NCBI GenBank assembly: GCA_020438355.1
Contig: JAGQUT010000006.1
Coordinates: 1-64,000 of the forward strand
Reading direction: 5' to 3'
Length of the DNA: 64,000 bases
Source: Solirubrobacterales bacterium
GTDB lineage: Bacteria; Actinomycetota; Thermoleophilia; Solirubrobacterales; 70-9
The first letter of the stretch is position 1, and every line of letters begins with the position of its first letter. The translations under genes and the position numbers were made by a program. The notes below the pieces were generated by a model. The model was not told the DNA's origin and made no database searches. It saw only the letters and a list, made by a program, of their open reading frames with translations. Shown piece after piece: positions 1 to 64,000 of the stretch.

Positions 1-1
1 G

Positions 2-370
2 GGGGTGATTCAGGGGGGCTACCACGGACCCGACGGGGTTTTCGATGACCGGATCGAGATCCAGGCATCCAAAGCGATGGTCGAGGTGCTTGGTTGCGAA
101 GCCTTCTTCGAGGGCGACTTGACCGGGGATCTGCGACTCCGTTACCGGGTCGAAGGTGAATGGGAAGAAGACGGGGTGACCGGCCAATGGGACGAGTCGG
201 TGATCGGTTCGGTCCGGGCGATCCTCGAAGACCTCGAAGACGGCCGCGACCCCCGGAATGGCCTGGACGCGGGACGGTCAGCCGTGGCGGTGGCAGAAGC
301 CGCCTACCGTTCAGCCGAGGCGGGACGCAAGGTCCACCTCTCGGAACTCGAAGAAAGGCACTCATCGTGA
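2..370 (+). CDS. Gfo/Idh/MocA-family oxidoreductase, C-terminal fragment
   Basis: The reading frame is open to the left edge of the window, so only the last ~120 residues are seen. The ending (an acidic beta-strand region, then a D-P-R-N-G-x-D-A-G-R-x-A-V-x-V-A-E-A-A-Y-R-S-A segment) is typical of the C-terminal dimerisation/substrate domain of NAD(P)-dependent Gfo/Idh/MocA dehydrogenases, which act on sugars, inositols or related polyols. The NAD-binding Rossmann part would lie upstream. Its TGA overlaps the GTG of the GntR gene (GTGA), so it is the upstream member of a three-gene operon with a regulator and an aldehyde dehydrogenase, suggesting a sugar or polyol oxidation pathway. A GTG at 5 could be read as a start, but a complete 121-residue protein would lack the nucleotide-binding domain. 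The family is inferred from the C-terminus only. Confidence 0.6.
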   Translation, partial: GVIQGGYHGPDGVFDDRIEIQASKAMVEVLGCEAFFEGDLTGDLRLRYRVEGEWEEDGVTGQWDESVIGSVRAILEDLEDGRDPRNGLDAGRSAVAVAEAAYRSAEAGRKVHLSELEERHSS

Positions 371-1104
371 AGACCGGAACGGAGACGGAACCACTGGGCT
401 CCCTTCGGGAGATCAAGGCCGAGTCCAGCCTCACGGCGAAAGTCCGGGAATCGATCCGCGAGGCGATCATCGACGGCAGCCTCGAACCAGGATCCCTTCA
501 CTCGGTCCAGTCGCTGGCTGACATCTTCAAGGTCTCCCGCACTCCCGTCCGGGAGGCGCTGATCGACCTCGCCAGCGCTGACATGGTCGAGTTCGAGAGA
601 AACCGCGGGGTCCGGATCCTCGAAACCTCGGTCCACGATCTCGAGGAGATTCTGGTGCTGAGGATTCTTCTCGAGGTACCTGCGACCTACCGTGCTGCGG
701 AACACATCGATGCTGAAGGCCTGGACGGACTCAGGCAGGAACTCGATGCGATGAGCGACGCCGCGGAGAGTGGAGACGAGCCCACGATGATGCAGCACGA
801 CCGCCGCTTTCACGAGTTGATCAATACGGCCTCTGGCAACAGCCGCCTGACCGAGTACGTCGACTCGTTGCGAGATCTGATCCTGACCCGCGGGGTATCG
901 ACAGTCGACAGCACCCGCTCACTGGGGGAGATCGTCGCCGAGCACGAGGGCATTCTCGCGGCTCTCGCCTCGGGTGACGCTGACGCCGCGGCTGCCGCGA
1001 TGAAGAGCCATCTGGTCAACACCGCTTCACTTCTCCTTCAGCAGGAAGGCGGACGAAGTTCATCGCTCAGTCTCGGCTGGGAAGGTCTGGTGACGGGAGG
1101 ATGA
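367..1104 (+). CDS. GntR-family transcriptional regulator, FCD subfamily
   Basis: A 245-residue regulator. Residues ~20-85 form a winged helix-turn-helix (L-T-A-K-V-R-E-S-I-R-E-A-I-I-D-G-S-L-E-P-G, then a V-S-R-T-P-V-R-E-A-L recognition helix), followed by an all-helical FCD ligand domain with the usual metal-binding pattern (H-D-R-R-F-H-E-L-I and a later A-E-H-E-G-I). I chose the GTG at 367, which overlaps the upstream TGA and has GAAAGG eight bases before it. The longer frame back to 160 translates to Arg/Pro-rich nonsense over the upstream gene. FCD regulators are usually repressors released by a sugar acid or organic acid, which fits the flanking dehydrogenases. The family is very likely; the ligand is unknown. 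Confidence 0.9.
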   Translation: MKTGTETEPLGSLREIKAESSLTAKVRESIREAIIDGSLEPGSLHSVQSLADIFKVSRTPVREALIDLASADMVEFERNRGVRILETSVHDLEEILVLRILLEVPATYRAAEHIDAEGLDGLRQELDAMSDAAESGDEPTMMQHDRRFHELINTASGNSRLTEYVDSLRDLILTRGVSTVDSTRSLGEIVAEHEGILAALASGDADAAAAAMKSHLVNTASLLLQQEGGRSSSLSLGWEGLVTGG

Positions 1105-2486
1105 ACAGTCTGATCCGCAGCGTCAATCCGTTCGATCCTGCCGAGGTGGTCGGCGAGGTCGAAACACTCTCGATCGATGAAGCCGGCGCGGTTCTCGCCG
1201 CGGGAGCCTCAGCGCAGTCAGCCTGGGCGGCTGACGTGATGCTCAGGGTCAGGGCCCTCTCCGGACTCGCCGACGAGATAGTAAGCCGACGGGAGCAGTT
1301 CACCGAACTGATGATCAGGGAGGTCGGAAAGCCCGCCCCCGAAGCGGTCGGTGAAGTCGATCGGGCGATCGCGATCCTCCGGTTTTACGCGCAGGTGCCG
1401 CTCGACCCCACCGGAGAAATCGTTCCCGGTTCAACTCCCGGGGCCAGCGTCCACGTCGAGCGGCATCCGCTCGGGCTGGTCATGGCTGTCTGTCCCTGGA
1501 ACTTTCCGCTTGCGATTCCCTTGTGGAAGGCCGCTCCAGCGCTTGCCTACGGAAACAGCGTGGTGGTGAAACCGGCCTCGGCCGCGGTTGCTACCGCGGC
1601 GCTGCTGGGTGACTGCGCGGCCGCGGCGCTGCCCGAGTCAGTGCTCCAGATCCTGCCGGTCTCCGGGAGCGATGCCGGAGCCCTCCTCGATGACGAAAGG
1701 ATCGCGGCTGTCACCTTCACCGGCTCGACCGGAGTCGGTGTTGGGGTCGCCGAACGGATGGCTCGACGGGCTGCCCCTGCCCAGGCGGAGATGGGCGGCC
1801 AGAACGCGGCGATCGTCCTGGAAGACGCCAATCTTGACTCTGCCGCCGACGCGATCGTCTCGGGAGCCATGGGCTTCGCGGGCCAGAAGTGCACGGCGAC
1901 CCGGAGGGTTGTCGCTGTTGCTTCGGTTCGAGCGGAGCTGGAGGCAAAGCTCGGAAGCCGGATCGAGGCGTTGACGGTGGGTGACCCTGCCGTCGCCGGT
2001 GTCACGGTCGGCCCTTTGATCAGTGACGCCGCCGTGACCGAGTTCGAGGAGGCTTGCTCGGCAGCGATCAGCGCTGGTGCCGTCGAGGTCGCCCGGGCCG
2101 CGGTGCCGGAGGGTGAGGGCTACTTCGTCTCTCCCTGTCTTCTGCGACAGGACGACCCCCAGGCCGAGGTCAATCAGGAGGAAACCTTTGGTCCGCTGCT
2201 CACCCTGATTGAGGTGGCTGACCGGGAAGCCGCCATCAAGGCCGCGAACGCGACCAGGTACGGCCTGGTCGGTGCGGTGCATGGCCGGGATCTGGGTGAA
2301 GCGACCGCGGTGGCATCCCGTCTTTCAGCCGGCCTCCGGAGAGTCAACGCCCCGACCCCGGGTGTCGACTACTACGCGCCGTTCGGCGGGGAGGGGCAAT
2401 CCTCGTTTGGGCCTCGTGAGCAGGGCAGGGCGGCCCGCGAGTTCTTCACGTCCACTTCGACGACGACCATCCTGCCGGCGAGCTGA
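1101..2486 (+). CDS. NAD(P)-dependent aldehyde dehydrogenase
   Basis: A 461-residue ALDH-superfamily enzyme. It has the cofactor-binding N-F-P-L-A-I-P-L-W-K and N-S-V-V-V-K-P-A segments, the F-T-G-S-T-G-V-G glycine motif, the general-base Glu in Q-A-E-M-G-G-Q-N, the nucleophilic Cys in G-Q-K-C-T-A-T-R-R, and E-E-T-F-G-P near the C-terminus. Its length is typical of succinate- and ketoglutarate-semialdehyde-type members. The ATG overlaps the GntR stop (ATGA), so it is translationally coupled as the third gene of the operon. It probably oxidises the aldehyde made by the upstream pathway; the exact substrate cannot be read from the sequence. Confidence 0.88.
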   Translation: MNSLIRSVNPFDPAEVVGEVETLSIDEAGAVLAAGASAQSAWAADVMLRVRALSGLADEIVSRREQFTELMIREVGKPAPEAVGEVDRAIAILRFYAQVPLDPTGEIVPGSTPGASVHVERHPLGLVMAVCPWNFPLAIPLWKAAPALAYGNSVVVKPASAAVATAALLGDCAAAALPESVLQILPVSGSDAGALLDDERIAAVTFTGSTGVGVGVAERMARRAAPAQAEMGGQNAAIVLEDANLDSAADAIVSGAMGFAGQKCTATRRVVAVASVRAELEAKLGSRIEALTVGDPAVAGVTVGPLISDAAVTEFEEACSAAISAGAVEVARAAVPEGEGYFVSPCLLRQDDPQAEVNQEETFGPLLTLIEVADREAAIKAANATRYGLVGAVHGRDLGEATAVASRLSAGLRRVNAPTPGVDYYAPFGGEGQSSFGPREQGRAAREFFTSTSTTTILPAS

Positions 2487-2525
2487 GGGTTGCCCTGGCG
2501 CAGGCCCGGCTCCCGAGCTCGGGGG

Positions 2526-2990
2526 TCAGCTTCGCCTGAGAAGAACCACCGGAACAAGCGCCAAGAGGATGTAGAAGGCCAGGCCGACCTGCTGGATGGT
2601 CGCTTCAGTCGTGGTGAAGCCGGTCAGGTTGCTGATGTGGAAGGCGAAGTGGAGTGACTGGGCGACGATCCAGGCCCAGCAGAGCGGCAGCACCAGCTGC
2701 CGTGAGGGCCGGAAGGCCGCCCAGCCGAACATCATCCCGAAACCGATGTAGAGGCCCCCGACGTCTGTGATCAGGTGCTCGTTGTACGGAGGCAGCAATT
2801 TGACCAGTGCCGTGAAGAACGGGTAATCGGTGTAGAAGGTCTCGGGGGCGAAGGTCGCCGGCAGACCGATCGAGAGGGCCGTGAGCCCGAGGATCACGAG
2901 GCAGATCCGGACCGGTGCCGCGTCGGCGGGCGGATCCTTCTGGTTGCGGCTTCGACTCTTCGAGGCCGGCTTCGAGCTCCGGGTGGCCAT
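2526..2990 (-). CDS. small integral membrane protein, unknown function
   Basis: A 154-residue protein with a basic, Ser/Lys-rich cytoplasmic N-terminus (~25 residues) and four hydrophobic segments (~28-48, ~68-90, ~98-118, ~130-150). No catalytic motif is visible. The layout resembles four-helix DUF4345-type membrane proteins, but I cannot assign a family with confidence. It is convergent with the aldehyde dehydrogenase and lies just downstream of, and on the same strand as, the SnoaL-like gene. Confidence 0.65.
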   Translation of the reverse strand: MATRSSKPASKSRSRNQKDPPADAAPVRICLVILGLTALSIGLPATFAPETFYTDYPFFTALVKLLPPYNEHLITDVGGLYIGFGMMFGWAAFRPSRQLVLPLCWAWIVAQSLHFAFHISNLTGFTTTEATIQQVGLAFYILLALVPVVLLRRS

Positions 2991-3017
2991 CCTGGAGCAG
3001 CCTAGTGTCCGGGGAGG

Positions 3018-3416
3018 TCAGTCCGGGTTGATCTGAGCCGAGAGGCCGAACAGGTCGACTTCATCCCATGCCTCGGCGAGCCGGTCGCCTTCGATTCGGA
3101 TCAGGGCGGTCGAGGTGAAGCTGACCTTCCTGCCGGTGCCTGCGATCCCCAGGAACTCTCCTTCGTGGGTGCCGGTCCAGCTTTGGTGGGCGGCGACCAG
3201 GTCGCCTTCGGCCACCATCATCAGGATCTCGTTGCGGAGGTCGGGGAAGGCGGCGAGGAAGGCATCGACCGCCTGCTGCTGTCCTTCCTGGCCCCTGACT
3301 TCACCGTCATGTGCGAAATCCCCGGTCAGCAGGCGCGCGCAGGCCGAAGGGTCCCGCTGGTTGATCGCCTCGGCATAAAACCGGGCGACCAGCGCCTTGT
3401 TCTCTTCGAGCCCCAT
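3018..3416 (-). CDS. SnoaL-like / NTF2-fold ester cyclase family protein
   Basis: A 132-residue single-domain protein of the SnoaL-like polyketide cyclase/ester cyclase type. It starts with E-N-K-A-L-V-A-R-F-Y-A-E-A-I-N-Q-R-D, has the F-P-D-L-R-N-E strand, and W-T-G-T-H-E-G-E-F-L-G-I-A-G-T-G-R-K-V just before the final strands. The family folds as an alpha+beta cone (NTF2-like). Members range from polyketide cyclases to uncharacterised hydrolase-like proteins, so the reaction is unknown here. It lies between a membrane protein and an MBL-fold hydrolase on the same strand. Confidence 0.8.
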   Translation of the reverse strand: MGLEENKALVARFYAEAINQRDPSACARLLTGDFAHDGEVRGQEGQQQAVDAFLAAFPDLRNEILMMVAEGDLVAAHQSWTGTHEGEFLGIAGTGRKVSFTSTALIRIEGDRLAEAWDEVDLFGLSAQINPD

Positions 3417-3436
3417 GGGGGCACCCTACCCTGTGC

Positions 3437-4462
3437 TCAGCGGCGACGGATCAGGTTGCTTCGCTTCAGTCCGCCCTCGGGGGGCAGGCTGTAGAGGTCG
3501 CCGTCGGCGGCGAGCCAGAGAGGTCCGTCGAAGCGTTCGGGAGCGTCGGCGAGGAAGACCTCTTCGAGCCCCTTCAGGGGCAGCGGCGGCACGATGTGGG
3601 TGATCGCCAGCGCCCGTGCTCCGGCTGCCCGGGCAGCATCTGCAGCCTGCGGAGCGGTCGCGTGGTAGTCGGTGACATCGGTGAGGATGCTTCCCCGGGC
3701 GGTGAGGCCTGCCTCGGTCGAGGCGTTGGCGACCATCATCAGGAGCTCCACCGACAGCGCGTCGTGGATCAGCAGGTCGGTTCCCTTTGCTGCCTTGACA
3801 AGGTTCTCCGAGTAGACGGTGTCGGCGCTGATCACCGCGCTGCGGCCCTTGTAGTCGAAGCGGAACCCGACTACGGGCGCGACGGGAGAGTGGTCCACCT
3901 CGAAGGCGGTGACCACCAGGCCGTCGTCCTCGAGCACCACCGCGGTCTCACCCTCGGCGGGCACTGGAAACTCCTCGGCCACCATCGCGCCGGTTTCGGG
4001 GTTCACGAAATCCTCGCCGTGGTGGGCTGTCCGGTACCCGCAGTCGAGCTCGTAAGCCTCGTTGAACCCGGCGACGACCTTCTCGACGCCGGGCGGTCCG
4101 AGCACCTTCATTTTCGAGTCGGTGCCGTCGGCCACCCAGCGCTGCAGGTTGACGGAGCCCAGCCCGCCGATGTGGTCGGAGTGGAAGTGGGTCAGCAGGA
4201 CAAGCTCGATGCGGCCGGCGTCGATGCCCATGCGGTTGAGGGTCTCGGAGGAGGACTCGCCGGTGTCGACCACGTAGACCTTTCCTCCGGCGATCACGGC
4301 AACGCAGGGGTTGCCCCGCTTTTCGTCCGGCAGGGGCGAGCCCGACCCGACGATCGCGACATGAAGGCCGTCTTCCAGTTCGGCGACGGGGTCTGCCGCG
4401 ACGATCTCGGGCAGTTTCTTCTTGATCAGGGCAAGGGCGATTCGGGACCGGAGGGAAGCCAT
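3437..4462 (-). CDS. MBL-fold metallo-hydrolase (RNase Z/arylsulfatase-like)
   Basis: A 341-residue metallo-beta-lactamase-fold protein. The metal-binding H-x-H-x-D-H signature is present as T-H-F-H-S-D-H-I-G-G-L-G (~residues 92-103). Later ligands are supplied by Y-R-T-A-H-H-G-E-D, by I-S-A-D-T-V-Y-S-E-N and by an A-I-T-H-I-V-P segment. The order of motifs and the long insert before the Asp resemble the RNase Z/arylsulfatase-like clade more than lactamases. An N-terminal hydrophobic-basic stretch (L-R-S-R-I-A-L-A-L-I-K-K-K) may be a weak anchor. It probably hydrolyses a phosphodiester, sulfate ester or lactone; the substrate is unknown. No strong partner is visible. Confidence 0.85.
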   Translation of the reverse strand: MASLRSRIALALIKKKLPEIVAADPVAELEDGLHVAIVGSGSPLPDEKRGNPCVAVIAGGKVYVVDTGESSSETLNRMGIDAGRIELVLLTHFHSDHIGGLGSVNLQRWVADGTDSKMKVLGPPGVEKVVAGFNEAYELDCGYRTAHHGEDFVNPETGAMVAEEFPVPAEGETAVVLEDDGLVVTAFEVDHSPVAPVVGFRFDYKGRSAVISADTVYSENLVKAAKGTDLLIHDALSVELLMMVANASTEAGLTARGSILTDVTDYHATAPQAADAARAAGARALAITHIVPPLPLKGLEEVFLADAPERFDGPLWLAADGDLYSLPPEGGLKRSNLIRRR

Positions 4463-4578
4463 GCGCCAACCCTATAGTTGACGCGCATCAACTTCAAGTG
4501 AGCGCCGGAGCGATCCTCGCCACGAGGTGAAGTGCCCCACCATGAGGTTGAGGTTGGGTGCGCTATGTGGCCGTAACT

Positions 4579-5487
4579 TCAATCTCGGTGCCGAGCGGGC
4601 CGCATCTGGCTGGCTGCGACTGCCTTGACCGCCTCGGTCAACTCCTCCAGCAGGGGTGACTCGAGGGTCCAGCGCTGCCAGTAGAGGGGGATCCCGACGT
4701 TATGGTCGGGAGCGATCTCGACCAGTTCCCCTCTCTCGATCTCCGGGAGGCACTGCTGGTCCGGCAGCAGCCCCCAGCCGAGACCGAGCACGATCGCCCT
4801 GGCGTAGTCGGCAGAGGTCGGGATGTAGTGGCGGGGTGCACGCAACTGCTTGCCTGTGAAATCCCTGAAGAACCTGTTCTGCGTCTGGTCCTTCCGGTCG
4901 AAATCGACCACCGTGACTCCAGCGAGGTTCGACGGGCTGACTTCTCCGTTGAGCTGTTCCTCCAGGAAGTTCGGGGAGCAGACCGCGCGGTAGGTCATGG
5001 TGCCGAGCAGCTCCGACCGGCAGCCTTGAACGGCTTCCGCTTCCGAGGTGATCGCTGCCATCACCTTCCCGGCACGGAGGAGTGACGTGGTGTGTTCCTG
5101 GTCGTCACGAAAGACCTCGAACACGACTCCGGGGGTCATGGCGCGGGCAAGAGCTTCCATGAACCAGGTTCCGAGGCTGTCGGCGTTGATCGCGAGTGGG
5201 ATGGTTATCGCGCCGCCCTCACCCTCCTCCAGGGCGAGGGCGCGGGCTGCTTCGTCCTCGAGCAGGCGCATCTGTCTCCCGTACCGGAGCGCGATGTCGC
5301 CGGCGGGGGTTGGTTCGACCGGATTGCTGCGCCTCACGAGTACCTGTCCGGTCGAGCGTTCCATCGACTTGATTCGCTGGGAGATCGCTGAAGGGGTTAC
5401 CGACAGGCGACCGGCCGCGGCATCGAATGTGCCCTCCTCGATCAGGACGACCAGCGTCTCCAGGTGTTCGGTGCGAAAACTCGACAT
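4579..5487 (-). CDS. lysG: LysR-family regulator, ArgP/LysG type
   Basis: A 302-residue LysR-type regulator. Residues ~5-62 form the helix-turn-helix (E-E-G-T-F-D-A-A-A-G-R-L-S-V-T-P-S-A-I-S-Q-R-I), and the rest is a periplasmic-binding-protein-like effector domain. It is divergent from a LysE/ArgO exporter with 69 bases between the start codons. This is the classic arrangement of ArgP-ArgO (E. coli) and LysG-LysE (Corynebacterium), in which the regulator binds Lys/Arg/His and activates the exporter. The assignment therefore rests on both sequence type and context. An inverted-repeat site between the genes is listed separately. Confidence 0.88.
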   Translation of the reverse strand: MSSFRTEHLETLVVLIEEGTFDAAAGRLSVTPSAISQRIKSMERSTGQVLVRRSNPVEPTPAGDIALRYGRQMRLLEDEAARALALEEGEGGAITIPLAINADSLGTWFMEALARAMTPGVVFEVFRDDQEHTTSLLRAGKVMAAITSEAEAVQGCRSELLGTMTYRAVCSPNFLEEQLNGEVSPSNLAGVTVVDFDRKDQTQNRFFRDFTGKQLRAPRHYIPTSADYARAIVLGLGWGLLPDQQCLPEIERGELVEIAPDHNVGIPLYWQRWTLESPLLEELTEAVKAVAASQMRPARHRD

Positions 5488-5495
5488 AAGAAGAA

Positions 5496-5520
5496 CTAAA
5501 GTCTGCTAAGAAAGTTTAGC
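5496..5520. promoter_or_regulatory. putative LysG/ArgP binding site between lysG and lysE
   Basis: Two nested imperfect dyads lie in the 69-base divergent gap: CTAAA (5496-5500) with TTTAG (5515-5519), and GCTAA (5505-5509) with TTAGC (5516-5520). The gap is AT-rich compared with its surroundings. LysR-type regulators bind T-N11-A dyads in exactly this position. What is seen is the symmetry; that the neighbouring LysR protein binds it is inference. Confidence 0.5.
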
Positions 5521-5556
5521 TTGAATAACTAGCGTCCTGGACCCAGAATCGGCCGG

Positions 5557-6183
5557 GTGGATTTCTCTCTCTTTCAGTTGATGCTCCTCGGCTTCGGGGC
5601 CAGCCTGACTCTGATCGTCGCGATCGGCGCCCAGAACGCCTACCTGCTGCGACTCGGGGTCGAGGGTCGCGGGCGGATGCTGGTCACCGTGGTCCTGATC
5701 TGCGCGATCTCGGACGCGGTGCTGATCGGGGCGGGGGTCGCGGGCATTGGAGCGGTGATCGAGGCCGCTCCGGCAGCGATCGATGTGGTCCGGATCTTCG
5801 GAGCGATCTTCCTCATCTCCTACGGGGTGATGGCCGCCCGACGGGCGCTCCGACCGGAGGGGCTCACTATCGAAGACAGTCCGGCGAGCGCTTCGATGAA
5901 GGCGGTCGTCCTAACCACCCTTGCTCTCACCTGGCTCAACCCTCACGTCTACCTGGACACGGTGATGCTGCTCGGCTCGATCGCCAATCAGCACGGAGAG
6001 ACGGATCGCTGGTGGTGGGCACTCGGAGCGGTGATCGCCTCCTTCACCTGGTTCTTCCTGCTCGGCTACGGGGCCAGGCTGCTCAAACCGCTTTTCGCGA
6101 AGCCCGCAGCCTGGAGGGTGCTCGACTGCCTGATCGCGCTGATCATGATCACGCTGGGAGTCACGCTGATCATCGGCCTCTAG
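5557..6183 (+). CDS. lysE: LysE/ArgO-family amino acid exporter
   Basis: A 208-residue membrane protein with about six hydrophobic helices. The family signature near the N-terminus is clear: L-T-L-I-V-A-I-G-A-Q-N-A-Y-L-L-R-L-G-V. The conserved Asn-Pro of helix 4 (T-W-L-N-P-H-V-Y-L-D) is also present. It exports basic amino acids (Lys or Arg) across the cytoplasmic membrane. The start is GTG at 5557. The divergent LysR gene is the expected activator. Its TAG overlaps the end of the convergent glycosylase gene by four bases. Confidence 0.9.
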   Translation: MDFSLFQLMLLGFGASLTLIVAIGAQNAYLLRLGVEGRGRMLVTVVLICAISDAVLIGAGVAGIGAVIEAAPAAIDVVRIFGAIFLISYGVMAARRALRPEGLTIEDSPASASMKAVVLTTLALTWLNPHVYLDTVMLLGSIANQHGETDRWWWALGAVIASFTWFFLLGYGARLLKPLFAKPAAWRVLDCLIALIMITLGVTLIIGL

Positions 6184-6779
6184 GCCGGGCGGGAGACGTA
6201 CGGATTGCCGGCGATCAAGTATCGCCGGACCCGGTCGGCGGCCCGGGTGATTCCTATCCGGGTAGTTCGCGCCACGATCTCGCCATCCGAAAGCTGCCGT
6301 TCGCGAAGGACAAGCGGCTCGCGCCGAAGGTCGTGTCCGTTCATCTCGAGATCTATTCCGAGGCCTTCGCAGAGTTTGGCCGGACCGTTCGTCGCCGCCT
6401 TCCCTGGGATTCCCCGTCTGCGCTCGATCGACTCGACCCCCTCGACAGGTTCCACCGCGCGGATCAGCGCGGCAGCCCCATGACCGGCAGGCCCGCAAAC
6501 CACGTTGCAGCAGTAGTGCATGCCGTACGTGAAATAGACATACAGGTGACCCGGCTCACTGAACATGACCTCGTTTCGAGGGGTCCTGCCGCGGAAGGTG
6601 TGGCTCGCTTCGTCCATTTCGTCGTAGGCCTCGGTCTCGACGATCCGAACCACCACCGTCTCGCCGTCCAGTTTCCGCTCGATCTCACAGCCAAGAAGGC
6701 CCTCGGCAACCTGATCGGCCGCAAGGTCAAGGAAGTCCGGGAAACCACTGCTGGAAGTTGCGCTGCCCACGAGGACCAA
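6180..6779 (-). CDS. mpg: 3-methyladenine DNA glycosylase (AAG/Mpg family)
   Basis: A 199-residue single-domain DNA glycosylase of the alkyladenine (AAG/MPG) fold. Diagnostic segments are A-x-x-L-L-G-C-E (start of the fold), I-V-E-T-E-A-Y (containing the general-base Glu), D-E-A-S-H-T-F-R-G-R-T-P-R-N, the strand Y-V-Y-F-T-Y-G-M-H-Y-C-C-N-V-V, and N-G-P-A-K-L-C. It removes alkylated purines (3-methyladenine, hypoxanthine and similar) to start base-excision repair. Size and motif order are normal for bacterial members. It is convergent with lysE and overlaps it by four bases. Confidence 0.93.
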   Translation of the reverse strand: MVLVGSATSSSGFPDFLDLAADQVAEGLLGCEIERKLDGETVVVRIVETEAYDEMDEASHTFRGRTPRNEVMFSEPGHLYVYFTYGMHYCCNVVCGPAGHGAAALIRAVEPVEGVESIERRRGIPGKAATNGPAKLCEGLGIDLEMNGHDLRREPLVLRERQLSDGEIVARTTRIGITRAADRVRRYLIAGNPYVSRPA

Positions 6780-6870
6780 GTTACGGAAGGTTCCAGGCCG
6801 GCAGGGTCCGGGTCGGAAGGTCGCCCTGCGTGTCTGGATTTTCTCCGCTCCTGCCGGTACCTTTGTGTAA

Positions 6871-7728
6871 GTGAAGAAGCTCGTCCTCCTCTTTCCGTTG
6901 TTGCTTCTGGCGTTCGCGGTGCCCGCAGCCGTTCAGGCCCATGGGGGCGACGGTTCCCCGGACATGCCGCCTCTCTGCCCGGAAGGTGCCGTTTGCGAGT
7001 GGCCACCACCCTGCGCGGAGGAAGGGCTATGCGAGTTGCCCCCCTTTTGCGAGCAGGGTGAGGAGTGCGACTGGCCGACTCCGCCGGATCCCTGTGTGAT
7101 CGAGGTGCCGGTCGGAAGCGATGAGCCGACAGATTCAACCGGCGAGAGCGAAGGCGCTGGGGGCGGCACCGATGAGTGCGTGATCGGGCCACCGATCGAT
7201 TTTCCGCCATTCCCGGGCTGTGACGAAGTCGACATTTCCATGCCACCACTCGAGAAGCGCTCCGAAGGTAGTGAGGGTTCCGGGGAATCCGAGGGCGAGA
7301 GTGAAAGCGTCTGCATTTGCTTGCCGCCGCCTGATGGGGGTCCCGATGGCCCTCCGGGAGTGAGCGAACCCGGCTATCCGGGTGACCCCACCGACCCGGT
7401 CGAGTCCAAGATGGGGAGCGACCCGGACGGTGAGGCAACGATCCTTCCCTACCCGTATCCGCTGCCGCACCCGTTCCCGGGTGAAGGCGAAGAAGGCGGC
7501 GATGGCTCGGTCGGTCCGCCGCCGCCACCCGAATGGTGCGCGATGGCCGAGGCCCTGCCTGGCAGGGGAGTCGATAGGGGTCTGGACAAGGCACTTCAGA
7601 AAGCCAAAGCCAAAGCCCGTGCGAAAGCGAAAGCTCGCGCCAGGGCCAAAGCTCGCGCCAAGGCGAAAAGGTTGAAAGCCAAGAAGGCCCGTCAGGCCAA
7701 GGCCCGGGAACGGGCCAGCCGGCGCTAG
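6871..7728 (+). CDS. secreted Cys/Pro-rich acidic protein with a Lys/Ala/Arg tail
   Basis: A 285-residue protein, GTG start. It has a signal peptide (M-K-K then ~18 hydrophobic residues, cleavage near A-V-Q-A-H). Next comes a region with five or six short Pro/Cys repeats of the kind L-C-P-E-G-A-V-C-E-W-P-P-P, then a Ser/Glu/Gly-rich acidic stretch and Pro-rich segments (~110-220). The last ~50 residues are almost purely Lys, Ala and Arg in K-A-K-A-R-A alternation. I do not recognise the family. The acidic body and strongly basic tail are unlike each other; the tail resembles the histone-H1-like gene that follows 19 bases downstream. Export is likely; a cell-wall or nucleic-acid-binding role for the tail is speculation. 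Confidence 0.75.
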   Translation: MKKLVLLFPLLLLAFAVPAAVQAHGGDGSPDMPPLCPEGAVCEWPPPCAEEGLCELPPFCEQGEECDWPTPPDPCVIEVPVGSDEPTDSTGESEGAGGGTDECVIGPPIDFPPFPGCDEVDISMPPLEKRSEGSEGSGESEGESESVCICLPPPDGGPDGPPGVSEPGYPGDPTDPVESKMGSDPDGEATILPYPYPLPHPFPGEGEEGGDGSVGPPPPPEWCAMAEALPGRGVDRGLDKALQKAKAKARAKAKARARAKARAKAKRLKAKKARQAKARERASRR

Positions 7729-7747
7729 CCACAAACGAGGAGGAACG

Positions 7748-8242
7748 ATGTCATCTATCGACAAGGCGATTGAACAGCTGGAGAAATCGATCGAGAGGAT
7801 CCGCAAGTTCTCGGTAGATGAGTCCAAGGCAGTCCAGAAGGCTGTGAAGGAGTCTTCCGGGAGCGCAAGGTCAAGAGTTCAGGCCGACTACTCAGCGACT
7901 CGCAAGCGGCTGCTGAAGGAAGCCAACGATGCCGAGAAGGCGCTGAAGGAAGCGGTCTCCAGGATCGAGAAGGCCTTCGCTGACGTCAATCCCGCCAAGC
8001 GCTCGACCAGGTCGACGGCAAAGAAGAAGCCGGTCCGGAAGGCCGCAAGCAAGGCCAAGCCCAAGACCGCCGCCAAGGCCCGGAAGCCAGCCGCGAAGAA
8101 GTCAACCACCAAGAGGACAGCGGCCAGGAAGACGACGACCCGCGCGGCAGCCACCAAGACCGCGAAGAAGCCTGCGGCAAAGAAGACGACCAGGAAGCCC
8201 GCCGCGAAGAAGAAGCCCGCCGCCAGGAAGTCGAGCAAGTAA
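7748..8242 (+). CDS. histone H1-like Lys/Ala-rich DNA-binding protein
   Basis: A 164-residue protein. Residues 1-~85 are a predicted helical coiled-coil-like region (I-D-K-A-I-E-Q-L-E-K-S-I-E-R-I). Residues ~90-164 are a low-complexity tail built of K-K, P-A-A-K-K, R-K-P and T-T-R units, as in eukaryotic histone H1 tails and bacterial HupB/Hc1-type proteins. It has a good ribosome site (GAGGAGG) before the ATG. Such tails bind DNA non-specifically, so a nucleoid-compacting role is likely. No HU-fold domain is present, so it is not HupB. Confidence 0.8.
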   Translation: MSSIDKAIEQLEKSIERIRKFSVDESKAVQKAVKESSGSARSRVQADYSATRKRLLKEANDAEKALKEAVSRIEKAFADVNPAKRSTRSTAKKKPVRKAASKAKPKTAAKARKPAAKKSTTKRTAARKTTTRAAATKTAKKPAAKKTTRKPAAKKKPAARKSSK

Positions 8243-8267
8243 GGCGCCGGAAGGTCAGCGGCTGCTG

Positions 8268-8591
8268 TCAGTCGCAGCCGTTTCTCGCGATCCGCTCCAG
8301 CTTCTTCGAGAAAGCGGCGTCAGCCTGCTTCAGCTGAGGGGCCAGGCTCGTGAGGATCTCCCGCATCGACTTTCCGTCAGATTCGGACAGGGGCTTCTCC
8401 CGGCAAAGGGCGATCAGGTCGGTGAGTTGCTTTTCCCCTGCGGGGCTGAGTGAGCCCTTGGCAACAGCCTCGTCAACGGCCTGTCTTGCGAGGCTGACGG
8501 TCTGGGTGTCGCCGGAGTCAAGCTCCGCAACACCTCCACAGCCAGCGGCCAGCAGGGCACACGCCACCACAACTCCGACGACTTTCCTCAA
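8268..8591 (-). CDS. small lipoprotein
   Basis: A 107-residue protein with a lipoprotein signal: M-R-K, a hydrophobic run, then the lipobox L-A-A-G-C (Cys at ~18), so it is predicted to be membrane-anchored on the outer face. The mature part is ~88 residues, helical and charged, with one conserved-looking Cys pair (I-A-L-C-R-E and the penultimate N-G-C-D) that could form a disulfide. No family recognised. Confidence 0.75.
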   Translation of the reverse strand: MRKVVGVVVACALLAAGCGGVAELDSGDTQTVSLARQAVDEAVAKGSLSPAGEKQLTDLIALCREKPLSESDGKSMREILTSLAPQLKQADAAFSKKLERIARNGCD

Positions 8592-8648
8592 GGCTTCCTC
8601 CGGGACGGGACAGGAACGGCCGAAGCCTACCCATGAGGTGACGGTAAG

Positions 8649-8737
8649 CGGAGGGGGAGGGATTCGAACCCTCGATACGCCGTAAGACGCATGCTGGTTT
8701 TCAAGACCAGTGCATTCAACCGCTCTGCCACCCCTCC
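8649..8737 (-). tRNA. tRNA-Ser (UGA anticodon)
   Basis: On the minus strand a complete class II tRNA folds. The acceptor stem is GGAGGGG (8731-8737) with CCCCTCC (8650-8656) and discriminator G at 8649. The anticodon arm is CTGGT-CTTGAAA-ACCAG with anticodon TGA, there is a long variable arm, and the T arm is GAGGG-TTCGAAT-CCCTC. CCA is not encoded. The long variable arm and anticodon both indicate serine. Confidence 0.96.
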
Positions 8738-8787
8738 GTGGCCTTGGTGAGGCCTGCCGATTCTGACAGGCCCGAACTGATGTTGGC

Positions 8788-8964
8788 TCAGAAGACGAGC
8801 AGGAGTGCGCCGGCCACCAGGAGGAAGACCAGGATGATCACGATCGCCCGGATCATCGGGCCCGACATCATCACGTCGGGCGCTCCGTCTCCACCGGAGT
8901 TGCTGACACCCAGCTCCTCCATCTCTTCGCGGATCTCTTCCTCGGTCTGCAGGTGGTCGCTCAT
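8788..8964 (-). CDS. 58-residue tail-anchored small membrane protein
   Basis: A short gene with a clean ATG (8962-8964) and TGA (8788-8790). The protein has an acidic helical N-terminus (S-D-H-L-Q-T-E-E-E-I-R-E-E-M-E-E-L), a Gly/Ser linker and a single C-terminal hydrophobic helix (R-A-I-V-I-I-L-V-F-L-L-V-A-G-A-L-L-L-V-F). It is a candidate tail-anchored protein with a cytoplasmic acidic domain. It lies between a tRNA-Ser and a divergent MFS gene. Function unknown. Reality is supported by the coherent topology and codon use typical of this genome. Confidence 0.7.
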   Translation of the reverse strand: MSDHLQTEEEIREEMEELGVSNSGGDGAPDVMMSGPMIRAIVIILVFLLVAGALLLVF

Positions 8965-9056
8965 GGCTTCACTATCCCACGATTCGACCCGCTTCGCTCA
9001 CCCTGAAAGGACGAAGCGGGTTCCGCCAGACATGTCGTCCCTGTCAGGATGAGCCG

Positions 9057-10229
9057 GTGCGTCGTCTGCTCATTCTTGCCTGTGCGGTCGTCTTCCTTGA
9101 CGTGACCTTCTTCTCTGTCCTGACTCCGCTCTTGCCGAGCTACCAGGAAGAGCATCAACTCTCCGACGGAGCGGCCGGAGTGCTCGCCGGAAGTTTCGCG
9201 GCCGGTGCCCTGGCCTTCGCGATTCCCGCCGGCTGGATGGTCGCCAGGGTTGGTGCGAGGCCCACCGTGATCGGTGGGCTGGTCGCCCTTGGAATATGCA
9301 GCCCGCTCTTCGGCTTCGCGGAGAACATCGTCCTGCTTGACGTGCTCCGCTTCATCCAGGGTGGAGCCGGGGCCTTCATGTGGGCCGGAGCGATTGCCTG
9401 GGTCGTCGTTTCCGCTCCGGTCGAGAGGCGAGGCGAGATGCTCGGAATCGTGATCGCCGCGGCGGTCGCCGGCGAGCTGCTTGGCGCGCCGCTCGGAGCC
9501 ATTGCGCATGCGATCGGCACAGAGATCGTCTTCAGCGCGGTCTTCCTGGCCGCCGCGGTCCTGATCCTGATCGCGCTGGGTATACCCGGTGCCGCCAATG
9601 TCGAATCCCAGCCACTATCCGACGCCTGGCGACGGATCCGGGCTTCGGATGTACCGAGCGCGGTGGTGATGCTGGCCGTGCCTTCCGTCGCCTTCGGCCT
9701 TGCCGTGGTGGTCGGGCCGCTACACATGGATGAGCTGGGAGCGTCACCTTTCCTGATCGCCGCCGCTTTCGCCACCGGCTCGGTGATCGAACTCTTCGTC
9801 GGCCCCGTGATCGGCCGGGTGAGTGACCGGGTCGGCCGAACCCTCCCCTACCTGTTCGGAGTCGGAACGATGACCGTCGCGGTGATTGGCCTGGGAGCCT
9901 TCGGAGTGCTGCCCCTGATGTTCGTCACGGTGATGGTCCTGGCGTTTGGGGCCGGGATCGCCTTCACGCCCGCCAGCGCCCTGGTCACCGATCACGCCAC
10001 CGCCGCCGGTCTGAACCAGGGCTACGCCTCGGGGGCTTCCAACATGGCGTGGGGCGGAGGCCAGATGATCGGTGCGATGGGCGGTGGAGCGCTTGCCGGA
10101 TTGTCCGGGTACCTTCTGCCCTGTCTGATCACGGCTGCGCTGCTCATCAGCGTCGGAGTCGTGGCCCGGGCACTCGGCATTGGACCGCCGATCATCTCGG
10201 GCACAAGCGAAGAAGGGGGTCAAGGCTGA
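9057..10229 (+). CDS. MFS transporter
   Basis: A 390-residue membrane protein with about twelve hydrophobic helices in two halves. The MFS loop motif between helices 2 and 3 is recognisable (G-W-M-V-A-R-V-G-A-R-P-T). Its second-half counterpart is also clear (G-R-V-S-D-R-V-G-R-T). The start is GTG. The stop overlaps the ATG of the downstream lactone oxidase (TGATG), so the two genes are coupled and the transporter may move a sugar-derived substrate or product. Drug efflux is the main alternative for a short MFS of this kind. Confidence 0.88.
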   Translation: MRRLLILACAVVFLDVTFFSVLTPLLPSYQEEHQLSDGAAGVLAGSFAAGALAFAIPAGWMVARVGARPTVIGGLVALGICSPLFGFAENIVLLDVLRFIQGGAGAFMWAGAIAWVVVSAPVERRGEMLGIVIAAAVAGELLGAPLGAIAHAIGTEIVFSAVFLAAAVLILIALGIPGAANVESQPLSDAWRRIRASDVPSAVVMLAVPSVAFGLAVVVGPLHMDELGASPFLIAAAFATGSVIELFVGPVIGRVSDRVGRTLPYLFGVGTMTVAVIGLGAFGVLPLMFVTVMVLAFGAGIAFTPASALVTDHATAAGLNQGYASGASNMAWGGGQMIGAMGGGALAGLSGYLLPCLITAALLISVGVVARALGIGPPIISGTSEEGGQG

Positions 10230-11560
10230 TGGTTGGTGAAAGGTTCGACGCGAGAAAGCTCTCCACCAGGAACAGAAGGTGGTCGAACTGGTCACGCCTC
10301 CAGAGTTGTGACCCGCGCGACTTCGTGAAAGTGAGCGGGGTCGGCCATCTCTCTGAAGTGGTCGGCATGGCAGGCGCGGAAGGCCGGCAGGTCACGACGG
10401 TGGGCTCGGGTCACTCGTTCACGCCCGCGGCCCTTTCCGAAGACCTCCTCCTTGACATCACCTCGATCGCCGGGGTGATCTCGGTCGACCGGGAATCGGG
10501 TCTGGTCGAGGTGGGTGCAGGGACGATCCTGGCTGACCTGAACCGGGAACTCGACCGGCTCGGCCTGGCGATGCCGAATCTTGGTGACATCGACCGCCAA
10601 ACTATTGCCGGTGCCGTCTCGACCGGCACCCACGGCACGGGCCGTTCGCTCCCGAACATCTCGGCGCAGATCGAGGCGTTCAAACTCGTCACCGCCGACG
10701 GGGAGGTCAGGGAGTTCGGCCCGGGTTCTCTCGAACTCCTGGCCGGAAGGGTCGCGATCGGCTCTCTCGGGGTCCTTGCTTCGATCACCCTCCGGACAGT
10801 GCCTGCCTTCAGCCTTCACCGGATCGACGAGCCGATGGACCTCGACGAAGTCCTCTCCGACTTCGACCGGATCACCCAGGAAAACGAACACTTCGAGTTC
10901 TTCGTCTTCCCGTACACGAGGACGGCCCTGACCCTGAAGCGAAATCGCACCGACCTTCCGCTCGCCCCCCGCTCCGGCACAGACAGATTCCTCGGGGATG
11001 TAGTCCTCGAGAACGGGATCGGTGATCTCGCCCTGAGGCTCAGTGGTCTGATCCCCGGAAGCATCCCCCGGATGGCCCGCTATTCGACCCACTTCATGTC
11101 ACAGTCCGAGCAGGTCGACCGGTCTCACCGGGTCTTCGCCAACTACCGGACGATCCGCTTCAACGAGATGGAGTACGCCCTGCCCGCCGAATCAGGTCCC
11201 GAGGCGCTGGACCGGGTTCTCGGTTTGATTGAAGAGGAGTCGTTCCCGCTGGCGATGCCGATCGAATGTCGGATATCAGCCGGTGACGATGCCCTGATCA
11301 GTCAGGCTCACGGGCGCCACACCGTCTACATCGCCGTCCACCAGCACCAGACGATGGAGTTCGAGCCCTACTTCCGGGAGATCGAGAAGATCTTTCGTGA
11401 GTACGACGGACGGCCCCACTGGGGCAAGCTCCATTTCCGGGAGGCCGCTGACCTGGCACCGTCCTTCCCTCGCTGGGACGAGTTCCAGGCGGTAAGGGAT
11501 GATCTGGATCCGAACCGCACCTTCAGCAACGCCTACGTGAATAGGGTGCTTGGGCCGTAG
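10229..11560 (+). CDS. FAD-linked sugar-1,4-lactone oxidase (D-arabinono-lactone oxidase family)
   Basis: A 443-residue flavoprotein of the vanillyl-alcohol-oxidase superfamily. The N-terminus has the W-S-N-W pattern, then the FAD-binding domain with V-G-S-G-H-S-F (the usual flavin-linking His region) and G-A-V-S-T-G-T-H-G-T-G. The C-terminal ALO domain carries P-H-W-G-K-L-H and ends R-D-D-L-D-P-N-R-T-F-S-N-A-Y. Family members oxidise aldonolactones or polyols with oxygen. I start at the ATG that overlaps the MFS stop, because upstream residues in this frame lie inside the MFS gene. Alditol oxidase is an alternative. Confidence 0.9.
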   Translation: MVGERFDARKLSTRNRRWSNWSRLQSCDPRDFVKVSGVGHLSEVVGMAGAEGRQVTTVGSGHSFTPAALSEDLLLDITSIAGVISVDRESGLVEVGAGTILADLNRELDRLGLAMPNLGDIDRQTIAGAVSTGTHGTGRSLPNISAQIEAFKLVTADGEVREFGPGSLELLAGRVAIGSLGVLASITLRTVPAFSLHRIDEPMDLDEVLSDFDRITQENEHFEFFVFPYTRTALTLKRNRTDLPLAPRSGTDRFLGDVVLENGIGDLALRLSGLIPGSIPRMARYSTHFMSQSEQVDRSHRVFANYRTIRFNEMEYALPAESGPEALDRVLGLIEEESFPLAMPIECRISAGDDALISQAHGRHTVYIAVHQHQTMEFEPYFREIEKIFREYDGRPHWGKLHFREAADLAPSFPRWDEFQAVRDDLDPNRTFSNAYVNRVLGP

Positions 11561-11587
11561 CAGGGTTTGTGACGCAGAGTGCGTCCG

Positions 11588-12799
11588 CTACAGGAAAGTC
11601 TCGCCTTCGCCTCGATAGGTGGGTATTTCGTCCACGATCTCGCTGCCCTCGATCAGGATCAGGGACTCGAATCGCTCACACAGCTCGCCGGCCTTGGCGT
11701 GGCGGAGGTAGATGCTGTCACCGATCGAAAGCTGGTCGGCAGCATCTCCTTCAAGGGGCGTCTGCACTTCTCCCGCACCTTCCTCCTTGAGGAACCCGAG
11801 CCCGGCTGGAAGCCAGGGGGTAGGCAGCCTGGAGCCGTCTGCCGGCCCTGAGGCGAGGTACCCGCCACCGAGGGCGGTCACTACCCCCGGTCCGGGCCGA
11901 CGGACGACCGGCAGGGCGAATCCGGCCGCCGGGCGCAAGCTGAAAGTCGAGTAACCATCGAACAGACCAGGAGCGAAGAAACCCGAGCCGGCAGCCAACT
12001 CGGTCACCGCCTCCTCCGCCGAAGTCGAGTCGAGCGACCCGGTGCCCCCTCCGTTGACAAACTCCAGAGGGGCGACCTCCCGGATTCTGCTGACGACCTC
12101 CGCGCGGCGTTCGGCGATCTCCTCGCGGGACTTCCGCTGCATCCAGCGAATCGAACGGGACCGGAATGGACGACCCGGAACCTCGTCACCGACACCGGCT
12201 ATCTGCCCTTCGTAGGCCATCAGCGCGACCAGCTCGAGCTTCTCCCGCCGGCCAATCTCCTCGGCCATCTCGACTGCCTGATCGGGGGTGCGCACGGGAG
12301 AGCGGCGGGGCCCCGCCTTGAGCCTCCCGCCGAATGCCCACCAGCCTGCGTCGAGGTCGAGGCAAAGGCGAACAGGTGAGGCCTGGCTCCCGAGGACCGA
12401 CTCGATCAGGTCCAGGTGCTCGACGCAGTCGACCATCACGATCGGCGCGGCCCCCGGACTGGCAACAGAGCGGAGCGCCAGTTCGGCCAGCGCTTCAGTG
12501 TTGGCGGTCGGGTAGGCGAGAAGAAGGTTCTCCATCCCGCGATCGGCCAGCCAGAGAGTCTCGGGGAGAGTGAAAGTCATCAGTCCGCTGAACCGGTCGT
12601 TTCGCTCCAGGATCGATTCGATCAGGGGCCGTGACCGAATCGACTTGGTTGCGAGCCGGATCGGCTTGTCGCCGGCCCGTTCGAGCATCGACTCGGCGTT
12701 CGCCCACATCGCGTCCAGATCGACGAAGGCAAAAGGCGTCTCGATCTCGGCGAAAATTTCCTCGAGTTCTTCGTAGCTTCGGCCGGCCGGTTGATCCAT
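11588..12799 (-). CDS. PLP-dependent alanine racemase-fold enzyme (D-threonine aldolase/deaminase-like)
   Basis: A 403-residue enzyme. The N-terminal alanine-racemase-type barrel starts with T-P-F-A-F-V-D-L-D-A-M-W-A-N and carries the PLP lysine in R-L-A-T-K-S-I-R-S (~residue 52). The C-terminal domain resembles D-serine dehydratase/D-threonine aldolase enzymes, including a G-G-G-Y-L-A-S-G-P segment. It probably acts on a D-amino acid or beta-hydroxy-D-amino acid. It is convergent with the lactone oxidase gene, which ends 27 bases away. The exact reaction cannot be decided. Confidence 0.82.
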   Translation of the reverse strand: MDQPAGRSYEELEEIFAEIETPFAFVDLDAMWANAESMLERAGDKPIRLATKSIRSRPLIESILERNDRFSGLMTFTLPETLWLADRGMENLLLAYPTANTEALAELALRSVASPGAAPIVMVDCVEHLDLIESVLGSQASPVRLCLDLDAGWWAFGGRLKAGPRRSPVRTPDQAVEMAEEIGRREKLELVALMAYEGQIAGVGDEVPGRPFRSRSIRWMQRKSREEIAERRAEVVSRIREVAPLEFVNGGGTGSLDSTSAEEAVTELAAGSGFFAPGLFDGYSTFSLRPAAGFALPVVRRPGPGVVTALGGGYLASGPADGSRLPTPWLPAGLGFLKEEGAGEVQTPLEGDAADQLSIGDSIYLRHAKAGELCERFESLILIEGSEIVDEIPTYRGEGETFL

Positions 12800-12827
12800 C
12801 AGCCAAAGGCTAGAGCCGGGATCGGAC

Positions 12828-13655
12828 CTAGCGGGACAGAAAGAGCGAAATCAGACTGCTGAGACGTTCAGGCTCCTGGGCCATGAAGGCGTGCCCGCCC
12901 CCAGGGAAGGTGGCTTGCCAGGAGTTTCCGAGGGCAGCCGAAATGATTCGGCTGTTGTCGGCCGGGATGACCCTGTCCTCGAGACCGTGGGCAGTCAAAA
13001 CGGGGAACCCGTCGCGGGCCAGGCCAGAGATCCGGCCGATGGGAGGGTCCGCCGACTCGTACCAGTCGGTCATCGCCCTTTCCTGCTCGGCCAGGCCAGC
13101 CGGGTCGAGTCGGGATCTTGCGTCCGCTACGACCGAGCCGGCAGCCGCTTTCACCTGTGTGGCGAAATCAGGCGGGAACAGCAAATCGATCAGTCGATCG
13201 GCCTGCTCCTCGGGGCTGCCGCCCTTGTTCGTCAGGGCCTGTTCGATCTCCGGTGCCCTGCGTTCGGCCGAGGAGCCCCCGCCATCAGTCGAGAGGAGAG
13301 TGAGTGAGCGGACCCTTTCGGGGATCCGGGTGACCAGCGTCTGAGCGATGAATCCACCCATCGACCAGCCCGCCAGGTCAAATGTCTCGAGACCGAGGCT
13401 GTCCGCGAAGCTGACGAGGTCGTTCGCCATCGAGCCGATCGTGAGCTCTCCTTCCCCCCGGGCAGACTCACCGACACCGCGATTGTCGGGACAGATAACG
13501 GTCGACGCCTGGGCCAGGCCAGCCAGGAAGTTCGGGTCCCAGTCATCCTTGGTCGCGGCATAACCGTTGACAAGGAGCAGGGGCGGACCCTTTCCGACTC
13601 TTCTCCAGGCGATCCCGGTGGATCCGTCGACAGATCGTTCCTCCTCAGGGGCCAT
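12828..13655 (-). CDS. alpha/beta hydrolase
   Basis: A 275-residue alpha/beta-hydrolase. The nucleophile elbow is G-W-S-M-G-G (Ser ~98), the acid is in H-G-L-E-D-R-V-I-P, and the His is in G-G-G-H-A-F-M. The oxyanion-hole strand L-L-L-V-N-G-Y-A precedes them. The family covers esterases, lactonases and C-C hydrolases, so the substrate is open. It lies 40 bases downstream of the ThDP-dependent enzyme on the same strand, and the pair may act in one pathway. Confidence 0.87.
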   Translation of the reverse strand: MAPEEERSVDGSTGIAWRRVGKGPPLLLVNGYAATKDDWDPNFLAGLAQASTVICPDNRGVGESARGEGELTIGSMANDLVSFADSLGLETFDLAGWSMGGFIAQTLVTRIPERVRSLTLLSTDGGGSSAERRAPEIEQALTNKGGSPEEQADRLIDLLFPPDFATQVKAAAGSVVADARSRLDPAGLAEQERAMTDWYESADPPIGRISGLARDGFPVLTAHGLEDRVIPADNSRIISAALGNSWQATFPGGGHAFMAQEPERLSSLISLFLSR

Positions 13656-13695
13656 TCGCGGCAGTTTATGCCCTGCGGGTGAACCCGATTCGGGT

Positions 13696-15414
13696 TCAGG
13701 CTCCGGGCTGGGGGCCCGCCTGGATCTCCTTCCAGCGTGCGGCCATGGCGGCCGGGATCGAGCGGTTCGCGTCGCGGTCGGTCCTCAGGCAGATGACCGA
13801 TGGCTTTCCCGATTCCCGGGCCCTGGAGAGGGCCGGCGCGAGCTGATCGATCCGATCGACGTACTCGCCGTGGCAGCCGATGCCTTCGGCGATCTGGTCC
13901 CAGCGGATTTCGCCCTGGTCGGTTCCGAAAGTGCGGCCGTAGTTGGTGAGTTCGTTTGGTTCCTCCATCGTCCAGGAACCTTCGGCGAAGACCACGGTTA
14001 TCACCTGTATCCCTTCGCGGGCGGCCGACTGCATCTCCATGATGTTGAACCCGGCGGCGCCGTCACCGGTCAGGCATACGACCTCCCGATCCGGCACGCC
14101 GATCCGGGAGCCGATCGCCGACGGAATGCCTGTGCCGAGCATTCCCAGCTCCAAAATCGAGTGGTAGGAGCGGGGTCTCGAGGGAGGAAGGATCGAGTAG
14201 GACCAGACTGCGGTAAGACCGCCGTCCACCGTGTAAATGGCCTCATCGCCGAAGATCTCGCCGATCACGCCGATCGCATGGGCAGGATGGATCGTCTCCT
14301 TGTCCCATTCGAGAATCGGTCCGGCCTGCCCCATCCGCCATGACTCGCCCGTGCTCTGTGCCCGTTCGAGCAGATCCCTGGCTTCAGCGGAAGCGGCAAC
14401 TCCCCGGGAGAGTAGCTCCGCGACGATCCCGTCAAGGGCGTCCCTGACATCGGCGACCATCCCCATGGTCAGAGGGCGGGTGACTCCGATGTGAGTTGGC
14501 TCGATGTCGATCTGGATCAGCTTCTGGGACTCGGGATCACCCCAGTACTTGTCGTAGGGGAGATCGAGATTCCCGAGCCTTGATCCGGCGACAAGGATCA
14601 CGTCGGCTTCGCGCCTGGCTTGTCCGCCGCCATCACCGAAACCGAAAACATAGTTGGGGTTGGTGGAGGGGACACTCGCCCGACCCGCCTGGGTCGGTAT
14701 CAGCGGGCAGCCGAGCATTTCGGCGAGCTCGGCGACCTCAGCGTTGGCGCCGGCACGGTCGACGCCGGTCCCGGCCACGATCACGGGACGTTTCGCGTCA
14801 GCAAGCAGGTCGGCTGCGGCGGCGATCTGGGCGGCCGACGCCTTGGGCAGGGACGGCCGGTAAGCGTCGGGCCCAAGGATCAGCTGGTCCTTCTCGCCGC
14901 CGGTCTCATACATCACCGGCGCCGGCACTTCGACCTGAACCGGCCCTGGCCGGCCATTCCACATTTCCCGAAAGGCGAGACGCATGACCTCGGCGATCCG
15001 GCCCCACTCGAAAACCGGCCCGCCCCACTTCACCGCTGGCCGGAAGGCCTCGAGCTGGTCCTGGCCCTGGAAGGTGGACGGTGGGGAGGGGTAGCTGACG
15101 CCCATCCGGTGCTGGGAAGTGATCGCGAGAACCGGCACCCCTTCGTGGCGGGCGGTGAAAATCCCGGGGAGGAGGTTCACCGTTCCGGGACCCGGGTTTC
15201 CAATCACCGCGGAAGCCTTGCCGGTGGATTTGTAAAGACCCTCGGCCATGTGAACTCCGGCCGATTCGTGACGCACCGGAACCAGCCTGATGTTGTAGTC
15301 CTCCAGGCTCGCCAGCAGCGGGTCGATTTCGGGGGAAGGGAGCCCGAAGACGTGCTCGATTCCCTCGCTTGCCAGGCAGCGGGCAAAAACCTCTCCGCCG
15401 GTGATGTCGGTCAT
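13696..15414 (-). CDS. thiamine-diphosphate-dependent enzyme, acetolactate-synthase-like
   Basis: A 572-residue three-domain ThDP enzyme. The PYR domain has the catalytic Glu in V-R-H-E-S-A-G-V-H-M-A-E-G (~residue 50). The central domain is Rossmann-like, and the PP domain has G-D-G-A-A-G-F-N (~452). The usual motif ends in Asn-Asn about 27 residues later; here that place reads V-V-F-A-E-G-S-W, so the Mg-coordinating end is altered. No FAD-specific feature is clear. Candidates include benzoylformate/oxalyl-CoA decarboxylase-like or carboligase functions. It is probably co-transcribed with the downstream alpha/beta hydrolase. Confidence 0.85.
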   Translation of the reverse strand: MTDITGGEVFARCLASEGIEHVFGLPSPEIDPLLASLEDYNIRLVPVRHESAGVHMAEGLYKSTGKASAVIGNPGPGTVNLLPGIFTARHEGVPVLAITSQHRMGVSYPSPPSTFQGQDQLEAFRPAVKWGGPVFEWGRIAEVMRLAFREMWNGRPGPVQVEVPAPVMYETGGEKDQLILGPDAYRPSLPKASAAQIAAAADLLADAKRPVIVAGTGVDRAGANAEVAELAEMLGCPLIPTQAGRASVPSTNPNYVFGFGDGGGQARREADVILVAGSRLGNLDLPYDKYWGDPESQKLIQIDIEPTHIGVTRPLTMGMVADVRDALDGIVAELLSRGVAASAEARDLLERAQSTGESWRMGQAGPILEWDKETIHPAHAIGVIGEIFGDEAIYTVDGGLTAVWSYSILPPSRPRSYHSILELGMLGTGIPSAIGSRIGVPDREVVCLTGDGAAGFNIMEMQSAAREGIQVITVVFAEGSWTMEEPNELTNYGRTFGTDQGEIRWDQIAEGIGCHGEYVDRIDQLAPALSRARESGKPSVICLRTDRDANRSIPAAMAARWKEIQAGPQPGA

Positions 15415-15535
15415 GGCTTCTCCTAGCGATCAGGATGCAGGTAGACCGACCATACGCCGGAGCCCTGGCCCTGAACCTTCGGAAAAACCCCGAATCCCGG
15501 CTTCGGGAAAGCGCCCGGGTCGGGGTCGCAGCCAA

Positions 15536-15625
15536 CGGAGAGGGAGGGATTCGAACCCTCGATACGGCTATAAACCGCATACTCCCTTAGCAGGGGAGCG
15601 CCTTCAGCCACTCGGCCACCTCTCC
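15536..15625 (-). tRNA. tRNA-Ser (GCU anticodon)
   Basis: Minus-strand class II tRNA: acceptor GGAGAGG (15619-15625) pairs with CCTCTCC (15537-15543), discriminator G at 15536. The anticodon arm is CTCCC-CTGCTAA-GGGAG with anticodon GCT, and there is a long variable arm and T arm GAGGG-TTCGAAT-CCCTC. CCA is not encoded. Confidence 0.96.
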
Positions 15626-15799
15626 GGGCCGCCAGATTCTAGGAGATACGCGCCTCCCCCGGACTTCGCCGGACGACCGCATCCATCTTTCACTGCATGT
15701 GTTCTGATCGGAGTAGCCTGCCAACCAACCCGATGACCTCCCGGTCCGCCTGACGACGCCGATTGCCGCCATCCAGGCCGGGAACCAAGGAGAAACTTC

Positions 15800-18244
15800 A
15801 TGCGTCGACAGAGCGCCTACCTGGCGTTGATCATTCTGAGCCTTCTCGGTCTGGCCGTGCCAGCCGCGAACGCCGCCCCCCGTGACTACTCGCAGATTGC
15901 TCGCAACATCATCCCCTCGGGACAGAAGGGATCCCTGCCGCTGGACAACACGCAGGCCCTGATGTACGACGCACTGACTCCGCTCTTCAACAACGTCACG
16001 AACGCCGACATCAACAAGTACTTCAAGTCCGAGAAGCTCGGCACCACGGCTGACGGCCCCTACACCACGGAAGACGTTCCGAGGGAAGGCGTGACCATCA
16101 AGCGCGACAAGTACGGCGTGCCCCACGTGATCGCCAACACCTACTCGGGTGGCATCTGGGCGGCCGGCTGGATCGCCGCGGCAGACCGTGGACTCCTGCT
16201 CCAGCAGGCCCGAAACAATGCCCGCGTCGCCGCAGTTGACGTTCCGGGTGTGAGTGCGATCGGCCTGGTCTCCACGCTCCAGAACTTCCAGCCGAGCGCA
16301 CAGACCGAAGCCGAGATCGCAAAGCAGACCAAGGTCCTGCAGTCGAAGGGCAAGGAAGGCCGCGCGGTGCTCCGCGACATCGACACTTACGTCGAAGGCA
16401 TCAACGCCTATCTCGACCTCAACAGCCCGGCCACTGCGGACTGGACCCGTAACGATGTCTACGCCGTCAACGCGCTGAAGAACCAGTTTCTCGGCGTCGG
16501 CGGTGGAGACGAAGCCCGCCGTTCACAGTTCCTCGGTGGACTGATCAAGCGCCACGGCGCGAAGAAGGGCTGGAAGATCTTCAACGACCTGCGCCAGCAG
16601 ACCAACGAAGAAAGCCCGACCTCGGTCGATGGCCGCTTCCCTTACGCGAAGATCCCGGGCAACAAGTCCGGCAATGTGATCCTCGATCCCGGCAGCTACG
16701 AGCGGGTCAACCCGGTCCAGGGTGGAGAGCCGCTCAGCGCGCCTCAGCCCCACGTTCAGGCCTCGAACACGCTGATGATCACCAAGGGCAGGTCGGCAAC
16801 CGGTCGTCCGCTGATGGTCGGCGGACCGCAGATCGGTTACTTCGCTCCGGGTCTCACCTACGAGATCGACATGAACGCGCCCGGACTGACCTGGCGTGGT
16901 GCGACCTCTGCGCCGTTCCCGGGCTACCTGCTGATCGGCCGCGGACAGGACTTCGCGACGACGCTGACTTCGGCCAGCGGCGACGTGATCGACCAGTACG
17001 CCGAGACCCTCTGTGGCGGCAGCCAGACCAAGTACCTCTACAAGGGCAAGTGCCGCAACATGGGCGTCTTCAACGCTGGCACCCTGAACGGTGACCCGGT
17101 GGTCTACAACACCACCGTTCACGGTCCGGTTGTCGGCTACGGCAAGGTCAAGGGCCGGACGGTCGCGATCTCGTCGAAGCGTTCGAGCTACGGCAAGGAC
17201 GTCGTCGACCTGCTGTTCAACCGCCGCCTCTCGAACGGTTCGGTCAAGGGACCGCAGTCGTTCTACGAAGCAGCATCGAAGACCCCCCAGACGTTCAACT
17301 CGTTCTACATCGACCACAAGAACGTCGCCCTCTACACCAGCGGCCTGCTGCCGATGCGCGACAAGCGTGTCGACCCGGGGCTGCTGACCAAGGGCACCGG
17401 CCAGTACGAGTGGAAGGGCTTCCTCTCGAAGAAGGGCCACCCGCACGGCAAGAACCCGAAATCGGGAATGATGGTGAACTGGAACAACTCGGTTGCCCGC
17501 GGCTTCGGCTCCGCCGATGACGAGTGGGGCCGGGCCGGCTCCGTTCAGCGCGTCGACATGCTCACCCGCATGCTCAACCGCAACAAGAAGAACGGCAAAT
17601 GGACGATGCCCGCAGTCGTTTCGGCGATGAACGCCGGAGCAACGCAGGATGTTCGCGCGATCGTCACCGTGCCGCTGCTGGCCAGGCTGCTGAAGGGCTC
17701 GAAGGCCCCGAACGCGCAGGCCCAGCAGATGCTGAACCAGATGGTCGCCTGGCACAACAAGGGCGGCAGCCGACTGGACCGTGACCTCGACGGCAAGATC
17801 GACCACCCGGGCGCTGCTTCAATGGACGCCGCGTGGCCGAAGATCGCCGATGCGTTCATGAAGCCAGTGCTGGGTCCGCAGCTGGATGAGCTCGATTCGC
17901 TCTTCTCGCGATTTGATCAGCCCCCGTCAGGCCAGTACTCAGGCTGGTACCAGTACTTCGACAAGGACATCCGGGCGCTGCTCGGAAAGAAGGTCAAGAG
18001 CCCGTTCAGGGTCAAGTACTGCGGCAAGGGCAACAAGTCCGCATGCCAGAAGGCCGTCTGGGCCGCGATTGCTGCTGCGGGTGCCGAACTGGAGAACGAT
18101 CAGCTGAACGCCACCCCGGGCGCCTGGCGCGCTGATGCCACGGGCGAGCGGATCAACTTCAGCCCGATCAACATCACCCAGATGCGGTACACCAACCGGC
18201 CCTCCGGGATCCAGCAGGTGATCTCCTTCAACGGACACCGCTAG
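15800..18244 (+). CDS. secreted penicillin-acylase-family Ntn hydrolase
   Basis: An 814-residue precursor with a signal peptide (M-R-R-Q then hydrophobic, ending A-A-N-A-A). The family is an autoprocessed N-terminal-nucleophile hydrolase: an alpha chain carrying V-T-I-K-R-D-K-Y-G-V-P-H-V, a spacer, then a beta chain that should start at Ser ~322 in V-Q-A-S-N-T-L-M-I. Beta-chain strand G-P-Q-I-G-Y-F-A-P and a later N-S-F-Y-I-D-H-K-N segment fit. Relatives hydrolyse penicillins, aculeacin or acyl-homoserine lactones. The native substrate is unknown; a secreted amidase or quorum-quenching role is plausible. Codons are strongly GC-biased, suggesting good expression. Confidence 0.9.
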   Translation: MRRQSAYLALIILSLLGLAVPAANAAPRDYSQIARNIIPSGQKGSLPLDNTQALMYDALTPLFNNVTNADINKYFKSEKLGTTADGPYTTEDVPREGVTIKRDKYGVPHVIANTYSGGIWAAGWIAAADRGLLLQQARNNARVAAVDVPGVSAIGLVSTLQNFQPSAQTEAEIAKQTKVLQSKGKEGRAVLRDIDTYVEGINAYLDLNSPATADWTRNDVYAVNALKNQFLGVGGGDEARRSQFLGGLIKRHGAKKGWKIFNDLRQQTNEESPTSVDGRFPYAKIPGNKSGNVILDPGSYERVNPVQGGEPLSAPQPHVQASNTLMITKGRSATGRPLMVGGPQIGYFAPGLTYEIDMNAPGLTWRGATSAPFPGYLLIGRGQDFATTLTSASGDVIDQYAETLCGGSQTKYLYKGKCRNMGVFNAGTLNGDPVVYNTTVHGPVVGYGKVKGRTVAISSKRSSYGKDVVDLLFNRRLSNGSVKGPQSFYEAASKTPQTFNSFYIDHKNVALYTSGLLPMRDKRVDPGLLTKGTGQYEWKGFLSKKGHPHGKNPKSGMMVNWNNSVARGFGSADDEWGRAGSVQRVDMLTRMLNRNKKNGKWTMPAVVSAMNAGATQDVRAIVTVPLLARLLKGSKAPNAQAQQMLNQMVAWHNKGGSRLDRDLDGKIDHPGAASMDAAWPKIADAFMKPVLGPQLDELDSLFSRFDQPPSGQYSGWYQYFDKDIRALLGKKVKSPFRVKYCGKGNKSACQKAVWAAIAAAGAELENDQLNATPGAWRADATGERINFSPINITQMRYTNRPSGIQQVISFNGHR

Positions 18245-18270
18245 ACCCGGAACAGAATCGCCCGAGAAAA

Positions 18271-18306
18271 AGCCCGCCCCGTTCATCGGGGCGGGCTTTC
18301 CTCTTT
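18271..18306 (+). terminator. rho-independent terminator after the acylase gene
   Basis: Perfect ten-base stem AGCCCGCCCC (18271-18280) with GGGGCGGGCT (18288-18297) and a seven-base loop, followed by a T-rich tail (TTCCTCTTT). A preceding A run would let it also work for transcripts from the other strand. Confidence 0.85.
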
Positions 18307-18310
18307 CCGT

Positions 18311-18370
18311 GGCAGCGCAGGCACTCGCTGCCAGGCCCTTCCGCCGGGCCGTAGGGGGAACGGCCCGGCG
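18311..18370 (+). other. two further hairpins upstream of pyruvate kinase
   Basis: GGCAGCG (18311-18317) pairs with CGCTGCC (18326-18332). An eleven-base perfect stem, CGCCGGGCCGT (18342-18352) with ACGGCCCGGCG (18360-18370), encloses a purine-rich AGGGGGA loop. Neither has a T tract. They lie 118-177 bases before the pyk start, so could be a structured leader or additional processing/termination signals. The structure is seen; the function is unknown. Confidence 0.4.
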
Positions 18371-18487
18371 AAATCAAGGCCGTGAGGAGCATCTACCCCG
18401 CCATCTTCAGACCAAAACGGACAAACGCCGGTTGGCCGGGTGAAGCCGGTTCACAGGTCGTCTCCCGTGGGTCGTCATGATGGTGGG

Positions 18488-19918
18488 GTGAACCACTCCG
18501 AAACACGCCGCACAAAGATCGTTGCCACCGTCGGACCCGCCTCCTGGGATCCGGCCGTACTCGAGCAGATGATCATCGCCGGAGTAGATGTCTTCCGGCT
18601 CAACTTCTCTCATGGAGATGCGGAATCACACCTTCGGGTCATCAAGGACATCCGCGCGATTTCCGAGCGGATCGAGATGGAAGTTGGCATCCTCGGTGAC
18701 CTTCCGGGGCCGAAACTGCGGGTCGGCGATTACCCCCAGGGTGTGGTCGACATCGTCCACGGTGCCACCGTCACGATCACGCCGGAAGACGTCGACGGCA
18801 CGCCAACCCTGATCCCGGTTGACTGGCCAGAGCTCTGCGATGCCCTGAAAGTGGATGACACGGTCTACCTTGCCGACGGATCGATCAGGCTTCGGGTCAC
18901 CGCCAACGACGGGAGCAAGGTCGAAGCCGAAGTTGAAGTTGGTGGTCCGCTCTCTTCCCACAAAGGAATGAACCTCCCCGGCGTGGAATCGGGGCTGGAC
19001 TCGGTTTCCGAAGACGACCTGCGCTGGGTCGAGTTCGTGGTGGCCAACCACCTCGATTACATCGCCGTCTCGTTCGTCCGCAAGGCAGACGACCTCGACC
19101 CGGTGCTCGAGAAGCTCAAGGAACTCGGGTCGGAAATTCCGATCATCGCCAAGATCGAGAAGCCACAGGCTGCGGACGCGGTGGAGGAGATAGTCGATCG
19201 CGCGACCGGAGGGATCATGGTCGCCCGCGGTGACCTTGGCATCGAGGTCCCGCTCTCGAAGGTTCCGGTCCTTCAGAAGAGTCTGATCAGAGCGGCGGGC
19301 GAATACTCGAAGCCGGTCATCACCGCGACCCAGATGCTGGCCTCGATGGTCACAGCCAAGCGGCCGACCCGGGCGGAGGTCACAGACGTCGCGACCGCGA
19401 TCTACGACGGTACCGACGCGATCATGCTCTCCGAGGAGACGGCGGTGGGCGAATATCCGGTCGAGGCGGTCAAGGTCATGGACCAGATCGCCAGGGGCAC
19501 CGAGACCGACCTGCCCTACTGGGACTGGGTTCTGAACCGGGTGCCTCAGGATGAGATGGATGTTTCCGACTCGGTCACCCAGTCGGCCGTGATAGCGGCC
19601 TACCGGCTGAACCTCCAGGCGATCGTGGTCCCGACTGCTTCAGGGCGTACCGCCAAGGTCGTGGCAGCCCATCGCCCCCAGGTTCCGGTCTTGGCGGTTA
19701 CCCACAGCGTGAGGACCCAGCGACAACTCAAGCTGGTTTTCGGGGTGAGGCCCGTGGTCAACGATCAGACCAAGGAGATTCGCAATCTGCTCTACGAATG
19801 CGCGGACGATGCGGTGCGCTTCGGGGCGGCCGCCTCCGGGGACCTGATCGCGATCGTGGCCGGCCTTTCGGACATGAAGCTGGGCACGAACCTGTTCGAG
19901 GTTCACCGAGTTCCCTGA
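18488..19918 (+). CDS. pyk: pyruvate kinase
   Basis: A 476-residue enzyme converting phosphoenolpyruvate and ADP to pyruvate and ATP, the last step of glycolysis. Hallmarks in order: K-I-V-A-T-V-G-P-A-S at the N-terminus, R-L-N-F-S-H-G, G-D-L-P-G-P-K-L-R-V-G, A-K-I-E-K-P-Q-A (active-site Lys), M-V-A-R-G-D-L-G-I-E, and T-A-T-Q-M-L-A-S-M with R-A-E-V-T-D-V-A-T-A. The C-terminal allosteric domain is complete. I start at GTG 18488, which gives the family-typical short N-terminus. The longer frame begins at 18440 and adds unconserved residues. It is monocistronic. Confidence 0.95.
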   Translation: MNHSETRRTKIVATVGPASWDPAVLEQMIIAGVDVFRLNFSHGDAESHLRVIKDIRAISERIEMEVGILGDLPGPKLRVGDYPQGVVDIVHGATVTITPEDVDGTPTLIPVDWPELCDALKVDDTVYLADGSIRLRVTANDGSKVEAEVEVGGPLSSHKGMNLPGVESGLDSVSEDDLRWVEFVVANHLDYIAVSFVRKADDLDPVLEKLKELGSEIPIIAKIEKPQAADAVEEIVDRATGGIMVARGDLGIEVPLSKVPVLQKSLIRAAGEYSKPVITATQMLASMVTAKRPTRAEVTDVATAIYDGTDAIMLSEETAVGEYPVEAVKVMDQIARGTETDLPYWDWVLNRVPQDEMDVSDSVTQSAVIAAYRLNLQAIVVPTASGRTAKVVAAHRPQVPVLAVTHSVRTQRQLKLVFGVRPVVNDQTKEIRNLLYECADDAVRFGAAASGDLIAIVAGLSDMKLGTNLFEVHRVP

Positions 19919-19925
19919 ATTCTTT

Positions 19926-19957
19926 CTACTGATTGAACCGGGTTCTGTAGGCTGAAC
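19926..19957. promoter_or_regulatory. putative IclR-type operator, upstream copy
   Basis: Bases 19942-19957 read GTTCTGTAGGCTGAAC, which differs at two positions from the 16-mer at 22253-22268. A half-site CTACTGATTGAAC precedes it at 19926-19938, so the whole is a cluster of GAAC/GTTC dyads. It ends four bases before the ATG of the aldehyde dehydrogenase that is co-transcribed with an IclR gene. IclR-family sites (for example PcaR-type) are commonly GTTC/GAAC dyads in this position. Binding by the neighbouring IclR protein is inference. Confidence 0.6.
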
Positions 19958-19961
19958 CCTC

Positions 19962-21362
19962 ATGAGCACCGTCGAAGTCAGGAATCCTGAAGGAACAGAA
20001 GTACTGGGCGAAGTCGAGCTGACCGATCCGGGAGATGTCGCCGGAATCGTAGCCCGGGCTGCCCGCGCCCGCCGTGCCTGGACCGAGATCCCGATCGGCC
20101 GACGTGCGGACCTGTTGGACGCGGCTGCCCGCCTGCTGGAGCCGGAGATCGAGCCGCTCGGTCGCCTGCTCGCATCCGAGTCCGGCAAGCCGATCGGCCA
20201 GGCCACCAACGAGGTTCGTGGCGGCCTTCATTTCCTGCGTGGAAACGCTGCCGAGGGTCGGCGCCTGGTCGGCAAGATGCTGCCTTCCGAGTCCAACGCG
20301 AGGTCGGAGTGGGACCTCGCGTTCACGCGGCGCGTGCCGCTCGGAGTGGTGGCCGCGATCCTGCCCTTCAACTTCCCGGTCGAGCTCTTTGTCGAGAAGT
20401 GCGGGGCCGCCCTGGTCGGCGGCAACGCCGTTGTTGTCAAGCCCCCGATGGAGGACCCCCTGGTAGTGGAGCGCTTCCGCCAGGCCCTGATCGAGGTCGG
20501 GGTGCCCGCCGACGTGATCGCCGCCGTCCACGGCGGCGCCGAGGTCGGGGCGGCACTGGCCGCCGCCGATGAAGTCGATGCGATCTCGCTCACCGGCTCC
20601 ACGGCAGCCGGCCTCGCCGTTGCTCGCGCGACGATCCACCGACTTCCCTTCCTGCACCTCGAGCTCGGCGGCAACAACGCCTGCCTGGTCCTCGAAGACG
20701 CCGACATCGATCTGGTCGCGAGCGAGATCCTGCGCGGCCGGGTCCTGATGAACGGCCAGGCATGCTCGGCAAGCAAGCGCGTGATCGTTCACCGCTCGCT
20801 CCACGACGAACTGGCCAGCCGGATGGTGGCCGCGGTCGAGGCCCAGCGGGTCGGTGCGGCGATCGAGGCGGAGACCACGATCGGCCCGTTGATCCACGAG
20901 GGTGCCGCGACGCGGGTTGCTTCCCAGGTCGCAAACGCCAGGTCGCAAGGCGCGGAGATCGCCGCTGGAAGCGGGGAGTCCGACGGGGCGTACTTCGCCC
21001 CGACCCTGCTGGCAGGAGTCCCTCACACCGCCGATATCGCCATTGACGACGAGATCTTCGGCCCGGTCTTCAACCTGATTCCGGTCGACAGCGAAGAGCA
21101 GGCTATCGAGGTCGCGAACTCATCCTCGTTCGGCCTCATGTCCTCGGTATTCACCAACGACTACAGACGGGCGCTCGTCGCGGCCGAGCGGCTTGAGTCT
21201 GGTGGCGTGGTGATCAACGGCACCGACAACTACAGGCCTCCGGAATTCCCCTTTGGCGGAGTGAAACTTTCCGGGCGAGGACGAGAGGGCATCGGCTACA
21301 CACTCGACGAGCTGACTCGCGAGAAGCCGATCGTCTTCCGCGGATTCCGGGAGAGGACGTAA
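19962..21362 (+). CDS. aldehyde dehydrogenase (succinate-semialdehyde-dehydrogenase-like)
   Basis: A 466-residue ALDH-superfamily enzyme. Visible motifs are I-L-P-F-N-F-P-V-E, N-A-V-V-V-K-P-P, L-T-G-S-T-A-A-G, the base Glu in L-H-L-E-L-G-G-N-N, the catalytic Cys in M-N-G-Q-A-C-S-A-S-K-R, and E-I-F-G-P-V. It probably oxidises a semialdehyde released late in the adjoining catabolic pathway. It shares an operator-like site with the downstream ten-gene run and is followed five bases later by the IclR gene, so it belongs to the same regulon. Confidence 0.87.
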   Translation: MSTVEVRNPEGTEVLGEVELTDPGDVAGIVARAARARRAWTEIPIGRRADLLDAAARLLEPEIEPLGRLLASESGKPIGQATNEVRGGLHFLRGNAAEGRRLVGKMLPSESNARSEWDLAFTRRVPLGVVAAILPFNFPVELFVEKCGAALVGGNAVVVKPPMEDPLVVERFRQALIEVGVPADVIAAVHGGAEVGAALAAADEVDAISLTGSTAAGLAVARATIHRLPFLHLELGGNNACLVLEDADIDLVASEILRGRVLMNGQACSASKRVIVHRSLHDELASRMVAAVEAQRVGAAIEAETTIGPLIHEGAATRVASQVANARSQGAEIAAGSGESDGAYFAPTLLAGVPHTADIAIDDEIFGPVFNLIPVDSEEQAIEVANSSSFGLMSSVFTNDYRRALVAAERLESGGVVINGTDNYRPPEFPFGGVKLSGRGREGIGYTLDELTREKPIVFRGFRERT

Positions 21363-21367
21363 GCCCC

Positions 21368-22159
21368 GTGGGCAGGGAGGCGAACGGCAAGTACCAGGTA
21401 CCGGCCGTGGTCGGTGCGATCAGCGTGCTGAACGAGCTTTCGGTCACCGGGGAGGCAGGCGCGACCCAGACCGAGCTGGTCCAGACGACCGGCCTCAGCA
21501 AGAGCACCATGCACAACCTGCTCTCCACCCTCGAGAGCCACGGATTCGTCAGAAGGGACGCCAACACGCGGCAGTACCGTCTTGGCCCGGCCCTGATTCC
21601 CCTGGGAAACGAGGCCACACGGCAGGTGAAGATGGTTCGAAGCACCCTGGACCGTGTCGCGCCTCTTGCGACGGAGCACCGGCTGTCATTCGCTGTCGCC
21701 CAGCCGGTCGATGAACAGCAGCTGCGGATCATCAGCCGCTTCTACCCGCCCGGAGACGTTCACGTCGGAATAACGGTCGGAAGTTCCTACGGACCGATGG
21801 ACGGCGCCCTGGGCAAGATCCTCCTCGCTGCCATGGAAGAGTCCGAATCGCGGCGCCTGATCAAGGGGCGGAAACTTCCCGCGCACACCCACTCCACGAT
21901 CACCAGCCCGGAGTCACTCATCGACGAGATTGACGAGGTCCGGCAAAGGGGGTGGTCCGTCTCCCAGGGCGAGTACAACGAGAACAACGCCGTCGCGGCC
22001 GGGATCACCGGTGCCGACGGCGAACTCGAACTGGTGCTCCTGGCTCTCGGCTTTCCGACTCAGTTCGACGGTGAGCGCCTCGTGGAAATCGGCACCCTGC
22101 TCCGGAGTACCGCCGACGAGGTCATGGCCTCGGCCGGTGTCGCAGTTCCGGGCCGCTAA
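21368..22159 (+). CDS. IclR-family transcriptional regulator
   Basis: A 263-residue IclR-type protein with GTG start. The N-terminal winged helix (residues ~12-75) contains A-T-Q-T-E-L-V-Q-T-T-G-L-S-K-S-T-M-H-N-L-L-S and the wing Y-R-L-G-P. The GAF-like effector domain has G-A-L-G-K-I-L-L-A-A and ends with the family's second-half motif region V-A-A-G-I-T-G. IclR proteins usually regulate the catabolic genes beside them in response to a pathway compound. Two copies of a 16-base dyad upstream of both local transcription units are the likely targets. Confidence 0.9.
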   Translation: MGREANGKYQVPAVVGAISVLNELSVTGEAGATQTELVQTTGLSKSTMHNLLSTLESHGFVRRDANTRQYRLGPALIPLGNEATRQVKMVRSTLDRVAPLATEHRLSFAVAQPVDEQQLRIISRFYPPGDVHVGITVGSSYGPMDGALGKILLAAMEESESRRLIKGRKLPAHTHSTITSPESLIDEIDEVRQRGWSVSQGEYNENNAVAAGITGADGELELVLLALGFPTQFDGERLVEIGTLLRSTADEVMASAGVAVPGR

Positions 22160-22164
22160 AGAAA

Positions 22165-22187
22165 ACCGCGGGATTTGCTCCCGCGGT
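22165..22187. terminator. terminator-like hairpin between iclR gene and catabolic operon
   Basis: Perfect nine-base stem ACCGCGGGA (22165-22173) / TCCCGCGGT (22179-22187) with loop TTTGC. On the plus strand it is followed by A-rich rather than T-rich sequence, and it is preceded by AAAGAAAA, so the U tract would be on a minus-strand transcript. It may still stop or process the aldehyde dehydrogenase-iclR mRNA. Confidence 0.5.
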
Positions 22188-22218
22188 ACATAAAAAAGGC
22201 TTGCCCGGAGCGGCCACC

Positions 22219-22279
22219 TTGTGTTAGGTTTCCGTCCACGATATAGAACTTGGTTCAGTAGGTTGAACTACTACTGAAC
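22219..22279 (+). promoter_or_regulatory. promoter and IclR-type operator of the catabolic operon
   Basis: A TTGTGT (22219-22224) and TATAGA (22242-22247) pair has exactly 17 bases between, a reasonable sigma-70-type promoter. Immediately downstream is a perfect inverted repeat, GTTCAGTAG (22253-22261) and CTACTGAAC (22271-22279), with nine bases between. Within it GTTCAGTAGGTTGAAC is a near copy of the site at 19942. A bound repressor would cover the predicted transcription start. The first gene of the run starts 39 bases further on. The sequence elements are seen; the regulator assignment is inference. Confidence 0.62.
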
Positions 22280-22318
22280 AGCCTCCCGGGAGACCGGGAG
22301 CTCTGACAGGAGAGCGAA

Positions 22319-23890
22319 GTGAGCGAACCGAGGGAAGTAGATCTCGTCATCAAGGGCGGCACGGTGGTCAGCCCGAGTGGCACCCGCAAGGTCGGCGTTG
22401 CGGTCGACGGGGGAAAGGTCGTCGCGGTCACCGCAGACGAGTTCCTTCCACCCGCAAAAAAGACCGTCGACGCCACCGGACTACACCTGATCCCCGGTCT
22501 GGTGGACACCGAAGCGCACCCGGGCTGCTACTCGCCCCTCAAGGATGACCTTGGGTCGGAATCGATCGCCGCCGTCACGGCGGGCGTCACCACCTGGGGC
22601 GTCCACGCTCCGTCAACCCGGATGGGTCACCCCGAGTTCGCCGAGTACGTCCAGAAGGAAGACGTCATCTCCTTCCACGAATCGTTTCCCTATTTCGAGG
22701 CGTTGACCGAGTCCGACTCGGCGATCGACATCTTCCTCACATACATGCTGGAAACCGACCAGCAGGCTGAAGAGATTCCCGAGTACGCCAAGGAACACGG
22801 CGTGACCTCGTACAAGCTCTACCTCCAGGCGATGAGTCCGGAAGCCGAACCCAACTGGCCAGGGCGCCGGGCGGGACTCGGGGCCGGCTTCGACGACGGC
22901 GTGATCTGGGTGACCATGGAGAACGTGGCCGCGCTCGGTCGCCCCGGCATCGTCTGCATGCACTGCGAGAACTGGGAGATCGCCCGGATCTTCGACAAGC
23001 GCCTCAAGGACCAGGGCCGCACCGACTGGGCGACCTGGTCTGACCGCTCGCCCCACTACCTCGAGGCCTCACACATCCGCTGGTACGGGGACATGGCCGC
23101 CGAGATCGGCTGCCCGATCTACATCCAGCACTCGACCACCCCGGAGAGCTACAAGGAGATCCTCGAGCTTCGCGGCCGCGGAGTCGAGATCTACGGCCAG
23201 ACCGGTCCCCACTGGCTCCACTTCGGCAAGGGCGAGCACAACGCCTGGCGGATCAACGTTCCGCTCCGTTCGCGTGAGAACAATCCGAACATCTGGACCG
23301 CCCTCCAGTGCGGAATCATCGACTCGGTCGGCTCGGACCACGTCGTCGCCTGGGAGCCCGCGGACTACGAGAGCTCATACAACGAGAACATCTGGGAGCT
23401 CAAGACCGGGTTCACCTCGCGGGTGGAGATGCACCTGCCGGTTCTGCTCGAGGGTGTCCACCAGGGCAAGCTCACGCTGGAGCGGCTGGTCGAAGTCGCC
23501 TGCGCCAATCCGGCCCGGATCTTCGGCGTGTATCCGCAGAAGGGCCTGATCGACGTCGGAGCCGACGCGGACATCGTCCTGGTCGACCTCAACCGGGAAG
23601 TCACGGTCAAGAACGAGAACGTCCTGACCCGCTCAGGCTGGACCGTTCTTGACGGCCACACGATTCACGGCTATCCCGTCGCGACCTTCCTCCGCGGCAA
23701 GCAGATGTCGAAGTTCGAGGATGGCGCCCCGAAGCCCGAGTTCATCGGTGACGCCGACGGGCACTATCTGCGCCGGACACCCGGACAGGACCTGATCCCG
23801 GTTGCCGGTGGCGACGGAGCAAGGGCCGAGGTCCGCAACCTGCCGAAGCTGGGCAAGCCCGAAGGAAGCGCCGTAGGGATCGATGTCTGA
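22319..23890 (+). CDS. hydantoinase/dihydropyrimidinase-like cyclic amidohydrolase
   Basis: A 523-residue TIM-barrel amidohydrolase of the D-hydantoinase/dihydroorotase group. Metal-site residues can be placed: the carboxylated Lys in T-S-Y-K-L-Y (~166), His in C-M-H-C-E-N (~215), His in I-Q-H-S-T-T-P (~271) and Asp in G-S-D-H (~340). The first motif reads D-T-E-A-H (63-67) instead of the usual D-x-H-x-H, so Glu65 takes the place of a metal His. It should hydrolyse a cyclic amide or imide. It is the first gene of the run and overlaps the next gene by eight bases. The altered metal motif suggests a diverged subgroup. Confidence 0.85.
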   Translation: MSEPREVDLVIKGGTVVSPSGTRKVGVAVDGGKVVAVTADEFLPPAKKTVDATGLHLIPGLVDTEAHPGCYSPLKDDLGSESIAAVTAGVTTWGVHAPSTRMGHPEFAEYVQKEDVISFHESFPYFEALTESDSAIDIFLTYMLETDQQAEEIPEYAKEHGVTSYKLYLQAMSPEAEPNWPGRRAGLGAGFDDGVIWVTMENVAALGRPGIVCMHCENWEIARIFDKRLKDQGRTDWATWSDRSPHYLEASHIRWYGDMAAEIGCPIYIQHSTTPESYKEILELRGRGVEIYGQTGPHWLHFGKGEHNAWRINVPLRSRENNPNIWTALQCGIIDSVGSDHVVAWEPADYESSYNENIWELKTGFTSRVEMHLPVLLEGVHQGKLTLERLVEVACANPARIFGVYPQKGLIDVGADADIVLVDLNREVTVKNENVLTRSGWTVLDGHTIHGYPVATFLRGKQMSKFEDGAPKPEFIGDADGHYLRRTPGQDLIPVAGGDGARAEVRNLPKLGKPEGSAVGIDV

Positions 23891-24659
23891 GCAGAGCTCT
23901 TCAGGAAACGTCTGGGACGACGTCCTTCCCGAGGAAGACCGCCTCGTCTTCGAGGCGGCCGGCTGGGGAAAGGACGTCGGCTTCGGCGAGAAGCCGGTCC
24001 TACTCGTCGTCGATGTGATCTACAACTTCGTCGGCGACAAGCCGGAGCCGATCCTCGAATCGATCAAGCGCTGGCGCTACTCCTGCGGCGAGCGCGGCTG
24101 GGAGGGAGTGAGTCACCTCGAGCGCCTGATCGCCGTCGCCCGCGAGAAGCAGATCCCGATCGTCTACACGGGAATGGACAGGCGTCCTGACGGTTTCGAC
24201 CAGGGCGCCTGGAACTGGAAGAGCTACCGCTCCGGAGAGGCATCGGACATCAAGGGCTCACTCGGAAACGAGATCGTCGAGTCCATCAAGCCCGAACCCC
24301 AGGACATCTACTTCGTCAAGGACAAGCCGAGCGCCTTCCACGGCACCCACCTTCTCGATTACCTGATCTACCTCGGGGCGGATACGGTCATTACCACTGG
24401 CACCACCACCAGCGGCTGCGTCCGGGCAAGCGCAGTGGACGCCACCCAGTACAACTACCGTTCCATCGTGCCCGAGGAATGCGTCTGGGACCGCTCGATG
24501 ATTTCGCACAAGGTCAACCTTCTCGACATCCAGATGAAGTACGGGGACGTGAAGAAGACCGATGCCGTGATCGAGTACTTCCGCTCGCTGCCCGACAGGC
24601 CATGCGGACCCAACACGCCGACCGGGGTCGCCAACACCGACCAGGAGGTACCAAAGTGA
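23883..24659 (+). CDS. isochorismatase-fold amidase (N-carbamoylsarcosine/maleamate amidohydrolase type)
   Basis: A 258-residue cysteine hydrolase. The catalytic triad is visible: Asp44 in L-V-V-D-V-I-Y-N-F, Lys146 in F-V-K-D-K-P-S-A-F, and Cys179 in T-T-T-S-G-C-V-R-A. The length and the S-A-F-H-G-T segment match N-carbamoylsarcosine amidase and maleamate amidase better than nicotinamidase. It would cleave a linear carbamoyl or amide group, for example the product of ring opening by the upstream hydantoinase-like enzyme. The ATG lies inside the upstream gene (eight-base overlap) and the TGA overlaps the next GTG. Confidence 0.88.
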   Translation: MSEQSSSGNVWDDVLPEEDRLVFEAAGWGKDVGFGEKPVLLVVDVIYNFVGDKPEPILESIKRWRYSCGERGWEGVSHLERLIAVAREKQIPIVYTGMDRRPDGFDQGAWNWKSYRSGEASDIKGSLGNEIVESIKPEPQDIYFVKDKPSAFHGTHLLDYLIYLGADTVITTGTTTSGCVRASAVDATQYNYRSIVPEECVWDRSMISHKVNLLDIQMKYGDVKKTDAVIEYFRSLPDRPCGPNTPTGVANTDQEVPK

Positions 24660-25237
24660 GCGAGGAACTGGGTGTGGACGTCGACGTCCGAAAGATCGTC
24701 ACCGTGATCGAGGAGGTCCACACCGAGGGCGGCCGGGGCGACGAAGGCGGACCCCTGAAGAAGGTTGCCGTCGCCGTGGTCTTCCGCAACCCCTATGCGG
24801 GCCAGCCCTTCACCGAAGATCTCTCGGAGCTGATTGATGCCTCTGCCGGACTGGGCAAGCTGATCGGTGAACGAGCCAACGAGGCAATCGATGGCGAGGT
24901 CGAGAGCCACGGCAAGGCCGTTCTGATCGGAACCGGTGGCGAGCAGGAACACGGCAACGCCGCCAAGACGACTGCCTTCGGCAACCCCTTCCGTGAGGGC
25001 TTCGGTGGTGGCAAGGCATGGTTGCCTTCGACCACCAAGAGGTGCGCGCCGGGGGCCACCGTGGACGTACCCCTCTGCTACAAGGACGAGATCTGGGTCC
25101 GGTCCCATTACGACACGATCACGATCCAGATCGAAGATGCCCCGGCTCCTGACGAGATCGTCCTGATCGGGGCGGTGGCCTCGCGTGGGCGCCTCAACTC
25201 CCGGGTTGGCGGCAAGACCAAGGAAGAGGTCGAGTAG
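24656..25237 (+). CDS. DUF1185 (AA_synth) family protein
   Basis: A 193-residue protein of the Pfam family called amino acid synthesis (DUF1185). It starts R-K-I-V-T-V-I-E-E-V-H-T-E-G-G-R, then the V-A-V-V-F-R-N-P-Y-A-G strand, G-T-G-G-E-Q-E-H-G-N-A and a C-terminal G-A-V-A-S-R-G-R-L-N-S-R. Published structures of the family show a chorismate-mutase-like trimeric fold; no reaction is established as far as I know. I start at GTG 24656, which overlaps the amidase stop (GTGA) and follows an AGGAGG site. Repeated linkage to amide hydrolases, as here, supports a role in ring or amide catabolism. Confidence 0.85.
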   Translation: MSEELGVDVDVRKIVTVIEEVHTEGGRGDEGGPLKKVAVAVVFRNPYAGQPFTEDLSELIDASAGLGKLIGERANEAIDGEVESHGKAVLIGTGGEQEHGNAAKTTAFGNPFREGFGGGKAWLPSTTKRCAPGATVDVPLCYKDEIWVRSHYDTITIQIEDAPAPDEIVLIGAVASRGRLNSRVGGKTKEEVE

Positions 25238-25298
25238 AGACCATGGCCCGGGCCGGCAAAAGGATTGCGGCGCGGGCCGCGCGGAGGTCTGAAGGCCG

Positions 25299-26453
25299 GT
25301 GAGCCGAAGCCTGGAAATCCGCAACCTCTCCGGAATGGTTACCGGGCGGCTGAACGATGACATCCTGACCCCGGAGGTCATACGGGTGGAGAACGGCCTG
25401 ATCAGCGGATTCGAGCCCGGCCCCGATCCGGACGTAGTGCTCGACGCGGGCGGGGCCGTTGTGTGCCCGGGCCTGATCGACTCCCACGCCCACGTCGTCT
25501 TCGGCGACTGGACCCCAAGACAGGGCACGCTGGGCTGGATCGAGTCCTCGATGCACGGCGGCGTCACCTCGATGATGTCGGCATCCGAAGTCCACCTGCC
25601 AGGCCGGCCGAGAGACCGGGAAGGCGTGATGGCGCTCGCGATCGCCGCCCAGCGGGCTTTCGAAAATTTCAGGCCTGGCGGGGTGAAAGTGATGGCCGGT
25701 TCGGTGATTATCGAGCCGACCCTGGAAGCCGGGGACTTCGCCGAACTGAAGGAGAACGGAGTCTGGCTTGCCAAGGTCGGGTTTGGTGACTTCAACCCCC
25801 AGGCCGATGCGGCGCCCCTGGTCAGAGCGGCCCAGGAGAACGGCTTTGTGGTGATGAACCACACCGGCGGAGCGTCGATCCCGGATTCCTCGCCCGTGAC
25901 GATCGAGGACGTTCTCGCCCTCGGGTGCGACATCATCGGTCACGCCAACGGTGGAACCACGGCGCTCCCAGATGAAGATCTTCCCCGGCTTTTCGACGCG
26001 CCCGGCGCGATACAGCTGGTCCAGGCTGGAAACCTCCGTTCCAGCACCCAGATCGTCGAGATCGCATGGGAAGAAGACCGGCTGGAAAGGCTTGTCCTGG
26101 CAACCGACACCCCGACCGGCACCGGCGTCATGCCTCTCGGAATGATCAAGACCGTCTGCGAGATCTCATCCCTTTGCGGGATGGCGGCACCCAAGGCCCT
26201 CGCCCTCGCTACCGGCAACAACGGAGCAGTGCTCGGTGTCGAGCAGGGCGTCCTCGCTGAGGGCCGGCCTGCCGATCTCTTCTGCTGCTTCCGCCCGCTC
26301 GGCTCCTCCCAGAACGGACCACTGGAGTCAATCGAGTACGGCGACATCCCCGGCATTGCCGCCGTCGTAATCGACGGCGAGGTTCGCGCCCTCCGGTCGC
26401 GGAACACCCCCGCTCCCGACGGAGCCTGCGAAATCAAGGAGAAACATGGCTGA
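25299..26453 (+). CDS. enamidase-like amidohydrolase
   Basis: A 384-residue amidohydrolase whose motif string closely follows enamidase of anaerobic nicotinate catabolism (Eubacterium barkeri), as I recall that sequence: H-A-H-V (His63, His65), G-D-W-T-P-R-Q, M-H-G-G-V-T-S-M, P-G-R-P, G-V-K-V, H-T-G-G-A-S-I-P (His188), I-G-H-A-N-G-G-T (His215), T-D-T-P-T-G-T-G, and D-I-P-G-I near the end. Enamidase opens tetrahydro-6-oxonicotinate, releasing ammonia and 2-formylglutarate. A Lys (~159) stands where I recall a bridging Glu in that enzyme. It is the fourth gene of the run; its stop overlaps the next start by eight bases. Confidence 0.82.
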   Translation: MSRSLEIRNLSGMVTGRLNDDILTPEVIRVENGLISGFEPGPDPDVVLDAGGAVVCPGLIDSHAHVVFGDWTPRQGTLGWIESSMHGGVTSMMSASEVHLPGRPRDREGVMALAIAAQRAFENFRPGGVKVMAGSVIIEPTLEAGDFAELKENGVWLAKVGFGDFNPQADAAPLVRAAQENGFVVMNHTGGASIPDSSPVTIEDVLALGCDIIGHANGGTTALPDEDLPRLFDAPGAIQLVQAGNLRSSTQIVEIAWEEDRLERLVLATDTPTGTGVMPLGMIKTVCEISSLCGMAAPKALALATGNNGAVLGVEQGVLAEGRPADLFCCFRPLGSSQNGPLESIEYGDIPGIAAVVIDGEVRALRSRNTPAPDGACEIKEKHG

Positions 26454-27027
26454 AGTGATCGTTCCCGCCCGCGAGGCGCGGACCATGGAAGTGAAAAAGG
26501 GCCAGGTCCTGGAGATCGTCGACCTCGAAGGCCAGCAGGTCGGCGACTTCACTGCATGGCTCTCCAGCGACCACGACGAGTACCTGTCACCCAGCCACAC
26601 GGTGTCCTCGCTCTCGAAACTCGTACCAGAGGTGGGTGACTCGATTCTCTCCAACCACCGCCGGCCTCTCTTCAGGATCACCCGGGATGACGTGGGCCGC
26701 CACGACCTCGTCGTTCCCTGTTGCGATCCGGAGCGTTACGCGATCGACTACGGCGAGCCAGACCACGGTTCGTGCCTGCTTTCGCTCCAGGCGGCGATCG
26801 GCGGGTCGGAGCTTCCGCTGAGGGGGGAGATGTGCTGGAACGTCTTCATGAACAACCAGATTGAAGACGGCAAGATCGTCACTTACGAGCCACCCCACCC
26901 GGCCGGTTCCACGATCGCGATGGAAGTCCTCGAAGACATGATCGTCGCGCTTTCAGCCTGTCCGCAGGACATCTCTGCCGTCAACGCGTACAACCCGACT
27001 CCGATGGCACTGAGGACGAGTGACTGA
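26446..27027 (+). CDS. DUF1989 (urea-carboxylase-associated) family protein
   Basis: A 193-residue protein with the DUF1989 pattern: E-V-I-V-P-A-R-E-A-R, V-D-L-E-G-Q-Q-V-G-D-F, D-E-Y-L-S-P-S-H-T, Y-G-E-P-D-H-G-S-C and M-C-W-N-V-F-M-N. The Asp, Cys and His positions are probable metal ligands. In guanidine catabolism two such proteins form carboxyguanidine deiminase; here there is only one copy and no urea carboxylase or allophanate hydrolase nearby, so a different deiminase or deaminase step is more likely. Overlaps its upstream neighbour by eight bases. Confidence 0.83.
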   Translation: MAEVIVPAREARTMEVKKGQVLEIVDLEGQQVGDFTAWLSSDHDEYLSPSHTVSSLSKLVPEVGDSILSNHRRPLFRITRDDVGRHDLVVPCCDPERYAIDYGEPDHGSCLLSLQAAIGGSELPLRGEMCWNVFMNNQIEDGKIVTYEPPHPAGSTIAMEVLEDMIVALSACPQDISAVNAYNPTPMALRTSD

Positions 27028-27705
27028 GTGACCGGAAGCGTCCCGACAACCGCTGCCGAAGTGAGCGAGGCCGCCCGGATCATCACCGGGGCCGGTCTCG
27101 TCGAAGCGTTCGGTCACGTGTCTGTACGGGACGGGGACGGCTTCATGATCACGGCCACCCGGCCGCTTGGCGCCTCCACAGAAGAGGACGTCCACTACCT
27201 CGACCGTGATGGCCGGGCCGCCGAGGGGGCCAGCGACGTGCCGCTTGAGGCTCCGATGCACTCCGCGGTCTACGCGGCGCGGGACGATGTCAACGCGATC
27301 TGCCGGACCCACTCTCCGGCAGCGGTCAGGGCCGGAGCACGCGGTCAGGTGCCGCCCCTGGTCCACGGTCTCGGTGGCCTGGCGGGAGAGCTCGCCTGGT
27401 GCGGGAGGACCGACCTGGTCGCCGACCCCGAGGCCGGCCGGGAGATCGCAAACGAACTTGGTGGCGCTGACGCGCTGCTGATCCGCGGGAACGGATCGAT
27501 CGCGACCGGGCGGAGCCTGGGCGAAGCGGTCGTGAGGGCCCGCTACCTGGAGGAGAGGTGCCTGGTCAGCGAGGGGCTGGATCCGGAGGAAGGTTGGAGG
27601 GCCGACCTGCTGGAACCCCGCGCCAGGTGGTTCGACAAGGAAACGACCCGGGCCTGGGCCTGGTTGCGATGGAGGTATGGAGGAGAAACACAGGCATCGC
27701 CTTGA
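27028..27705 (+). CDS. class II aldolase/adducin-family protein
   Basis: A 225-residue class II aldolase-type enzyme. The N-terminal G-L-V-E-A-F-G-H-V-S-V-R segment, the conserved P-L-E-A-P-M-H-S-A-V-Y, and H-S-P-A-A-V (where many members have H-x-H) are visible. So are the late G-N-G-S-I-A-T-G-R-S-L-G-E-A segment and the Y-L-E-E-R helix. Family members are aldolases, epimerases or decarboxylases using Zn or another divalent metal. It starts with GTG directly after the TGA of the DUF1989 gene. It may cleave or decarboxylate the linear acid left after ring opening. Confidence 0.84.
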   Translation: MTGSVPTTAAEVSEAARIITGAGLVEAFGHVSVRDGDGFMITATRPLGASTEEDVHYLDRDGRAAEGASDVPLEAPMHSAVYAARDDVNAICRTHSPAAVRAGARGQVPPLVHGLGGLAGELAWCGRTDLVADPEAGREIANELGGADALLIRGNGSIATGRSLGEAVVRARYLEERCLVSEGLDPEEGWRADLLEPRARWFDKETTRAWAWLRWRYGGETQASP

Positions 27706-27711
27706 CCCGAA

Positions 27712-27736
27712 CCGGCTGGGAGCCGGGGCGGTTTTT
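27712..27736 (+). terminator. terminator-like hairpin before the transporter genes
   Basis: CCGGCT (27712-27717) pairs with AGCCGG (27721-27726) around a GGG loop, followed four bases later by GTTTTT. It falls in the 58-base gap between the aldolase and the ABC binding protein. It could attenuate rather than stop the run, since the following genes belong to the same pathway by content. Confidence 0.55.
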
Positions 27737-27763
27737 CGGACTTACTAACCAGAGAGAGGAATC

Positions 27764-28798
27764 ATGAGTCTCACAAGTAGTTGGAAAAAGATCATGTTGT
27801 TGCTGGCGGCGACGATGGCCCTTGCGGTCGGCGTGGCAGCCTGCGGTTCAGATGACAGCAGTGATTCGGGCGATACGGGTGACACCGCGGCGGCCCAGAC
27901 CACTGACGCCACCCTGGTCCTCGACTTCATCCCGGGAGCGGTTCACTCGGGGATCTATGAAGCCGTGCAGAAGGGCTACTACGAGGAAAACGGCATCAAC
28001 CTGAAAATCATCGAGCCGACCTCGACCGCCGACACCCTGAAGCTGATCGACGCCGGCAAGGCGGAGTTTGGCATCGCGGACGGCATCGACCTCGCCACCC
28101 AGATCGTTGACGGCCGGGAGGCCCAGGGCATCATGGCGATCGCCCAGCGTCCCCCGGGTGGACTGATCACCCTTGAGGAAGACGGCATCACCGATCCGAA
28201 ACAGCTGGAAGGCGAGACCGTCGGTGTCACCGGCGTACCGTCGGACAACGCGATTCTCGACACGATCATGGCCGACGCCGGGGGCAGCTCCGACAACGTC
28301 GACGTGGTGACGATCGGCTTCAACGGTGTCCAGGCACTCGAGTCCGGAAAGGTGAAGGCATTCACCGGCTTCATTCCGGCAGATGGTGTCCAGGTGGAGG
28401 CTGACGGCTACCCGACGAAGGACTTCCCGCTCGACGAGTACGGCGGACCTTCATACCCGGGCCTGGTCGTCTTCTCGACCGAGTCAAAGATCGGCGAGGA
28501 TCCGGACCTGATGCAGGGCTTCGTCGACGCCACCATCAAGGGTTACCAGGACGCGCTGGACGATCCGGCGGCTGCGATCGACTCCCTGATCTCCCAGACC
28601 CAGGGGATCGACAAGCAGCTGGCGACCGACTCGTTTGACGCGTGGGTCCCGCTGTTCGGTCCGGCCGACACCTTCGGCCAGTTCAACGAGGAGAACCTGG
28701 AATCGCTGTCAACCTTCATGGTTGACAACGGGCTGGCGGATGAACCGATCGCGCCTGACCGTTACGCGACCACCGAGTTCACCCAGCCCAAAGAGTGA
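27764..28798 (+). CDS. ABC transporter substrate-binding lipoprotein, NMT1/THI5-like
   Basis: A 344-residue binding lipoprotein: hydrophobic signal with lipobox V-A-A-C (Cys ~28), a Ser/Asp/Thr-rich linker, then an NMT1-type fold (F-I-P-G-A-V-H-S-G-I-Y-E-A-V-Q-K-G-Y-Y, G-K-A-E-F-G-I-A-D-G). This family binds pyrimidine-like thiamine precursors, riboflavin-like rings, nitrate or sulfonates. Adjacent to ring-opening hydrolases, a heterocyclic ligand is the best guess. It leads an importer of three genes (binding protein, ATPase, permease). Confidence 0.88.
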   Translation: MSLTSSWKKIMLLLAATMALAVGVAACGSDDSSDSGDTGDTAAAQTTDATLVLDFIPGAVHSGIYEAVQKGYYEENGINLKIIEPTSTADTLKLIDAGKAEFGIADGIDLATQIVDGREAQGIMAIAQRPPGGLITLEEDGITDPKQLEGETVGVTGVPSDNAILDTIMADAGGSSDNVDVVTIGFNGVQALESGKVKAFTGFIPADGVQVEADGYPTKDFPLDEYGGPSYPGLVVFSTESKIGEDPDLMQGFVDATIKGYQDALDDPAAAIDSLISQTQGIDKQLATDSFDAWVPLFGPADTFGQFNEENLESLSTFMVDNGLADEPIAPDRYATTEFTQPKE

Positions 28799-28829
28799 TC
28801 AGGGCTGACTAGGTAACAGGAGTATCGAC

Positions 28830-29654
28830 TTGTCGGAAACCCCGAAACTCAAGATCGAAGGTCTGTCAAAGACCTATGGAGGTGTCGGTGGCGGCGAGAA
28901 CGTCACCGCACTGAAGGATGTCGGCATCGAAATAGGTGACGGCGAGTTCGTCTCGATCGTGGGTCCGTCTGGCTGCGGCAAGTCGACTCTCTTCAACATC
29001 ATCGCCGGGCTGATCCGGCCGTCGAGCGGAACTGTTCTGCTCGACGGCCGGGAGCCCGACGAACTGCTCGGACTGGTCGGGTACATGCCCCAGCGCGACT
29101 GCCTGATGCCCTGGCGCACGGTGCTCGACAACACGACCCTCGGCCTCGAGCTGAACGGTGTGAGGAAGAAGGAAGCCCACAAGCAGGCATTGGCCGAGTT
29201 CGAGAGGTTCGGGCTGGCCGGCTTCGAAAAGCACTGGCCGGCGAAGCTGTCCGGCGGAATGAAACAGCGCGCGGCGCTGCTCAGGACCTTCCTCGCCGGA
29301 CGGGACCTGATGTTGCTCGACGAGCCGTTCGGCGCGCTCGACGCCTTGACCAGGGCCAACATGCAGGAGTGGCTCCTGGACGTCTGGCAGGAAGACCGCA
29401 AGACCATTCTTTTCGTGACCCACGACGTCGAAGAAGCGATCTATCTCTCCGACAGGGTCTACGTGATGTCCGGTCGACCCGGACGCGTTTCCCTTTGTGT
29501 TGACGTTCCGCTGGAGCGACCCCGCAAGGCGGAGATAACCATGTCACCGGAGTTCCTCCTGCTCAAGCAGAAGCTGCTTCGGCCGCTCGAGGAAGCCGCC
29601 GCGGGCGGTGGACTTTTCATCGATGACCGGCCGACCCTGGAGGAGCAGATCTGA
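28830..29654 (+). CDS. ABC transporter ATPase (nitrate/sulfonate/taurine type)
   Basis: A 274-residue ABC ATPase with Walker A G-P-S-G-C-G-K-S-T, Q-loop Y-M-P-Q-R-D, signature L-S-G-G-M-K-Q-R, Walker B L-M-L-L-D-E-P-F-G-A-L-D and switch His in V-T-H-D. It energises import with the neighbouring binding protein and permease. The start is TTG at 28830 after a CAGGAG site. The C-terminal R-P-R-K-A-E-I region is usual for this subfamily. The stop overlaps the permease ATG. Confidence 0.93.
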   Translation: MSETPKLKIEGLSKTYGGVGGGENVTALKDVGIEIGDGEFVSIVGPSGCGKSTLFNIIAGLIRPSSGTVLLDGREPDELLGLVGYMPQRDCLMPWRTVLDNTTLGLELNGVRKKEAHKQALAEFERFGLAGFEKHWPAKLSGGMKQRAALLRTFLAGRDLMLLDEPFGALDALTRANMQEWLLDVWQEDRKTILFVTHDVEEAIYLSDRVYVMSGRPGRVSLCVDVPLERPRKAEITMSPEFLLLKQKLLRPLEEAAAGGGLFIDDRPTLEEQI

Positions 29655-30478
29655 TGTTCGCAAGAGGAACCAGGGCCCGTCGCCTCGCAGCGACGGTGCT
29701 CCCGCCGCTGCTCTTCGCGATCTTCGTGCTGGGCGCCTGGCAGCTTTACACGGTGGTTGGAGACATCAAGGAATCGACCCTTCCTCCGCCCACGGACATA
29801 GCCAAGGCTCTCTGGGACGACCGGTCGATGCTGATCGAGAACGCCTGGGTGACGATCAAGGAAATCCTGATCGGCTTCGTCTTCGCGATCATTCTGGGAG
29901 TCGGGATCGCGGTCCTGATCCGCAGCTCGAGAACCATCGAACGGGCGGTCTACCCCTGGCTGGTCGTCTCCCAGATGGTGCCGATCCCGGCCATCGCTCC
30001 GCTGCTGATCATCTGGTTCGGATTCGAAATGCAGCCGAAGGTGATCGTGATTGTGCTGGTCAGTTTTTTCCCGATCGCGGTCAACACGATCGACGGGCTG
30101 CGGGCGGCCGAACCGGAGCTACTCAACCTCCTGAAGACACTGAAGGCGAACGCCTGGCAGCGCTTCCGGAAAGCCCAGCTTCCGGCCGCTTTGCCTTTCC
30201 TGTTCTCCGGCCTGAAAGTGGCAGCTGCGCTTTCGGTGATCGGCGCGGTCTTCGCCGAATGGGTCGGTGCCTCGGAAGGTCTCGGGTACCTGATCCTGGT
30301 TCTGAACAACCAGACGGCCACCACCGAGATGTTTGCGGTGATCGTCACCCTCGCATCGATCGGCATCGCGCTCTTCCTGATCGTGACGCTGCTCGAGAGG
30401 CTGCTCCTGCCCTGGTACTACGAGTCCCGTGAGACCGAGGGCGAAGGCCTCCACCTGGAAGTGGAGGAGAAGGTTTGA
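29654..30478 (+). CDS. ABC transporter permease (BPD_transp_1)
   Basis: A 274-residue inner-membrane permease with about six helices. The cytoplasmic EAA-like loop is visible as L-K-T-L-K-A-N-A-W-Q-R-F-R-K-A-Q-L-P-A-A-L-P. Similar to SsuC/TauC/ThiX-type permeases. It overlaps the ATPase gene upstream (TGATG) and the next amidohydrolase downstream (TTGA), so transport and catabolic genes are translationally linked. Confidence 0.92.
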   Translation: MFARGTRARRLAATVLPPLLFAIFVLGAWQLYTVVGDIKESTLPPPTDIAKALWDDRSMLIENAWVTIKEILIGFVFAIILGVGIAVLIRSSRTIERAVYPWLVVSQMVPIPAIAPLLIIWFGFEMQPKVIVIVLVSFFPIAVNTIDGLRAAEPELLNLLKTLKANAWQRFRKAQLPAALPFLFSGLKVAAALSVIGAVFAEWVGASEGLGYLILVLNNQTATTEMFAVIVTLASIGIALFLIVTLLERLLLPWYYESRETEGEGLHLEVEEKV

Positions 30479-31869
30479 GCGAGATTGGTGAGATCACGAT
30501 CGTTCGGGGCGCCTGGGCCCTGACCATGGGCCCGGAGGGCGCGATCCGGGAGGGAGCGGTTGCCTTCGACTCTTCCGGAGTGATAACGGCGGTCGGCAAG
30601 GCAGAAGAGCTGATTGCCGCCAACCCGGATGCTTCGGTGGTCGGGGACGGCAACGGGATCGTCCTGCCGGGGTTCGTCAACGCCCACACCCACCTGACCG
30701 AAGGTCTAATCACCGGAATGGGCGAGACCGCGGTCCTCTGGGAATGGTTCGAGAGGGTCGTCAACCCCTCCGGCATCCAGATCACCCGTGAGGAAGTCGC
30801 GTTGGGTACCCGCCTGAAGGCGGTCGAGATGCTCGAGTCCGGAATCACCACGGTCAACGACATGTGCTGCCACCGGAACCTGGGGTCGCTCGCGTCCCTG
30901 GGCGCCGTCGAGGGTCTCTCGGAGATGGGAATGCGGGGCGTGGTCAGCTTTGGTGCCGAGGACATGTACGACGCGGCCCCTTCGGCCGACGTGTTCATGG
31001 CCGAGCACGAGGCGCTGGCCGACCTGATCTCGGGCGAGAAGATGATCGACTTCCGGATCGGCATTGGCACGGTTCTCGGAATGAGCGACGAACTGTTCGA
31101 GCGCACGATCAAGGCGGCAGCCGAGAACGACTGGGCGGTACATACCCACCTGGCCGAGGTTCGCGAAGAGGTCACCGAGTCGACCCTTCTTCACGGTGGA
31201 TCGACGATCCAGCACGCCGAACGAACCGGACTGCTCGACCACGAGGTGATTGCCGGGCACTGCATCTGGTGCTCGGAGACCGACATTGGCCTGCTCGCCT
31301 CGAAAGACGTCGCGGTCGCCCACAACCCGGTGGCAAACATGATCCTCGCTTCCGGTGTCTGCCCCGTTCCCAGACTGCTCAGGGAAGACGTGCGCATCGG
31401 CATCGGTACCGATGGCGCTGCCTCCAACGACTCCCAGGACATGTTCGGCGCAATCAAGGCCGCCGCCCTGCTCCAGAAGGTCCATCACCTCCAGGCGGTA
31501 GCGATGACCGCGCCACAGGTGATGGAGATGGCGACGATCGGGGGCGCCAAAGCACTCGGGATGGAGAACGAAGTCGGCAGCCTCGAGCCGGGCAAGCGGG
31601 CCGACGTGGTCCTGCTCGACGGCAACGGTCCCGAGCTGGCTGTACTCCACGATCCTTTCCAGCAGATCGTCTATGGCGCTACTCCGCGCAGCGTCTCGGA
31701 GGTCTGGGTCGACGGGAAGCTCCGGGTCACCGGTGCCGAGACCGTCGGCGTGGATCGTGTTGCCCTGGCCAGCGAAGCCCGGGAGTCCGCCCGGGATCTG
31801 GCCATTCGCGGTGAGATGAAGGGCGAGTCGGCATACGCCGGGCCCCTCGATTTCGAAGAAGGGAAGTAA
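30475..31869 (+). CDS. deaminase-type amidohydrolase (SAH/guanine deaminase, AtzA/TrzA-like)
   Basis: A 464-residue amidohydrolase. Metal ligands are seen in N-A-H-T-H-L (His71, His73), H-T-H-L-A-E-V (~222), A-G-H-C-I-W (~261) and G-T-D-G-A-A-S-N-D (~312), the pattern of S-adenosylhomocysteine/guanine deaminases and triazine hydrolases. It should remove an amino or similar group from an aromatic N-heterocycle. The TTG start overlaps the permease stop, so it probably acts on the imported compound first. The precise ring cannot be decided from sequence. Confidence 0.87.
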   Translation: MSEIGEITIVRGAWALTMGPEGAIREGAVAFDSSGVITAVGKAEELIAANPDASVVGDGNGIVLPGFVNAHTHLTEGLITGMGETAVLWEWFERVVNPSGIQITREEVALGTRLKAVEMLESGITTVNDMCCHRNLGSLASLGAVEGLSEMGMRGVVSFGAEDMYDAAPSADVFMAEHEALADLISGEKMIDFRIGIGTVLGMSDELFERTIKAAAENDWAVHTHLAEVREEVTESTLLHGGSTIQHAERTGLLDHEVIAGHCIWCSETDIGLLASKDVAVAHNPVANMILASGVCPVPRLLREDVRIGIGTDGAASNDSQDMFGAIKAAALLQKVHHLQAVAMTAPQVMEMATIGGAKALGMENEVGSLEPGKRADVVLLDGNGPELAVLHDPFQQIVYGATPRSVSEVWVDGKLRVTGAETVGVDRVALASEARESARDLAIRGEMKGESAYAGPLDFEEGK

Positions 31870-31872
31870 ACG

Positions 31873-33507
31873 ATGTCGGAAACCAGTGACGTCGTCCTGA
31901 TCGGGGCCGGCCATAACGGGCTGGTCTGCGGGGCCTACCTCGCCCGGGCTGGTCTCTCCGTGACCGTGCTCGAGTCTTCGCATTCACCGGGCGGCTGCAT
32001 CTACACCGAGGACCAGCCTTCGGGAAACCGGCTCGAACTCGGCGCCTACGAGCACGGGGGCATCCGGGGCAGCGGGGTGGCCGAGGATCTCGAACTCGAG
32101 TCGAAGTACGGACTGGTCTTCCATGAGCGCGACGAGTTCCTCTTCGCCCCCTGTGATGACGGCACCGGTCTGCCCTTCTGGAACTCTCTCGACCGCACGG
32201 TCGAGGCCCTGGCCGAGCTGCTCGGCCGTGAGGAGGCCGAGCGTTACCGCAGCTTCTCGAAATGGTCGACCGCCGCAATGGGGGTGCTCGGACAGACCGA
32301 AAACGGGCCGCCGCCGAGCCTGCGCTCGCTCGCTTCGATCGCTGACCTGACTCTGGGAGCCGAAGGTGCGCGCCTCATGCAGGCCCTTTTCGCGCCGGCA
32401 ACGGCGGTTACGGAGGCAGCCCTCGGCGACGACCGCCTTCGGGGACCGCTCGATCATTGGGCTGCCCATTCACAACAGCCGCCACAGGCTCCCGGTACCG
32501 GTGCGGGGGCCCTCTTCCTGGCCGCATCCCATGGTTCACCAGCGAGCCGTCCCGCCGGAGGCTCCCGAAGCACCGTTGAGGCCCTTGTCCGCTGCCTCGA
32601 GGACGCGGGCGGCAGGCTCCTGGTCGATGCTCCGGTCGAAAAGGTCGAGACCTCGAATGGCAGAGCGACCGCAGTGATCGCTGCCGGGCAACGCTACGAG
32701 GCGTCGAGGGCCGTTATCTCCGCGATCGATGCCCGGCGCCTCTTCCTCGGTCTGATGGACGAAAGTCAGGTTCCGGATGCGCTGCTCGCCGAGGTGCGCC
32801 GGATTCACTTCTCGCAGCACAACGTCTCGGAACTGAAGGTGGACGCAGTGATCGAGCAGGTTCCTCGGGTCAACGGACCGGACGGGATGGAGAAGGCGTT
32901 CATGCTCTCCGCGAACACCGGACGAGACATCGCACGGGCTTTCTCGAGCCTCGGCACCGGACAGTTGCCGGAGCGACCGCCGGTAATGATCGCCTTCCCG
33001 TCGACCCTCGAGTCGGGCTGGGCCCCCGAAGGGCAGGGCGTGGCCTGGCTCTCGACCTTCGTGCCCTGGACTCCGGAGCGGGGAGAGTGGGATCAGGACC
33101 TGCTCGAGGAGGCGTCCGACCTCACCTGGCGGACCGCCGAGAAAGCTCTTGGCTGGGAGATGACCGCCGTGGAGAAAAAGATGACGGGCCCGCTCGAATG
33201 GGTCGAGCGCCACGGCAACCCGGGTGCCAACCCGAATCACATCGAGATGAGCATTGACCAGTTGATGGCGATGCGACCGTCGGTCAACCTCTCCGGTTAC
33301 GCGACCCCGATCGAAGGGCTCTACCTGACCGGGGCCGGAACCCATCCCGGCGGGGGCATAACCGGCATGCCCGGGAGGAACGCGGCCGGGGTCATCCTTG
33401 AAAAACTCGGCCTCACCTCAAGGAAGCGCGGCGAGAAGCTGAGTGCCCAGGTCGCCCTGCTGAAGGATGCCCTGAAGGCAACGAGAGAACTAAGGAGAAA
33501 CGCATGA
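31873..33507 (+). CDS. FAD-dependent oxidoreductase, phytoene-desaturase/PYROXD2-like
   Basis: A 544-residue flavoprotein. The N-terminal dinucleotide fold has V-L-I-G-A-G-H-N-G-L-V-C-G-A-Y-L-A-R-A-G, then E-S-S-H-S-P-G-G-C. The C-terminus has the FAD-closing Y-L-T-G-A-G-T-H-P-G-G-G-I-T-G-M-P-G-R-N. The family includes carotenoid desaturases and uncharacterised amine/ring oxidoreductases. No carotenoid genes are nearby, so a ring desaturation or amine oxidation within the local pathway is more likely. It starts four bases after the upstream gene and overlaps the next by four. Confidence 0.87.
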   Translation: MSETSDVVLIGAGHNGLVCGAYLARAGLSVTVLESSHSPGGCIYTEDQPSGNRLELGAYEHGGIRGSGVAEDLELESKYGLVFHERDEFLFAPCDDGTGLPFWNSLDRTVEALAELLGREEAERYRSFSKWSTAAMGVLGQTENGPPPSLRSLASIADLTLGAEGARLMQALFAPATAVTEAALGDDRLRGPLDHWAAHSQQPPQAPGTGAGALFLAASHGSPASRPAGGSRSTVEALVRCLEDAGGRLLVDAPVEKVETSNGRATAVIAAGQRYEASRAVISAIDARRLFLGLMDESQVPDALLAEVRRIHFSQHNVSELKVDAVIEQVPRVNGPDGMEKAFMLSANTGRDIARAFSSLGTGQLPERPPVMIAFPSTLESGWAPEGQGVAWLSTFVPWTPERGEWDQDLLEEASDLTWRTAEKALGWEMTAVEKKMTGPLEWVERHGNPGANPNHIEMSIDQLMAMRPSVNLSGYATPIEGLYLTGAGTHPGGGITGMPGRNAAGVILEKLGLTSRKRGEKLSAQVALLKDALKATRELRRNA

Positions 33508-34529
33508 GCGACGATCAGGCAGGCAGCGGCAACAGCAAGCTTCACTCGGCCGGTGACCCCTACGCGGTGGTTTCCAAGTTCACCTCCTACCAGGAGTCGG
33601 CCCTGATCGGGACCGCAGTCGAGGTCGGCTTGCCCAACCTTCTCTACGGCTCGCCGAAGGACCTGGACGGCATAACTGCCGCCCTGGGGACCGACAGCAG
33701 GGGGACCCTGGCGCTGCTCTCAGGCCTGGTCGCCTTCGGAATGGTCGAGCGCGAAAACGAGACCTTCATGCTCACCCCGAATGGCGAGCTGCTGGCAGAC
33801 GAGCATCCGAGTTCGGTCGCGATGATCGCCCGCAAGGAATGGTTCTTTTACAAGCTCTGGGCGAAGATGCCGGAAGCAGTGAGAACTGGCGAGACCCAGA
33901 CCCGGGCATGGGCGGACCGGCTCGAGAACGACCCCGAGCAGGCGCATGACTTCCTTCGGGCGCTGGATGACCTTTGCCGACTCTACGGCGGTGACCTGCC
34001 CGATCTGGCCGGACTCGAGTCAGGCGGACGCCTGCTCGACGTCGGCGGAGGTGCCGGCTCGCATTCAGCGAACCTGGTCGAGGCGGTGGACGGCCTGCAG
34101 GCCACCGTCCTGGATCTACCGGGTGCCGAGGCTGTGCTTCGCGAGAGGCACCCGGAACTCGCCTTCGTCGCCGGGGATATCAACGATCCCCGGTTCGGTC
34201 GGCCCGAAGGAGAGGAGTGGGACTACGTCCTGATCTCGAACATCCTTCACGACCACCCCGCCGAAGAGAACCGTCGGATCATCAAGGAGGCTGCCGGGCT
34301 GCTTGCCCCGGGAGGGTCCCTGATCGTCTACGAGTGGGTAATCGACGAGGGTCGGACCTCACCCGCGGGAGTGGCCTCGTTCACCCCGATGATGGTGATC
34401 GAGAATGCCGGAGGGTGGACCTGGACCGAAGCCGAGATCGGCGAGTGGATCGAGGAGGCAGGCCTCACGCCCCGCCCGCTGAGTCAAGGCCCCGGGCCGA
34501 TAGCTGTTATCCGGGCCGAACGCTCCTGA
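33504..34529 (+). CDS. SAM-dependent O-methyltransferase (methyltransf_2 family)
   Basis: A 341-residue two-domain methyltransferase. An N-terminal winged dimerisation domain (residues ~15-110, V-S-K-F-T-S-Y-Q-E-S-A-L-I-G-T-A-V-E-V-G-L) precedes the SAM domain with L-L-D-V-G-G-G-A-G-S-H (~174-184), D-L-P-G-A and the catalytic-region H-D-H-P. Members methylate hydroxyls of small aromatic compounds. It is an unexpected last gene of a catabolic run; it might protect or modify an intermediate, or belong to a different product. Overlaps the oxidoreductase by four bases (ATGA). Confidence 0.88.
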   Translation: MSDDQAGSGNSKLHSAGDPYAVVSKFTSYQESALIGTAVEVGLPNLLYGSPKDLDGITAALGTDSRGTLALLSGLVAFGMVERENETFMLTPNGELLADEHPSSVAMIARKEWFFYKLWAKMPEAVRTGETQTRAWADRLENDPEQAHDFLRALDDLCRLYGGDLPDLAGLESGGRLLDVGGGAGSHSANLVEAVDGLQATVLDLPGAEAVLRERHPELAFVAGDINDPRFGRPEGEEWDYVLISNILHDHPAEENRRIIKEAAGLLAPGGSLIVYEWVIDEGRTSPAGVASFTPMMVIENAGGWTWTEAEIGEWIEEAGLTPRPLSQGPGPIAVIRAERS

Positions 34530-34544
34530 AGTACCCCAGACAGA

Positions 34545-34582
34545 GCCCCGCCCAACTACTTGTTGCTTCGAGTGGGCGGGGC
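34545..34582. terminator. terminator-like hairpin at the end of the catabolic run
   Basis: Ten-base stem GCCCCGCCCA (34545-34554) with TGGGCGGGGC (34573-34582) and an 18-base loop; flanking ACAGA/TCTGT can extend it. There is no T tract. It sits between convergent genes and could serve both. Confidence 0.55.
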
Positions 34583-34632
34583 GGGTTCTGTGTGGAGCGC
34601 CGGCGGAGTCCGGCGCGACTGCAGTTAAGTCC

Positions 34633-35574
34633 TTAAGCCTGCTGGACCCGGAAGGCCGGTCCGCCGGCTCCGGTGTTGAACTTGGCCTTCGCCACGTTCA
34701 GCCTCCAGGGGGAGGGCAGCCTGCCATCGGTCCGGTTCAGGAAGTTGCGGAACAGGTTCGAGGCCCGCTGGCAGGAAAGGTTGTTGACCACGTAGATGTA
34801 GTACGGGCCACGCGGCAGGTACAGGGCGCCAATCCGGTCGTTGTGGAGCACCCGGAAGGTGGCGGGGCACCGGACGTAACGGTTGACCGGGCCGGGCGGG
34901 TTCGGACCGACGATCCGGTTGATCTTGAAGCCGGTGCGGCCTGCTGTGCTCTTGTAGAAGATGCCCAGGTTCTGGTTCAGCTTCCACGGGTAGGGAAGGC
35001 GGCCGTCATAGTCCAGCAGGAACTCCTGGAACCGCTTCACGGCCTGGGCGCAGTTCATCTTGGCCGGGTCGATCAGCGTGATGCGGTACTTGCCTCGCGG
35101 AACCTTGAAGCTGCCGATCGAGTCGTTGTGGAGCACCGTGAAGTAGCCGGGGCAGGAGCGGCCCGAGTTGCCGCCCGAGTTGCCGTTCTTCTTGGCGGGC
35201 GTGGCGGTGAAGCCCTTGTCGGTAGCACCGGCCCTGAAGGTGCGGGTGTTGCCGCTCTGGGTCAGCTTCCAGGGGCTACGGAGCTTGCCGTCCCAGTCCT
35301 GCAGGAACTCCTGGAAAAGCTTGGTTGACTGGGCGCAGGTCAGCTTGCTGGAGTTCAGCAGGGTTACGTTGTAGTAGCCGGCCGGAAACGAAACATTGCC
35401 GATCTTGTCGTTGTGCATCACCCGGAACTGCGGGCAGTTTGCAGGTGCGGCCTGTGCGGATTCGGCTCGGCCTCCTATAACCAGGACCACGAGGGCCAGG
35501 AGAGCCAGCACTCCCGCGAGCGAGAACTTGGCATAACGACGGGTCATTGATGAGTACTTCCGGGTGATCGACAT
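34633..35574 (-). CDS. secreted protein with three ~90-residue repeats
   Basis: A 313-residue exported protein: signal helix F-S-L-A-G-V-L-A-L-L-A-L-V-V-L-V-I-G-G followed by A-Q-A-A. Three tandem copies follow of a domain with the pattern C-P-x-x-F-x-V-x-H-N-D-x-I-G, P-x-G-x-Y, L/M-x-C-A-Q, F-x-E/N-F-L-x-D-x-D-G-x-L-P/R-x-P-W-x-L. Each copy has two Cys that could pair. A Gly/Ser/Asn linker separates copies 1 and 2. I do not know a named family. I start at ATG 35574; an ATG at 35547 is equally possible, while the longest frame would run into the divergent DipZ gene. Confidence 0.75.
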   Translation of the reverse strand: MSITRKYSSMTRRYAKFSLAGVLALLALVVLVIGGRAESAQAAPANCPQFRVMHNDKIGNVSFPAGYYNVTLLNSSKLTCAQSTKLFQEFLQDWDGKLRSPWKLTQSGNTRTFRAGATDKGFTATPAKKNGNSGGNSGRSCPGYFTVLHNDSIGSFKVPRGKYRITLIDPAKMNCAQAVKRFQEFLLDYDGRLPYPWKLNQNLGIFYKSTAGRTGFKINRIVGPNPPGPVNRYVRCPATFRVLHNDRIGALYLPRGPYYIYVVNNLSCQRASNLFRNFLNRTDGRLPSPWRLNVAKAKFNTGAGGPAFRVQQA

Positions 35575-35675
35575 GTTACTTATAACCCTACTTGCGCCCG
35601 CAAGTTCCGGCACGGAAACGAATATTTCGGGTCTGGAATGTGATCCGGACCGCCCGGGTTTGCGAACCTTCATCT

Positions 35676-37430
35676 GTGGCGCTGCTGATTTTCTTCGGGT
35701 TCATTGCCGGTGCGGCAACGGCCGTTTCGCCCTGCGTGCTCCCCGTGCTGCCAGTTGCGCTTTCCGCCGGAGCGACCGGGGGACGGCGAAGGCCGCTAGG
35801 CGTTGTCTTTGGTCTCACGCTGTCTTTCACCTTCGCAACGGTTGCCCTCGTGTACGTGATCGATGCTCTCGGTCTCCCGGATGACCTGCTCAGGAATCTC
35901 GCGATCGCCGTCCTGATCGGCTTCGGCCTGGTCCTGCTCCTGCCTGCCCTTTCGGCCAGGATCGAGGGTGCGGTAAGCCGGTTCACCGCGCGGTTCACCC
36001 CGAAGAACCAGGGAGATGGCTTCTGGTCCGGCAGCCTGGTGGGGGCCAGCCTCGGTCTCGTCTACGCGCCCTGCGCAGGACCGATCCTGGCCGGGGTCAT
36101 CACCGTCACTGCCTCCCAGAGCTTCACTGTGGACAGGTTGGCGATCGCCTTCGCTTATGCCCTCGGTTCGGCGCTGGTGCTCTACCTGCTGATGATCGGA
36201 GGCCGGCGACTCATCGCCCCCCTCGCGAAGCGCTCGGGCAAGCTCCAGGCAGCCATGGGGATCCTGATGATTGTGCTCGGGATCGGGATGGCTGCCCAAT
36301 GGGATCTCAGGTTCCAGAACTGGATCGCCGATGATCTTCCGGCCTTCGTCGTGAACCCGACCCGGGAGCTCGAGTCCTCGGATGCGTCGGTCGAACGCCT
36401 GGCCGCACTCCGTTCCGATCACAGTTCCCCCGAAGCCCGGGAGATCGCAGAGGGAGTAGCTGCGGCCCAGGCGAGGGAAGCTACGCCCTCGGACCTGCCG
36501 GTGATTGCGAGCGCACCCGAGATCGCGGGCACACAGGAGTGGTTCAACACGCCGGGAGACGAGCCGCTGACCATGTCGGAGTTGCGGGGCAAGGTGGTGC
36601 TGATCGACTTCTGGACCTACACCTGCATCAACTGCATCCGGACCCAGCCCTGGCTCAACGCGATGTACGACCGGTACAAGGACCGCGGACTCGAGATCAT
36701 TGGCGTCCACACACCCGAGTTTCCGTTCGAGCGCGATGCCGGGAATGTCGAGTCCGCGATCGAGCGGGCTGGCATCAAGTATCCGGTGGCCCAGGACAAC
36801 GATTACACGGTCTGGAATTCGTACGCGAACCAGTACTGGCCGGCGGAGTACTTCGTTGATGCCGATGGCAACGTTCGGTATGCCCACTTCGGCGAGGGGG
36901 ATTACGCCCACAAGGAGGAAGTCATCCGCGAACTCCTTGCGGACGCAGGCAGGAATCCGGGGGGAGGCATGACAGGGGCCGCGGGAATCAGGGCTGCCCA
37001 CAGTCTCCTGACCCCCGAGAGCTACCTCGGAACTGCCCGCGCTGACCGCTTCGTGAACGGAACCCTGCTCTCGGGAGTCCACGATTTTGGTCCGCTCAAG
37101 CGACCCGGCCCGGATCAACTGGCGTATGGAGGACGGTGGAACCTGGGGCCGGATGACGCTCTCGCAATGGGTGGTGATCTTGCCGTCAATTTCCGGGCAA
37201 GGAAGGTTTACCTGGTGCTTTCCTCGCCGGGAAATCCAAGGCAGGTAAGCCTCCTGCTGGACGGAAAACCGGTGTCAGCCAGGGAGGCTGGAGAGGACGT
37301 AAAGGCCAGCCGGGTGACGGTGGCGGGTGAACGCCTTTACGCCCTGATCGACTTGCCAAGGCCGGAAAGACATGTTCTGACCGTGAGCCCTGCCGCCGGC
37401 GTGAGGGCCTTCGCGTTCACTTTCGGCTGA
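35676..37430 (+). CDS. DipZ-type protein: CcdA/DsbD membrane domain + thioredoxin-like domain
   Basis: A 584-residue protein. Residues ~1-230 are a CcdA-like electron-transfer membrane domain, with A-V-S-P-C-V-L-P-V-L-P and Y-A-P-C-A-G-P-I-L-A-G supplying the paired transmembrane Cys. Residues ~285-430 are a TlpA/AhpC-like thioredoxin domain with the active-site C-I-N-C in F-W-T-Y-T-C-I-N-C-I-R. The C-terminal ~140 residues are the beta domain usual in mycobacterial DipZ. It passes reducing power from cytoplasmic thioredoxin to outside disulfides. I start at GTG 35676; earlier codons are Arg-rich and lie in the divergent promoter region. Confidence 0.88.
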   Translation: MALLIFFGFIAGAATAVSPCVLPVLPVALSAGATGGRRRPLGVVFGLTLSFTFATVALVYVIDALGLPDDLLRNLAIAVLIGFGLVLLLPALSARIEGAVSRFTARFTPKNQGDGFWSGSLVGASLGLVYAPCAGPILAGVITVTASQSFTVDRLAIAFAYALGSALVLYLLMIGGRRLIAPLAKRSGKLQAAMGILMIVLGIGMAAQWDLRFQNWIADDLPAFVVNPTRELESSDASVERLAALRSDHSSPEAREIAEGVAAAQAREATPSDLPVIASAPEIAGTQEWFNTPGDEPLTMSELRGKVVLIDFWTYTCINCIRTQPWLNAMYDRYKDRGLEIIGVHTPEFPFERDAGNVESAIERAGIKYPVAQDNDYTVWNSYANQYWPAEYFVDADGNVRYAHFGEGDYAHKEEVIRELLADAGRNPGGGMTGAAGIRAAHSLLTPESYLGTARADRFVNGTLLSGVHDFGPLKRPGPDQLAYGGRWNLGPDDALAMGGDLAVNFRARKVYLVLSSPGNPRQVSLLLDGKPVSAREAGEDVKASRVTVAGERLYALIDLPRPERHVLTVSPAAGVRAFAFTFG

Positions 37431-37528
37431 CCGCACCGAGTCATTTCAGGGGCTTCGTCAATTTGACGATTAGCGCTGTGTGAAGTTAATATCGGCACCA
37501 AGCGACCTAAAGAAAGGTGGTCGCGCAA

Positions 37529-39223
37529 TTGCCAGTGAACGGGAAGTTCAAGGCTGCGTCTGGTGACAACTCTGGCCCCGGTCACCGGGCACATGTCGAT
37601 CCATCAAATTTCAAGGTTGTCGTTCCGCTGGCTGCCGCTGCGATCGCCGCCGTCGTCCTGTTGACCATCGACCACTATGACCGGGCTCATCCCGTGCTGG
37701 TTCTCGCCAGCGCCGGCCTGATTCTCGGCGTGGTCCTTTACCTCCTCGGCCTCGCCTTCATGACCCATCGGGCGAGACTCGACGCGAGCCGCGCCCTGGC
37801 GATCCGTTCAGCTTCTTCGGAACTCGCTACCTACTGCGTCATCTCGGTTGATTCCGACCACCGGATCGTCGAATGGAACAAGGCGGCTACCTCGGTGTTC
37901 GGATACAGCCGCGAGGAGGCGATCGGCAGCGACGGAATCGAACTGCTCGTGCCCGAGGATCGCAGGGAGCAGTACCTCGCCTTGTTCGAGGAATTCTCCG
38001 AACTGGACATAGGAGAGGACGAGAGCCGCTACATCGAAACGAAGCTCATCGATTCAGCGGGGTGCATTTTCCCGGTCGAGGTTTCCTTCGCACGAATTAC
38101 TGACGACCCTCCAATGTTCACCGGCTTCATCCGCAGTCTCACCCAAAGGCGTCTGAGCGAGGAGGAGAACAGCCGTCTTGCGGCCATCGTCAGGTCCTCT
38201 GACGACGCCATAGTTTCGGTTGACCTTGAAGGCCGGATCATGTCCTGGAACGACGGGGCCGAGCGGATCTTCGGGTTCACCGCGGACGTGGTCGAGGGAC
38301 AGCGCCTGAGCGACCTCACATTCCCACCCGGCCATCATGAGAAGCTGGGCACGATTTTCCGTCGGGTTCTGAGCGGTGCCTCCGGGGAAATGAGGGGTGA
38401 AAGGGTTACCCGGGACGGCAGGAGGCTCTGGGTCACCTCCAAAGCCTTCCCGATCAGGGACCTGAACGAAGAGGTCGTCGGCATGTCTCTGGTCTCCCAC
38501 GACATCTCTGAAGAAGTCCGCAGAGAGGAGGAGGCCACGGGTGATCGCGAACGCCGGCACTGGTGCGACCTGATCGAGCAGAGCCTCGAGAACGACGGCT
38601 TCACTTTCTGGGGGCAGCCGGTTTTCCACAGCGGCTCACCGGTGATCAGCCACTACGAATTGTTGATCAGGATGGTCCGGGACGGGCGTGTGTTCATGCC
38701 GGATCACTTCCTCGGTCATGCCGAGGATTCAGGGCTGATCGCGGGTATCGACAGGTGGGCAGTGAAGAACGGAATCGGGCTGAGCCAGCAGTTTCCGGTT
38801 GCGATCAATTTGTCCGGCAGGGCGCTTACCGACCCGAACCTCATCGACTTCATCGGCCAGTCATTGGAGGAACAGGACGCCGACCCGTCCCGAATGAGGT
38901 TCGAGATAACAGAGACCTCGGCAATCGAGAACCTCCATGACGCCTGCCTGACGGTCAAGGCCCTGAAGGGACTGGGTTGCCTGGTTTCTCTGGACGATTT
39001 CGGGACCGGGTACTCGTCCTTTACGTACCTGAAGAATCTCCCGGTCGATGAGCTGAAGATCGACCGCTCTTTCGTGAGCGATCTGGCGAAAAACGAGTCC
39101 AGCCGACAGGTAGTCGAATCGATGGTCGCCACGGCGCACAACTTCTCCATCGATACCGTGGCCGAAGGAATCGAGGACGAAGAAACGGCGGAGATCATCA
39201 TCGATCTCGGCATCGACCTCTAA
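37529..39223 (+). CDS. membrane PAS-PAS-EAL cyclic-di-GMP phosphodiesterase, C-terminally truncated
   Basis: About 564 residues: two hydrophobic helices near the N-terminus, PAS 1 (~95-210, W-N-K-A-A-T-S-V-F-G-Y-S), PAS 2 (~222-340, W-N-D-G-A-E-R-I-F-G-F) and an EAL domain (~360-end). The EAL signature is Y-E-L-L-I-R, with I-T-E-T, S-L-D-D-F-G-T-G-Y-S-S, L-K-I-D-R-S-F-V and A-E-G-I-E-D-E, so most catalytic residues are present. The frame stops at TAA (39221-39223) just before the conserved Q-G-Y...R-P end, which continues in frame downstream. I favour the TTG at 37529, eight bases after AAAGGTGG; GTG 37517 and 37535 are alternatives. Confidence 0.85.
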   Translation: MPVNGKFKAASGDNSGPGHRAHVDPSNFKVVVPLAAAAIAAVVLLTIDHYDRAHPVLVLASAGLILGVVLYLLGLAFMTHRARLDASRALAIRSASSELATYCVISVDSDHRIVEWNKAATSVFGYSREEAIGSDGIELLVPEDRREQYLALFEEFSELDIGEDESRYIETKLIDSAGCIFPVEVSFARITDDPPMFTGFIRSLTQRRLSEEENSRLAAIVRSSDDAIVSVDLEGRIMSWNDGAERIFGFTADVVEGQRLSDLTFPPGHHEKLGTIFRRVLSGASGEMRGERVTRDGRRLWVTSKAFPIRDLNEEVVGMSLVSHDISEEVRREEEATGDRERRHWCDLIEQSLENDGFTFWGQPVFHSGSPVISHYELLIRMVRDGRVFMPDHFLGHAEDSGLIAGIDRWAVKNGIGLSQQFPVAINLSGRALTDPNLIDFIGQSLEEQDADPSRMRFEITETSAIENLHDACLTVKALKGLGCLVSLDDFGTGYSSFTYLKNLPVDELKIDRSFVSDLAKNESSRQVVESMVATAHNFSIDTVAEGIEDEETAEIIIDLGIDL

Positions 39224-39304
39224 CAGGGCTACTTCCTCGGCCGGCCGGCACCCCTGGATGAAGCGGTGGAGATCCCGGGATACCCTCCGAGAGCGACTGC
39301 CTGA
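39224..39304 (+). pseudogene. untranslated C-terminal tail of the EAL domain
   Basis: In the same frame as the upstream gene, immediately after its TAA, the sequence reads Q-G-Y-F-L-G-R-P-A-P-L-D-E-A-V and closes at TGA 39302-39304. Q-G-Y-x-x-x-R-P is the normal final motif of EAL domains, so this is the missing end of the preceding protein. Either a recent nonsense mutation, a sequencing error or stop readthrough explains it. Confidence 0.8.
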
Positions 39305-39395
39305 TCAGCGAACCGCCGGATCGCGGCGTCAACACATACAATGCCCGACCCAGGGCCGCGTCGTTCATCTTGTGCCGGGGCGGCCCCCGCAACCC

Positions 39396-39469
39396 GCGCC
39401 CGTAGCTCAGCTGGATAGAGCGTTGGTCTACGAAACCAAAGGTCACAGGTTCGAATCCTGTCGGGCGCG
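39396..39469 (+). tRNA. tRNA-Arg (ACG anticodon), island integration site
   Basis: Complete cloverleaf: acceptor GCGCCCG (39396-39402) with CGGGCGC (39462-39468), discriminator G. The anticodon arm is TTGGT-CTACGAA-ACCAA with anticodon ACG, and the T arm is ACAGG-TTCGAAT-CCTGT. CCA is not encoded. Its 3' half from the anticodon loop onwards recurs at 44634, 47937 and 54971, as expected when tyrosine recombinases integrate at a tRNA and restore it. Confidence 0.97.
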
Positions 39470-39472
39470 CTC
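39425..39472 (+). repeat. attachment-site repeat 0 (attL, inside tRNA-Arg)
   Basis: The anticodon-loop-to-3'-end part of tRNA-Arg plus three following bases. It is the reference copy of four direct repeats. Copy 3 (54971) matches it over 43 of 43 bases, copy 1 (44634) over 42 of 43, and copy 2 (47937) over 44 of 46. It marks the left boundary of the composite island. Confidence 0.88.
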
Positions 39473-39554
39473 TTTCTTGGCGGCTCATTCGGTACTAAAC
39501 CGCGAGATTCCTGACTTCGGCTGAATCCAGCGCGATTCACCGAAATTCGTACTT

Positions 39555-39593
39555 GGCTTGTTCATGCCGGGTCGGACTATTGCTCAAACAAGC
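39555..39593. repeat. left-end inverted repeat, copy A
   Basis: GGCTTGTT (39555-39562) and AACAAGC (39587-39593) form a dyad. The whole 39 bases match the element at 48065 at 33 positions, and both start 83 bases after the last base of their attachment repeat. This is the expected place for integrase arm-type or excisionase sites. The rest of the ~400-base non-coding stretch from the tRNA to 39873 shows no gene. Confidence 0.6.
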
Positions 39594-39873
39594 TCTCGCG
39601 TCGCGCAGGTCTAGGAATCCATCTGGAGAATGGATCTATCGCCAACGCGAACGCTCACTTCGAGCAATTTGAGACTCTGCGCGATCCGCTATTCCGCCCA
39701 ATAAGGCTGGTCTGTTGAGGGAAGCCGAAACGTTCTCGGGTGACAGGTCGGGGCGCTTCCTGTGAATCACTCGGTGACAGTTGTCGGCTGAAGCTCTAGA
39801 CGACTGTGGACACAGCCCTCCCTGGCGCCTATGATTTGCTCAACTGAAGGAGCAGTGGCGAAGGAGGGGAGTG

Positions 39874-41082
39874 ATGCGGTCAAAGGAAGCATTAATCAAA
39901 CCCACTGGGGCCTTCCATCGAGCAATGGCCGGGTATCGGCCCGCTGGCAGGTTGGCTACGTCCTTCGCGGTCGGGGCCGTAGCAATGCTGATCGCTTGGT
40001 CGATGATGACGGGTAGCGAGCCATTTGCCCAAGCCGCATCAGCATCCGCGTCCCTGACATGCTCGAAAGCCAAGGAGACAGTGATCAGGGCAAAGGAAAA
40101 GTTGTCTAGAACCCGCAAGAAGGTGCTCACCCTTAGGAAGGCCTCAAAGAGAGCCACCGCAAAGCGAAGGCTTGTTATCAGGAGGGCGCTTCATGACGCT
40201 AATGCAGCAAGTAGGGAAGCGAGAAAGGAACTGAATAGAGCCAAAAGGCAAGCCAACCTAGCTTGCCCGAAAGTAATCCAGGCAAGCGCTGGTGGAGTAC
40301 ACACTTGCGCGATCAAGCTTGACCGCACCATCCTTTGCTGGGGTGAGAACTACGGTCAGCTCACTGCACCGGTAGGAGAGTTTAAGAGCATCAGCGCAGG
40401 CTGGGAGCATACATGTGCCATCAGAATCGATGCTACCATCGCCTGCTGGGGAACTAACTCAGGCGGTCAAGCAGATCCTCCGACCGGGGAATTCAAGAAC
40501 ATTAGCTCGGGTGACCGTCACACTTGCGCGGTCAGACTCGATGACACCATCAACTGCTGGGGGTATAACGATTCCGGCGAGGCCTCTCCGCCAGATGGGC
40601 TTTTCCAGAGCGTCAGCAACGGCGACGGCCACTCTTGTGCGATCAAGCTTGACGACACCATTGTTTGTTGGGGGAGCAATCACTATGGCCAATCTAATCC
40701 TCCTGACGGAAGATTCACGAGCGTCGAGGCCGGAGGCATCTTCACTTGCGCAATAAGGATTGATCGCACCGTCGCATGTTGGGGCCTAGACTTTAGGAAT
40801 CAGGCTACCCCACCGGCTGGCAAGTTCGCAAGCATCAGCGCGACCTCGTATCACACTTGTGGCCTCAAGACTGATTCGACCATTGCTTGTTGGGGCGACA
40901 GCGGCGCTGCAGGCAAGACCACCCCTCCACCCGGACGATTCAAGAGCGTCAGTTCGGGGGCCGGACACAACTGCGCGATCAAGCTTGATGACACCGTTCT
41001 TTGCTGGGGCTACAAGGGCGCCGCTGGGGGTCCGGCCACCTGGTGGCTCCCGACCGCTAGCCAAGCCGGGAGTGTAAGTTGA
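39874..41082 (+). CDS. secreted RCC1-like beta-propeller protein
   Basis: About 402 residues, with ATG six bases after GGAGG; an in-frame GTG just before it is possible. A hydrophobic N-terminal helix (~30-48) is followed by a Lys/Arg-rich coiled-coil stretch (~60-130). After it come seven ~38-residue repeats with the pattern H-T-C-A-I-K-L-D-x-T-I-x-C-W-G-x-N-x-x-G-Q-x-x-P-P-x-G-x-F-x-S-I-S-A-G. These are RCC1-type blades with two Cys per blade. Export or surface attachment is likely. Ligand unknown. It is the first cargo gene of the island. Confidence 0.82.
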   Translation: MRSKEALIKPTGAFHRAMAGYRPAGRLATSFAVGAVAMLIAWSMMTGSEPFAQAASASASLTCSKAKETVIRAKEKLSRTRKKVLTLRKASKRATAKRRLVIRRALHDANAASREARKELNRAKRQANLACPKVIQASAGGVHTCAIKLDRTILCWGENYGQLTAPVGEFKSISAGWEHTCAIRIDATIACWGTNSGGQADPPTGEFKNISSGDRHTCAVRLDDTINCWGYNDSGEASPPDGLFQSVSNGDGHSCAIKLDDTIVCWGSNHYGQSNPPDGRFTSVEAGGIFTCAIRIDRTVACWGLDFRNQATPPAGKFASISATSYHTCGLKTDSTIACWGDSGAAGKTTPPPGRFKSVSSGAGHNCAIKLDDTVLCWGYKGAAGGPATWWLPTASQAGSVS

Positions 41083-41154
41083 TTAGCAGTTTGCAGCAGT
41101 TGGCTTAGCTCTTAGCTCTATTACTACCTAGGACGAGTCGCCCAGATTGGCGAA

Positions 41155-41275
41155 GCACGCCGGTGGCGATACCAAGCACAGATTCCGACCGTGAGGCGAG
41201 CCTACCCGCCGTTCGTGGCAGCAGAGGTTGAAAGGCACTGCAGGGATCTTGTCGAGCAGGCTGCCGAGACAGAGC
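41155..41275 (+). other. relic of the sequence that follows the integrase gene
   Basis: About 115 bases here align to the region directly after the integrase stop (43378-43496): both read A-A-G-C-A, then a tract encoding R-R-A-Y-P-P, G-A/V-E-R and E-Q-A-A. The copy is diverged and no integrase lies before it, so it looks like the scar of an older integrase-bearing element. In each case a small secreted-protein gene follows. The rest of 41083-41406 shows nothing else recognisable. Confidence 0.55.
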
Positions 41276-41406
41276 TCCTTCATCCTCGGTTGGTCTCAGG
41301 TGTCGTCGAAAACGGCCTGGGACCACAGAGTTTTGTTTGCGGATTTCCTGTTAGGTCGACTGGAATCTCCTACAATTCTGACGGAAGCAACAGAACTTAC
41401 GAACCG

Positions 41407-41997
41407 ATGAAGAAAGCTCTCGTCTCTATCTTGATCATTGTGGCCGCGATTGCCGGGTTGGCCCAGCCGGCCTCTGGCGCGAGGCCTGACCCGGGAGATT
41501 ACGTCGATCTAGGATCGATCCGAACGTCCATCTGCCGTCCGTATCCTGATGTGAATCGGTTCTACATTTCGATCTACTTCACAACCAAGAAGCCTATGCC
41601 GGAGATCACCGGAAAACGGCTTTTCAGGCGTGAAACCATTGACGAGACCAATCCGGTAGTGATGACAACCGTCATGACTAGCCGCCAAATGGACTACTGG
41701 CTGGCTGAACCGACTGAAGCTGAAATCGTTATCAGGTTCACGGATGCGGATATTGGCGATTGGTCATTCCTGGTTCTTCGCGCCAACTTCTTGGATACGG
41801 GTTGCGACCGTCCTAACTGGGAGTTTGACAACAAGCTGATTGACCAGAAACGAGCACAACGAAGGGCTCAAGTCAGAGAAGCACAGACTCGCTGTAACCG
41901 GCTAAAGACGAAGGCCGCCAAGAAGAAGTGTCGTATACAAATTGCCAAAGGATGGGCGCAGAATCCGATCTACAACCCCTATCCGTTCTGGGATTAG
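41407..41997 (+). CDS. small secreted protein, unknown
   Basis: A 196-residue protein with a signal peptide (M-K-K-A-L-V-S-I-L-I-I-V-A-A-I-A-G-L, cleavage near A-S-G-A). The mature part is beta-rich with two or three Cys, and the C-terminal ~50 residues are basic (Q-K-R-A-Q-R-R-A-Q-V-R, then L-K-T-K-A-A-K-K-K-C-R). I start at the ATG giving the signal peptide; the longer frame includes the integrase-tail relic. No family recognised. Confidence 0.7.
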   Translation: MKKALVSILIIVAAIAGLAQPASGARPDPGDYVDLGSIRTSICRPYPDVNRFYISIYFTTKKPMPEITGKRLFRRETIDETNPVVMTTVMTSRQMDYWLAEPTEAEIVIRFTDADIGDWSFLVLRANFLDTGCDRPNWEFDNKLIDQKRAQRRAQVREAQTRCNRLKTKAAKKKCRIQIAKGWAQNPIYNPYPFWD

Positions 41998-42167
41998 AAT
42001 CAGAGCAGGTGCCGTTAGGAATTCGCGAGGGGGTAGGCGGGAACCATTCTTGAGCCCGTATCCTTTCTGGCTCTAGCTGTCGGCCCCATCTGCTGGGTAG
42101 CTGTCGGTAGATGGAAGTACACCAATCTCGACTTGAATAGCCGCCCAGATCAAGCTAAACAAACGGG

Positions 42168-43385
42168 GTGCTAGAACCCTCAACAGACTCAGCTGCCCCG
42201 GTTTCGGATGCGAAGCGTTCGAATCTGAGGCGTACCGTGGAGACGGGTATTTATCTGCGGCATTCGTCTAGGTGTGTGGGTGGGTTTGATGGTCCTTGTT
42301 CGTGTGTGCCGAAGTATCAGGCGCAGGTTCATTCGGCTCGGGACCGGAAGCCTGTCCGTAAGACGTTCAGGACTTTGCCGGAGGCGAGGCGTTGGCGTCA
42401 CAAAGCGAAGGAGGCTTTGCGAAAAGGGGAGATGGGTGCCCCGAGTGCGGTGTTGTTGCGTGACGCCGCGAAGCAGTGGCTCTTGGATGCTGAGGCTGGG
42501 GTGGTGAGAACCCGTTCGGGTGAGCGCTATAAGCCTTCGGCGGTTCGTGGGTATGAGAACGCTCTGCGAAGGTTTGTGGTTCCGGAGCTGGGTCATCTTC
42601 GTTTGTCGGCAATCACCAGGAAACGGATTCAGGAACTCGTCGACAAGCTCGCCCGTACGGATATGGCTCCGGCAACGGTTGCGAACTCGATTGCGCCTCT
42701 CAGGGTGATTTTCAGGCAGGCGATTGACCGTGAGGTGGTTCATGTGAACCCAACTGAGAGGTTGAGATTGCCTCGGGACCGGCGTCGGCGGGAGCGGATC
42801 GCGGAGCCGCTTGAGGTTGAGGCGCTCCTGGAGTGTTTGGATGACCGGCACCGGTTGATCTGGATGTTCGCTGTGTACACGGGTCTCAGGAAGGGCGAGC
42901 TTCAGGCACTGAGGTGGGAGAACATTGACCTTGACGCAGGAATCTTGAGGGTGGAGCATTCGTTTGATCCGAAAGCAGGATTGGTTTCCCCGAAGAGCGA
43001 GTCTGGTCGCCGCAGGGTTCCGATTCCGCAGGTGCTTGTTCCAGCGGTGGCGGCCCACCAGGAAGTGGCTCAAGCCGACACCGAGTTCGTGTTGGCGAAC
43101 TCGAGAGGAAATCCGTTTTGTGGTTCGAACGTTTACCGGGTGTCGCACAGGGAGTGGGGGAAGGCTGGTCTGAAACCTCTGGGTTTTCATGAGGCCAGAC
43201 ACACCTACGCGTCCTTCATGATCGCCGCCGGTGTGAACGCGAAAGCGCTCTCCACATATATGGGGCACTCCTCCATCACCGTGACGATCGACCGGTACGG
43301 GCACCTGATGCCAGGAAACGAACAGGAAGCCGCAATGCTCCTCGACGCTTTCGTCGAGAAACACGCCAACGGGGAACAAGCATGA
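42168..43385 (+). CDS. tyrosine recombinase / phage-type integrase
   Basis: A 405-residue site-specific integrase. The N-terminal ~75 residues resemble an arm-binding domain with a Cys-containing turn (C-V-G-G-F-D-G-P-C-S-C-V). A core-binding SAM-like domain follows (~95-190), then the catalytic domain with Arg in T-G-L-R-K-G-E, H-E-A-R-H-T-Y-A-S-F, the His in M-G-H-S-S and the nucleophile Tyr in T-I-D-R-Y-G-H. All catalytic residues are present. It probably inserted the island into tRNA-Arg. Codon use (many third-position T and G) differs from the chromosome. GTG start. Confidence 0.93.
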   Translation: MLEPSTDSAAPVSDAKRSNLRRTVETGIYLRHSSRCVGGFDGPCSCVPKYQAQVHSARDRKPVRKTFRTLPEARRWRHKAKEALRKGEMGAPSAVLLRDAAKQWLLDAEAGVVRTRSGERYKPSAVRGYENALRRFVVPELGHLRLSAITRKRIQELVDKLARTDMAPATVANSIAPLRVIFRQAIDREVVHVNPTERLRLPRDRRRRERIAEPLEVEALLECLDDRHRLIWMFAVYTGLRKGELQALRWENIDLDAGILRVEHSFDPKAGLVSPKSESGRRRVPIPQVLVPAVAAHQEVAQADTEFVLANSRGNPFCGSNVYRVSHREWGKAGLKPLGFHEARHTYASFMIAAGVNAKALSTYMGHSSITVTIDRYGHLMPGNEQEAAMLLDAFVEKHANGEQA

Positions 43386-43585
43386 GGCGCTGGTGGCGAC
43401 GCCAGGAACAGATGCCGGCAACGCGGCGGGCCTATCCACCGATGGTGGGAAGCGGAGCTGAAAGGCGACGGTGGGATCTGGCGGAGCAGGCTGCCAGGGA
43501 GGTAGTCAGCCAAGTAGGTGGGGACGAGTTCACGGTGTTACTCGCGACCAGGAGTCTCTACCTGTCAGACATTCCGACTCACTGA
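43382..43585 (+). CDS. short Arg-rich ORF overlapping the integrase stop
   Basis: A 67-residue frame whose ATG overlaps the integrase TGA (ATGA). It is Arg/Trp-rich (M-R-R-W-W-R-R-Q-E-Q-M). A diverged copy of the same DNA occurs at 41155, where the frame is partly kept (R-R-A-Y-P-P). It may be a small excisionase-like or accessory protein, or only conserved non-coding sequence. I cannot decide. Confidence 0.35.
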   Translation: MRRWWRRQEQMPATRRAYPPMVGSGAERRRWDLAEQAAREVVSQVGGDEFTVLLATRSLYLSDIPTH

Positions 43586-43635
43586 TGAGGCCGTCAGGAT
43601 CCTTGTTGCGATCCTGGTAGTGGTCCCCAGACAGG

Positions 43636-44259
43636 TCACGAACCCATCTGCTTGGTTATCTTCGGGTAGATATCCAATGCCTCTTGATAGGTGTAAAAGA
43701 TCGGCCCTATCGTCCAGATCGACTCAGCAGGAACGAGTTTTCCATCAACGGTCTTCTCCAAACGGTGCCACTGAAATTGGCTTGATCCCATCGAAAATCT
43801 CGTCAGATCCTTTGGTCGCTTCCGCATCGCGTAATCGTGAAAATCCACGGTCCATCTGTATGCCCGGCCAAATGGTGTCCAGACGATCTTCCCTCGCTTG
43901 GCCGCAACCTCTTCCCAAACCACGTTGGCCAAGATCATCGCCAGCTCCGACGCGTAGCGGACCGTAAAAGCGTCGGTTCCAAGCGAGGTGTAAAGGACCC
44001 CTCGAAGATCAGCCATGAATTGTCCCTTGCGATTCTCCGGCAAGACACGTACCACTTCGACCCGGCTTAGTTTCTGAATGCCTCTTCGCTCGGTCTTCTC
44101 GAACATTCCAGGTTTCTGCATCGCCTGCCCGTAGGTGACCTCTTGGCTCACCGACTTTGGCCATTTCTTCGTCTTGTTAGCCTCGACTGGAGCAACCAGA
44201 ATTGCGGCCGAGAGCAGGCCGACTCCCAAGAAAATGGCCATCTTCCTGATCGCGTTCAC
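43636..44259 (-). CDS. secreted protein, unknown
   Basis: A 207-residue protein with a signal peptide (M-N-A-I-R-K-M-A-I-F-L-G-V-G-L-L-S-A-A, cleavage near V-E-A-N). The mature part is mixed alpha/beta with no Cys and ends in a helical segment (T-Y-Q-E-A-L-D-I-Y-P-K-I-T-K-Q). No family recognised. It is the last gene of island module 1 and convergent with the integrase. Confidence 0.65.
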   Translation of the reverse strand: MNAIRKMAIFLGVGLLSAAILVAPVEANKTKKWPKSVSQEVTYGQAMQKPGMFEKTERRGIQKLSRVEVVRVLPENRKGQFMADLRGVLYTSLGTDAFTVRYASELAMILANVVWEEVAAKRGKIVWTPFGRAYRWTVDFHDYAMRKRPKDLTRFSMGSSQFQWHRLEKTVDGKLVPAESIWTIGPIFYTYQEALDIYPKITKQMGS

Positions 44260-44939
44260 GCGGGAAGCGTTGCAGGACGTCTCCTAGATGTCAATCGCGT
44301 CTTGGCCATCTGGCACCGTCGACTATTCCAGCTGGGTTCGGATAGGCTCTCCCAGAGGTGTCTGGGGGCAGCAAGAACGTTGGCGAATGAGAACCTACCC
44401 GTTCCGGTCGACACTGGAGGAACCGTTAATGAGAAGGGCTCCCAGTTTGTCGACCACGGAAGCTCCTATCTGCGGAACTCGGCGGATTCGGTCGTAAGTT
44501 CGATAGGAAGCGTGACCGGCTATGCCCTGAAGGCATTGCGGTTTGCAAGGACCATCAAGAGCGTTGCCGACCCGTACAGCCAGTGTGCCCCATGAGGGCG
44601 ACGGCTTGGGAATCGGTCATCTGACCTGGGCCCACGAAACCAAAGGTCACAGGTTCGAATTCTGTCGGGCGCGCTCCACATCTGACTCAGCGATTGTGGT
44701 CGCGGTCGAACGGCCTGATTCGTGGGTTCAGAAAAGGGCAGTCAGACGCACAATCGTTTCGAATCCGAGGCACGAGAATGAGTTCGCAAACAGAAACGAC
44801 GAGGGAGCCTTGAAAGTAGCTTTACATCGTCACAGAGCTCAGGTGTTGTCGGAGGACTGACTAGGTCCACTCAACCGGTTCCTCGGCGTGTAGTAGCCTT
44901 CAATTGCTGCACGTGGGTGTGTCAAGAGAGGGAGACAAG
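44260..44939. other. non-coding stretch around module 1/2 boundary
   Basis: About 680 bases without a convincing gene. It contains attachment repeat 1 and, after it, no copy of the left-end dyad found behind repeats 0 and 2. Open frames here are short, discontinuous and without family features. Confidence 0.5.
44634..44676 (+). repeat. attachment-site repeat 1
   Basis: Partial tRNA-Arg 3' half plus three bases, one mismatch to the tRNA copy (T for C at 44661, which breaks a T-stem pair). It lacks the 5' half, so it is not a tRNA gene. It separates modules 1 and 2. Confidence 0.85.
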
Positions 44940-47684
44940 TTGACTGGTTGCACTGGGCGGCGAAATCAGAGAGAAGTTGCTTCCTCGAGGGTTTCCAGAT
45001 TGGTTCTGTGGACAGTTGCCCTCATGTTGCTGGGCGGAGCCACATTCGTCGCCACGCCGGGGGCAACCGCCGATGCCGGCATTTCCGGCACTGTCAGAAG
45101 TTCCAACGGCACTCCGTTGAAGGACGTCTGCGTGGGGGTCTATCAATCTCGCGTGTTTCAGGGAGAGACCAAGACCGCCTCCAATGGAACCTATTTAGTC
45201 GGTGGTCTTGGCGCTGGCGGCTACCAGCTCCGGTTCGAGGATTGCGGCGGAAACGGAGTCGAGTACGAGTTCTACGAAAACCAGCCCACTTTCGACGATG
45301 CGAATACGGTTTCCGTGACGGAAGGTCAGATTACCGCAGGAATAGATGTGGCGCTCGAACCGGAAGGACGGATTTCGGGTTTGGTAACTGATATCGAAGG
45401 TAATCCGGTCGCTGGCGTCGGCGTATACGCTTACCGGCGCTACAACTCGAGGTTCACCGTGGGCTTTACCGAAACCGAAGCGAACGGTCGTTACCTGATC
45501 GGCGGACTCCGTCAAAGTTCTGATTACGAAGTCAGATTCTACCCTGCGGATACTTTTGTAAGCCAATCCTTCGACGGCCATTCCCCCGTCAACATTTTCG
45601 GCGATTACACGCCGGTGAGCGTGATTTCGGGACAAGAGACACCGAACATCGATGCCAAGCTGGTGCTCTTGACTGCGCCCACCGGCATCGCTGGCACCAT
45701 CAGAGGATCCAACGGCACGCCGCTTCAAGATATTTGCGTCGGGGTCTATCAGAGTCGTGTGTTTCAGGGAGAAACCAAGACGGCAGTTGATGGGACCTAT
45801 TCGGTCAAGGATCTTGTCCAGGGTCCCTACCAGATGAGATTTCAGGATTGTGGCGGTAACGGCGTCGAGTACGAGTTCTATGAGAATCAGCCCACTTTCG
45901 ACGACGCGAACTCGATCGCAGTGAAAACCGGGTACATGTCAACGGTTGATGTGGTCCTTGCCCCGGCCGGCCGAATATCCGGTTTGGTGACTGACGCGAT
46001 TGGGAACCCGGTCGCTGGTGTCGGTGTGTACGCCTACCGGCGCAACAACTCGAGGTTCACCATTGGTTCTACCGAAACTGAAGCGAACGGTCGTTACCTG
46101 ATCGGCGGGCTCCGCGAAGCATCCGATTACGAGGTCAGGTTCTACCCCGCCGAGCCTTTCATAAGTCAGTCCTACGATTCCATATCACCGGTCAACATCT
46201 TTGGTCCGTACACGCAGGTGAGCGTGGTTTCCGGTCTGGAGACACCGAACATAGATGCCAGGCTTCTCCAGTACATTTCGGTGGCAGGAACCATAACGGA
46301 CAGTCGGGGGAACTCGGTCCAGGGATGCAACGTCACGGTGGGTGGAAAATCAGCGGCGACGGATTCGGCGGGCGGGTATGAGGTTACCTTTGCGGTTCCA
46401 ACGATCGAAAATGGTATCCCGGTGATCAGATACTACGCAAGCTGCCCCTATCCGACTTACCTGGAGGCGGTAAGTGGCTCTGTGCCCGTGACCAATCCAA
46501 GTTCGGCCATAGTGGACTTGGTCGTTCCACTAAAGAATTCTATCTCCGGGATTGTCACGAATTCTGACGGGGAGCCGATCTCCGGATGCAGCGTGAGCGC
46601 CACCGCACGATCCGGCGGCTTGAGTACAGGAGTGGTCACCAATTCAAGCGGAGTGTTTAGCTTCGATCCGCTCTTGAATGGCGAGTACGATGTTTGGGTT
46701 TATTGCGGAGGGGATTACGCGCCACAGTTCCACGACGGTACCGTCGACTCGGAAAAGGTGACGCCGATACTGTTGAGCGGTGGCGATGACAGGGTCATCA
46801 ACGTTCAGGTGGGTGGATTTTCGTCTATCGGCGGTAAAGTCTCGATCCTGGGGCGCAATGATTTCTCGGATATCTGCGTGGACGCTTACGGTTCGGACGG
46901 AACATGGGCTGCCGCTGGGGTCACCGATGAAATCGGCTCATACAGGCTGGACGGACTGACTCTTGGTGACTACCGGCTGCGTTTCACCGATTGCTCCTTC
47001 TTCCCCAGTGTGATCACAGAGTTCTACCGGGACGAATCGAGTCTCGAATCGGCTGACGTCGTTTCGGTTGCAAAGGATCAGGACCGCCAGGAAATCGATG
47101 CTGAACTTCGAGACATGGAGCCTCCGAATACCTACATCGAGGAGGGGCCCACAGGTAGAATCCTGACCGATGCGGCGGCTTTCTCGTTCCGGGGTAGTGC
47201 AGACGCGACAAAGATTCAGTGCCGGATCGACTCCCAGCCCTTCACTGACTGCACCTCGCCTAAGACCTTCACCGACTTGACCGACGGGCCCCACACCGCC
47301 TACTTCCGAGCCGAAGATTCCGCCGGGAACCAGGACCAGACCCCGGCCATCAGAGACTTCACAGTTGACACAATCGTCTACAAAGCCGTAATCGGCAAGG
47401 TCAACGTAAAGGGCCCGGCTAAGGTCAGGAAAGGCAGGGTCGCTGCCTACGCAGTCAACGTCACCAACGCCGGCAACGCACAGGCGACCGGAGTGAGACT
47501 GGTCGTCTCAGGCAGGGGCATCAGGCTCAACGCCCCCGTCGGCGTGATCAATGCGGGAGTGACCCGTACGGTCAACCTCAGACTTCGCCCCTCGCGGACT
47601 GGCAGGGTCACAGCGTCCTTTAAGGTGACATCCGACAACGCTGGCAGCAGGACGGTCAAGAAGACGATAGCCGTCAGGAAGTAG
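44940..47684 (+). CDS. large secreted multi-domain surface protein
   Basis: About 914 residues. Signal helix L-V-L-W-T-V-A-L-M-L-L-G-G-A-T-F-V. The body is a series of carboxypeptidase-regulatory-like beta domains (G-x-I-S-G-x-V-T-D-x-x-G-N-P-V-A-G-V). The first ~195 residues after the signal are duplicated (DNA ~45078-45660 and ~45684-46265), each copy with Y-Q-S-R-V-F-Q-G-E-T-K and Y-E-F-Y-E-N-Q-P-T-F-D-D-A-N. Then more such domains, an Ig-like module (~740-810) and a C-terminal Lys/Arg-rich beta-sandwich ending T-V-K-K-T-I-A-V-R-K. That last domain is shared with the protein ending at 51362. TTG 44940 follows GAGGGAG. Probably cell-surface adhesive or structural. Confidence 0.8.
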   Translation: MTGCTGRRNQREVASSRVSRLVLWTVALMLLGGATFVATPGATADAGISGTVRSSNGTPLKDVCVGVYQSRVFQGETKTASNGTYLVGGLGAGGYQLRFEDCGGNGVEYEFYENQPTFDDANTVSVTEGQITAGIDVALEPEGRISGLVTDIEGNPVAGVGVYAYRRYNSRFTVGFTETEANGRYLIGGLRQSSDYEVRFYPADTFVSQSFDGHSPVNIFGDYTPVSVISGQETPNIDAKLVLLTAPTGIAGTIRGSNGTPLQDICVGVYQSRVFQGETKTAVDGTYSVKDLVQGPYQMRFQDCGGNGVEYEFYENQPTFDDANSIAVKTGYMSTVDVVLAPAGRISGLVTDAIGNPVAGVGVYAYRRNNSRFTIGSTETEANGRYLIGGLREASDYEVRFYPAEPFISQSYDSISPVNIFGPYTQVSVVSGLETPNIDARLLQYISVAGTITDSRGNSVQGCNVTVGGKSAATDSAGGYEVTFAVPTIENGIPVIRYYASCPYPTYLEAVSGSVPVTNPSSAIVDLVVPLKNSISGIVTNSDGEPISGCSVSATARSGGLSTGVVTNSSGVFSFDPLLNGEYDVWVYCGGDYAPQFHDGTVDSEKVTPILLSGGDDRVINVQVGGFSSIGGKVSILGRNDFSDICVDAYGSDGTWAAAGVTDEIGSYRLDGLTLGDYRLRFTDCSFFPSVITEFYRDESSLESADVVSVAKDQDRQEIDAELRDMEPPNTYIEEGPTGRILTDAAAFSFRGSADATKIQCRIDSQPFTDCTSPKTFTDLTDGPHTAYFRAEDSAGNQDQTPAIRDFTVDTIVYKAVIGKVNVKGPAKVRKGRVAAYAVNVTNAGNAQATGVRLVVSGRGIRLNAPVGVINAGVTRTVNLRLRPSRTGRVTASFKVTSDNAGSRTVKKTIAVRK

Positions 47685-47725
47685 GCCAGTCTCATGTCCT
47701 CTTGACGGGGGCCAGAATCCCGTCA

Positions 47726-47790
47726 TTAGGCTGCCACCCGCACGAGAATCAGGACGTCCCTTGAGAAATGAAGCAGGTCCCGCAACGTAC
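47726..47790 (-). pseudogene. 3' relic of an MBL-fold gene
   Basis: About 60 bases convergent with the surface-protein gene align to the 3' end of the MBL gene at 51402 (shared R-D-V/A-x-I-L-x-R-V-A-A end, one single-base gap). The rest of that gene is missing. It shows that the gene pair surface protein / convergent MBL existed in both modules. Confidence 0.55.
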
Positions 47791-47936
47791 TTCGGGACGG
47801 CACTCGTGCAGGCAGCCAAATCAATCTAAACGAGCCGTAAGATTGCGACTCGACGAGGACAGTCAGCCGGGCAGTCAGAAGCGGTCTCCGGCGCTGGAAA
47901 TCGCGCTGACGCTGGGAAAGAAATAACCCAGGATCA

Positions 47937-47982
47937 TCTACGAAACCGAAGGTCACAGGTTCGAATCCTGTCGGGCGCACTC
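47937..47982 (+). repeat. attachment-site repeat 2
   Basis: tRNA-Arg 3' half from the anticodon loop, two mismatches over 46 bases. No 5' half. It separates modules 2 and 3 and is followed 83 bases later by left-end dyad copy B. Confidence 0.85.
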
Positions 47983-48064
47983 CTCAAACGCGGCAAGCCA
48001 GGCTCTCTGCTGCGGAATCTCTCGACCGGTCGAGAAACGGTCCAAATCGTCGTATTTCGCGTTT

Positions 48065-48104
48065 GGCTTGTTCAAGCCGAATAGGACTACCGCTCAAACA
48101 AGCC
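48065..48104. repeat. left-end inverted repeat, copy B
   Basis: GGCTTGTT (48065-48072) with AACAAGCC (48097-48104), a perfect eight-base dyad. It matches copy A at 33 of 39 positions and has the same offset from its attachment repeat. Apart from it, 47983-48320 shows no gene. Confidence 0.6.
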
Positions 48105-48320
48105 CACGGGTTCCACCGAGACACGAAGTACCCGACAGATCGGCACGAAGCGTTTCCGTATCCGAAACGTCGCAGGCCCGAATCGGGCCCCCGCTATGTC
48201 CGTCAGGGGGACCCGCCGGTAGCGCGAACTCCTCAAGCCGTCGTCCCTATCCGTCCCGTCGTCCCCGGGACGGCGCGGGACGCGTCCCTGAACAGACTGT
48301 GGGGCGGTGGACGGAATGGG

Positions 48321-48950
48321 CTATTTGGCCTCGGATATCACTTGATCCCTCAGGGGCTTCAGCGTGGTCAAGGCAACCCTGGCGATTGGGCGAAGCTCGA
48401 TCGTTCCGGTGGGCATTCCACCCGGCGAGAAGCCCCTTGCCCATTCGTCTATAGACGTAGCGATCCCCGGCTTCGGCTCTGTGCTGTGTGTGCCACCAGC
48501 CACAATTGCCCCATACTTCACGACATCTCGCACAGTCGCGGTCTGAGCACCCAGGTACATGATCGGTTCCTTTATAAATTGGCCGAGGCTCAGGCTGTGC
48601 GTCGTTTGGCCCGGCATATTGGACGACGGATCGATTCCGTCGATGACGGAAAAGTAGCTCATGTTTCCGAGAGCCCTTGCCGTGCGAAGGTAGGCGTCAT
48701 TTCGGGTCACCACGAATTCCAGTTTGAGCCGCCGAGTCCGATTGACTTTGCTGACTAGACCATCAAGGAGCAGCCCTCGAAGGAGTTCTGACGACTTGAC
48801 CACGTCGTACTCATCACCGGCGATCCGCGACTCTACGTCATCCAGTGTCCTGACAAACAGTGGGTCTGGCTCCATAACGGAACAGTAGGTGACGCTGCTG
48901 ACGCCATCGACCGAGGTGTCTGGGGTTTGCACTCTGCCGATGGGCTTCAT
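48321..48950 (-). CDS. hypothetical protein
   Basis: A 209-residue protein without signal peptide or membrane helix. Charged N-terminal half (L-D-D-V-E-S-R-I-A-G-D-E-Y-D-V-V-K) followed by K-V-N-R-T-R-R-L-K-L-E-F-V-V-T-R-N-D-A-Y and a mixed alpha/beta C-terminus. I recognise no family. It is the first gene of module 3 and points towards the island left end. Confidence 0.5.
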   Translation of the reverse strand: MKPIGRVQTPDTSVDGVSSVTYCSVMEPDPLFVRTLDDVESRIAGDEYDVVKSSELLRGLLLDGLVSKVNRTRRLKLEFVVTRNDAYLRTARALGNMSYFSVIDGIDPSSNMPGQTTHSLSLGQFIKEPIMYLGAQTATVRDVVKYGAIVAGGTHSTEPKPGIATSIDEWARGFSPGGMPTGTIELRPIARVALTTLKPLRDQVISEAK

Positions 48951-49247
48951 CAGGTCGACGCGCGCCCTTCCTCGATCCGCGTGAATCGCTCCGGTACTCG
49001 AATATTCGAAGAGGCTGGAGGAGGCTCGGAGATGCCCCTAGCGTCCGTCGAGACTCGGCGAAGCCAAGACTTTGCCCGAAAGTCCGCCCAGCGGCTACAC
49101 TGAGATCGAGCTAATCGGCCGACAAAGGGGAGCAATGCGCAAGGTGTGGGTCCCACCGAACAGGAAGGGTATGCCGAGGGGAGGCTCGTTTGGCCGAATT
49201 CGCGCTTGGCGCGTTCTTGTTGCAGCCGAGGAAGGTCGAGTATCAGA

Positions 49248-51362
49248 GTGAAACTGGCAGGTCGAGGTGCGGTCGCGATGGCGGTGATTTCAGGTTGTCT
49301 ACTTCTGGCCTCATTACCGGCGGCACTTGGGTCTCCGGCAGGCAAGCCAGATCCGACCTTCGGCTACAAGCTAGATCCGATCTGGGGATTTGCCACTTTC
49401 GGGACGATCGGGATCGACTTCGGCTCCCCAGATGTCAGTGACTATGCGGGTGACGTCGCGCTGGACTCGCAGGGGCGCATTGTTGTAGCGGGGGATTTTG
49501 TCACCGCGCTCCCTAACGTTTTCGTCGCTCGATATCTCGAGGACGGTCAGCCCGACGAAAGCTTCGGCGGAGGAGACGGAATGGTGTTCGGGGAGCAAGT
49601 CCGGGCGAATATTGGCGGAGTGGGAATCGATTCGACCGGCAGGATCTTGGTCGGGGCCCGAGAGGACAGCGGCACGCTCTCAGTGTTCAGATACACGTCA
49701 GCGGGCATCCTGGATGATTCGTACGGTGACGAAGGGGTTGCTCGAGTGCATGATGTCAATTACTGCCTGACCTCAGTCGACTCCATGCACGTCTTTGCTA
49801 ATGGAGGCGTCGCCTTGGTTGGAACGCAGTCGGGTTTTGGATGCCCCTTTGACTCCGTGGTCGTAGCGCGTTTTGCTCCCGACGGTACGCCTCAGGCGGG
49901 GTTCGGAGAAGGGGGGCTGGTGAAGCTCTTCGGGGGGGAATTCGACGGCGATCACGGAGGGGACATCGCTCCTGGGCCGGCCGACACTCTGGTCGTCGGC
50001 CACTTGAAAAGCCGCGACGAGGGCCAGCCGCCAACGGATCTCGAGGTCGTGCGCTTGGCGCCTTCTGGCGCACTGGACACGAGCTTCTCTGGCGATGGCA
50101 TCGCCACACACGACCTTGGCGAAGATGAGGAAAATACAGGCCAGCTGGCCGTCGATCCCTTGGGCCGCACTCTTGTCTCGTCTTCGACTGGGAAGCTAAT
50201 CAGGCTGACGAGCAGCGGGGAGCTCGATGCGACGTTCGGCATACGGCCTGTCCCTCCAGCCGGCGACCTCGAACTCGACTCCCAGGGTCGCATTCTCCTC
50301 GCTCACAACCGCTCGGCTCAATGGGTAACCCGTCTTACGCCAACGGGTGTGCCGGATTCGTCGTTTGGTGACGCCATTGAGCCTGGAACGGCCTATGTCG
50401 GCTCCGGCGGAGGTGGCACACTTGCTATTGACGCACAGGACCGACCGGTCGTAGCGTATTACAACCTTACTCAGCTCGGTGCCGATTTGGCTAACTCGTT
50501 CGTCACTCGATTAACAGCACTGCCAGTCCCTGAGCACACCGTCACCGTGAACCTCGCCGGAGCTGGGACCGGAAACGTCGAGATACTCGGTGCGCTCAAC
50601 GGATTCAATCTATGCCCAAGCCAGTGTACGGCGCTGTTTGACGAGGGGGAAACGGCCTACTTGAATTTGACTCCGGAGGAGAACTTCGAACTCGTTTCTT
50701 GGAGCGGACCCTGCGAGGGCCAGGACGGCAACAATTGTGCCTTCGAGGTCACTTCGGACACAGAGATCACTGCGACTATCGATCGGGCCTCGGTCCCGCT
50801 GACGGTCACAAAGACCGGAGAGGGAACCGTCACCAGTTCGCCCGCAGGCATCGCCTGCGGTACTACCTGCTCCGCGAAGTTTCGTGGGGGAGTTGTAACG
50901 CTCACCGCCATACCTGAGCCAGGTTTCGAGTTCCGTGAGTGGGGGGGTCGTGCAGACTGTCTAGGAAAATTGCCTCACGCGCCCCACACTGAACCGGAAT
51001 GTAAGGTGACTATGGATTTTGGCGCGACGTCCGTGCACGCAAACTTCGTCCCCACTCGGGTAGCCAGCCTCAGCAAGGTGTGGGTTCAGGGTCCGGCCAA
51101 GGTCAAGAAGGGTAAGAAGGCCACTTACAAGGTCGCCATCTCAAATTCAGGTAATGCCAATGCCACCGCTGTGAAGCTGATAGTCAGCGGCAAGGGCCTC
51201 AAGTACGGGTCCTCGGTCGGAGTAGTCCAGAGCGATTCGACCAGAACCGTCAGGGTCAAGCTCAAACCGAAGAAGTCTGGCAAGGTCAAGGCCACATTCA
51301 GAGTGACGTCGGCCAACGCCGGCAGCAAGACCGTCAGGAAGACGATCACGGTCAGGAAGTAG
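49248..51362 (+). CDS. secreted delta-60-repeat / InlB B-like surface protein
   Basis: About 704 residues. The GTG at 49248 follows GAGGAAGG and gives a good signal peptide (K-L-A-G-R-G-A-V-A-M-A-V-I-S-G-C-L-L-L-A). Residues ~30-430 contain delta-60 propeller repeats (L-D-S-Q-G-R-I-V-V-A-G, R-Y-L-E-D-G-Q-P-D-E-S-F-G). Two InlB B-like repeats follow (~435-600, with V-T-V-N-L-A-G-A-G-T-G-N-V and V-T-K-T-G-E-G-T-V-T-S-S-P-A-G-I-x-C-G). The C-terminus is the same Lys-rich beta-sandwich as in the protein ending at 47684. Probably surface-attached by that domain. Confidence 0.82.
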   Translation: MKLAGRGAVAMAVISGCLLLASLPAALGSPAGKPDPTFGYKLDPIWGFATFGTIGIDFGSPDVSDYAGDVALDSQGRIVVAGDFVTALPNVFVARYLEDGQPDESFGGGDGMVFGEQVRANIGGVGIDSTGRILVGAREDSGTLSVFRYTSAGILDDSYGDEGVARVHDVNYCLTSVDSMHVFANGGVALVGTQSGFGCPFDSVVVARFAPDGTPQAGFGEGGLVKLFGGEFDGDHGGDIAPGPADTLVVGHLKSRDEGQPPTDLEVVRLAPSGALDTSFSGDGIATHDLGEDEENTGQLAVDPLGRTLVSSSTGKLIRLTSSGELDATFGIRPVPPAGDLELDSQGRILLAHNRSAQWVTRLTPTGVPDSSFGDAIEPGTAYVGSGGGGTLAIDAQDRPVVAYYNLTQLGADLANSFVTRLTALPVPEHTVTVNLAGAGTGNVEILGALNGFNLCPSQCTALFDEGETAYLNLTPEENFELVSWSGPCEGQDGNNCAFEVTSDTEITATIDRASVPLTVTKTGEGTVTSSPAGIACGTTCSAKFRGGVVTLTAIPEPGFEFREWGGRADCLGKLPHAPHTEPECKVTMDFGATSVHANFVPTRVASLSKVWVQGPAKVKKGKKATYKVAISNSGNANATAVKLIVSGKGLKYGSSVGVVQSDSTRTVRVKLKPKKSGKVKATFRVTSANAGSKTVRKTITVRK

Positions 51363-51369
51363 GTCGAGC

Positions 51370-51387
51370 CTCCCCCGTTTCGGGGAG
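51370..51387. terminator. hairpin between convergent genes
   Basis: CTCCCC (51370-51375) with GGGGAG (51382-51387) and loop CGTTTC; no T tract. It lies between the surface-protein stop and the end of the MBL gene. Confidence 0.35.
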
Positions 51388-51401
51388 TCGGAACCCCGGA
51401 C

Positions 51402-51956
51402 TCAGGCAGCCACCCGCTCCAGTATCCGGGCGTCCCCCTGAGAAACGAATCGGGCCGGGTAGTCGTTTCCAGGGAGACCGGCTGATAGTGCCGAATTAAA
51501 GAGGATGTCGTCCTGCTGGAAGTATTGACTTAGTTGCTTCTTCCTAAATGACCGGCTGTGGTCAACAAGGAAAGGCGTGATCGTGAATCTTCCGATTGAG
51601 ATCGGACGCTGGTCTTCCAGATGGCCGCTGAGCTCGAACCCTGGCTGTCTGCGATTGAAGAATGCTGCCTCGTCGATGATTGCCTTTGCGGCTTCGCCCA
51701 TGTAAATCGGGACTCTCGGCGAGACCAGGTCAGCGAGGCCGTAGTGGTCAGGGTGCCCATGGGTAATGACGAGCCCCTTCAGCGTTCCATCTCCGTCTGA
51801 CCATATTCCGGGCACGTCGGGTTGAAGGTCACGGTAAGCGACCTTGTCCAGTGTGAGTGGCAGGCCCGCTTCGAGAACCAGCCGGTCCCCTTCGACTTCG
51901 AGTTCAATGACTGCTCCCCCAATCTCAGCAGCCCCTCGATGAATCCTCACCCTCAA
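51402..51956 (-). CDS. truncated MBL-fold hydrolase (RNase J-like N-terminus)
   Basis: A 184-residue frame. The N-terminal ~140 residues are a good MBL domain of the RNase J/beta-CASP-like type: R-I-H-R-G-A-A-E-I-G-G, the metal motif T-H-G-H-P-D-H-Y-G and T-P-F-L-V-D-H-S. After V-D-H-S the conserved continuation (metal Asp, beta-CASP region) is replaced by an unrelated ~45-residue end. Relatives are over 400 residues long. It is probably a non-functional remnant produced by recombination or a frameshift. A 3' relic of a similar gene is at 47726. Confidence 0.65.
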   Translation of the reverse strand: MRVRIHRGAAEIGGAVIELEVEGDRLVLEAGLPLTLDKVAYRDLQPDVPGIWSDGDGTLKGLVITHGHPDHYGLADLVSPRVPIYMGEAAKAIIDEAAFFNRRQPGFELSGHLEDQRPISIGRFTITPFLVDHSRSFRKKQLSQYFQQDDILFNSALSAGLPGNDYPARFVSQGDARILERVAA

Positions 51957-52046
51957 GTCAACAACCTATCTCGCGACCGATGAGCGGGTTCTGGTCGTGG
52001 CAGTCAACCCGAGCGTCGCATCGGACCACAGCGCACACTTCGGCTC

Positions 52047-52421
52047 TCAGGACGCCTGCCGGCCTCGGTACCCGGCGGTGGCCAGAACACTCTCATTGGC
52101 CAGTTGCTCCTGAACTAAGCGGAGGGCCGCTTCTGTACCGAGCTCGTCGGCGCACAAATCGAAATACGCGGCAAAGTCCTCAACTTCCTCATTGGGTGCC
52201 AGATCAGTGCCCCAATCGGGGAATCCCTCCATGAGCCGGCCATCAGCCCAGATTCCGGCGAGGATCGCGCCCGCGGCAACCGGGCAGACTCCTCCGTTGG
52301 GTCGGCTGTCGTAGACGCCAGCTTCGATGTCGAACCATCCGCTTCGGAGGGCCCGATAGATCCAAACCTTTGGTCTCGGAGGGAGGTTGCGTGTCGCGTC
52401 GATTAGGTGAATCTCGAACAT
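52047..52421 (-). CDS. hypothetical protein
   Basis: A 124-residue soluble acidic protein with one Cys-containing stretch (G-G-V-C-P-V-A-A-G-A-I-L) and D-W-G-T-D-L-A-P-N-E-E-V-E-D-F. Predicted helical C-terminus. No family recognised. It lies about 90 bases downstream of the nuclease-like gene on the same strand and may be the third gene of that transcription unit. Confidence 0.55.
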   Translation of the reverse strand: MFEIHLIDATRNLPPRPKVWIYRALRSGWFDIEAGVYDSRPNGGVCPVAAGAILAGIWADGRLMEGFPDWGTDLAPNEEVEDFAAYFDLCADELGTEAALRLVQEQLANESVLATAGYRGRQAS

Positions 52422-52512
52422 GAACTAGTCGGAGGGTCGTGGCTCGAGCGTGGACCTGACAACCAACTCGCGGGAGGATCATCGTTGCACGGAAGAGGCC
52501 ACGGGATGAGCG

Positions 52513-53580
52513 CTAAATGTTCAGCGATCCGTTCCGACAGGCGCAGCTCATTCGGTGGAGCTGATCGATCCTTGAGAGGTGCTCGTCTAGGTCGCTACCG
52601 CCCAGTTCGTGTTTCTTGAGTTGTGTTGGGCTCACGATGAGGGGTTCTACGTTGTTTGGCCAATCGATCAGGTCACCGTGGTAGTCGAGGAAGCATTCGT
52701 CGTCGAACACGAGCATCGCTGCTTGCTTGCAGCGTCCGATCTCAACGGCGCGGCTCAGGTTTCGCAGGTCCTTGGCTATGCCACCTTTCGGGTCCGTTGC
52801 TCGTTTGAGTAGTTCACCAGTCTTGGTCCAGCGTCCGGACTTGAGCCACTTGGCTTCGATGAAAAGGCTGTGCTGCCAGGTGCGAAACGCTGCTTGTGTT
52901 TCTGTGCTCTCTTCGAGTCCGTTCAGATCCGAGACGACCAGGTCGATTGCCTGTCTGGAGTCGCTGTCTGGTGAGTAGTCGGCACGCATCGCCCTGTTGA
53001 TCTTGAACTCGGTGTGCACTGAGTTGGGGAATTCTTTTTCCAGTTCGATGGCAAGCCGAAGCACACAGTCTTGTTCGGACCAGATCATTGGTCCGTAGAA
53101 GTTCCTTGGGTCCTTCTGGTTCGTCCACCCGTAGTACCGGAAGCCACCCCAAACGGCGTAACCCTCCAGAACGCGAAGATACGCCGACCGCAAGCCACCG
53201 GAAACGTCGTCCCCGGGGCTCGGAGGATCTGATTTCGGCATGTACCCGCCAGCGCTGACAGCATGCTGGGATGCCTGCTGCGCTATTGCGAACCTGTGAG
53301 CCGCGTCGATCAGATCACGGACCGGGGACGGAAGCTCGTTATCCGGCAGCTGTTCAAGCAGTCTGATCTTTGCGGCTTCGTCGATATCGGGGTTGTTGAG
53401 GATCTGGCCAGCCGGGCCTAGTGCGGCTTCCTGGCTGCGCGCCCATATCTCGACTGCCTGTCTCGCCTCGATCAGCGCGTTTCGGCCTTCAAGTAGATCT
53501 AGCGCGAACTGCGGGAGATCGAAATCTGGATCGGGATGGACAACTCCTTTGGCGATCTCAAACCCGGGCTCTTCGTTCAC
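52513..53580 (-). CDS. PD-(D/E)XK nuclease-like protein
   Basis: A 355-residue protein. The N-terminal ~170 residues are helical, with no known domain. The middle holds a plausible restriction-endonuclease-like core: S-E-Q-D-C-V-L-R-L-A-I-E-L-E-K-E, H-T-E-F-K-I (Glu191), A-I-D-L-V-V (Asp213) and F-I-E-A-K-W (Glu242, Lys244), i.e. E...D...ExK in correct order and strand context. I start at GTG 53580, whose first base is the last base of the upstream TAG; an ATG at 53616 overlaps that gene by 37 bases. Coupling to a winged-helix gene suggests a regulated nuclease or defence gene. Family unknown. Confidence 0.65.
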   Translation of the reverse strand: MNEEPGFEIAKGVVHPDPDFDLPQFALDLLEGRNALIEARQAVEIWARSQEAALGPAGQILNNPDIDEAAKIRLLEQLPDNELPSPVRDLIDAAHRFAIAQQASQHAVSAGGYMPKSDPPSPGDDVSGGLRSAYLRVLEGYAVWGGFRYYGWTNQKDPRNFYGPMIWSEQDCVLRLAIELEKEFPNSVHTEFKINRAMRADYSPDSDSRQAIDLVVSDLNGLEESTETQAAFRTWQHSLFIEAKWLKSGRWTKTGELLKRATDPKGGIAKDLRNLSRAVEIGRCKQAAMLVFDDECFLDYHGDLIDWPNNVEPLIVSPTQLKKHELGGSDLDEHLSRIDQLHRMSCACRNGSLNI

Positions 53581-54023
53581 TATGACCCCACTTTCGCTGA
53601 TGCCTCTTTCACCCATTCAGCAACTTCTGGGGTCATTCGGTGCTCGACCTGGCTGCCGTCCGCAATATCTCTGGACTCCCACGGCTTCACGCCCCCGTAG
53701 CGATTGGTGGCCCGCCGGCTGAATGTGCTCAGGTATGCCCCGACAGTGCCGCGCTTTTCGCCGAGTGCCTTGGCGATCTCTCTTGTGGTCTGCCATTCCC
53801 CGGCGTGATCTGCCAGGTACAGCATCAATTGCTCGTGTGACTCCTTGCTTTCGCGGTACATGCGAGCCACGAGCTCTTTCGTCAACGCGGGGGCAGGCGG
53901 TGCGTTTTCCGCGTCTGAAATCTCTGCGTCCTCGCGTTCCAGGCGCGAGATCAGTTCATAGACCCGGGTGACATAGCGGGCGGGAACCTGTACTGCGATG
54001 AAGTCCGTTGAAGCGTCTGACAT
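53580..54023 (-). CDS. winged-helix DNA-binding protein, partner of the nuclease-like gene
   Basis: A 147-residue protein. A coiled-coil-like charged segment (~20-70) precedes a winged helix (~75-110) with W-Q-T-T-R-E-I-A-K-A-L-G-E-K-R-G-T-V-G-A-Y-L as the helix-turn-helix. The C-terminus contains Y-G-G-V-K-P-W. The stop overlaps the start of the nuclease-like gene by one base, so the two are one unit. Upstream (54024-54259) is an AT-rich divergent promoter region shared with the HTH gene on the other strand. It could target the nuclease to DNA or repress the unit. Confidence 0.65.
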   Translation of the reverse strand: MSDASTDFIAVQVPARYVTRVYELISRLEREDAEISDAENAPPAPALTKELVARMYRESKESHEQLMLYLADHAGEWQTTREIAKALGEKRGTVGAYLSTFSRRATNRYGGVKPWESRDIADGSQVEHRMTPEVAEWVKEASAKVGS

Positions 54024-54259
54024 GAGGGTTCTCCTTGTTCTTGTTGTTTTCCAAGGGCCATATTAGCACACAAATAGAGCCACAAAAAACTTTTTAGGGT
54101 CCAAAACACCCACGGAGCTTTCGCGAGGGAGTAGGTGCGTGCACTTCGGACTCTGCGAATCCCCTTTCCATAGCCATCTCATGGGTATCGAGGGTCGTTT
54201 TCGGGTTGGACGGAAAATCCGTGCTGAGGTATGTGGAAACCCTTTCGAAGGAGATTTCC

Positions 54260-54838
54260 ATGACCAAGGCACAGCGAGTAGAGCGAGATTTCTTCATCAA
54301 GCTGATGGACATGCGTGGCGCATCACAACGGCGGATCGCCGAGACGTACGGGATCACGGACCGGCAGGTGCGTCGCATCCTGAAAAGGTGGGCCGAAAGC
54401 CCGTACAGGCGCGACACGGAGGGTGCCTACGAAGAAGTGTTGCGCGTCCTTGAGCTCGTCAAGGAAGACATGGAGGCGCTCGGGATCAAAGCTGACCAGG
54501 CCTCGCCGATGGAGAGCCTGATCATCCTTGGACGAAGGGTCGATCTGATCATCAAGAGCTTTAAGGTGCTCAACGATCTCGGCATTAACTTCGATGGGGT
54601 TCTGGACCACGTCTACGGGAGTCCAATCAAAGACCCCGATCTCATCCGTGACGTAAACGGCGCGATCCGCGAGGTCCTCACGGAGCACGGAGTTGACCGC
54701 ATCGTGATCGAAAAGGCCCTTCATGCCGGCCTGGACAAGTATGCGGACTGGGGTGTCCCGGTGCCTCGAGTCAAGGTAGATTGGACAGAAATGTCCGAGC
54801 GGCTCGCAAAAGTGGAGGCCGGACACGAATCCCAGTAA
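54260..54838 (+). CDS. helix-turn-helix protein, terminase-small-subunit or regulator type
   Basis: A 192-residue protein. ATG 54260 is six bases after CGAAGGAGA; the longer frame from 54206 is less likely. Residues ~17-42 form a homeodomain-like HTH (A-S-Q-R-R-I-A-E-T-Y-G-I-T-D-R-Q-V-R-R-I-L-K-R-W). The rest is helical and acidic (E-E-V-L-R-V-L-E-L-V-K-E-D-M-E-A-L). It is the last gene of the island and divergent from the winged-helix/nuclease pair. Regulator of that pair, or a phage-derived small terminase-like protein, are both possible. Confidence 0.65.
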   Translation: MTKAQRVERDFFIKLMDMRGASQRRIAETYGITDRQVRRILKRWAESPYRRDTEGAYEEVLRVLELVKEDMEALGIKADQASPMESLIILGRRVDLIIKSFKVLNDLGINFDGVLDHVYGSPIKDPDLIRDVNGAIREVLTEHGVDRIVIEKALHAGLDKYADWGVPVPRVKVDWTEMSERLAKVEAGHESQ

Positions 54839-54840
54839 TA

Positions 54841-54895
54841 ATGTCCGCTTTTTGCCCTTTCCGCGGACATTTCTTCATCCCAATGCAGGGATGAA
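54841..54895 (+). terminator. double hairpin after the HTH gene
   Basis: ATGTCCGC (54841-54848) pairs with GCGGACAT (54863-54870) and is followed by TTCTTC. A second stem, TTCATCCC (54874-54881) with GGGATGAA (54888-54895), follows. The first starts two bases after the gene's TAA, so termination is the likely role. Confidence 0.55.
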
Positions 54896-54970
54896 TCGCT
54901 CAAAGCAGACCACCGTATGAACCCCTGAAAGAACCGCTCAACCAGGCCGACACCGCGGCCAGGGGCATCC

Positions 54971-55013
54971 TCTACGAAACCAAAGGTCACAGGTTCGAAT
55001 CCTGTCGGGCGCG
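54971..55013 (+). repeat. attachment-site repeat 3 (attR, right island boundary)
   Basis: Forty-three bases identical to the tRNA-Arg 3' half, without the 5' half. After it the sequence returns to chromosome-like composition. It is the outermost copy, so recombination with repeat 0 would excise the whole island and leave an intact tRNA. Confidence 0.87.
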
Positions 55014-55142
55014 TTCAGTTTGCGCTTTGTGCCGAGGAATCTCGAAGGCTTGAAGACTCACTTGGTGGTTCCTGACGCTTGTGTTTCCCCCCAGCTTCCG
55101 ATAGCGTCGTCTACCGGTACAGAGGGAATACGTTAGGGGAAA

Positions 55143-55703
55143 GTGGATACTCGACAGGCCGCACCACTGGTGCGCCTCATCAAGATGGTCGGCTTGTGGT
55201 TTTCTTGCCTGCTTCTCTTCGCGCTGGCCGTTTCCGGGCGGGCTGAGGCCAAGACCCAGGTGATCACGAAGAAGACGGCTCCGATCACGGTCAGTCCGTA
55301 TCAGGTGGCTCTCCAGAACCCGGATGTTCCACCCCCAGTCGCCCCGAATCTCGAGGGCTACATCACGAACATGTCGGTCGACGTGGTTGATGTCAAGACA
55401 GGCAAGCCGGTTCCGATCAGGCGGATCATGCTCCACCACATCGTGTTCTTGAACTTTGGCGCCCCGGGCGCGCGCCGGGTTGATGCGTTCTACGGGGACG
55501 GTGAGGAACGCGCGAAGATGATCCTGCCGAAGGGATACGGGTACCCGATCCACCCGAACGAGCAGTGGGGGTGGGTCTGGATGCTGATGAATCACCAGTC
55601 AGTATTGGACCAGGTGAGGATCCGGTACAAGATGACCGTTGTCACCGGCGAGAAGCTGAAGCCGGTCATTCCCCTCAACTTCGACACATCCCATGGCCGC
55701 TAG
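55143..55703 (+). CDS. secreted PHM-like protein, N-terminal part of a split gene
   Basis: A 186-residue frame: signal helix (V-G-L-W-F-S-C-L-L-L-F-A-L-A-V-S-G, cleavage near A-E-A-K), then a beta-rich domain with M-L-H-H-I-V-F-L-N, resembling the copper-binding H-H strand of PHM/DOMON-like monooxygenase domains. It stops at TAG 55701-55703 after S-H-G-R, but the same frame continues without a break as A-L-V-F-D-V-P-G-G-G into the next entry. So this and 55719-56522 are most likely one gene of ~459 codons interrupted by an amber codon. Confidence 0.7.
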   Translation: MDTRQAAPLVRLIKMVGLWFSCLLLFALAVSGRAEAKTQVITKKTAPITVSPYQVALQNPDVPPPVAPNLEGYITNMSVDVVDVKTGKPVPIRRIMLHHIVFLNFGAPGARRVDAFYGDGEERAKMILPKGYGYPIHPNEQWGWVWMLMNHQSVLDQVRIRYKMTVVTGEKLKPVIPLNFDTSHGR

Positions 55704-55718
55704 GCTCTCGTATTCGAC

Positions 55719-56522
55719 GTGCCCGGCGGGGGCAAACCGGGATCGTTGGACGTTCGCAGGATGAGTCGCGCCGCTCCGGTCTCGGGACGTCTGGTGGCCG
55801 GACTCGGGCATGTTCACGGAGGGGCCAAGGGTCTCGTTCTCTCCCAGACGGAATGCGAAAACCGGGCCCTCTACCGCTCCAGGCCGACCTGGGGCGCCAA
55901 GGATCACCCCTTCTACAAGGTGCGCCCGGTCCTCCACGAACCGGGGCCGATTAACATGAGTCAGTTCACATCAGTACGGGGAATCCCAATCGCAGAGGGC
56001 GAGAAGTTAACCCTCACTTCGCGCTACGACAACCAGTATCCGCACACCCGAGCGATGGGTCTGATGGTCGCCTACCTGGCACCCGATCCAAAGGTGACCA
56101 AAACGAGCTGCGCACCCCTGCCCAGGGACTACAAAGTGCTGAAGACGAAGGAGAAGGGCAGGAAGAAGGTCCCTCCACGGCAGATCAACATCTACGACTG
56201 GAACAGCAACGCCAAGGCGATCGAAGTGCCCGGGCCACGCGGTCCGATGCAGTACGCGAGCGGTGACACGACGGTCGTGGCCGACAACTTCGAGTTCGAA
56301 GCCGGCAACTTGACCCTGCCGCGGGGCTCGACAATTACCTGGTCATTCCCCGGAGACGTTCTACACAATGTCACCCTGGCCAACGGGCCGGAGGGCTTCT
56401 CGTCCGACCGTCTGTGGAAGGGCGGAACATTCAGCAAGAAGCTCACCAAGCCCGGCAACTACACGTTTTTCTGCGAACTCCACCCGGTCGGGATGATCGA
56501 GCGGGTTGTGGTCCGGAAGTAG
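55719..56522 (+). CDS. cupredoxin-domain C-terminal part of the split gene
   Basis: A 267-residue frame in phase with the preceding one; a GTG at 55719 could serve as a start but there is no signal peptide. Residues ~1-150 continue the PHM-like region (G-L-G-H-V-H-G-G, Y-P-H-T-R-A-M-G-L-M). The last ~85 residues are a plastocyanin-like cupredoxin with all four likely copper ligands: His in L-H-N-V-T-L, and Cys, His and Met in F-F-C-E-L-H-P-V-G-M. The natural product would be a secreted copper protein. Alone, this half would stay in the cytoplasm, so the gene is probably broken. Confidence 0.7.
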   Translation: MPGGGKPGSLDVRRMSRAAPVSGRLVAGLGHVHGGAKGLVLSQTECENRALYRSRPTWGAKDHPFYKVRPVLHEPGPINMSQFTSVRGIPIAEGEKLTLTSRYDNQYPHTRAMGLMVAYLAPDPKVTKTSCAPLPRDYKVLKTKEKGRKKVPPRQINIYDWNSNAKAIEVPGPRGPMQYASGDTTVVADNFEFEAGNLTLPRGSTITWSFPGDVLHNVTLANGPEGFSSDRLWKGGTFSKKLTKPGNYTFFCELHPVGMIERVVVRK

Positions 56523-56710
56523 GTCAGCGCTACCAAGGCCTCTGGCCGGCACGTTCGTCGGTGGGCTGATCGTCAGATCACGCATCCTGCGCGGTCGGGA
56601 GGCCAGGTCTGTATCGGTTTAGTGTGGAAGCGGATGACTTGTCAACCGAAATCGACTTGTGTTGAGGGTCCCCTGGGTGCTGCCCGGGTCAGGCTGAAAG
56701 CAGGCTGCCG

Positions 56711-57943
56711 ATGAATGCGTTGCCCAAACGCTGGCTGGAAGCGCTGCGGGTCAGCTTTGGTCTTCCGTCAGGACTGGCGATGCTGGCGGGGATCCTTCTC
56801 GGCCTGTCGCTCCCGGCCATAGATGACTGGCTCGGCTTTCAACTCCCCGCGCTGGCCTTTGATAGCCAGTCCTCCACCCGGAGCTTGCTGGAGACGATCG
56901 GCACTGCAACTGTTTCGGTCGCCGGGCTCAGCTTCTCGGTGACCATTGTTGCCCTTACTCTCGCTTCCTCACAGCTCAGCCCCAGAGTCCTGCGTACGTT
57001 TCGTGGTGATCGGCTGAGTCAGACGACACTCGCCCTGTTCCTGGGAACATTCGTCTACTGCCTCACCCTTCTGGTTCGGCTTGGAGTGACAAACGGCGGG
57101 AGAGAGGTGCCGGACCTGTCGGTCACCCTCGCGGTGCTGCTCGCGTTCAGTTCTTTCCTGACTTTCGCGTTTTTCATCGCCCACATCGTCAACATGCTCG
57201 AACCGTCGACCGTAGTTGACGGCATCTATCAGGATGGGGTCTCGCTAAGCGAGAACCGATACCCGTCCGGGCCGGGAGAACCGCAGGACTGTGAAGCGGC
57301 GCGGCGGGACGCCAGGAGCACCATGGGGAATGATCAACCAGGGGAAATCGTCTCGCCGAAATCCGGCTACCTCACCGTTGTTGATCTCGGTCACCTGGTC
57401 AGCTGTCTGCAGCATGGGGATGCCTTCGTAAAACAGGCCGTGCCAGTCGGAACCTATGTACTGCCAGGGCAGGTCCTGGCCGAAGTATGGGCTCGAGGGG
57501 AGAACCGGGAAGAGCTTCACGGGCGGGTGCTTGAGGCATTCGAACTCGGAAAGCAGCGGACCCTGGTCCAGGACACAGCCTTCTGTGTGCGACAGCTCGC
57601 CGATGTTGCCCTGAAGGGGCTCTCTCCCGGGATAAACGATCCGACGACTTCCGAAAACGCGATGGACGCAATGGCGTCGCTGCTCGTGACGTTCATCAAG
57701 TCCGAGACGCCCTGCGAAATCAGGGTTGACGACGAGGGCGTGCCCCGATTCCTGGCGCTTGCCCCGGACCTCAATGACCTGGTCAAGTTGGGCTTTGACC
57801 AGGTCGTCGTAGCGGCCAAAGGAAGCCCAGTCGTGATCTCGCGCCTGCTCCAGCTTCTGGAACACATCGAGACTCAGGCTCGAGCGAACGGAGTCCGCTG
57901 CGGCGAGACTGACCGCCAGCGTCGGGCCCTGCGGCGCGAGTAG
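56711..57943 (+). CDS. DUF2254 membrane protein
   Basis: A 410-residue protein with about four N-terminal hydrophobic helices (~18-36, ~65-88, ~105-128, ~140-165) and a cytoplasmic C-terminal domain. The pattern T-V-S-V-A-G-L-S-F-S-V-T-I-V-A-L-T-L-A-S-S-Q-L-S-P-R-V-L and the later S-P-G-I-N-D-P-T-T mark the DUF2254 family. Function is not established; some channel-like features have been suggested. No operon partner; the next genes are on the other strand. Confidence 0.87.
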   Translation: MNALPKRWLEALRVSFGLPSGLAMLAGILLGLSLPAIDDWLGFQLPALAFDSQSSTRSLLETIGTATVSVAGLSFSVTIVALTLASSQLSPRVLRTFRGDRLSQTTLALFLGTFVYCLTLLVRLGVTNGGREVPDLSVTLAVLLAFSSFLTFAFFIAHIVNMLEPSTVVDGIYQDGVSLSENRYPSGPGEPQDCEAARRDARSTMGNDQPGEIVSPKSGYLTVVDLGHLVSCLQHGDAFVKQAVPVGTYVLPGQVLAEVWARGENREELHGRVLEAFELGKQRTLVQDTAFCVRQLADVALKGLSPGINDPTTSENAMDAMASLLVTFIKSETPCEIRVDDEGVPRFLALAPDLNDLVKLGFDQVVVAAKGSPVVISRLLQLLEHIETQARANGVRCGETDRQRRALRRE

Positions 57944-58034
57944 TCGGCCTGACCTTCGTTTCGGCGGCGCGCATGGGGATCACGGCTATCGTGCGAAGCG
58001 ACAGGCTGTCGGACCTCAATCGTCGGAACGCGGT

Positions 58035-58289
58035 TCACCGTTCGACGTCCGAGTTGCCGATCACCCAATTTGCCACCCGTGCGAGGGGCCCCCGGCCAGC
58101 CGAAGTGCTGAGCTTGACGAAAACGACCAGAGCCAGAGTCGTGCCAAGCCCGCAGAGGATGCGCAGCCAAAGCGGACCTGAAACCCCGAAGCCGACGGTT
58201 ACTCCGATGCTGAGCAGCACCCCGAGCAACGTCACTCCCCCGGTGGTCAGGTTGAGGCTTCTTGAAGTGCGGGAATCGGAATCGCTCAC
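58035..58289 (-). CDS. small two-helix membrane protein
   Basis: An 84-residue protein with two hydrophobic helices (~14-34, ~38-60) and a short basic C-terminus. I chose the GTG at 58289, which has a perfect AGGAGG five bases before it; the longer frame to 58334 lacks such a site. Located 78 bases downstream of, and on the same strand as, the antiporter gene, so it may be co-transcribed. Function unknown. Confidence 0.6.
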   Translation of the reverse strand: MSDSDSRTSRSLNLTTGGVTLLGVLLSIGVTVGFGVSGPLWLRILCGLGTTLALVVFVKLSTSAGRGPLARVANWVIGNSDVER

Positions 58290-58367
58290 GTTGTCCTCCT
58301 GGTCAATGAGGCGGCCCTGTGGCAGTCCGCCCACGGGGGTTTGTTGGTGAGTACCCGATTACTCGCG

Positions 58368-59609
58368 TCAGGTGCGGATCCTGACTTCCGGGGCAGCTTC
58401 CATTTCGGCTTTTCCATCGTCCCTCTCCAGGGAGCGGGCGTAAACCCTGGAGAGTGGTGCGGCGCTGAAACCATGGGCGAAAACGCTTACGAGGACCGTG
58501 AAAGTCATCGTCGCGACCACGGTTCCCAGCGCAGGTAGTTCGGGTTCTTCGCTGACCACGACCAGACCGAGAATTATCGAGGCCAGGCCGCGCGGACCGA
58601 ACCAGCCGATCAACAGGACGGTGCTGCGCCTCAGACCGCTGCCAAGGGTTGCGATAGCTACCGGGATCATCCTTATGAGCGTCAGGCTCAACAATCCGTA
58701 CACGGCGATTTGCCAGGTCAGTGGCTCAAGCAGTCCAATCGCTGTGGCTCCGAAGGTGAAAAACACGATCAGGTTCAGAAGCTGGCCCTCGTCATCGGTG
58801 AAATCGATAATGCCCTCGCCGGTGTGGGGAGTGATCCGCCCAGCCGCGAGGCCGGCGGTGAACGCTGCGATGAACCCGTTTCCGCCGAGTTGGTCAGCAA
58901 TCGCCCAGACCGCGACCGCCAGCCCCACGAGCCCGAGTTGCTGGTAGGGCGCCTTGATCAGCTTCTTGTCCATTGCCCGCTCCAGCAGTGAGCCCCCGGC
59001 CAGGCCGATACCGACTCCTACCAGCGCCCCGATTCCCACCTGCTGAACAGCAAACGTAATCCAGCTCGTTGCGTCCAGCTCGGTTTCCGCGGCAGCCAGC
59101 CCCACGAAGAGAAAGAGGAAGGGGATCGATAGCCCGTCGTTCAGACCGCTTTCGACGTTGAGTGCCTGGCGAATTCGCTTTGGGATCCGTTTGCTGCTTA
59201 TCACCGTCTGGCCGAGTGCGGCGTCGGTCGGCGCAAGTACCGCGGCGATGATTGCCGCCTCCCAGAACTCGATATGCCCCAGCAGCAGTGCACCGACCAG
59301 GACCCCGAGTCCGATCGTCAATGGCATGCCGATGCCCAGCAGACGCAGCGGCAGGTTCCGGTTTCCCCCCAATGCCCGGGGGCTGATTCGAGCGGCATCC
59401 GCAAAGAGCACGATGACCAGCGCGATCTCGGCCAGGAGGAGCCCGCTCTCGCTGTCGAGTTCAAACTCGAACAGCCCCAGGACGTCGGGTCCAAGCAACA
59501 GTCCGGCGGCCACAAAAACCATCGGCGCGGTTATGGCCCTGGCCGAAAGCCTTGCTGAAACGAGGCTGTAGAGAAACAGAACGGCAGCGAGAGTGGCAAG
59601 GCTGACCAT
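58368..59609 (-). CDS. CPA-type Na+(K+)/H+ antiporter
   Basis: A 413-residue membrane protein with 12-13 helices of the Na_H_Exchanger family. Key segments: A-V-L-A-P-T-D-A-A-L-G (the cation-binding helix), A-L-N-V-E-S-G-L-N-D-G-L (ion-binding Asn-Asp) and W-F-G-P-R-G-L-A-S (conserved Arg). It exchanges cytoplasmic cations for protons. No C-terminal TrkA domain is present; it ends with ~25 charged residues. Confidence 0.9.
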   Translation of the reverse strand: MVSLATLAAVLFLYSLVSARLSARAITAPMVFVAAGLLLGPDVLGLFEFELDSESGLLLAEIALVIVLFADAARISPRALGGNRNLPLRLLGIGMPLTIGLGVLVGALLLGHIEFWEAAIIAAVLAPTDAALGQTVISSKRIPKRIRQALNVESGLNDGLSIPFLFLFVGLAAAETELDATSWITFAVQQVGIGALVGVGIGLAGGSLLERAMDKKLIKAPYQQLGLVGLAVAVWAIADQLGGNGFIAAFTAGLAAGRITPHTGEGIIDFTDDEGQLLNLIVFFTFGATAIGLLEPLTWQIAVYGLLSLTLIRMIPVAIATLGSGLRRSTVLLIGWFGPRGLASIILGLVVVSEEPELPALGTVVATMTFTVLVSVFAHGFSAAPLSRVYARSLERDDGKAEMEAAPEVRIRT

Positions 59610-59690
59610 CGAAGCGACTTTATTGGAACCGGGTATGGCGCCCCCCTGTCAGCCCGGCTTTGCGACAGACGGACAGTGATCCAGGGTCCG

Positions 59691-60662
59691 TCAGGTCACG
59701 ATCAGGACGACCGCGGCGAAGTAGGTGCCGATCGAGAGCAGGTCCTGGATCAGGGTCGCAAGTGGACCGGAACCGAAGGCCGGGTCCAGGCCCATTCTCT
59801 GGAAGAAGGTGGGAAGGGCGAGAGCGACCGCTACCGCCACGGTAGCGCTCGCCAGCAAGGCCACGGCCACCGCCAACGCGACCTCTATGTCACCCCAGAC
59901 AACTACCGAGAAGGCCAGGAATGTCACCCCGATGATGATGCCCACCAGCAGGCCGGTGATCAACTCGCGGACCAGGATGCTTCTGGTGGTCACCCCGACC
60001 GCAAAGGCGCGGATCAGGACCGTCTGGGTCTGTGAGCCGACCGCGCCGGCCATGTAGACGATTGCCGGAACGAACAGCGCGATCAGGACGTTCGATTCGA
60101 GCGTCTCCTCGAACGCTCCCATGATCAGCGCCGAGACCATCGCCCCGAGCAGTCCGACGATCAGCCATGGGAGCCGGTGCCAGAGTCTCTGCCCGACCGA
60201 TTCTTCAGCGGCTCTCACTGTCTGTGCGGAGCCCGCCGTGTAGCCACCGAGTCTGGCCAGATCCTCTTCGTGCTCGGAGAGCAGGACCGAAAGCATGCTT
60301 TCGGGAGTGATAACTCCCCGGAACTGTCCCGCAGATCCGACGATGATCAGGAACCCGGCCCGGGCATCGACCATCAGGTGCGCCGCCACTTCCTGGTCGG
60401 TGTCCTCGGTCACCGTAGGTGGATTGGGGATCATGACCTGATCTGCCCGTTGGCCGTCCTTGAAGGCCAGCAGGTTCTCCATACTGATCGTTCCGACCGG
60501 CTGGGTCCCGTCCAGAACGATCACATGGTCGGCATTGTCGAACCTCTTGCCGGCCAGCCGCGTGCGCACATCTCGCACCAGTTCATCGGGCGCCGCAACA
60601 GGAACCCTCATGGTTCCATGGAAAACAGCAATCGTCTCCGGAATTGGCGCGTCCGTTGTCAA
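59691..60662 (-). CDS. mgtE: short MgtE-type magnesium transporter
   Basis: A 323-residue protein. The N-terminal ~140 residues hold a pair of CBS-like motifs (H-V-I-V-L-D-G-T-Q-P-V-G-T-I, F-L-I-I-V-G-S-A-G-Q-F-R-G-V-I). The C-terminal half is the five-helix MgtE channel domain with A-I-V-Y-M-A-G-A-V-G-S-Q-T-Q-T. Classical MgtE (~450 residues) also has an N-terminal superhelical domain, which is absent. Divalent cation transport is likely; Mg2+ gating may differ. Confidence 0.87.
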   Translation of the reverse strand: MTTDAPIPETIAVFHGTMRVPVAAPDELVRDVRTRLAGKRFDNADHVIVLDGTQPVGTISMENLLAFKDGQRADQVMIPNPPTVTEDTDQEVAAHLMVDARAGFLIIVGSAGQFRGVITPESMLSVLLSEHEEDLARLGGYTAGSAQTVRAAEESVGQRLWHRLPWLIVGLLGAMVSALIMGAFEETLESNVLIALFVPAIVYMAGAVGSQTQTVLIRAFAVGVTTRSILVRELITGLLVGIIIGVTFLAFSVVVWGDIEVALAVAVALLASATVAVAVALALPTFFQRMGLDPAFGSGPLATLIQDLLSIGTYFAAVVLIVT

Positions 60663-60798
60663 CGAGGCTTGAGCTTAGTTCAAGCTTCGGGCGCTGCGGC
60701 CAACGGGGGCTCCGCCGCCACGATGCGAGAACGGAGCAGACTCCCGGTCAGGACCGGAATCGGGTACCGCTTGGTGTGCCGCTCCTGGCGGCCGGGAT

Positions 60799-61113
60799 CT
60801 AGAAGATGCTGCGGAGGCGGGTGAAGACCGACTTGCCGGCCTTCAGGGCGGCGTCACCAGTCGCAACGGCGGCGTTTCCGAGGCTGCCGATGGCCGAGCC
60901 AGTCGAGTCCTTCGCTTCGACAGCTGTCTCGCGTGCCTGCTCTGCGGACTGCCTGGCCTTGTCTGCTGACTGCTCCGCCGCCTTGCCCTGGCGGGTTGCG
61001 GCGGCCTTCTTGCCGCGACTGCTGGCGGCAGCCTGGTCCCTGGTTTCGTTGCGTTTCCTTGTGGCAGCTGCCTTCTTTGCTGCGGCGCTGCGTTCAGCTT
61101 TGGTCTGAGTCAT
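60799..61113 (-). CDS. Lys/Ala-rich basic protein
   Basis: A 104-residue low-complexity helical protein (S-A-A-A-K-K-A-A-A-T-R-K-R-N-E, A-A-A-T-R-Q-G-K-A-A-E-Q-S-A-D-K). The amphipathic first two thirds resemble histone-like or late-embryogenesis-type helices; the end (A-G-K-S-V-F-T-R-L-R-S-I-F) is more hydrophobic. An ATG three codons upstream (61122) is an alternative start. Nucleoid association is possible but unproven. Confidence 0.6.
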   Translation of the reverse strand: MTQTKAERSAAAKKAAATRKRNETRDQAAASSRGKKAAATRQGKAAEQSADKARQSAEQARETAVEAKDSTGSAIGSLGNAAVATGDAALKAGKSVFTRLRSIF

Positions 61114-61245
61114 GCCAACCATGTACCCCGCTGCTGGCTGTTCAATCGCCCGATCCTCCCGGGCTGCCGGCGGGATTACTTTGTCCGGGGCCAACGCGTA
61201 ACATCCGCCGCAGGGGGTTCGATCAAACTGGACCGGGAGGTATCT

Positions 61246-62151
61246 GTGAAGAAGTTCTGCCTCTCCGTCGGGAAGGTCTGCCTTCTCGCCGGAGTAACGC
61301 TCGCCCTGCTCGCCCCCTCTGGCACTCAGGCCAAGGCTGCCCGAAACGGCCCCATCCTTTTCAGCGACTACACCCACATCTGGAAGGTGAAGCCGGATGG
61401 AACGGGCCTGAGAAAAGTCGCAAGGAAGGCAGCATGGAGCCTTCATGCTTCACCCAACGGGCGGCAGCTCATCTACACGCACGGCGGCCTCTTCCGGATG
61501 CCGATCAACGGTGGCCGTTCCGTGAATCTGCTGAAGCGCTACCCGATTGTGGCTCGCTTCGCTGGCGTCGACTGGGCATCCTGGTCCCCAAACGGAAAGA
61601 AGATCGTCTTCGCGGGAAGCAACGACACCCGCATCTATGTGATCAATGCCAACGGCCGGGGGCTCCGTTACCTCTTTGGCAAGTACAGAACCGGTCTGCT
61701 GCATCCGGTCTGGTCTCCCAACGGGCGCGAGATCGCGTATATCGACGTGAACAGGAACTCGTCGCTGATGACCGTGAACCTCAGGAGCGGAAAGAAGCGG
61801 GTGATTTACCCCGGAGACGGAATCGCCGGCACCCCGGTCGACTTCGACTGGCACCCGAGTGGCAAGCGGATCGCCTTCTACGCCCCGTACCGGAACTGGA
61901 TGATCAACAGCAACGGCACCGGTTTGCGGCAGATCTCGCCGAACGCCGCATTCGTTTCCTACGAGGACCTGGTCTTCTCGCCGGACGGGAGCGAGATCCT
62001 CGGTCGGGCCCTGCCAGTCGGAGGGTTGACCTCGGAGTTGTGGCGCCTCGATGGTTTCAACGGAGCGGCCGACGGCGGATACGCCGAGTCGGTGACCGGA
62101 CGTTTCGGCGGCAGCGCCTTCTTCCCGGAGTGGGCACCGAGGGCACGATGA
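61246..62151 (+). CDS. secreted TolB-like (PD40) beta-propeller protein
   Basis: A 301-residue exported protein: signal peptide (K-K-F-C then a hydrophobic run to A-P-S-G-T-Q-A). Five PD40-type blades follow with S-P-N-G-R/K (at L-H-A-S-P-N-G-R-Q-L-I-Y, W-S-P-N-G-K-K-I-V-F, W-S-P-N-G-R-E-I-A-Y, H-P-S-G-K-R-I-A-F, F-S-P-D-G-S-E-I-L). Such propellers bind proteins or peptides. GTG start. No TolB domain or Tol genes nearby. Confidence 0.83.
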   Translation: MKKFCLSVGKVCLLAGVTLALLAPSGTQAKAARNGPILFSDYTHIWKVKPDGTGLRKVARKAAWSLHASPNGRQLIYTHGGLFRMPINGGRSVNLLKRYPIVARFAGVDWASWSPNGKKIVFAGSNDTRIYVINANGRGLRYLFGKYRTGLLHPVWSPNGREIAYIDVNRNSSLMTVNLRSGKKRVIYPGDGIAGTPVDFDWHPSGKRIAFYAPYRNWMINSNGTGLRQISPNAAFVSYEDLVFSPDGSEILGRALPVGGLTSELWRLDGFNGAADGGYAESVTGRFGGSAFFPEWAPRAR

Positions 62152-62176
62152 TCAGCTGCCCGTAACCGGCGAAGCC

Positions 62177-63499
62177 TCAGCGAGCGGTCAGGACGGTCTC
62201 GCCGCCCCGGGCGGGGGTCACGGTGATCGCCCGCCGGACCGTCGCCTCGGGGCCCTCGACACCAGCTGAAACTTCAGAAACCCGCAGCAACTCCCTCAGC
62301 ACGATCGCCATTTCCATCTGGGCGAAGCTCGCTCCGACGCAACGCCGCCGGCCACCGCCGAAGGGGATCCAGGTGTAGGTGCCTGGATCCGATTCGAGGA
62401 AACGCTCGGGTCGAAAGGCGTAGGGCTCCGGGTAGATCTCCGGATCGTGCTGGACCAGCCAGGCGCTGGGAAGCAAATGAACCCTTGGCTCGTAAAGGAC
62501 GCCGCCGACCTCGATCGGTTTCTTGACCGTGCGCGGTGCGGCATTCAGCAGCACCGGGCGAAGCCGGAGGCTTTCGCGGATCACGGCCGTCATGTAGGGG
62601 TCGCCGTCGCCATCATCAACGGCTTCGACGAGTCGAGAAAGGACTGCCGGGGCTCTGGTCAGCCGCTCGAGAGCCCAGGCAAGCTGGGTCGCAGTCGTTT
62701 CGTGGCCGGCGACCAGCAGGGTCATGAGCTCGTCGTGGATCTCCACGTCAGTCATCGGCGAACCATCCTCGTGGCGGGCGGCAACCAGAGAGTTGATGAT
62801 CTCGCTGCCCCCGCCATCGCCCTGATCCCGTCGTTCCCGGATCTCGGAGTAGATGAGCTCATCGGCTCGCGCACGTATCTCGAGGAACCTGGCCCAGGGG
62901 CCGCGCCCGAAAGGTGCCCGCCTGGCCGGTGGCAGCAGGCTGAGGGGGCTCATTCCAAAGTCAAGCATTCCGGTAAGAGCAACCCGGAGTTGGTCCAGCC
63001 GGGGACCGCTTCGAAGACCGAACACCGCGGCCAGGATCACCTCGAGGGTGAGACTCTGCATTCGAGGATGAATCGGGACCGACTCGCCCCGTGGCCAGCT
63101 TCGGATCTGTTCCCGGGCAACCTCGGCAACCATCTCCTCGAGTCCGCGCATGCGCTCACCGTGGAAGGCGGGCAGCACCAGTTTCCGCTGGCTCATGTGG
63201 GCGCCCTCGTCGAGCAGGAGAATCGAGTTGGGCCCGACGATCGGCTCCAGAATCCGGGTTCCTTCCCCCGGGTGAAGTACATCTGGCGGGGCGGTGAAAA
63301 CCTGTTTCAGCTCTTCCGGATCCGAAAGGACGATGAAGGGGTCCTGGGCTGCCAGCCGAACGGTGAACTTCTTTCCGAACCGGCGTCGGCAGCGATCCAG
63401 GAACCCGGTCGGCCTGGTCCACCAGCCAACGGTCTGCATCGCGCTGGGCATTCTCGGCCCGGGAGGGAGATTCGATCTCTGTAGCCGACTCACCCGCAT
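62177..63499 (-). CDS. cytochrome P450
   Basis: A 440-residue P450. The oxygen-activating I-helix is V-A-G-H-E-T-T-A-T-Q, the E-x-x-R motif is E-S-L-R-L-R-P, and the heme loop F-G-G-G-R-R-R-C-V-G-A supplies the axial Cys. The N-terminal L-P-P-G-P-R-M-P is usual for class-II-like soluble P450s. I start at ATG 63499; longer frames run over the divergent gene's start. The divergent neighbour is a small ABM monooxygenase; no ferredoxin gene is visible. Substrate unknown. Confidence 0.92.
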   Translation of the reverse strand: MRVSRLQRSNLPPGPRMPSAMQTVGWWTRPTGFLDRCRRRFGKKFTVRLAAQDPFIVLSDPEELKQVFTAPPDVLHPGEGTRILEPIVGPNSILLLDEGAHMSQRKLVLPAFHGERMRGLEEMVAEVAREQIRSWPRGESVPIHPRMQSLTLEVILAAVFGLRSGPRLDQLRVALTGMLDFGMSPLSLLPPARRAPFGRGPWARFLEIRARADELIYSEIRERRDQGDGGGSEIINSLVAARHEDGSPMTDVEIHDELMTLLVAGHETTATQLAWALERLTRAPAVLSRLVEAVDDGDGDPYMTAVIRESLRLRPVLLNAAPRTVKKPIEVGGVLYEPRVHLLPSAWLVQHDPEIYPEPYAFRPERFLESDPGTYTWIPFGGGRRRCVGASFAQMEMAIVLRELLRVSEVSAGVEGPEATVRRAITVTPARGGETVLTAR

Positions 63500-63521
63500 G
63501 ACGTTAGCGTAGGCTCGGGCC

Positions 63522-63842
63522 ATGGACGAGATAGTGGTGGTAGCCATCCTTACGGTGAAAGAGGGAATGTCCGACCGGGCGTTGGAGGTTTTCCGACCGG
63601 TAATCGAGGCGACACACCAGGAACCCGGGTGCGTTTCCTATGCCCTCCATCGCGACAACTCGGACCCCGACAGACTGGTGCTGGTTGAGAAGTGGCTATC
63701 GCAGGATGATCTCGACGCCCACTTCCAGCAGCCGCACATGGCGGAGATGGGTTCGCTTGCCGGTGAACTGCTTGCTGAACCTCCCCTGATCGTCTTCAGT
63801 TCGGCGATCCCCGTCGGTGAACCTGACAAGGGTCTCATCTAG
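63522..63842 (+). CDS. ABM-family (quinol/antibiotic-biosynthesis) monooxygenase
   Basis: A 106-residue ferredoxin-like dimeric alpha+beta protein: V-V-A-I-L-T-V-K-E-G, E-A-T-H-Q-E-P-G-C-V-S-Y-A-L-H-R-D, V-E-K-W-L-S-Q-D-D-L-D-A-H and H-M-A-E-M. The family includes YgiN-type quinol monooxygenases and cofactor-free oxygenases. It starts 22 bases from the divergent P450 start, so the two may share a promoter. Confidence 0.88.
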   Translation: MDEIVVVAILTVKEGMSDRALEVFRPVIEATHQEPGCVSYALHRDNSDPDRLVLVEKWLSQDDLDAHFQQPHMAEMGSLAGELLAEPPLIVFSSAIPVGEPDKGLI

Positions 63843-63854
63843 GGGCTACCCCGG

Positions 63855-64000
63855 CTACCAGCCGCCCGTTCCGGGTTCGCCCTTGATCGGCCCGGTGATT
63901 TCGGCGGTGATCCAGCCTCCGTAGAAGCCACCAGGCTGGGGGAGAACGGGTTCGCGATCGAGGGTACAGTCGACCAATGCCGGGTAGAACGACACCCGGT
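63855..64000 (-). CDS. C-terminal end of an unidentified protein, cut by the window edge
   Basis: The last ~48 codons of a minus-strand gene, ending TAG at 63855-63857. The residues R-V-S-F-Y-P-A-L-V-D-C, P-Q-P-G-G-F-Y-G-G-W-I-T and G-P-I-K-G-E-P-G-T-G-G-W look conserved rather than random. I cannot name the family from this part. Confidence 0.55.
   Translation of the reverse strand, partial: RVSFYPALVDCTLDREPVLPQPGGFYGGWITAEITGPIKGEPGTGGW

What the first reader, a model, noticed from the sequence alone, without database searches (positions are those of the whole stretch)
39396..55013. Four direct copies of the tRNA-Arg 3' half: serial integration array
The tRNA copy (39425) and copies at 44634, 47937 and 54971 are 95-100% identical over ~43-46 bases, always starting in the anticodon loop. 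Only one integrase is present. This is the expected footprint of repeated insertion at one attB, producing a stack of three modules, each potentially excisable alone or together.
Basis: partly seen in the sequence, partly recalled or inferred. Interest (0 to 1): 0.68.

Follow-up and report, generated by a model that had tools for sequence, protein, structure and literature searches.

The report
Stacked gene modules at a tRNA-Arg gene
A bacterium of the order Solirubrobacterales carries three mobile-DNA modules inserted one behind another at the end of one arginine tRNA gene, part of a genus-wide habit of stacking cargo there; such stacks are known from other bacteria, but here the DNA handles of the recombination enzyme can be read off at fixed positions and suggest that at least two different enzymes built the stack.

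Summary
tRNA-Arg(ACG) at 39396-39470 is followed by three displaced copies of its 3' half (44632, 47938, 54972; 41-42 of 43 bases; the next best match is background). All start at the first base of the anticodon loop and end at the tRNA end. The stack is not shared by congeners: the interval from tRNA to a conserved right-hand gene ranges from 6.5 to 29.9 kb in five species. The same 3' half recurs in other species of the genus (about 18 extra copies in one), and all six genomes with a related integrase are multi-copy genomes. New here: the copies' flanks carry direct-repeat sites at fixed distances (+65 or +109 downstream, -77/-78 upstream), as expected of integrase arm-type sites, of at least two types. 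In the window, module 3 and the whole 15.5 kb are bounded by arm sites of the resident integrase's presumed type; module 2 has arms of another type; module 1 has no matching right arm. Serial insertion is supported; "one integrase, each module excisable alone" is not. The kind is known (ICE/CIME accretion, Dehalococcoides ssrA islands, additive flexible islands). Circles and junctions could not be tested.

The parts
30475..37430 (+). left chromosomal anchor: genes that sit beside this tRNA in several species of the genus
   Evidence: tblastn synteny; gene calls
39396..39470 (+). tRNA-Arg(ACG), the regenerated target gene; its 3' half 39428-39470 is core copy 0
39579..39594 (+). type C arm-like site of module 1, +109 from core 0 (ATTGCTCAAACAAGCT)
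   Evidence: 24.1 bits
39871..41082 (+). module 1 cargo: RCC1-repeat protein, signal-like start
   Evidence: Pfam RCC1_2 3.8e-47
41386..41997 (+). module 1: protein of unknown function (203 aa)
   Evidence: no family
42168..43385 (+). tyrosine integrase, 405 aa, with R241, K276, H341, R344, H367 and Y377 invariant in seven relatives
   Evidence: Pfam PF00589 1.1e-25; alignment; PDB relatives
43636..44259 (-). module 1: protein of unknown function (207 aa)
   Evidence: no family
44632..44674 (+). core copy 1 (41/43 to tRNA 3' half)
44675..44781 (+). type A left arm of module 2, related over about 104 bp to the 171-bp arm-only units of G002; degenerate CAGTCA site at +65 (from 44739)
   Evidence: nhmmer 5.7e-16; alignment
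44904..47684 (+). module 2 cargo: CarboxypepD_reg repeat protein with CARDB-like C terminus (926 aa)
   Evidence: C-terminal match
47860..47877 (+). type a right arm site of module 2, CAGTCAGCCGGGCAGTCA, -78 from core 2
47938..47980 (+). core copy 2 (41/43; carries stem allele ACCGA, the tRNA has ACCAA)
48089..48104 (+). type C left arm site of module 3, +109 (ACCGCTCAAACAAGCC)
   Evidence: 25.2 bits
48321..48950 (-). module 3: protein of unknown function (209 aa)
49146..51362 (+). module 3 cargo: DUF5122/InlB-repeat/CARDB protein (738 aa)
51402..51956 (-). module 3: metallo-beta-lactamase-fold protein (184 aa)
52047..54023 (-). module 3: three genes (124, 367 and 147 aa), the last with a weak HTH match
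   Evidence: the 124-aa protein has a 73% relative in a G003 module
54206..54838 (+). HTH_23 protein beside the right arm; relative lies between integrase and right arm in G015
54895..54910 (+). type b right arm site of module 3, -77 (ATCGCTCAAAGCAGAC); weaker second site 54933-54948
   Evidence: 16.4 and 11.5 bits, matrix trained on left arms only
54972..55014 (+). core copy 3 (42/43), distal end of the array
   Evidence: no further copy to 64000
62177..63451 (-). conserved right-hand anchor gene (424 aa)

Best explanation
A tRNA-anchored accretion array. Tyrosine integrases of one subfamily recombine the 7-bp anticodon loop of the chromosomal tRNA-Arg(ACG) with the same sequence in a circular element whose attachment site is the tRNA 3' half with arm sites on both sides. 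Each insertion regenerates the tRNA with the incoming 3' half and pushes the old 3' half to the far end of the new element; three insertions gave modules 1 (39471-44631), 2 (44675-47937) and 3 (47981-54971). Shown: repeated cores with exact boundaries, arm-like repeats at fixed distances, more than one arm type, an intact integrase frame with all catalytic residues, variability of the locus between conserved anchors. Inferred: that these repeats bind the integrase's arm-binding domain; that type C/b belongs to the resident integrase and the CAGTCA type to an integrase clade not found in this genome; that the resident enzyme can still excise module 3 and the whole 15.5 kb but not module 1 or 2 alone. 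No transfer or virion genes were recognised in the modules, so movement between cells would need another vehicle.
For: Copies with exact boundaries and different flanks. tRNA-to-anchor interval 6.5, 11.3, 12.1, 22.7 and 29.9 kb in G008, G010, G009, the window and G001, left flank syntenic. Same block repeated in eight genomes of the genus, the six with a related integrase all among them (p 0.0015). CAG[TG]CA-N6-CAG[TG]CA: 18 of 19 occurrences in 588 kb lie beside a core in the same orientation at fixed offsets. Matrix trained on left type C sites finds right sites at -77/-78 in the window, G002 and G015. Single elements of related integrases at other tRNAs have tandem arm-like sites at similar offsets. 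Inverted core half-site GTGACCT at exactly -12 in 18 of 48 copies. GC dip.
Against: No circle, junction read or empty site of the same species was available. The motifs were recognised after inspection of the flanks. The link between arm type and integrase clade rests on four integrases, and in G015 the tRNA and the integrase are on different contigs. GC and gene content are also unusual between 55 and 58 kb, outside the repeats.
Confidence: 0.85

Rival explanations
1. One original element bounded by the tRNA and the copy at 54972, carrying integrase and HTH gene at its two ends, into which other elements inserted at internal cores; that is, nesting instead of repeated insertion at the tRNA.
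For: The whole 15.5 kb has matching type C left and type b right sites. In G015 the integrase, the HTH relative and the type b arm are neighbours, whereas in the window integrase and HTH gene lie in modules 1 and 3.
Against: Module 3 has its own type C left site at 48089, so it is a complete bounded unit by itself; the integrase-bearing module is also next to the tRNA in G001.
Confidence: 0.1
2. The resident integrase recognises all arm types loosely and serves all three modules.
For: All cores are nearly identical and all integrases found here are of one subfamily.
Against: Arm sites of modules 2 and 3 differ in sequence and left spacing (+65 against +109), and module 1 has no recognisable right site.
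Confidence: 0.15
3. Assembly error or chance similarity to a tRNA.
For: The genome is a draft of 133 contigs.
Against: All four copies lie on one contig with different flanks; independent assemblies of sister species show the same block with the same arm families at the same offsets; next best match in the window 26/46.
Confidence: 0.02

Closest known systems
Dehalococcoides ssrA-specific genomic islands (PMC3146451)
   Same: Many islands in tandem behind one RNA gene, separated by repeats of its 3' end, about half without integration genes, a conserved motif beside the repeats.
   Different: There a serine recombinase, tmRNA gene and 20-bp repeat; here a tyrosine integrase, tRNA-Arg, 43-bp repeat from the anticodon loop, arm-like sites of several types.
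Additive flexible genomic islands, e.g. tRNA-Lys island of Ca. Methylopumilus (PMC10872708); also Ca. Actinomarinales (PMC7771536), Alteromonas (PMC4119200)
   Same: Variable number of repeats of a tRNA 3' end, gene cassettes added at a tRNA, islands from 330 bp to 42 kb.
   Different: Those passages describe no arm sites or integrase specificities; repeat 20 bp in Methylopumilus.
ICE/CIME tandem accretion (ICESt1-related; cited in PMC3146451)
   Same: Elements without integrase keep attL/attR and can move with a neighbour.
   Different: No conjugation genes recognised here; modules carry one to several cargo genes.
Integrons
   Same: An integrase plus a row of cassettes separated by att sites.
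   Different: Sites are tRNA 3' halves with arms; the integrase lies inside a module and is closest to phage/ICE-type Int structures, not tested against IntI criteria.

Membership tests
tRNA-targeted tyrosine-integrase island in tandem accretion | tRNA regenerated at one end, displaced 3' fragment at the other end of each module | tested here: met
tRNA-targeted tyrosine-integrase island in tandem accretion | tyrosine integrase with catalytic residues within the array | tested here: met
   42168-43385; R241, K276, H341, R344, H367, Y377 invariant
tRNA-targeted tyrosine-integrase island in tandem accretion | absence or variation of the insert in relatives between conserved flanks | tested here: met
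   (species level)
tRNA-targeted tyrosine-integrase island in tandem accretion | excision as circles and empty site | not testable with these tools
   no reads
ICE or IME | conjugation or relaxase genes | tested here: not met
   no such Pfam family in the module proteins
Prophage or phage satellite | virion or packaging genes | tested here: not met
   PHROGs finds integrase and weak regulator matches only; eight proteins scanned
Integron | IntI-type integrase with attC hairpin sites | tested here: inconclusive
   separating sites are tRNA 3' halves; IntI-specific motif not checked
Tycheposon | tycheposon-type recombinase | not tested
   no reference set used

The most novel reading that the evidence does not exclude
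A genus-wide, integron-like cassette system built on a tRNA: cargo-only modules keep complete integrase handles (core plus arm sites at fixed offsets), are served in trans by several integrases of differing arm specificity, accumulate to some 18 copies in a genome, and shrink to about 171-bp arm-only units (left arm, one shared CAGTCA site, right arm, core), comparable to solo LTRs, that recur at several places and in several species.
Probability: 0.3. Interest if true: 0.65.

Novelty: new member of a known kind. Interest (0 to 1): 0.45.

Why it matters
It suggests that cargo without an integrase can be assigned to one from sequence alone, by the position and type of its arm sites, and so predicts which modules of a stack can move and with which partner. 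It extends tRNA accretion arrays to a little-studied actinobacterial order.

Tried and rejected
Chance and artefact (rejected). A phage source: the exact core with its allowed alleles is absent from IMG/VR, and only remote integrase relatives (46% identity or less) occur there. A further copy beyond 55 kb: none. Defence role of the modules: no convincing PADLOC match. A clean empty site: in G010 the tRNA is followed within 30 bp by a 106-aa gene that in G008 follows a core copy on another contig, but this may be a shared module end, so it is not used. My first flank-similarity null was spoiled by overlapping draws and was redone. Shared 11-mers between left and right arms alone are not significant (25% of random pairs); fixed position carries the argument. 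A literature search found no report on such arrays in Solirubrobacterales.

Full report
What is there. The window comes from a 2.62-Mb, 133-contig genome. The tRNA-Arg(ACG) at 39396-39470 is intact. Its 3' half, exactly from the first base of the anticodon loop to the gene end (43 bases), recurs at 44632, 47938 and 54972 with 41, 41 and 42 identities; the next best place in the window over 46 bases has 26 matches. No copy lies beyond 55 kb.

The locus in relatives. The genes at 30.5-37.4 kb sit beside this tRNA in several species, while the following 15.5 kb are not shared as a block. A gene at 62177-63451 is a right-hand anchor in G001, G008, G009 and G010; the distance from tRNA to anchor is 6.5 (G008), 11.3 (G010), 12.1 (G009), 22.7 (window) and 29.9 kb (G001). 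In G017 the anchor gene lies on the other side of the tRNA, so the locus is rearranged there. GC falls from about 0.65 to 0.54-0.61 in the array and up to about 58 kb.

A genus-wide array. The same 3' half is repeated in other species: about 18 copies beyond the tRNA on 12 contigs in G002, eight in all in G003 (one degenerate), six in G017, three in G001, and one or two beyond the tRNA in G008, G015 and G016; G004, G006, G007, G009, G010, G011 and G012 show only the tRNA copy. For G012 and G017 the tRNA is itself followed by a module arm, so absence of further copies can reflect broken contigs. Relatives of the window integrase (E up to 1e-40) occur in six g1 genomes, all among the eight with extra copies (p = 0.0015). 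Distances between neighbouring copies run from 171 bp to 12.7 kb. G002 is fragmented; one pair of its contigs overlaps and orders four copies, the rest are unplaced, and binning errors cannot be excluded.

Arm sites. Outside the tRNA sequence, the flanks of the cores fall into families shared between species (alignments). One family carries the tandem motif CAG[TG]CA-N6-CAG[TG]CA: 19 occurrences in 588 kb, 18 of them beside a core in the same orientation, at +63 to +65 downstream or -64, -75 or -78 upstream. A second family carries ATCGCTCAAACAAGCC at +107 to +109 downstream; a weight matrix trained only on those left sites finds sites at -77/-78 upstream in the window (54895), G002 and G015. 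Single elements at other tRNAs with related integrases have tandem 11-12-bp sites at about +106 to +122 and -71 to -84 (L091, L101, L109, L133). The upstream half-site GTGACCT sits exactly at -12 in 18 of 48 copies (at least 5 of 7 bases) and is the inverted partner of AGGTCAC inside the tRNA, leaving a 7-bp centre equal to the anticodon loop. Together this looks like a lambda-type attP: inverted core sites round a 7-bp overlap and direct-repeat arm sites on either side. That the sites bind the integrase is inference. The motifs were chosen after seeing the flanks; the matrix test and the elements at other tRNAs are the more independent evidence.

What it says about the window. Module 1 (39471-44631; RCC1 protein, integrase, two unknown genes) starts with a type C site and has no recognisable right site. 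Module 2 (44675-47937; one large repeat protein) has CAGTCA-type sites on both sides, the left one degenerate. Module 3 (47981-54971; DUF5122/CARDB protein, unknown genes, an HTH_23 protein) has a type C left and a type b right site. The 81%-identical integrase of G015 has a type b right end, and the G015 tRNA, on another contig, a type C left end; the 47-49%-identical integrases of G003 and G001 sit in modules with CAGTCA- or CAGGCA-type sites. So the resident integrase plausibly serves type C/b. It could then excise module 3 or the whole 15.5 kb, while modules 1 and 2 alone are not predicted substrates. Core copy 2 carries a stem allele (ACCGA) seen in other species' tRNAs and not in the present one (ACCAA), as expected if module DNA came from outside.

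Small units. In G002 several units of 171-182 bp consist of a left arm, one CAGTCA site and a right arm between two cores. Their length is that of two arms sharing one site, as if cargo had been lost by recombination between arm sites, like a solo LTR; that origin is inference. Related or decayed units occur in G012, G015, G017 and at 44675-44781 of the window.

Cargo. Each window module carries one large protein with a signal-like start (by eye) and repeat domains. The last 95 residues of the module 2 and module 3 proteins are 56% identical and recur in or near modules in G002, G009 and G017. Other species' modules carry a subtilase, a multicopper oxidase, ABC transporter parts, a beta-lactamase-family protein and a Phd/YefM-type antitoxin. 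No transfer or virion genes were recognised in the window modules.

Comparison. Tandem islands with repeated 3' ends of an RNA gene, many without integrase, are known: Dehalococcoides ssrA islands (PMC3146451), the additive island of Ca. Methylopumilus at tRNA-Lys (PMC10872708), Ca. Actinomarinales (PMC7771536), Alteromonas (PMC4119200). The array is therefore a new member of a known kind; the readable arm sites, the mixed specificities and the arm-only units are what sets it apart.

Noticed in passing
L243 (G013:C79), reverse-complement positions 3728, 5417 and tRNA 9012-9086: Mirror image of the array: 32-35-bp copies of the 5' half of tRNA-Arg(TCT) lie upstream of the intact tRNA, with an integrase-like frame between (about 6576-7622). 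An element that swaps the 5' half of a tRNA is unusual.
   Followed up: partly
44904-47684 and 49146-51362: The large proteins of modules 2 and 3 share a CARDB-like last 95 residues (56% identical), also found in proteins in or near modules of G002, G009 and G017.
   Followed up: partly
L045 (G002:C178) 3829-4497: A 222-aa C-terminal piece of a tyrosine integrase starts 6 bp after a core copy, with genes of ordinary chromosomal type behind it.
   Followed up: no
L057 end and L055 start (G003 C21 and C2): Both contigs seem to end inside an IS3-like transposase gene (by eye), so the two halves of the G003 array may be joined by one insertion sequence.
   Followed up: no
54206-54838 and L060 4842-5336: HTH_23 protein next to the type b right arm in the window and in G015 (42% identical); perhaps a directionality factor or regulator.
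   Followed up: no
63522-63842; L077 4795-5115; L059 2459-2779: A 106-aa gene lies about 30 bp after the tRNA in G010 and after a core copy in G008, but beyond the anchor gene in the window: old chromosomal flank or mobile module end.
   Followed up: partly
L052 (G002:C144), reverse strand near 2372-2415: A core truncated to its last part (GGTTCGAATCCTGTCGGGCGC) is still followed by a type C arm site, a likely decayed module border.
   Followed up: no
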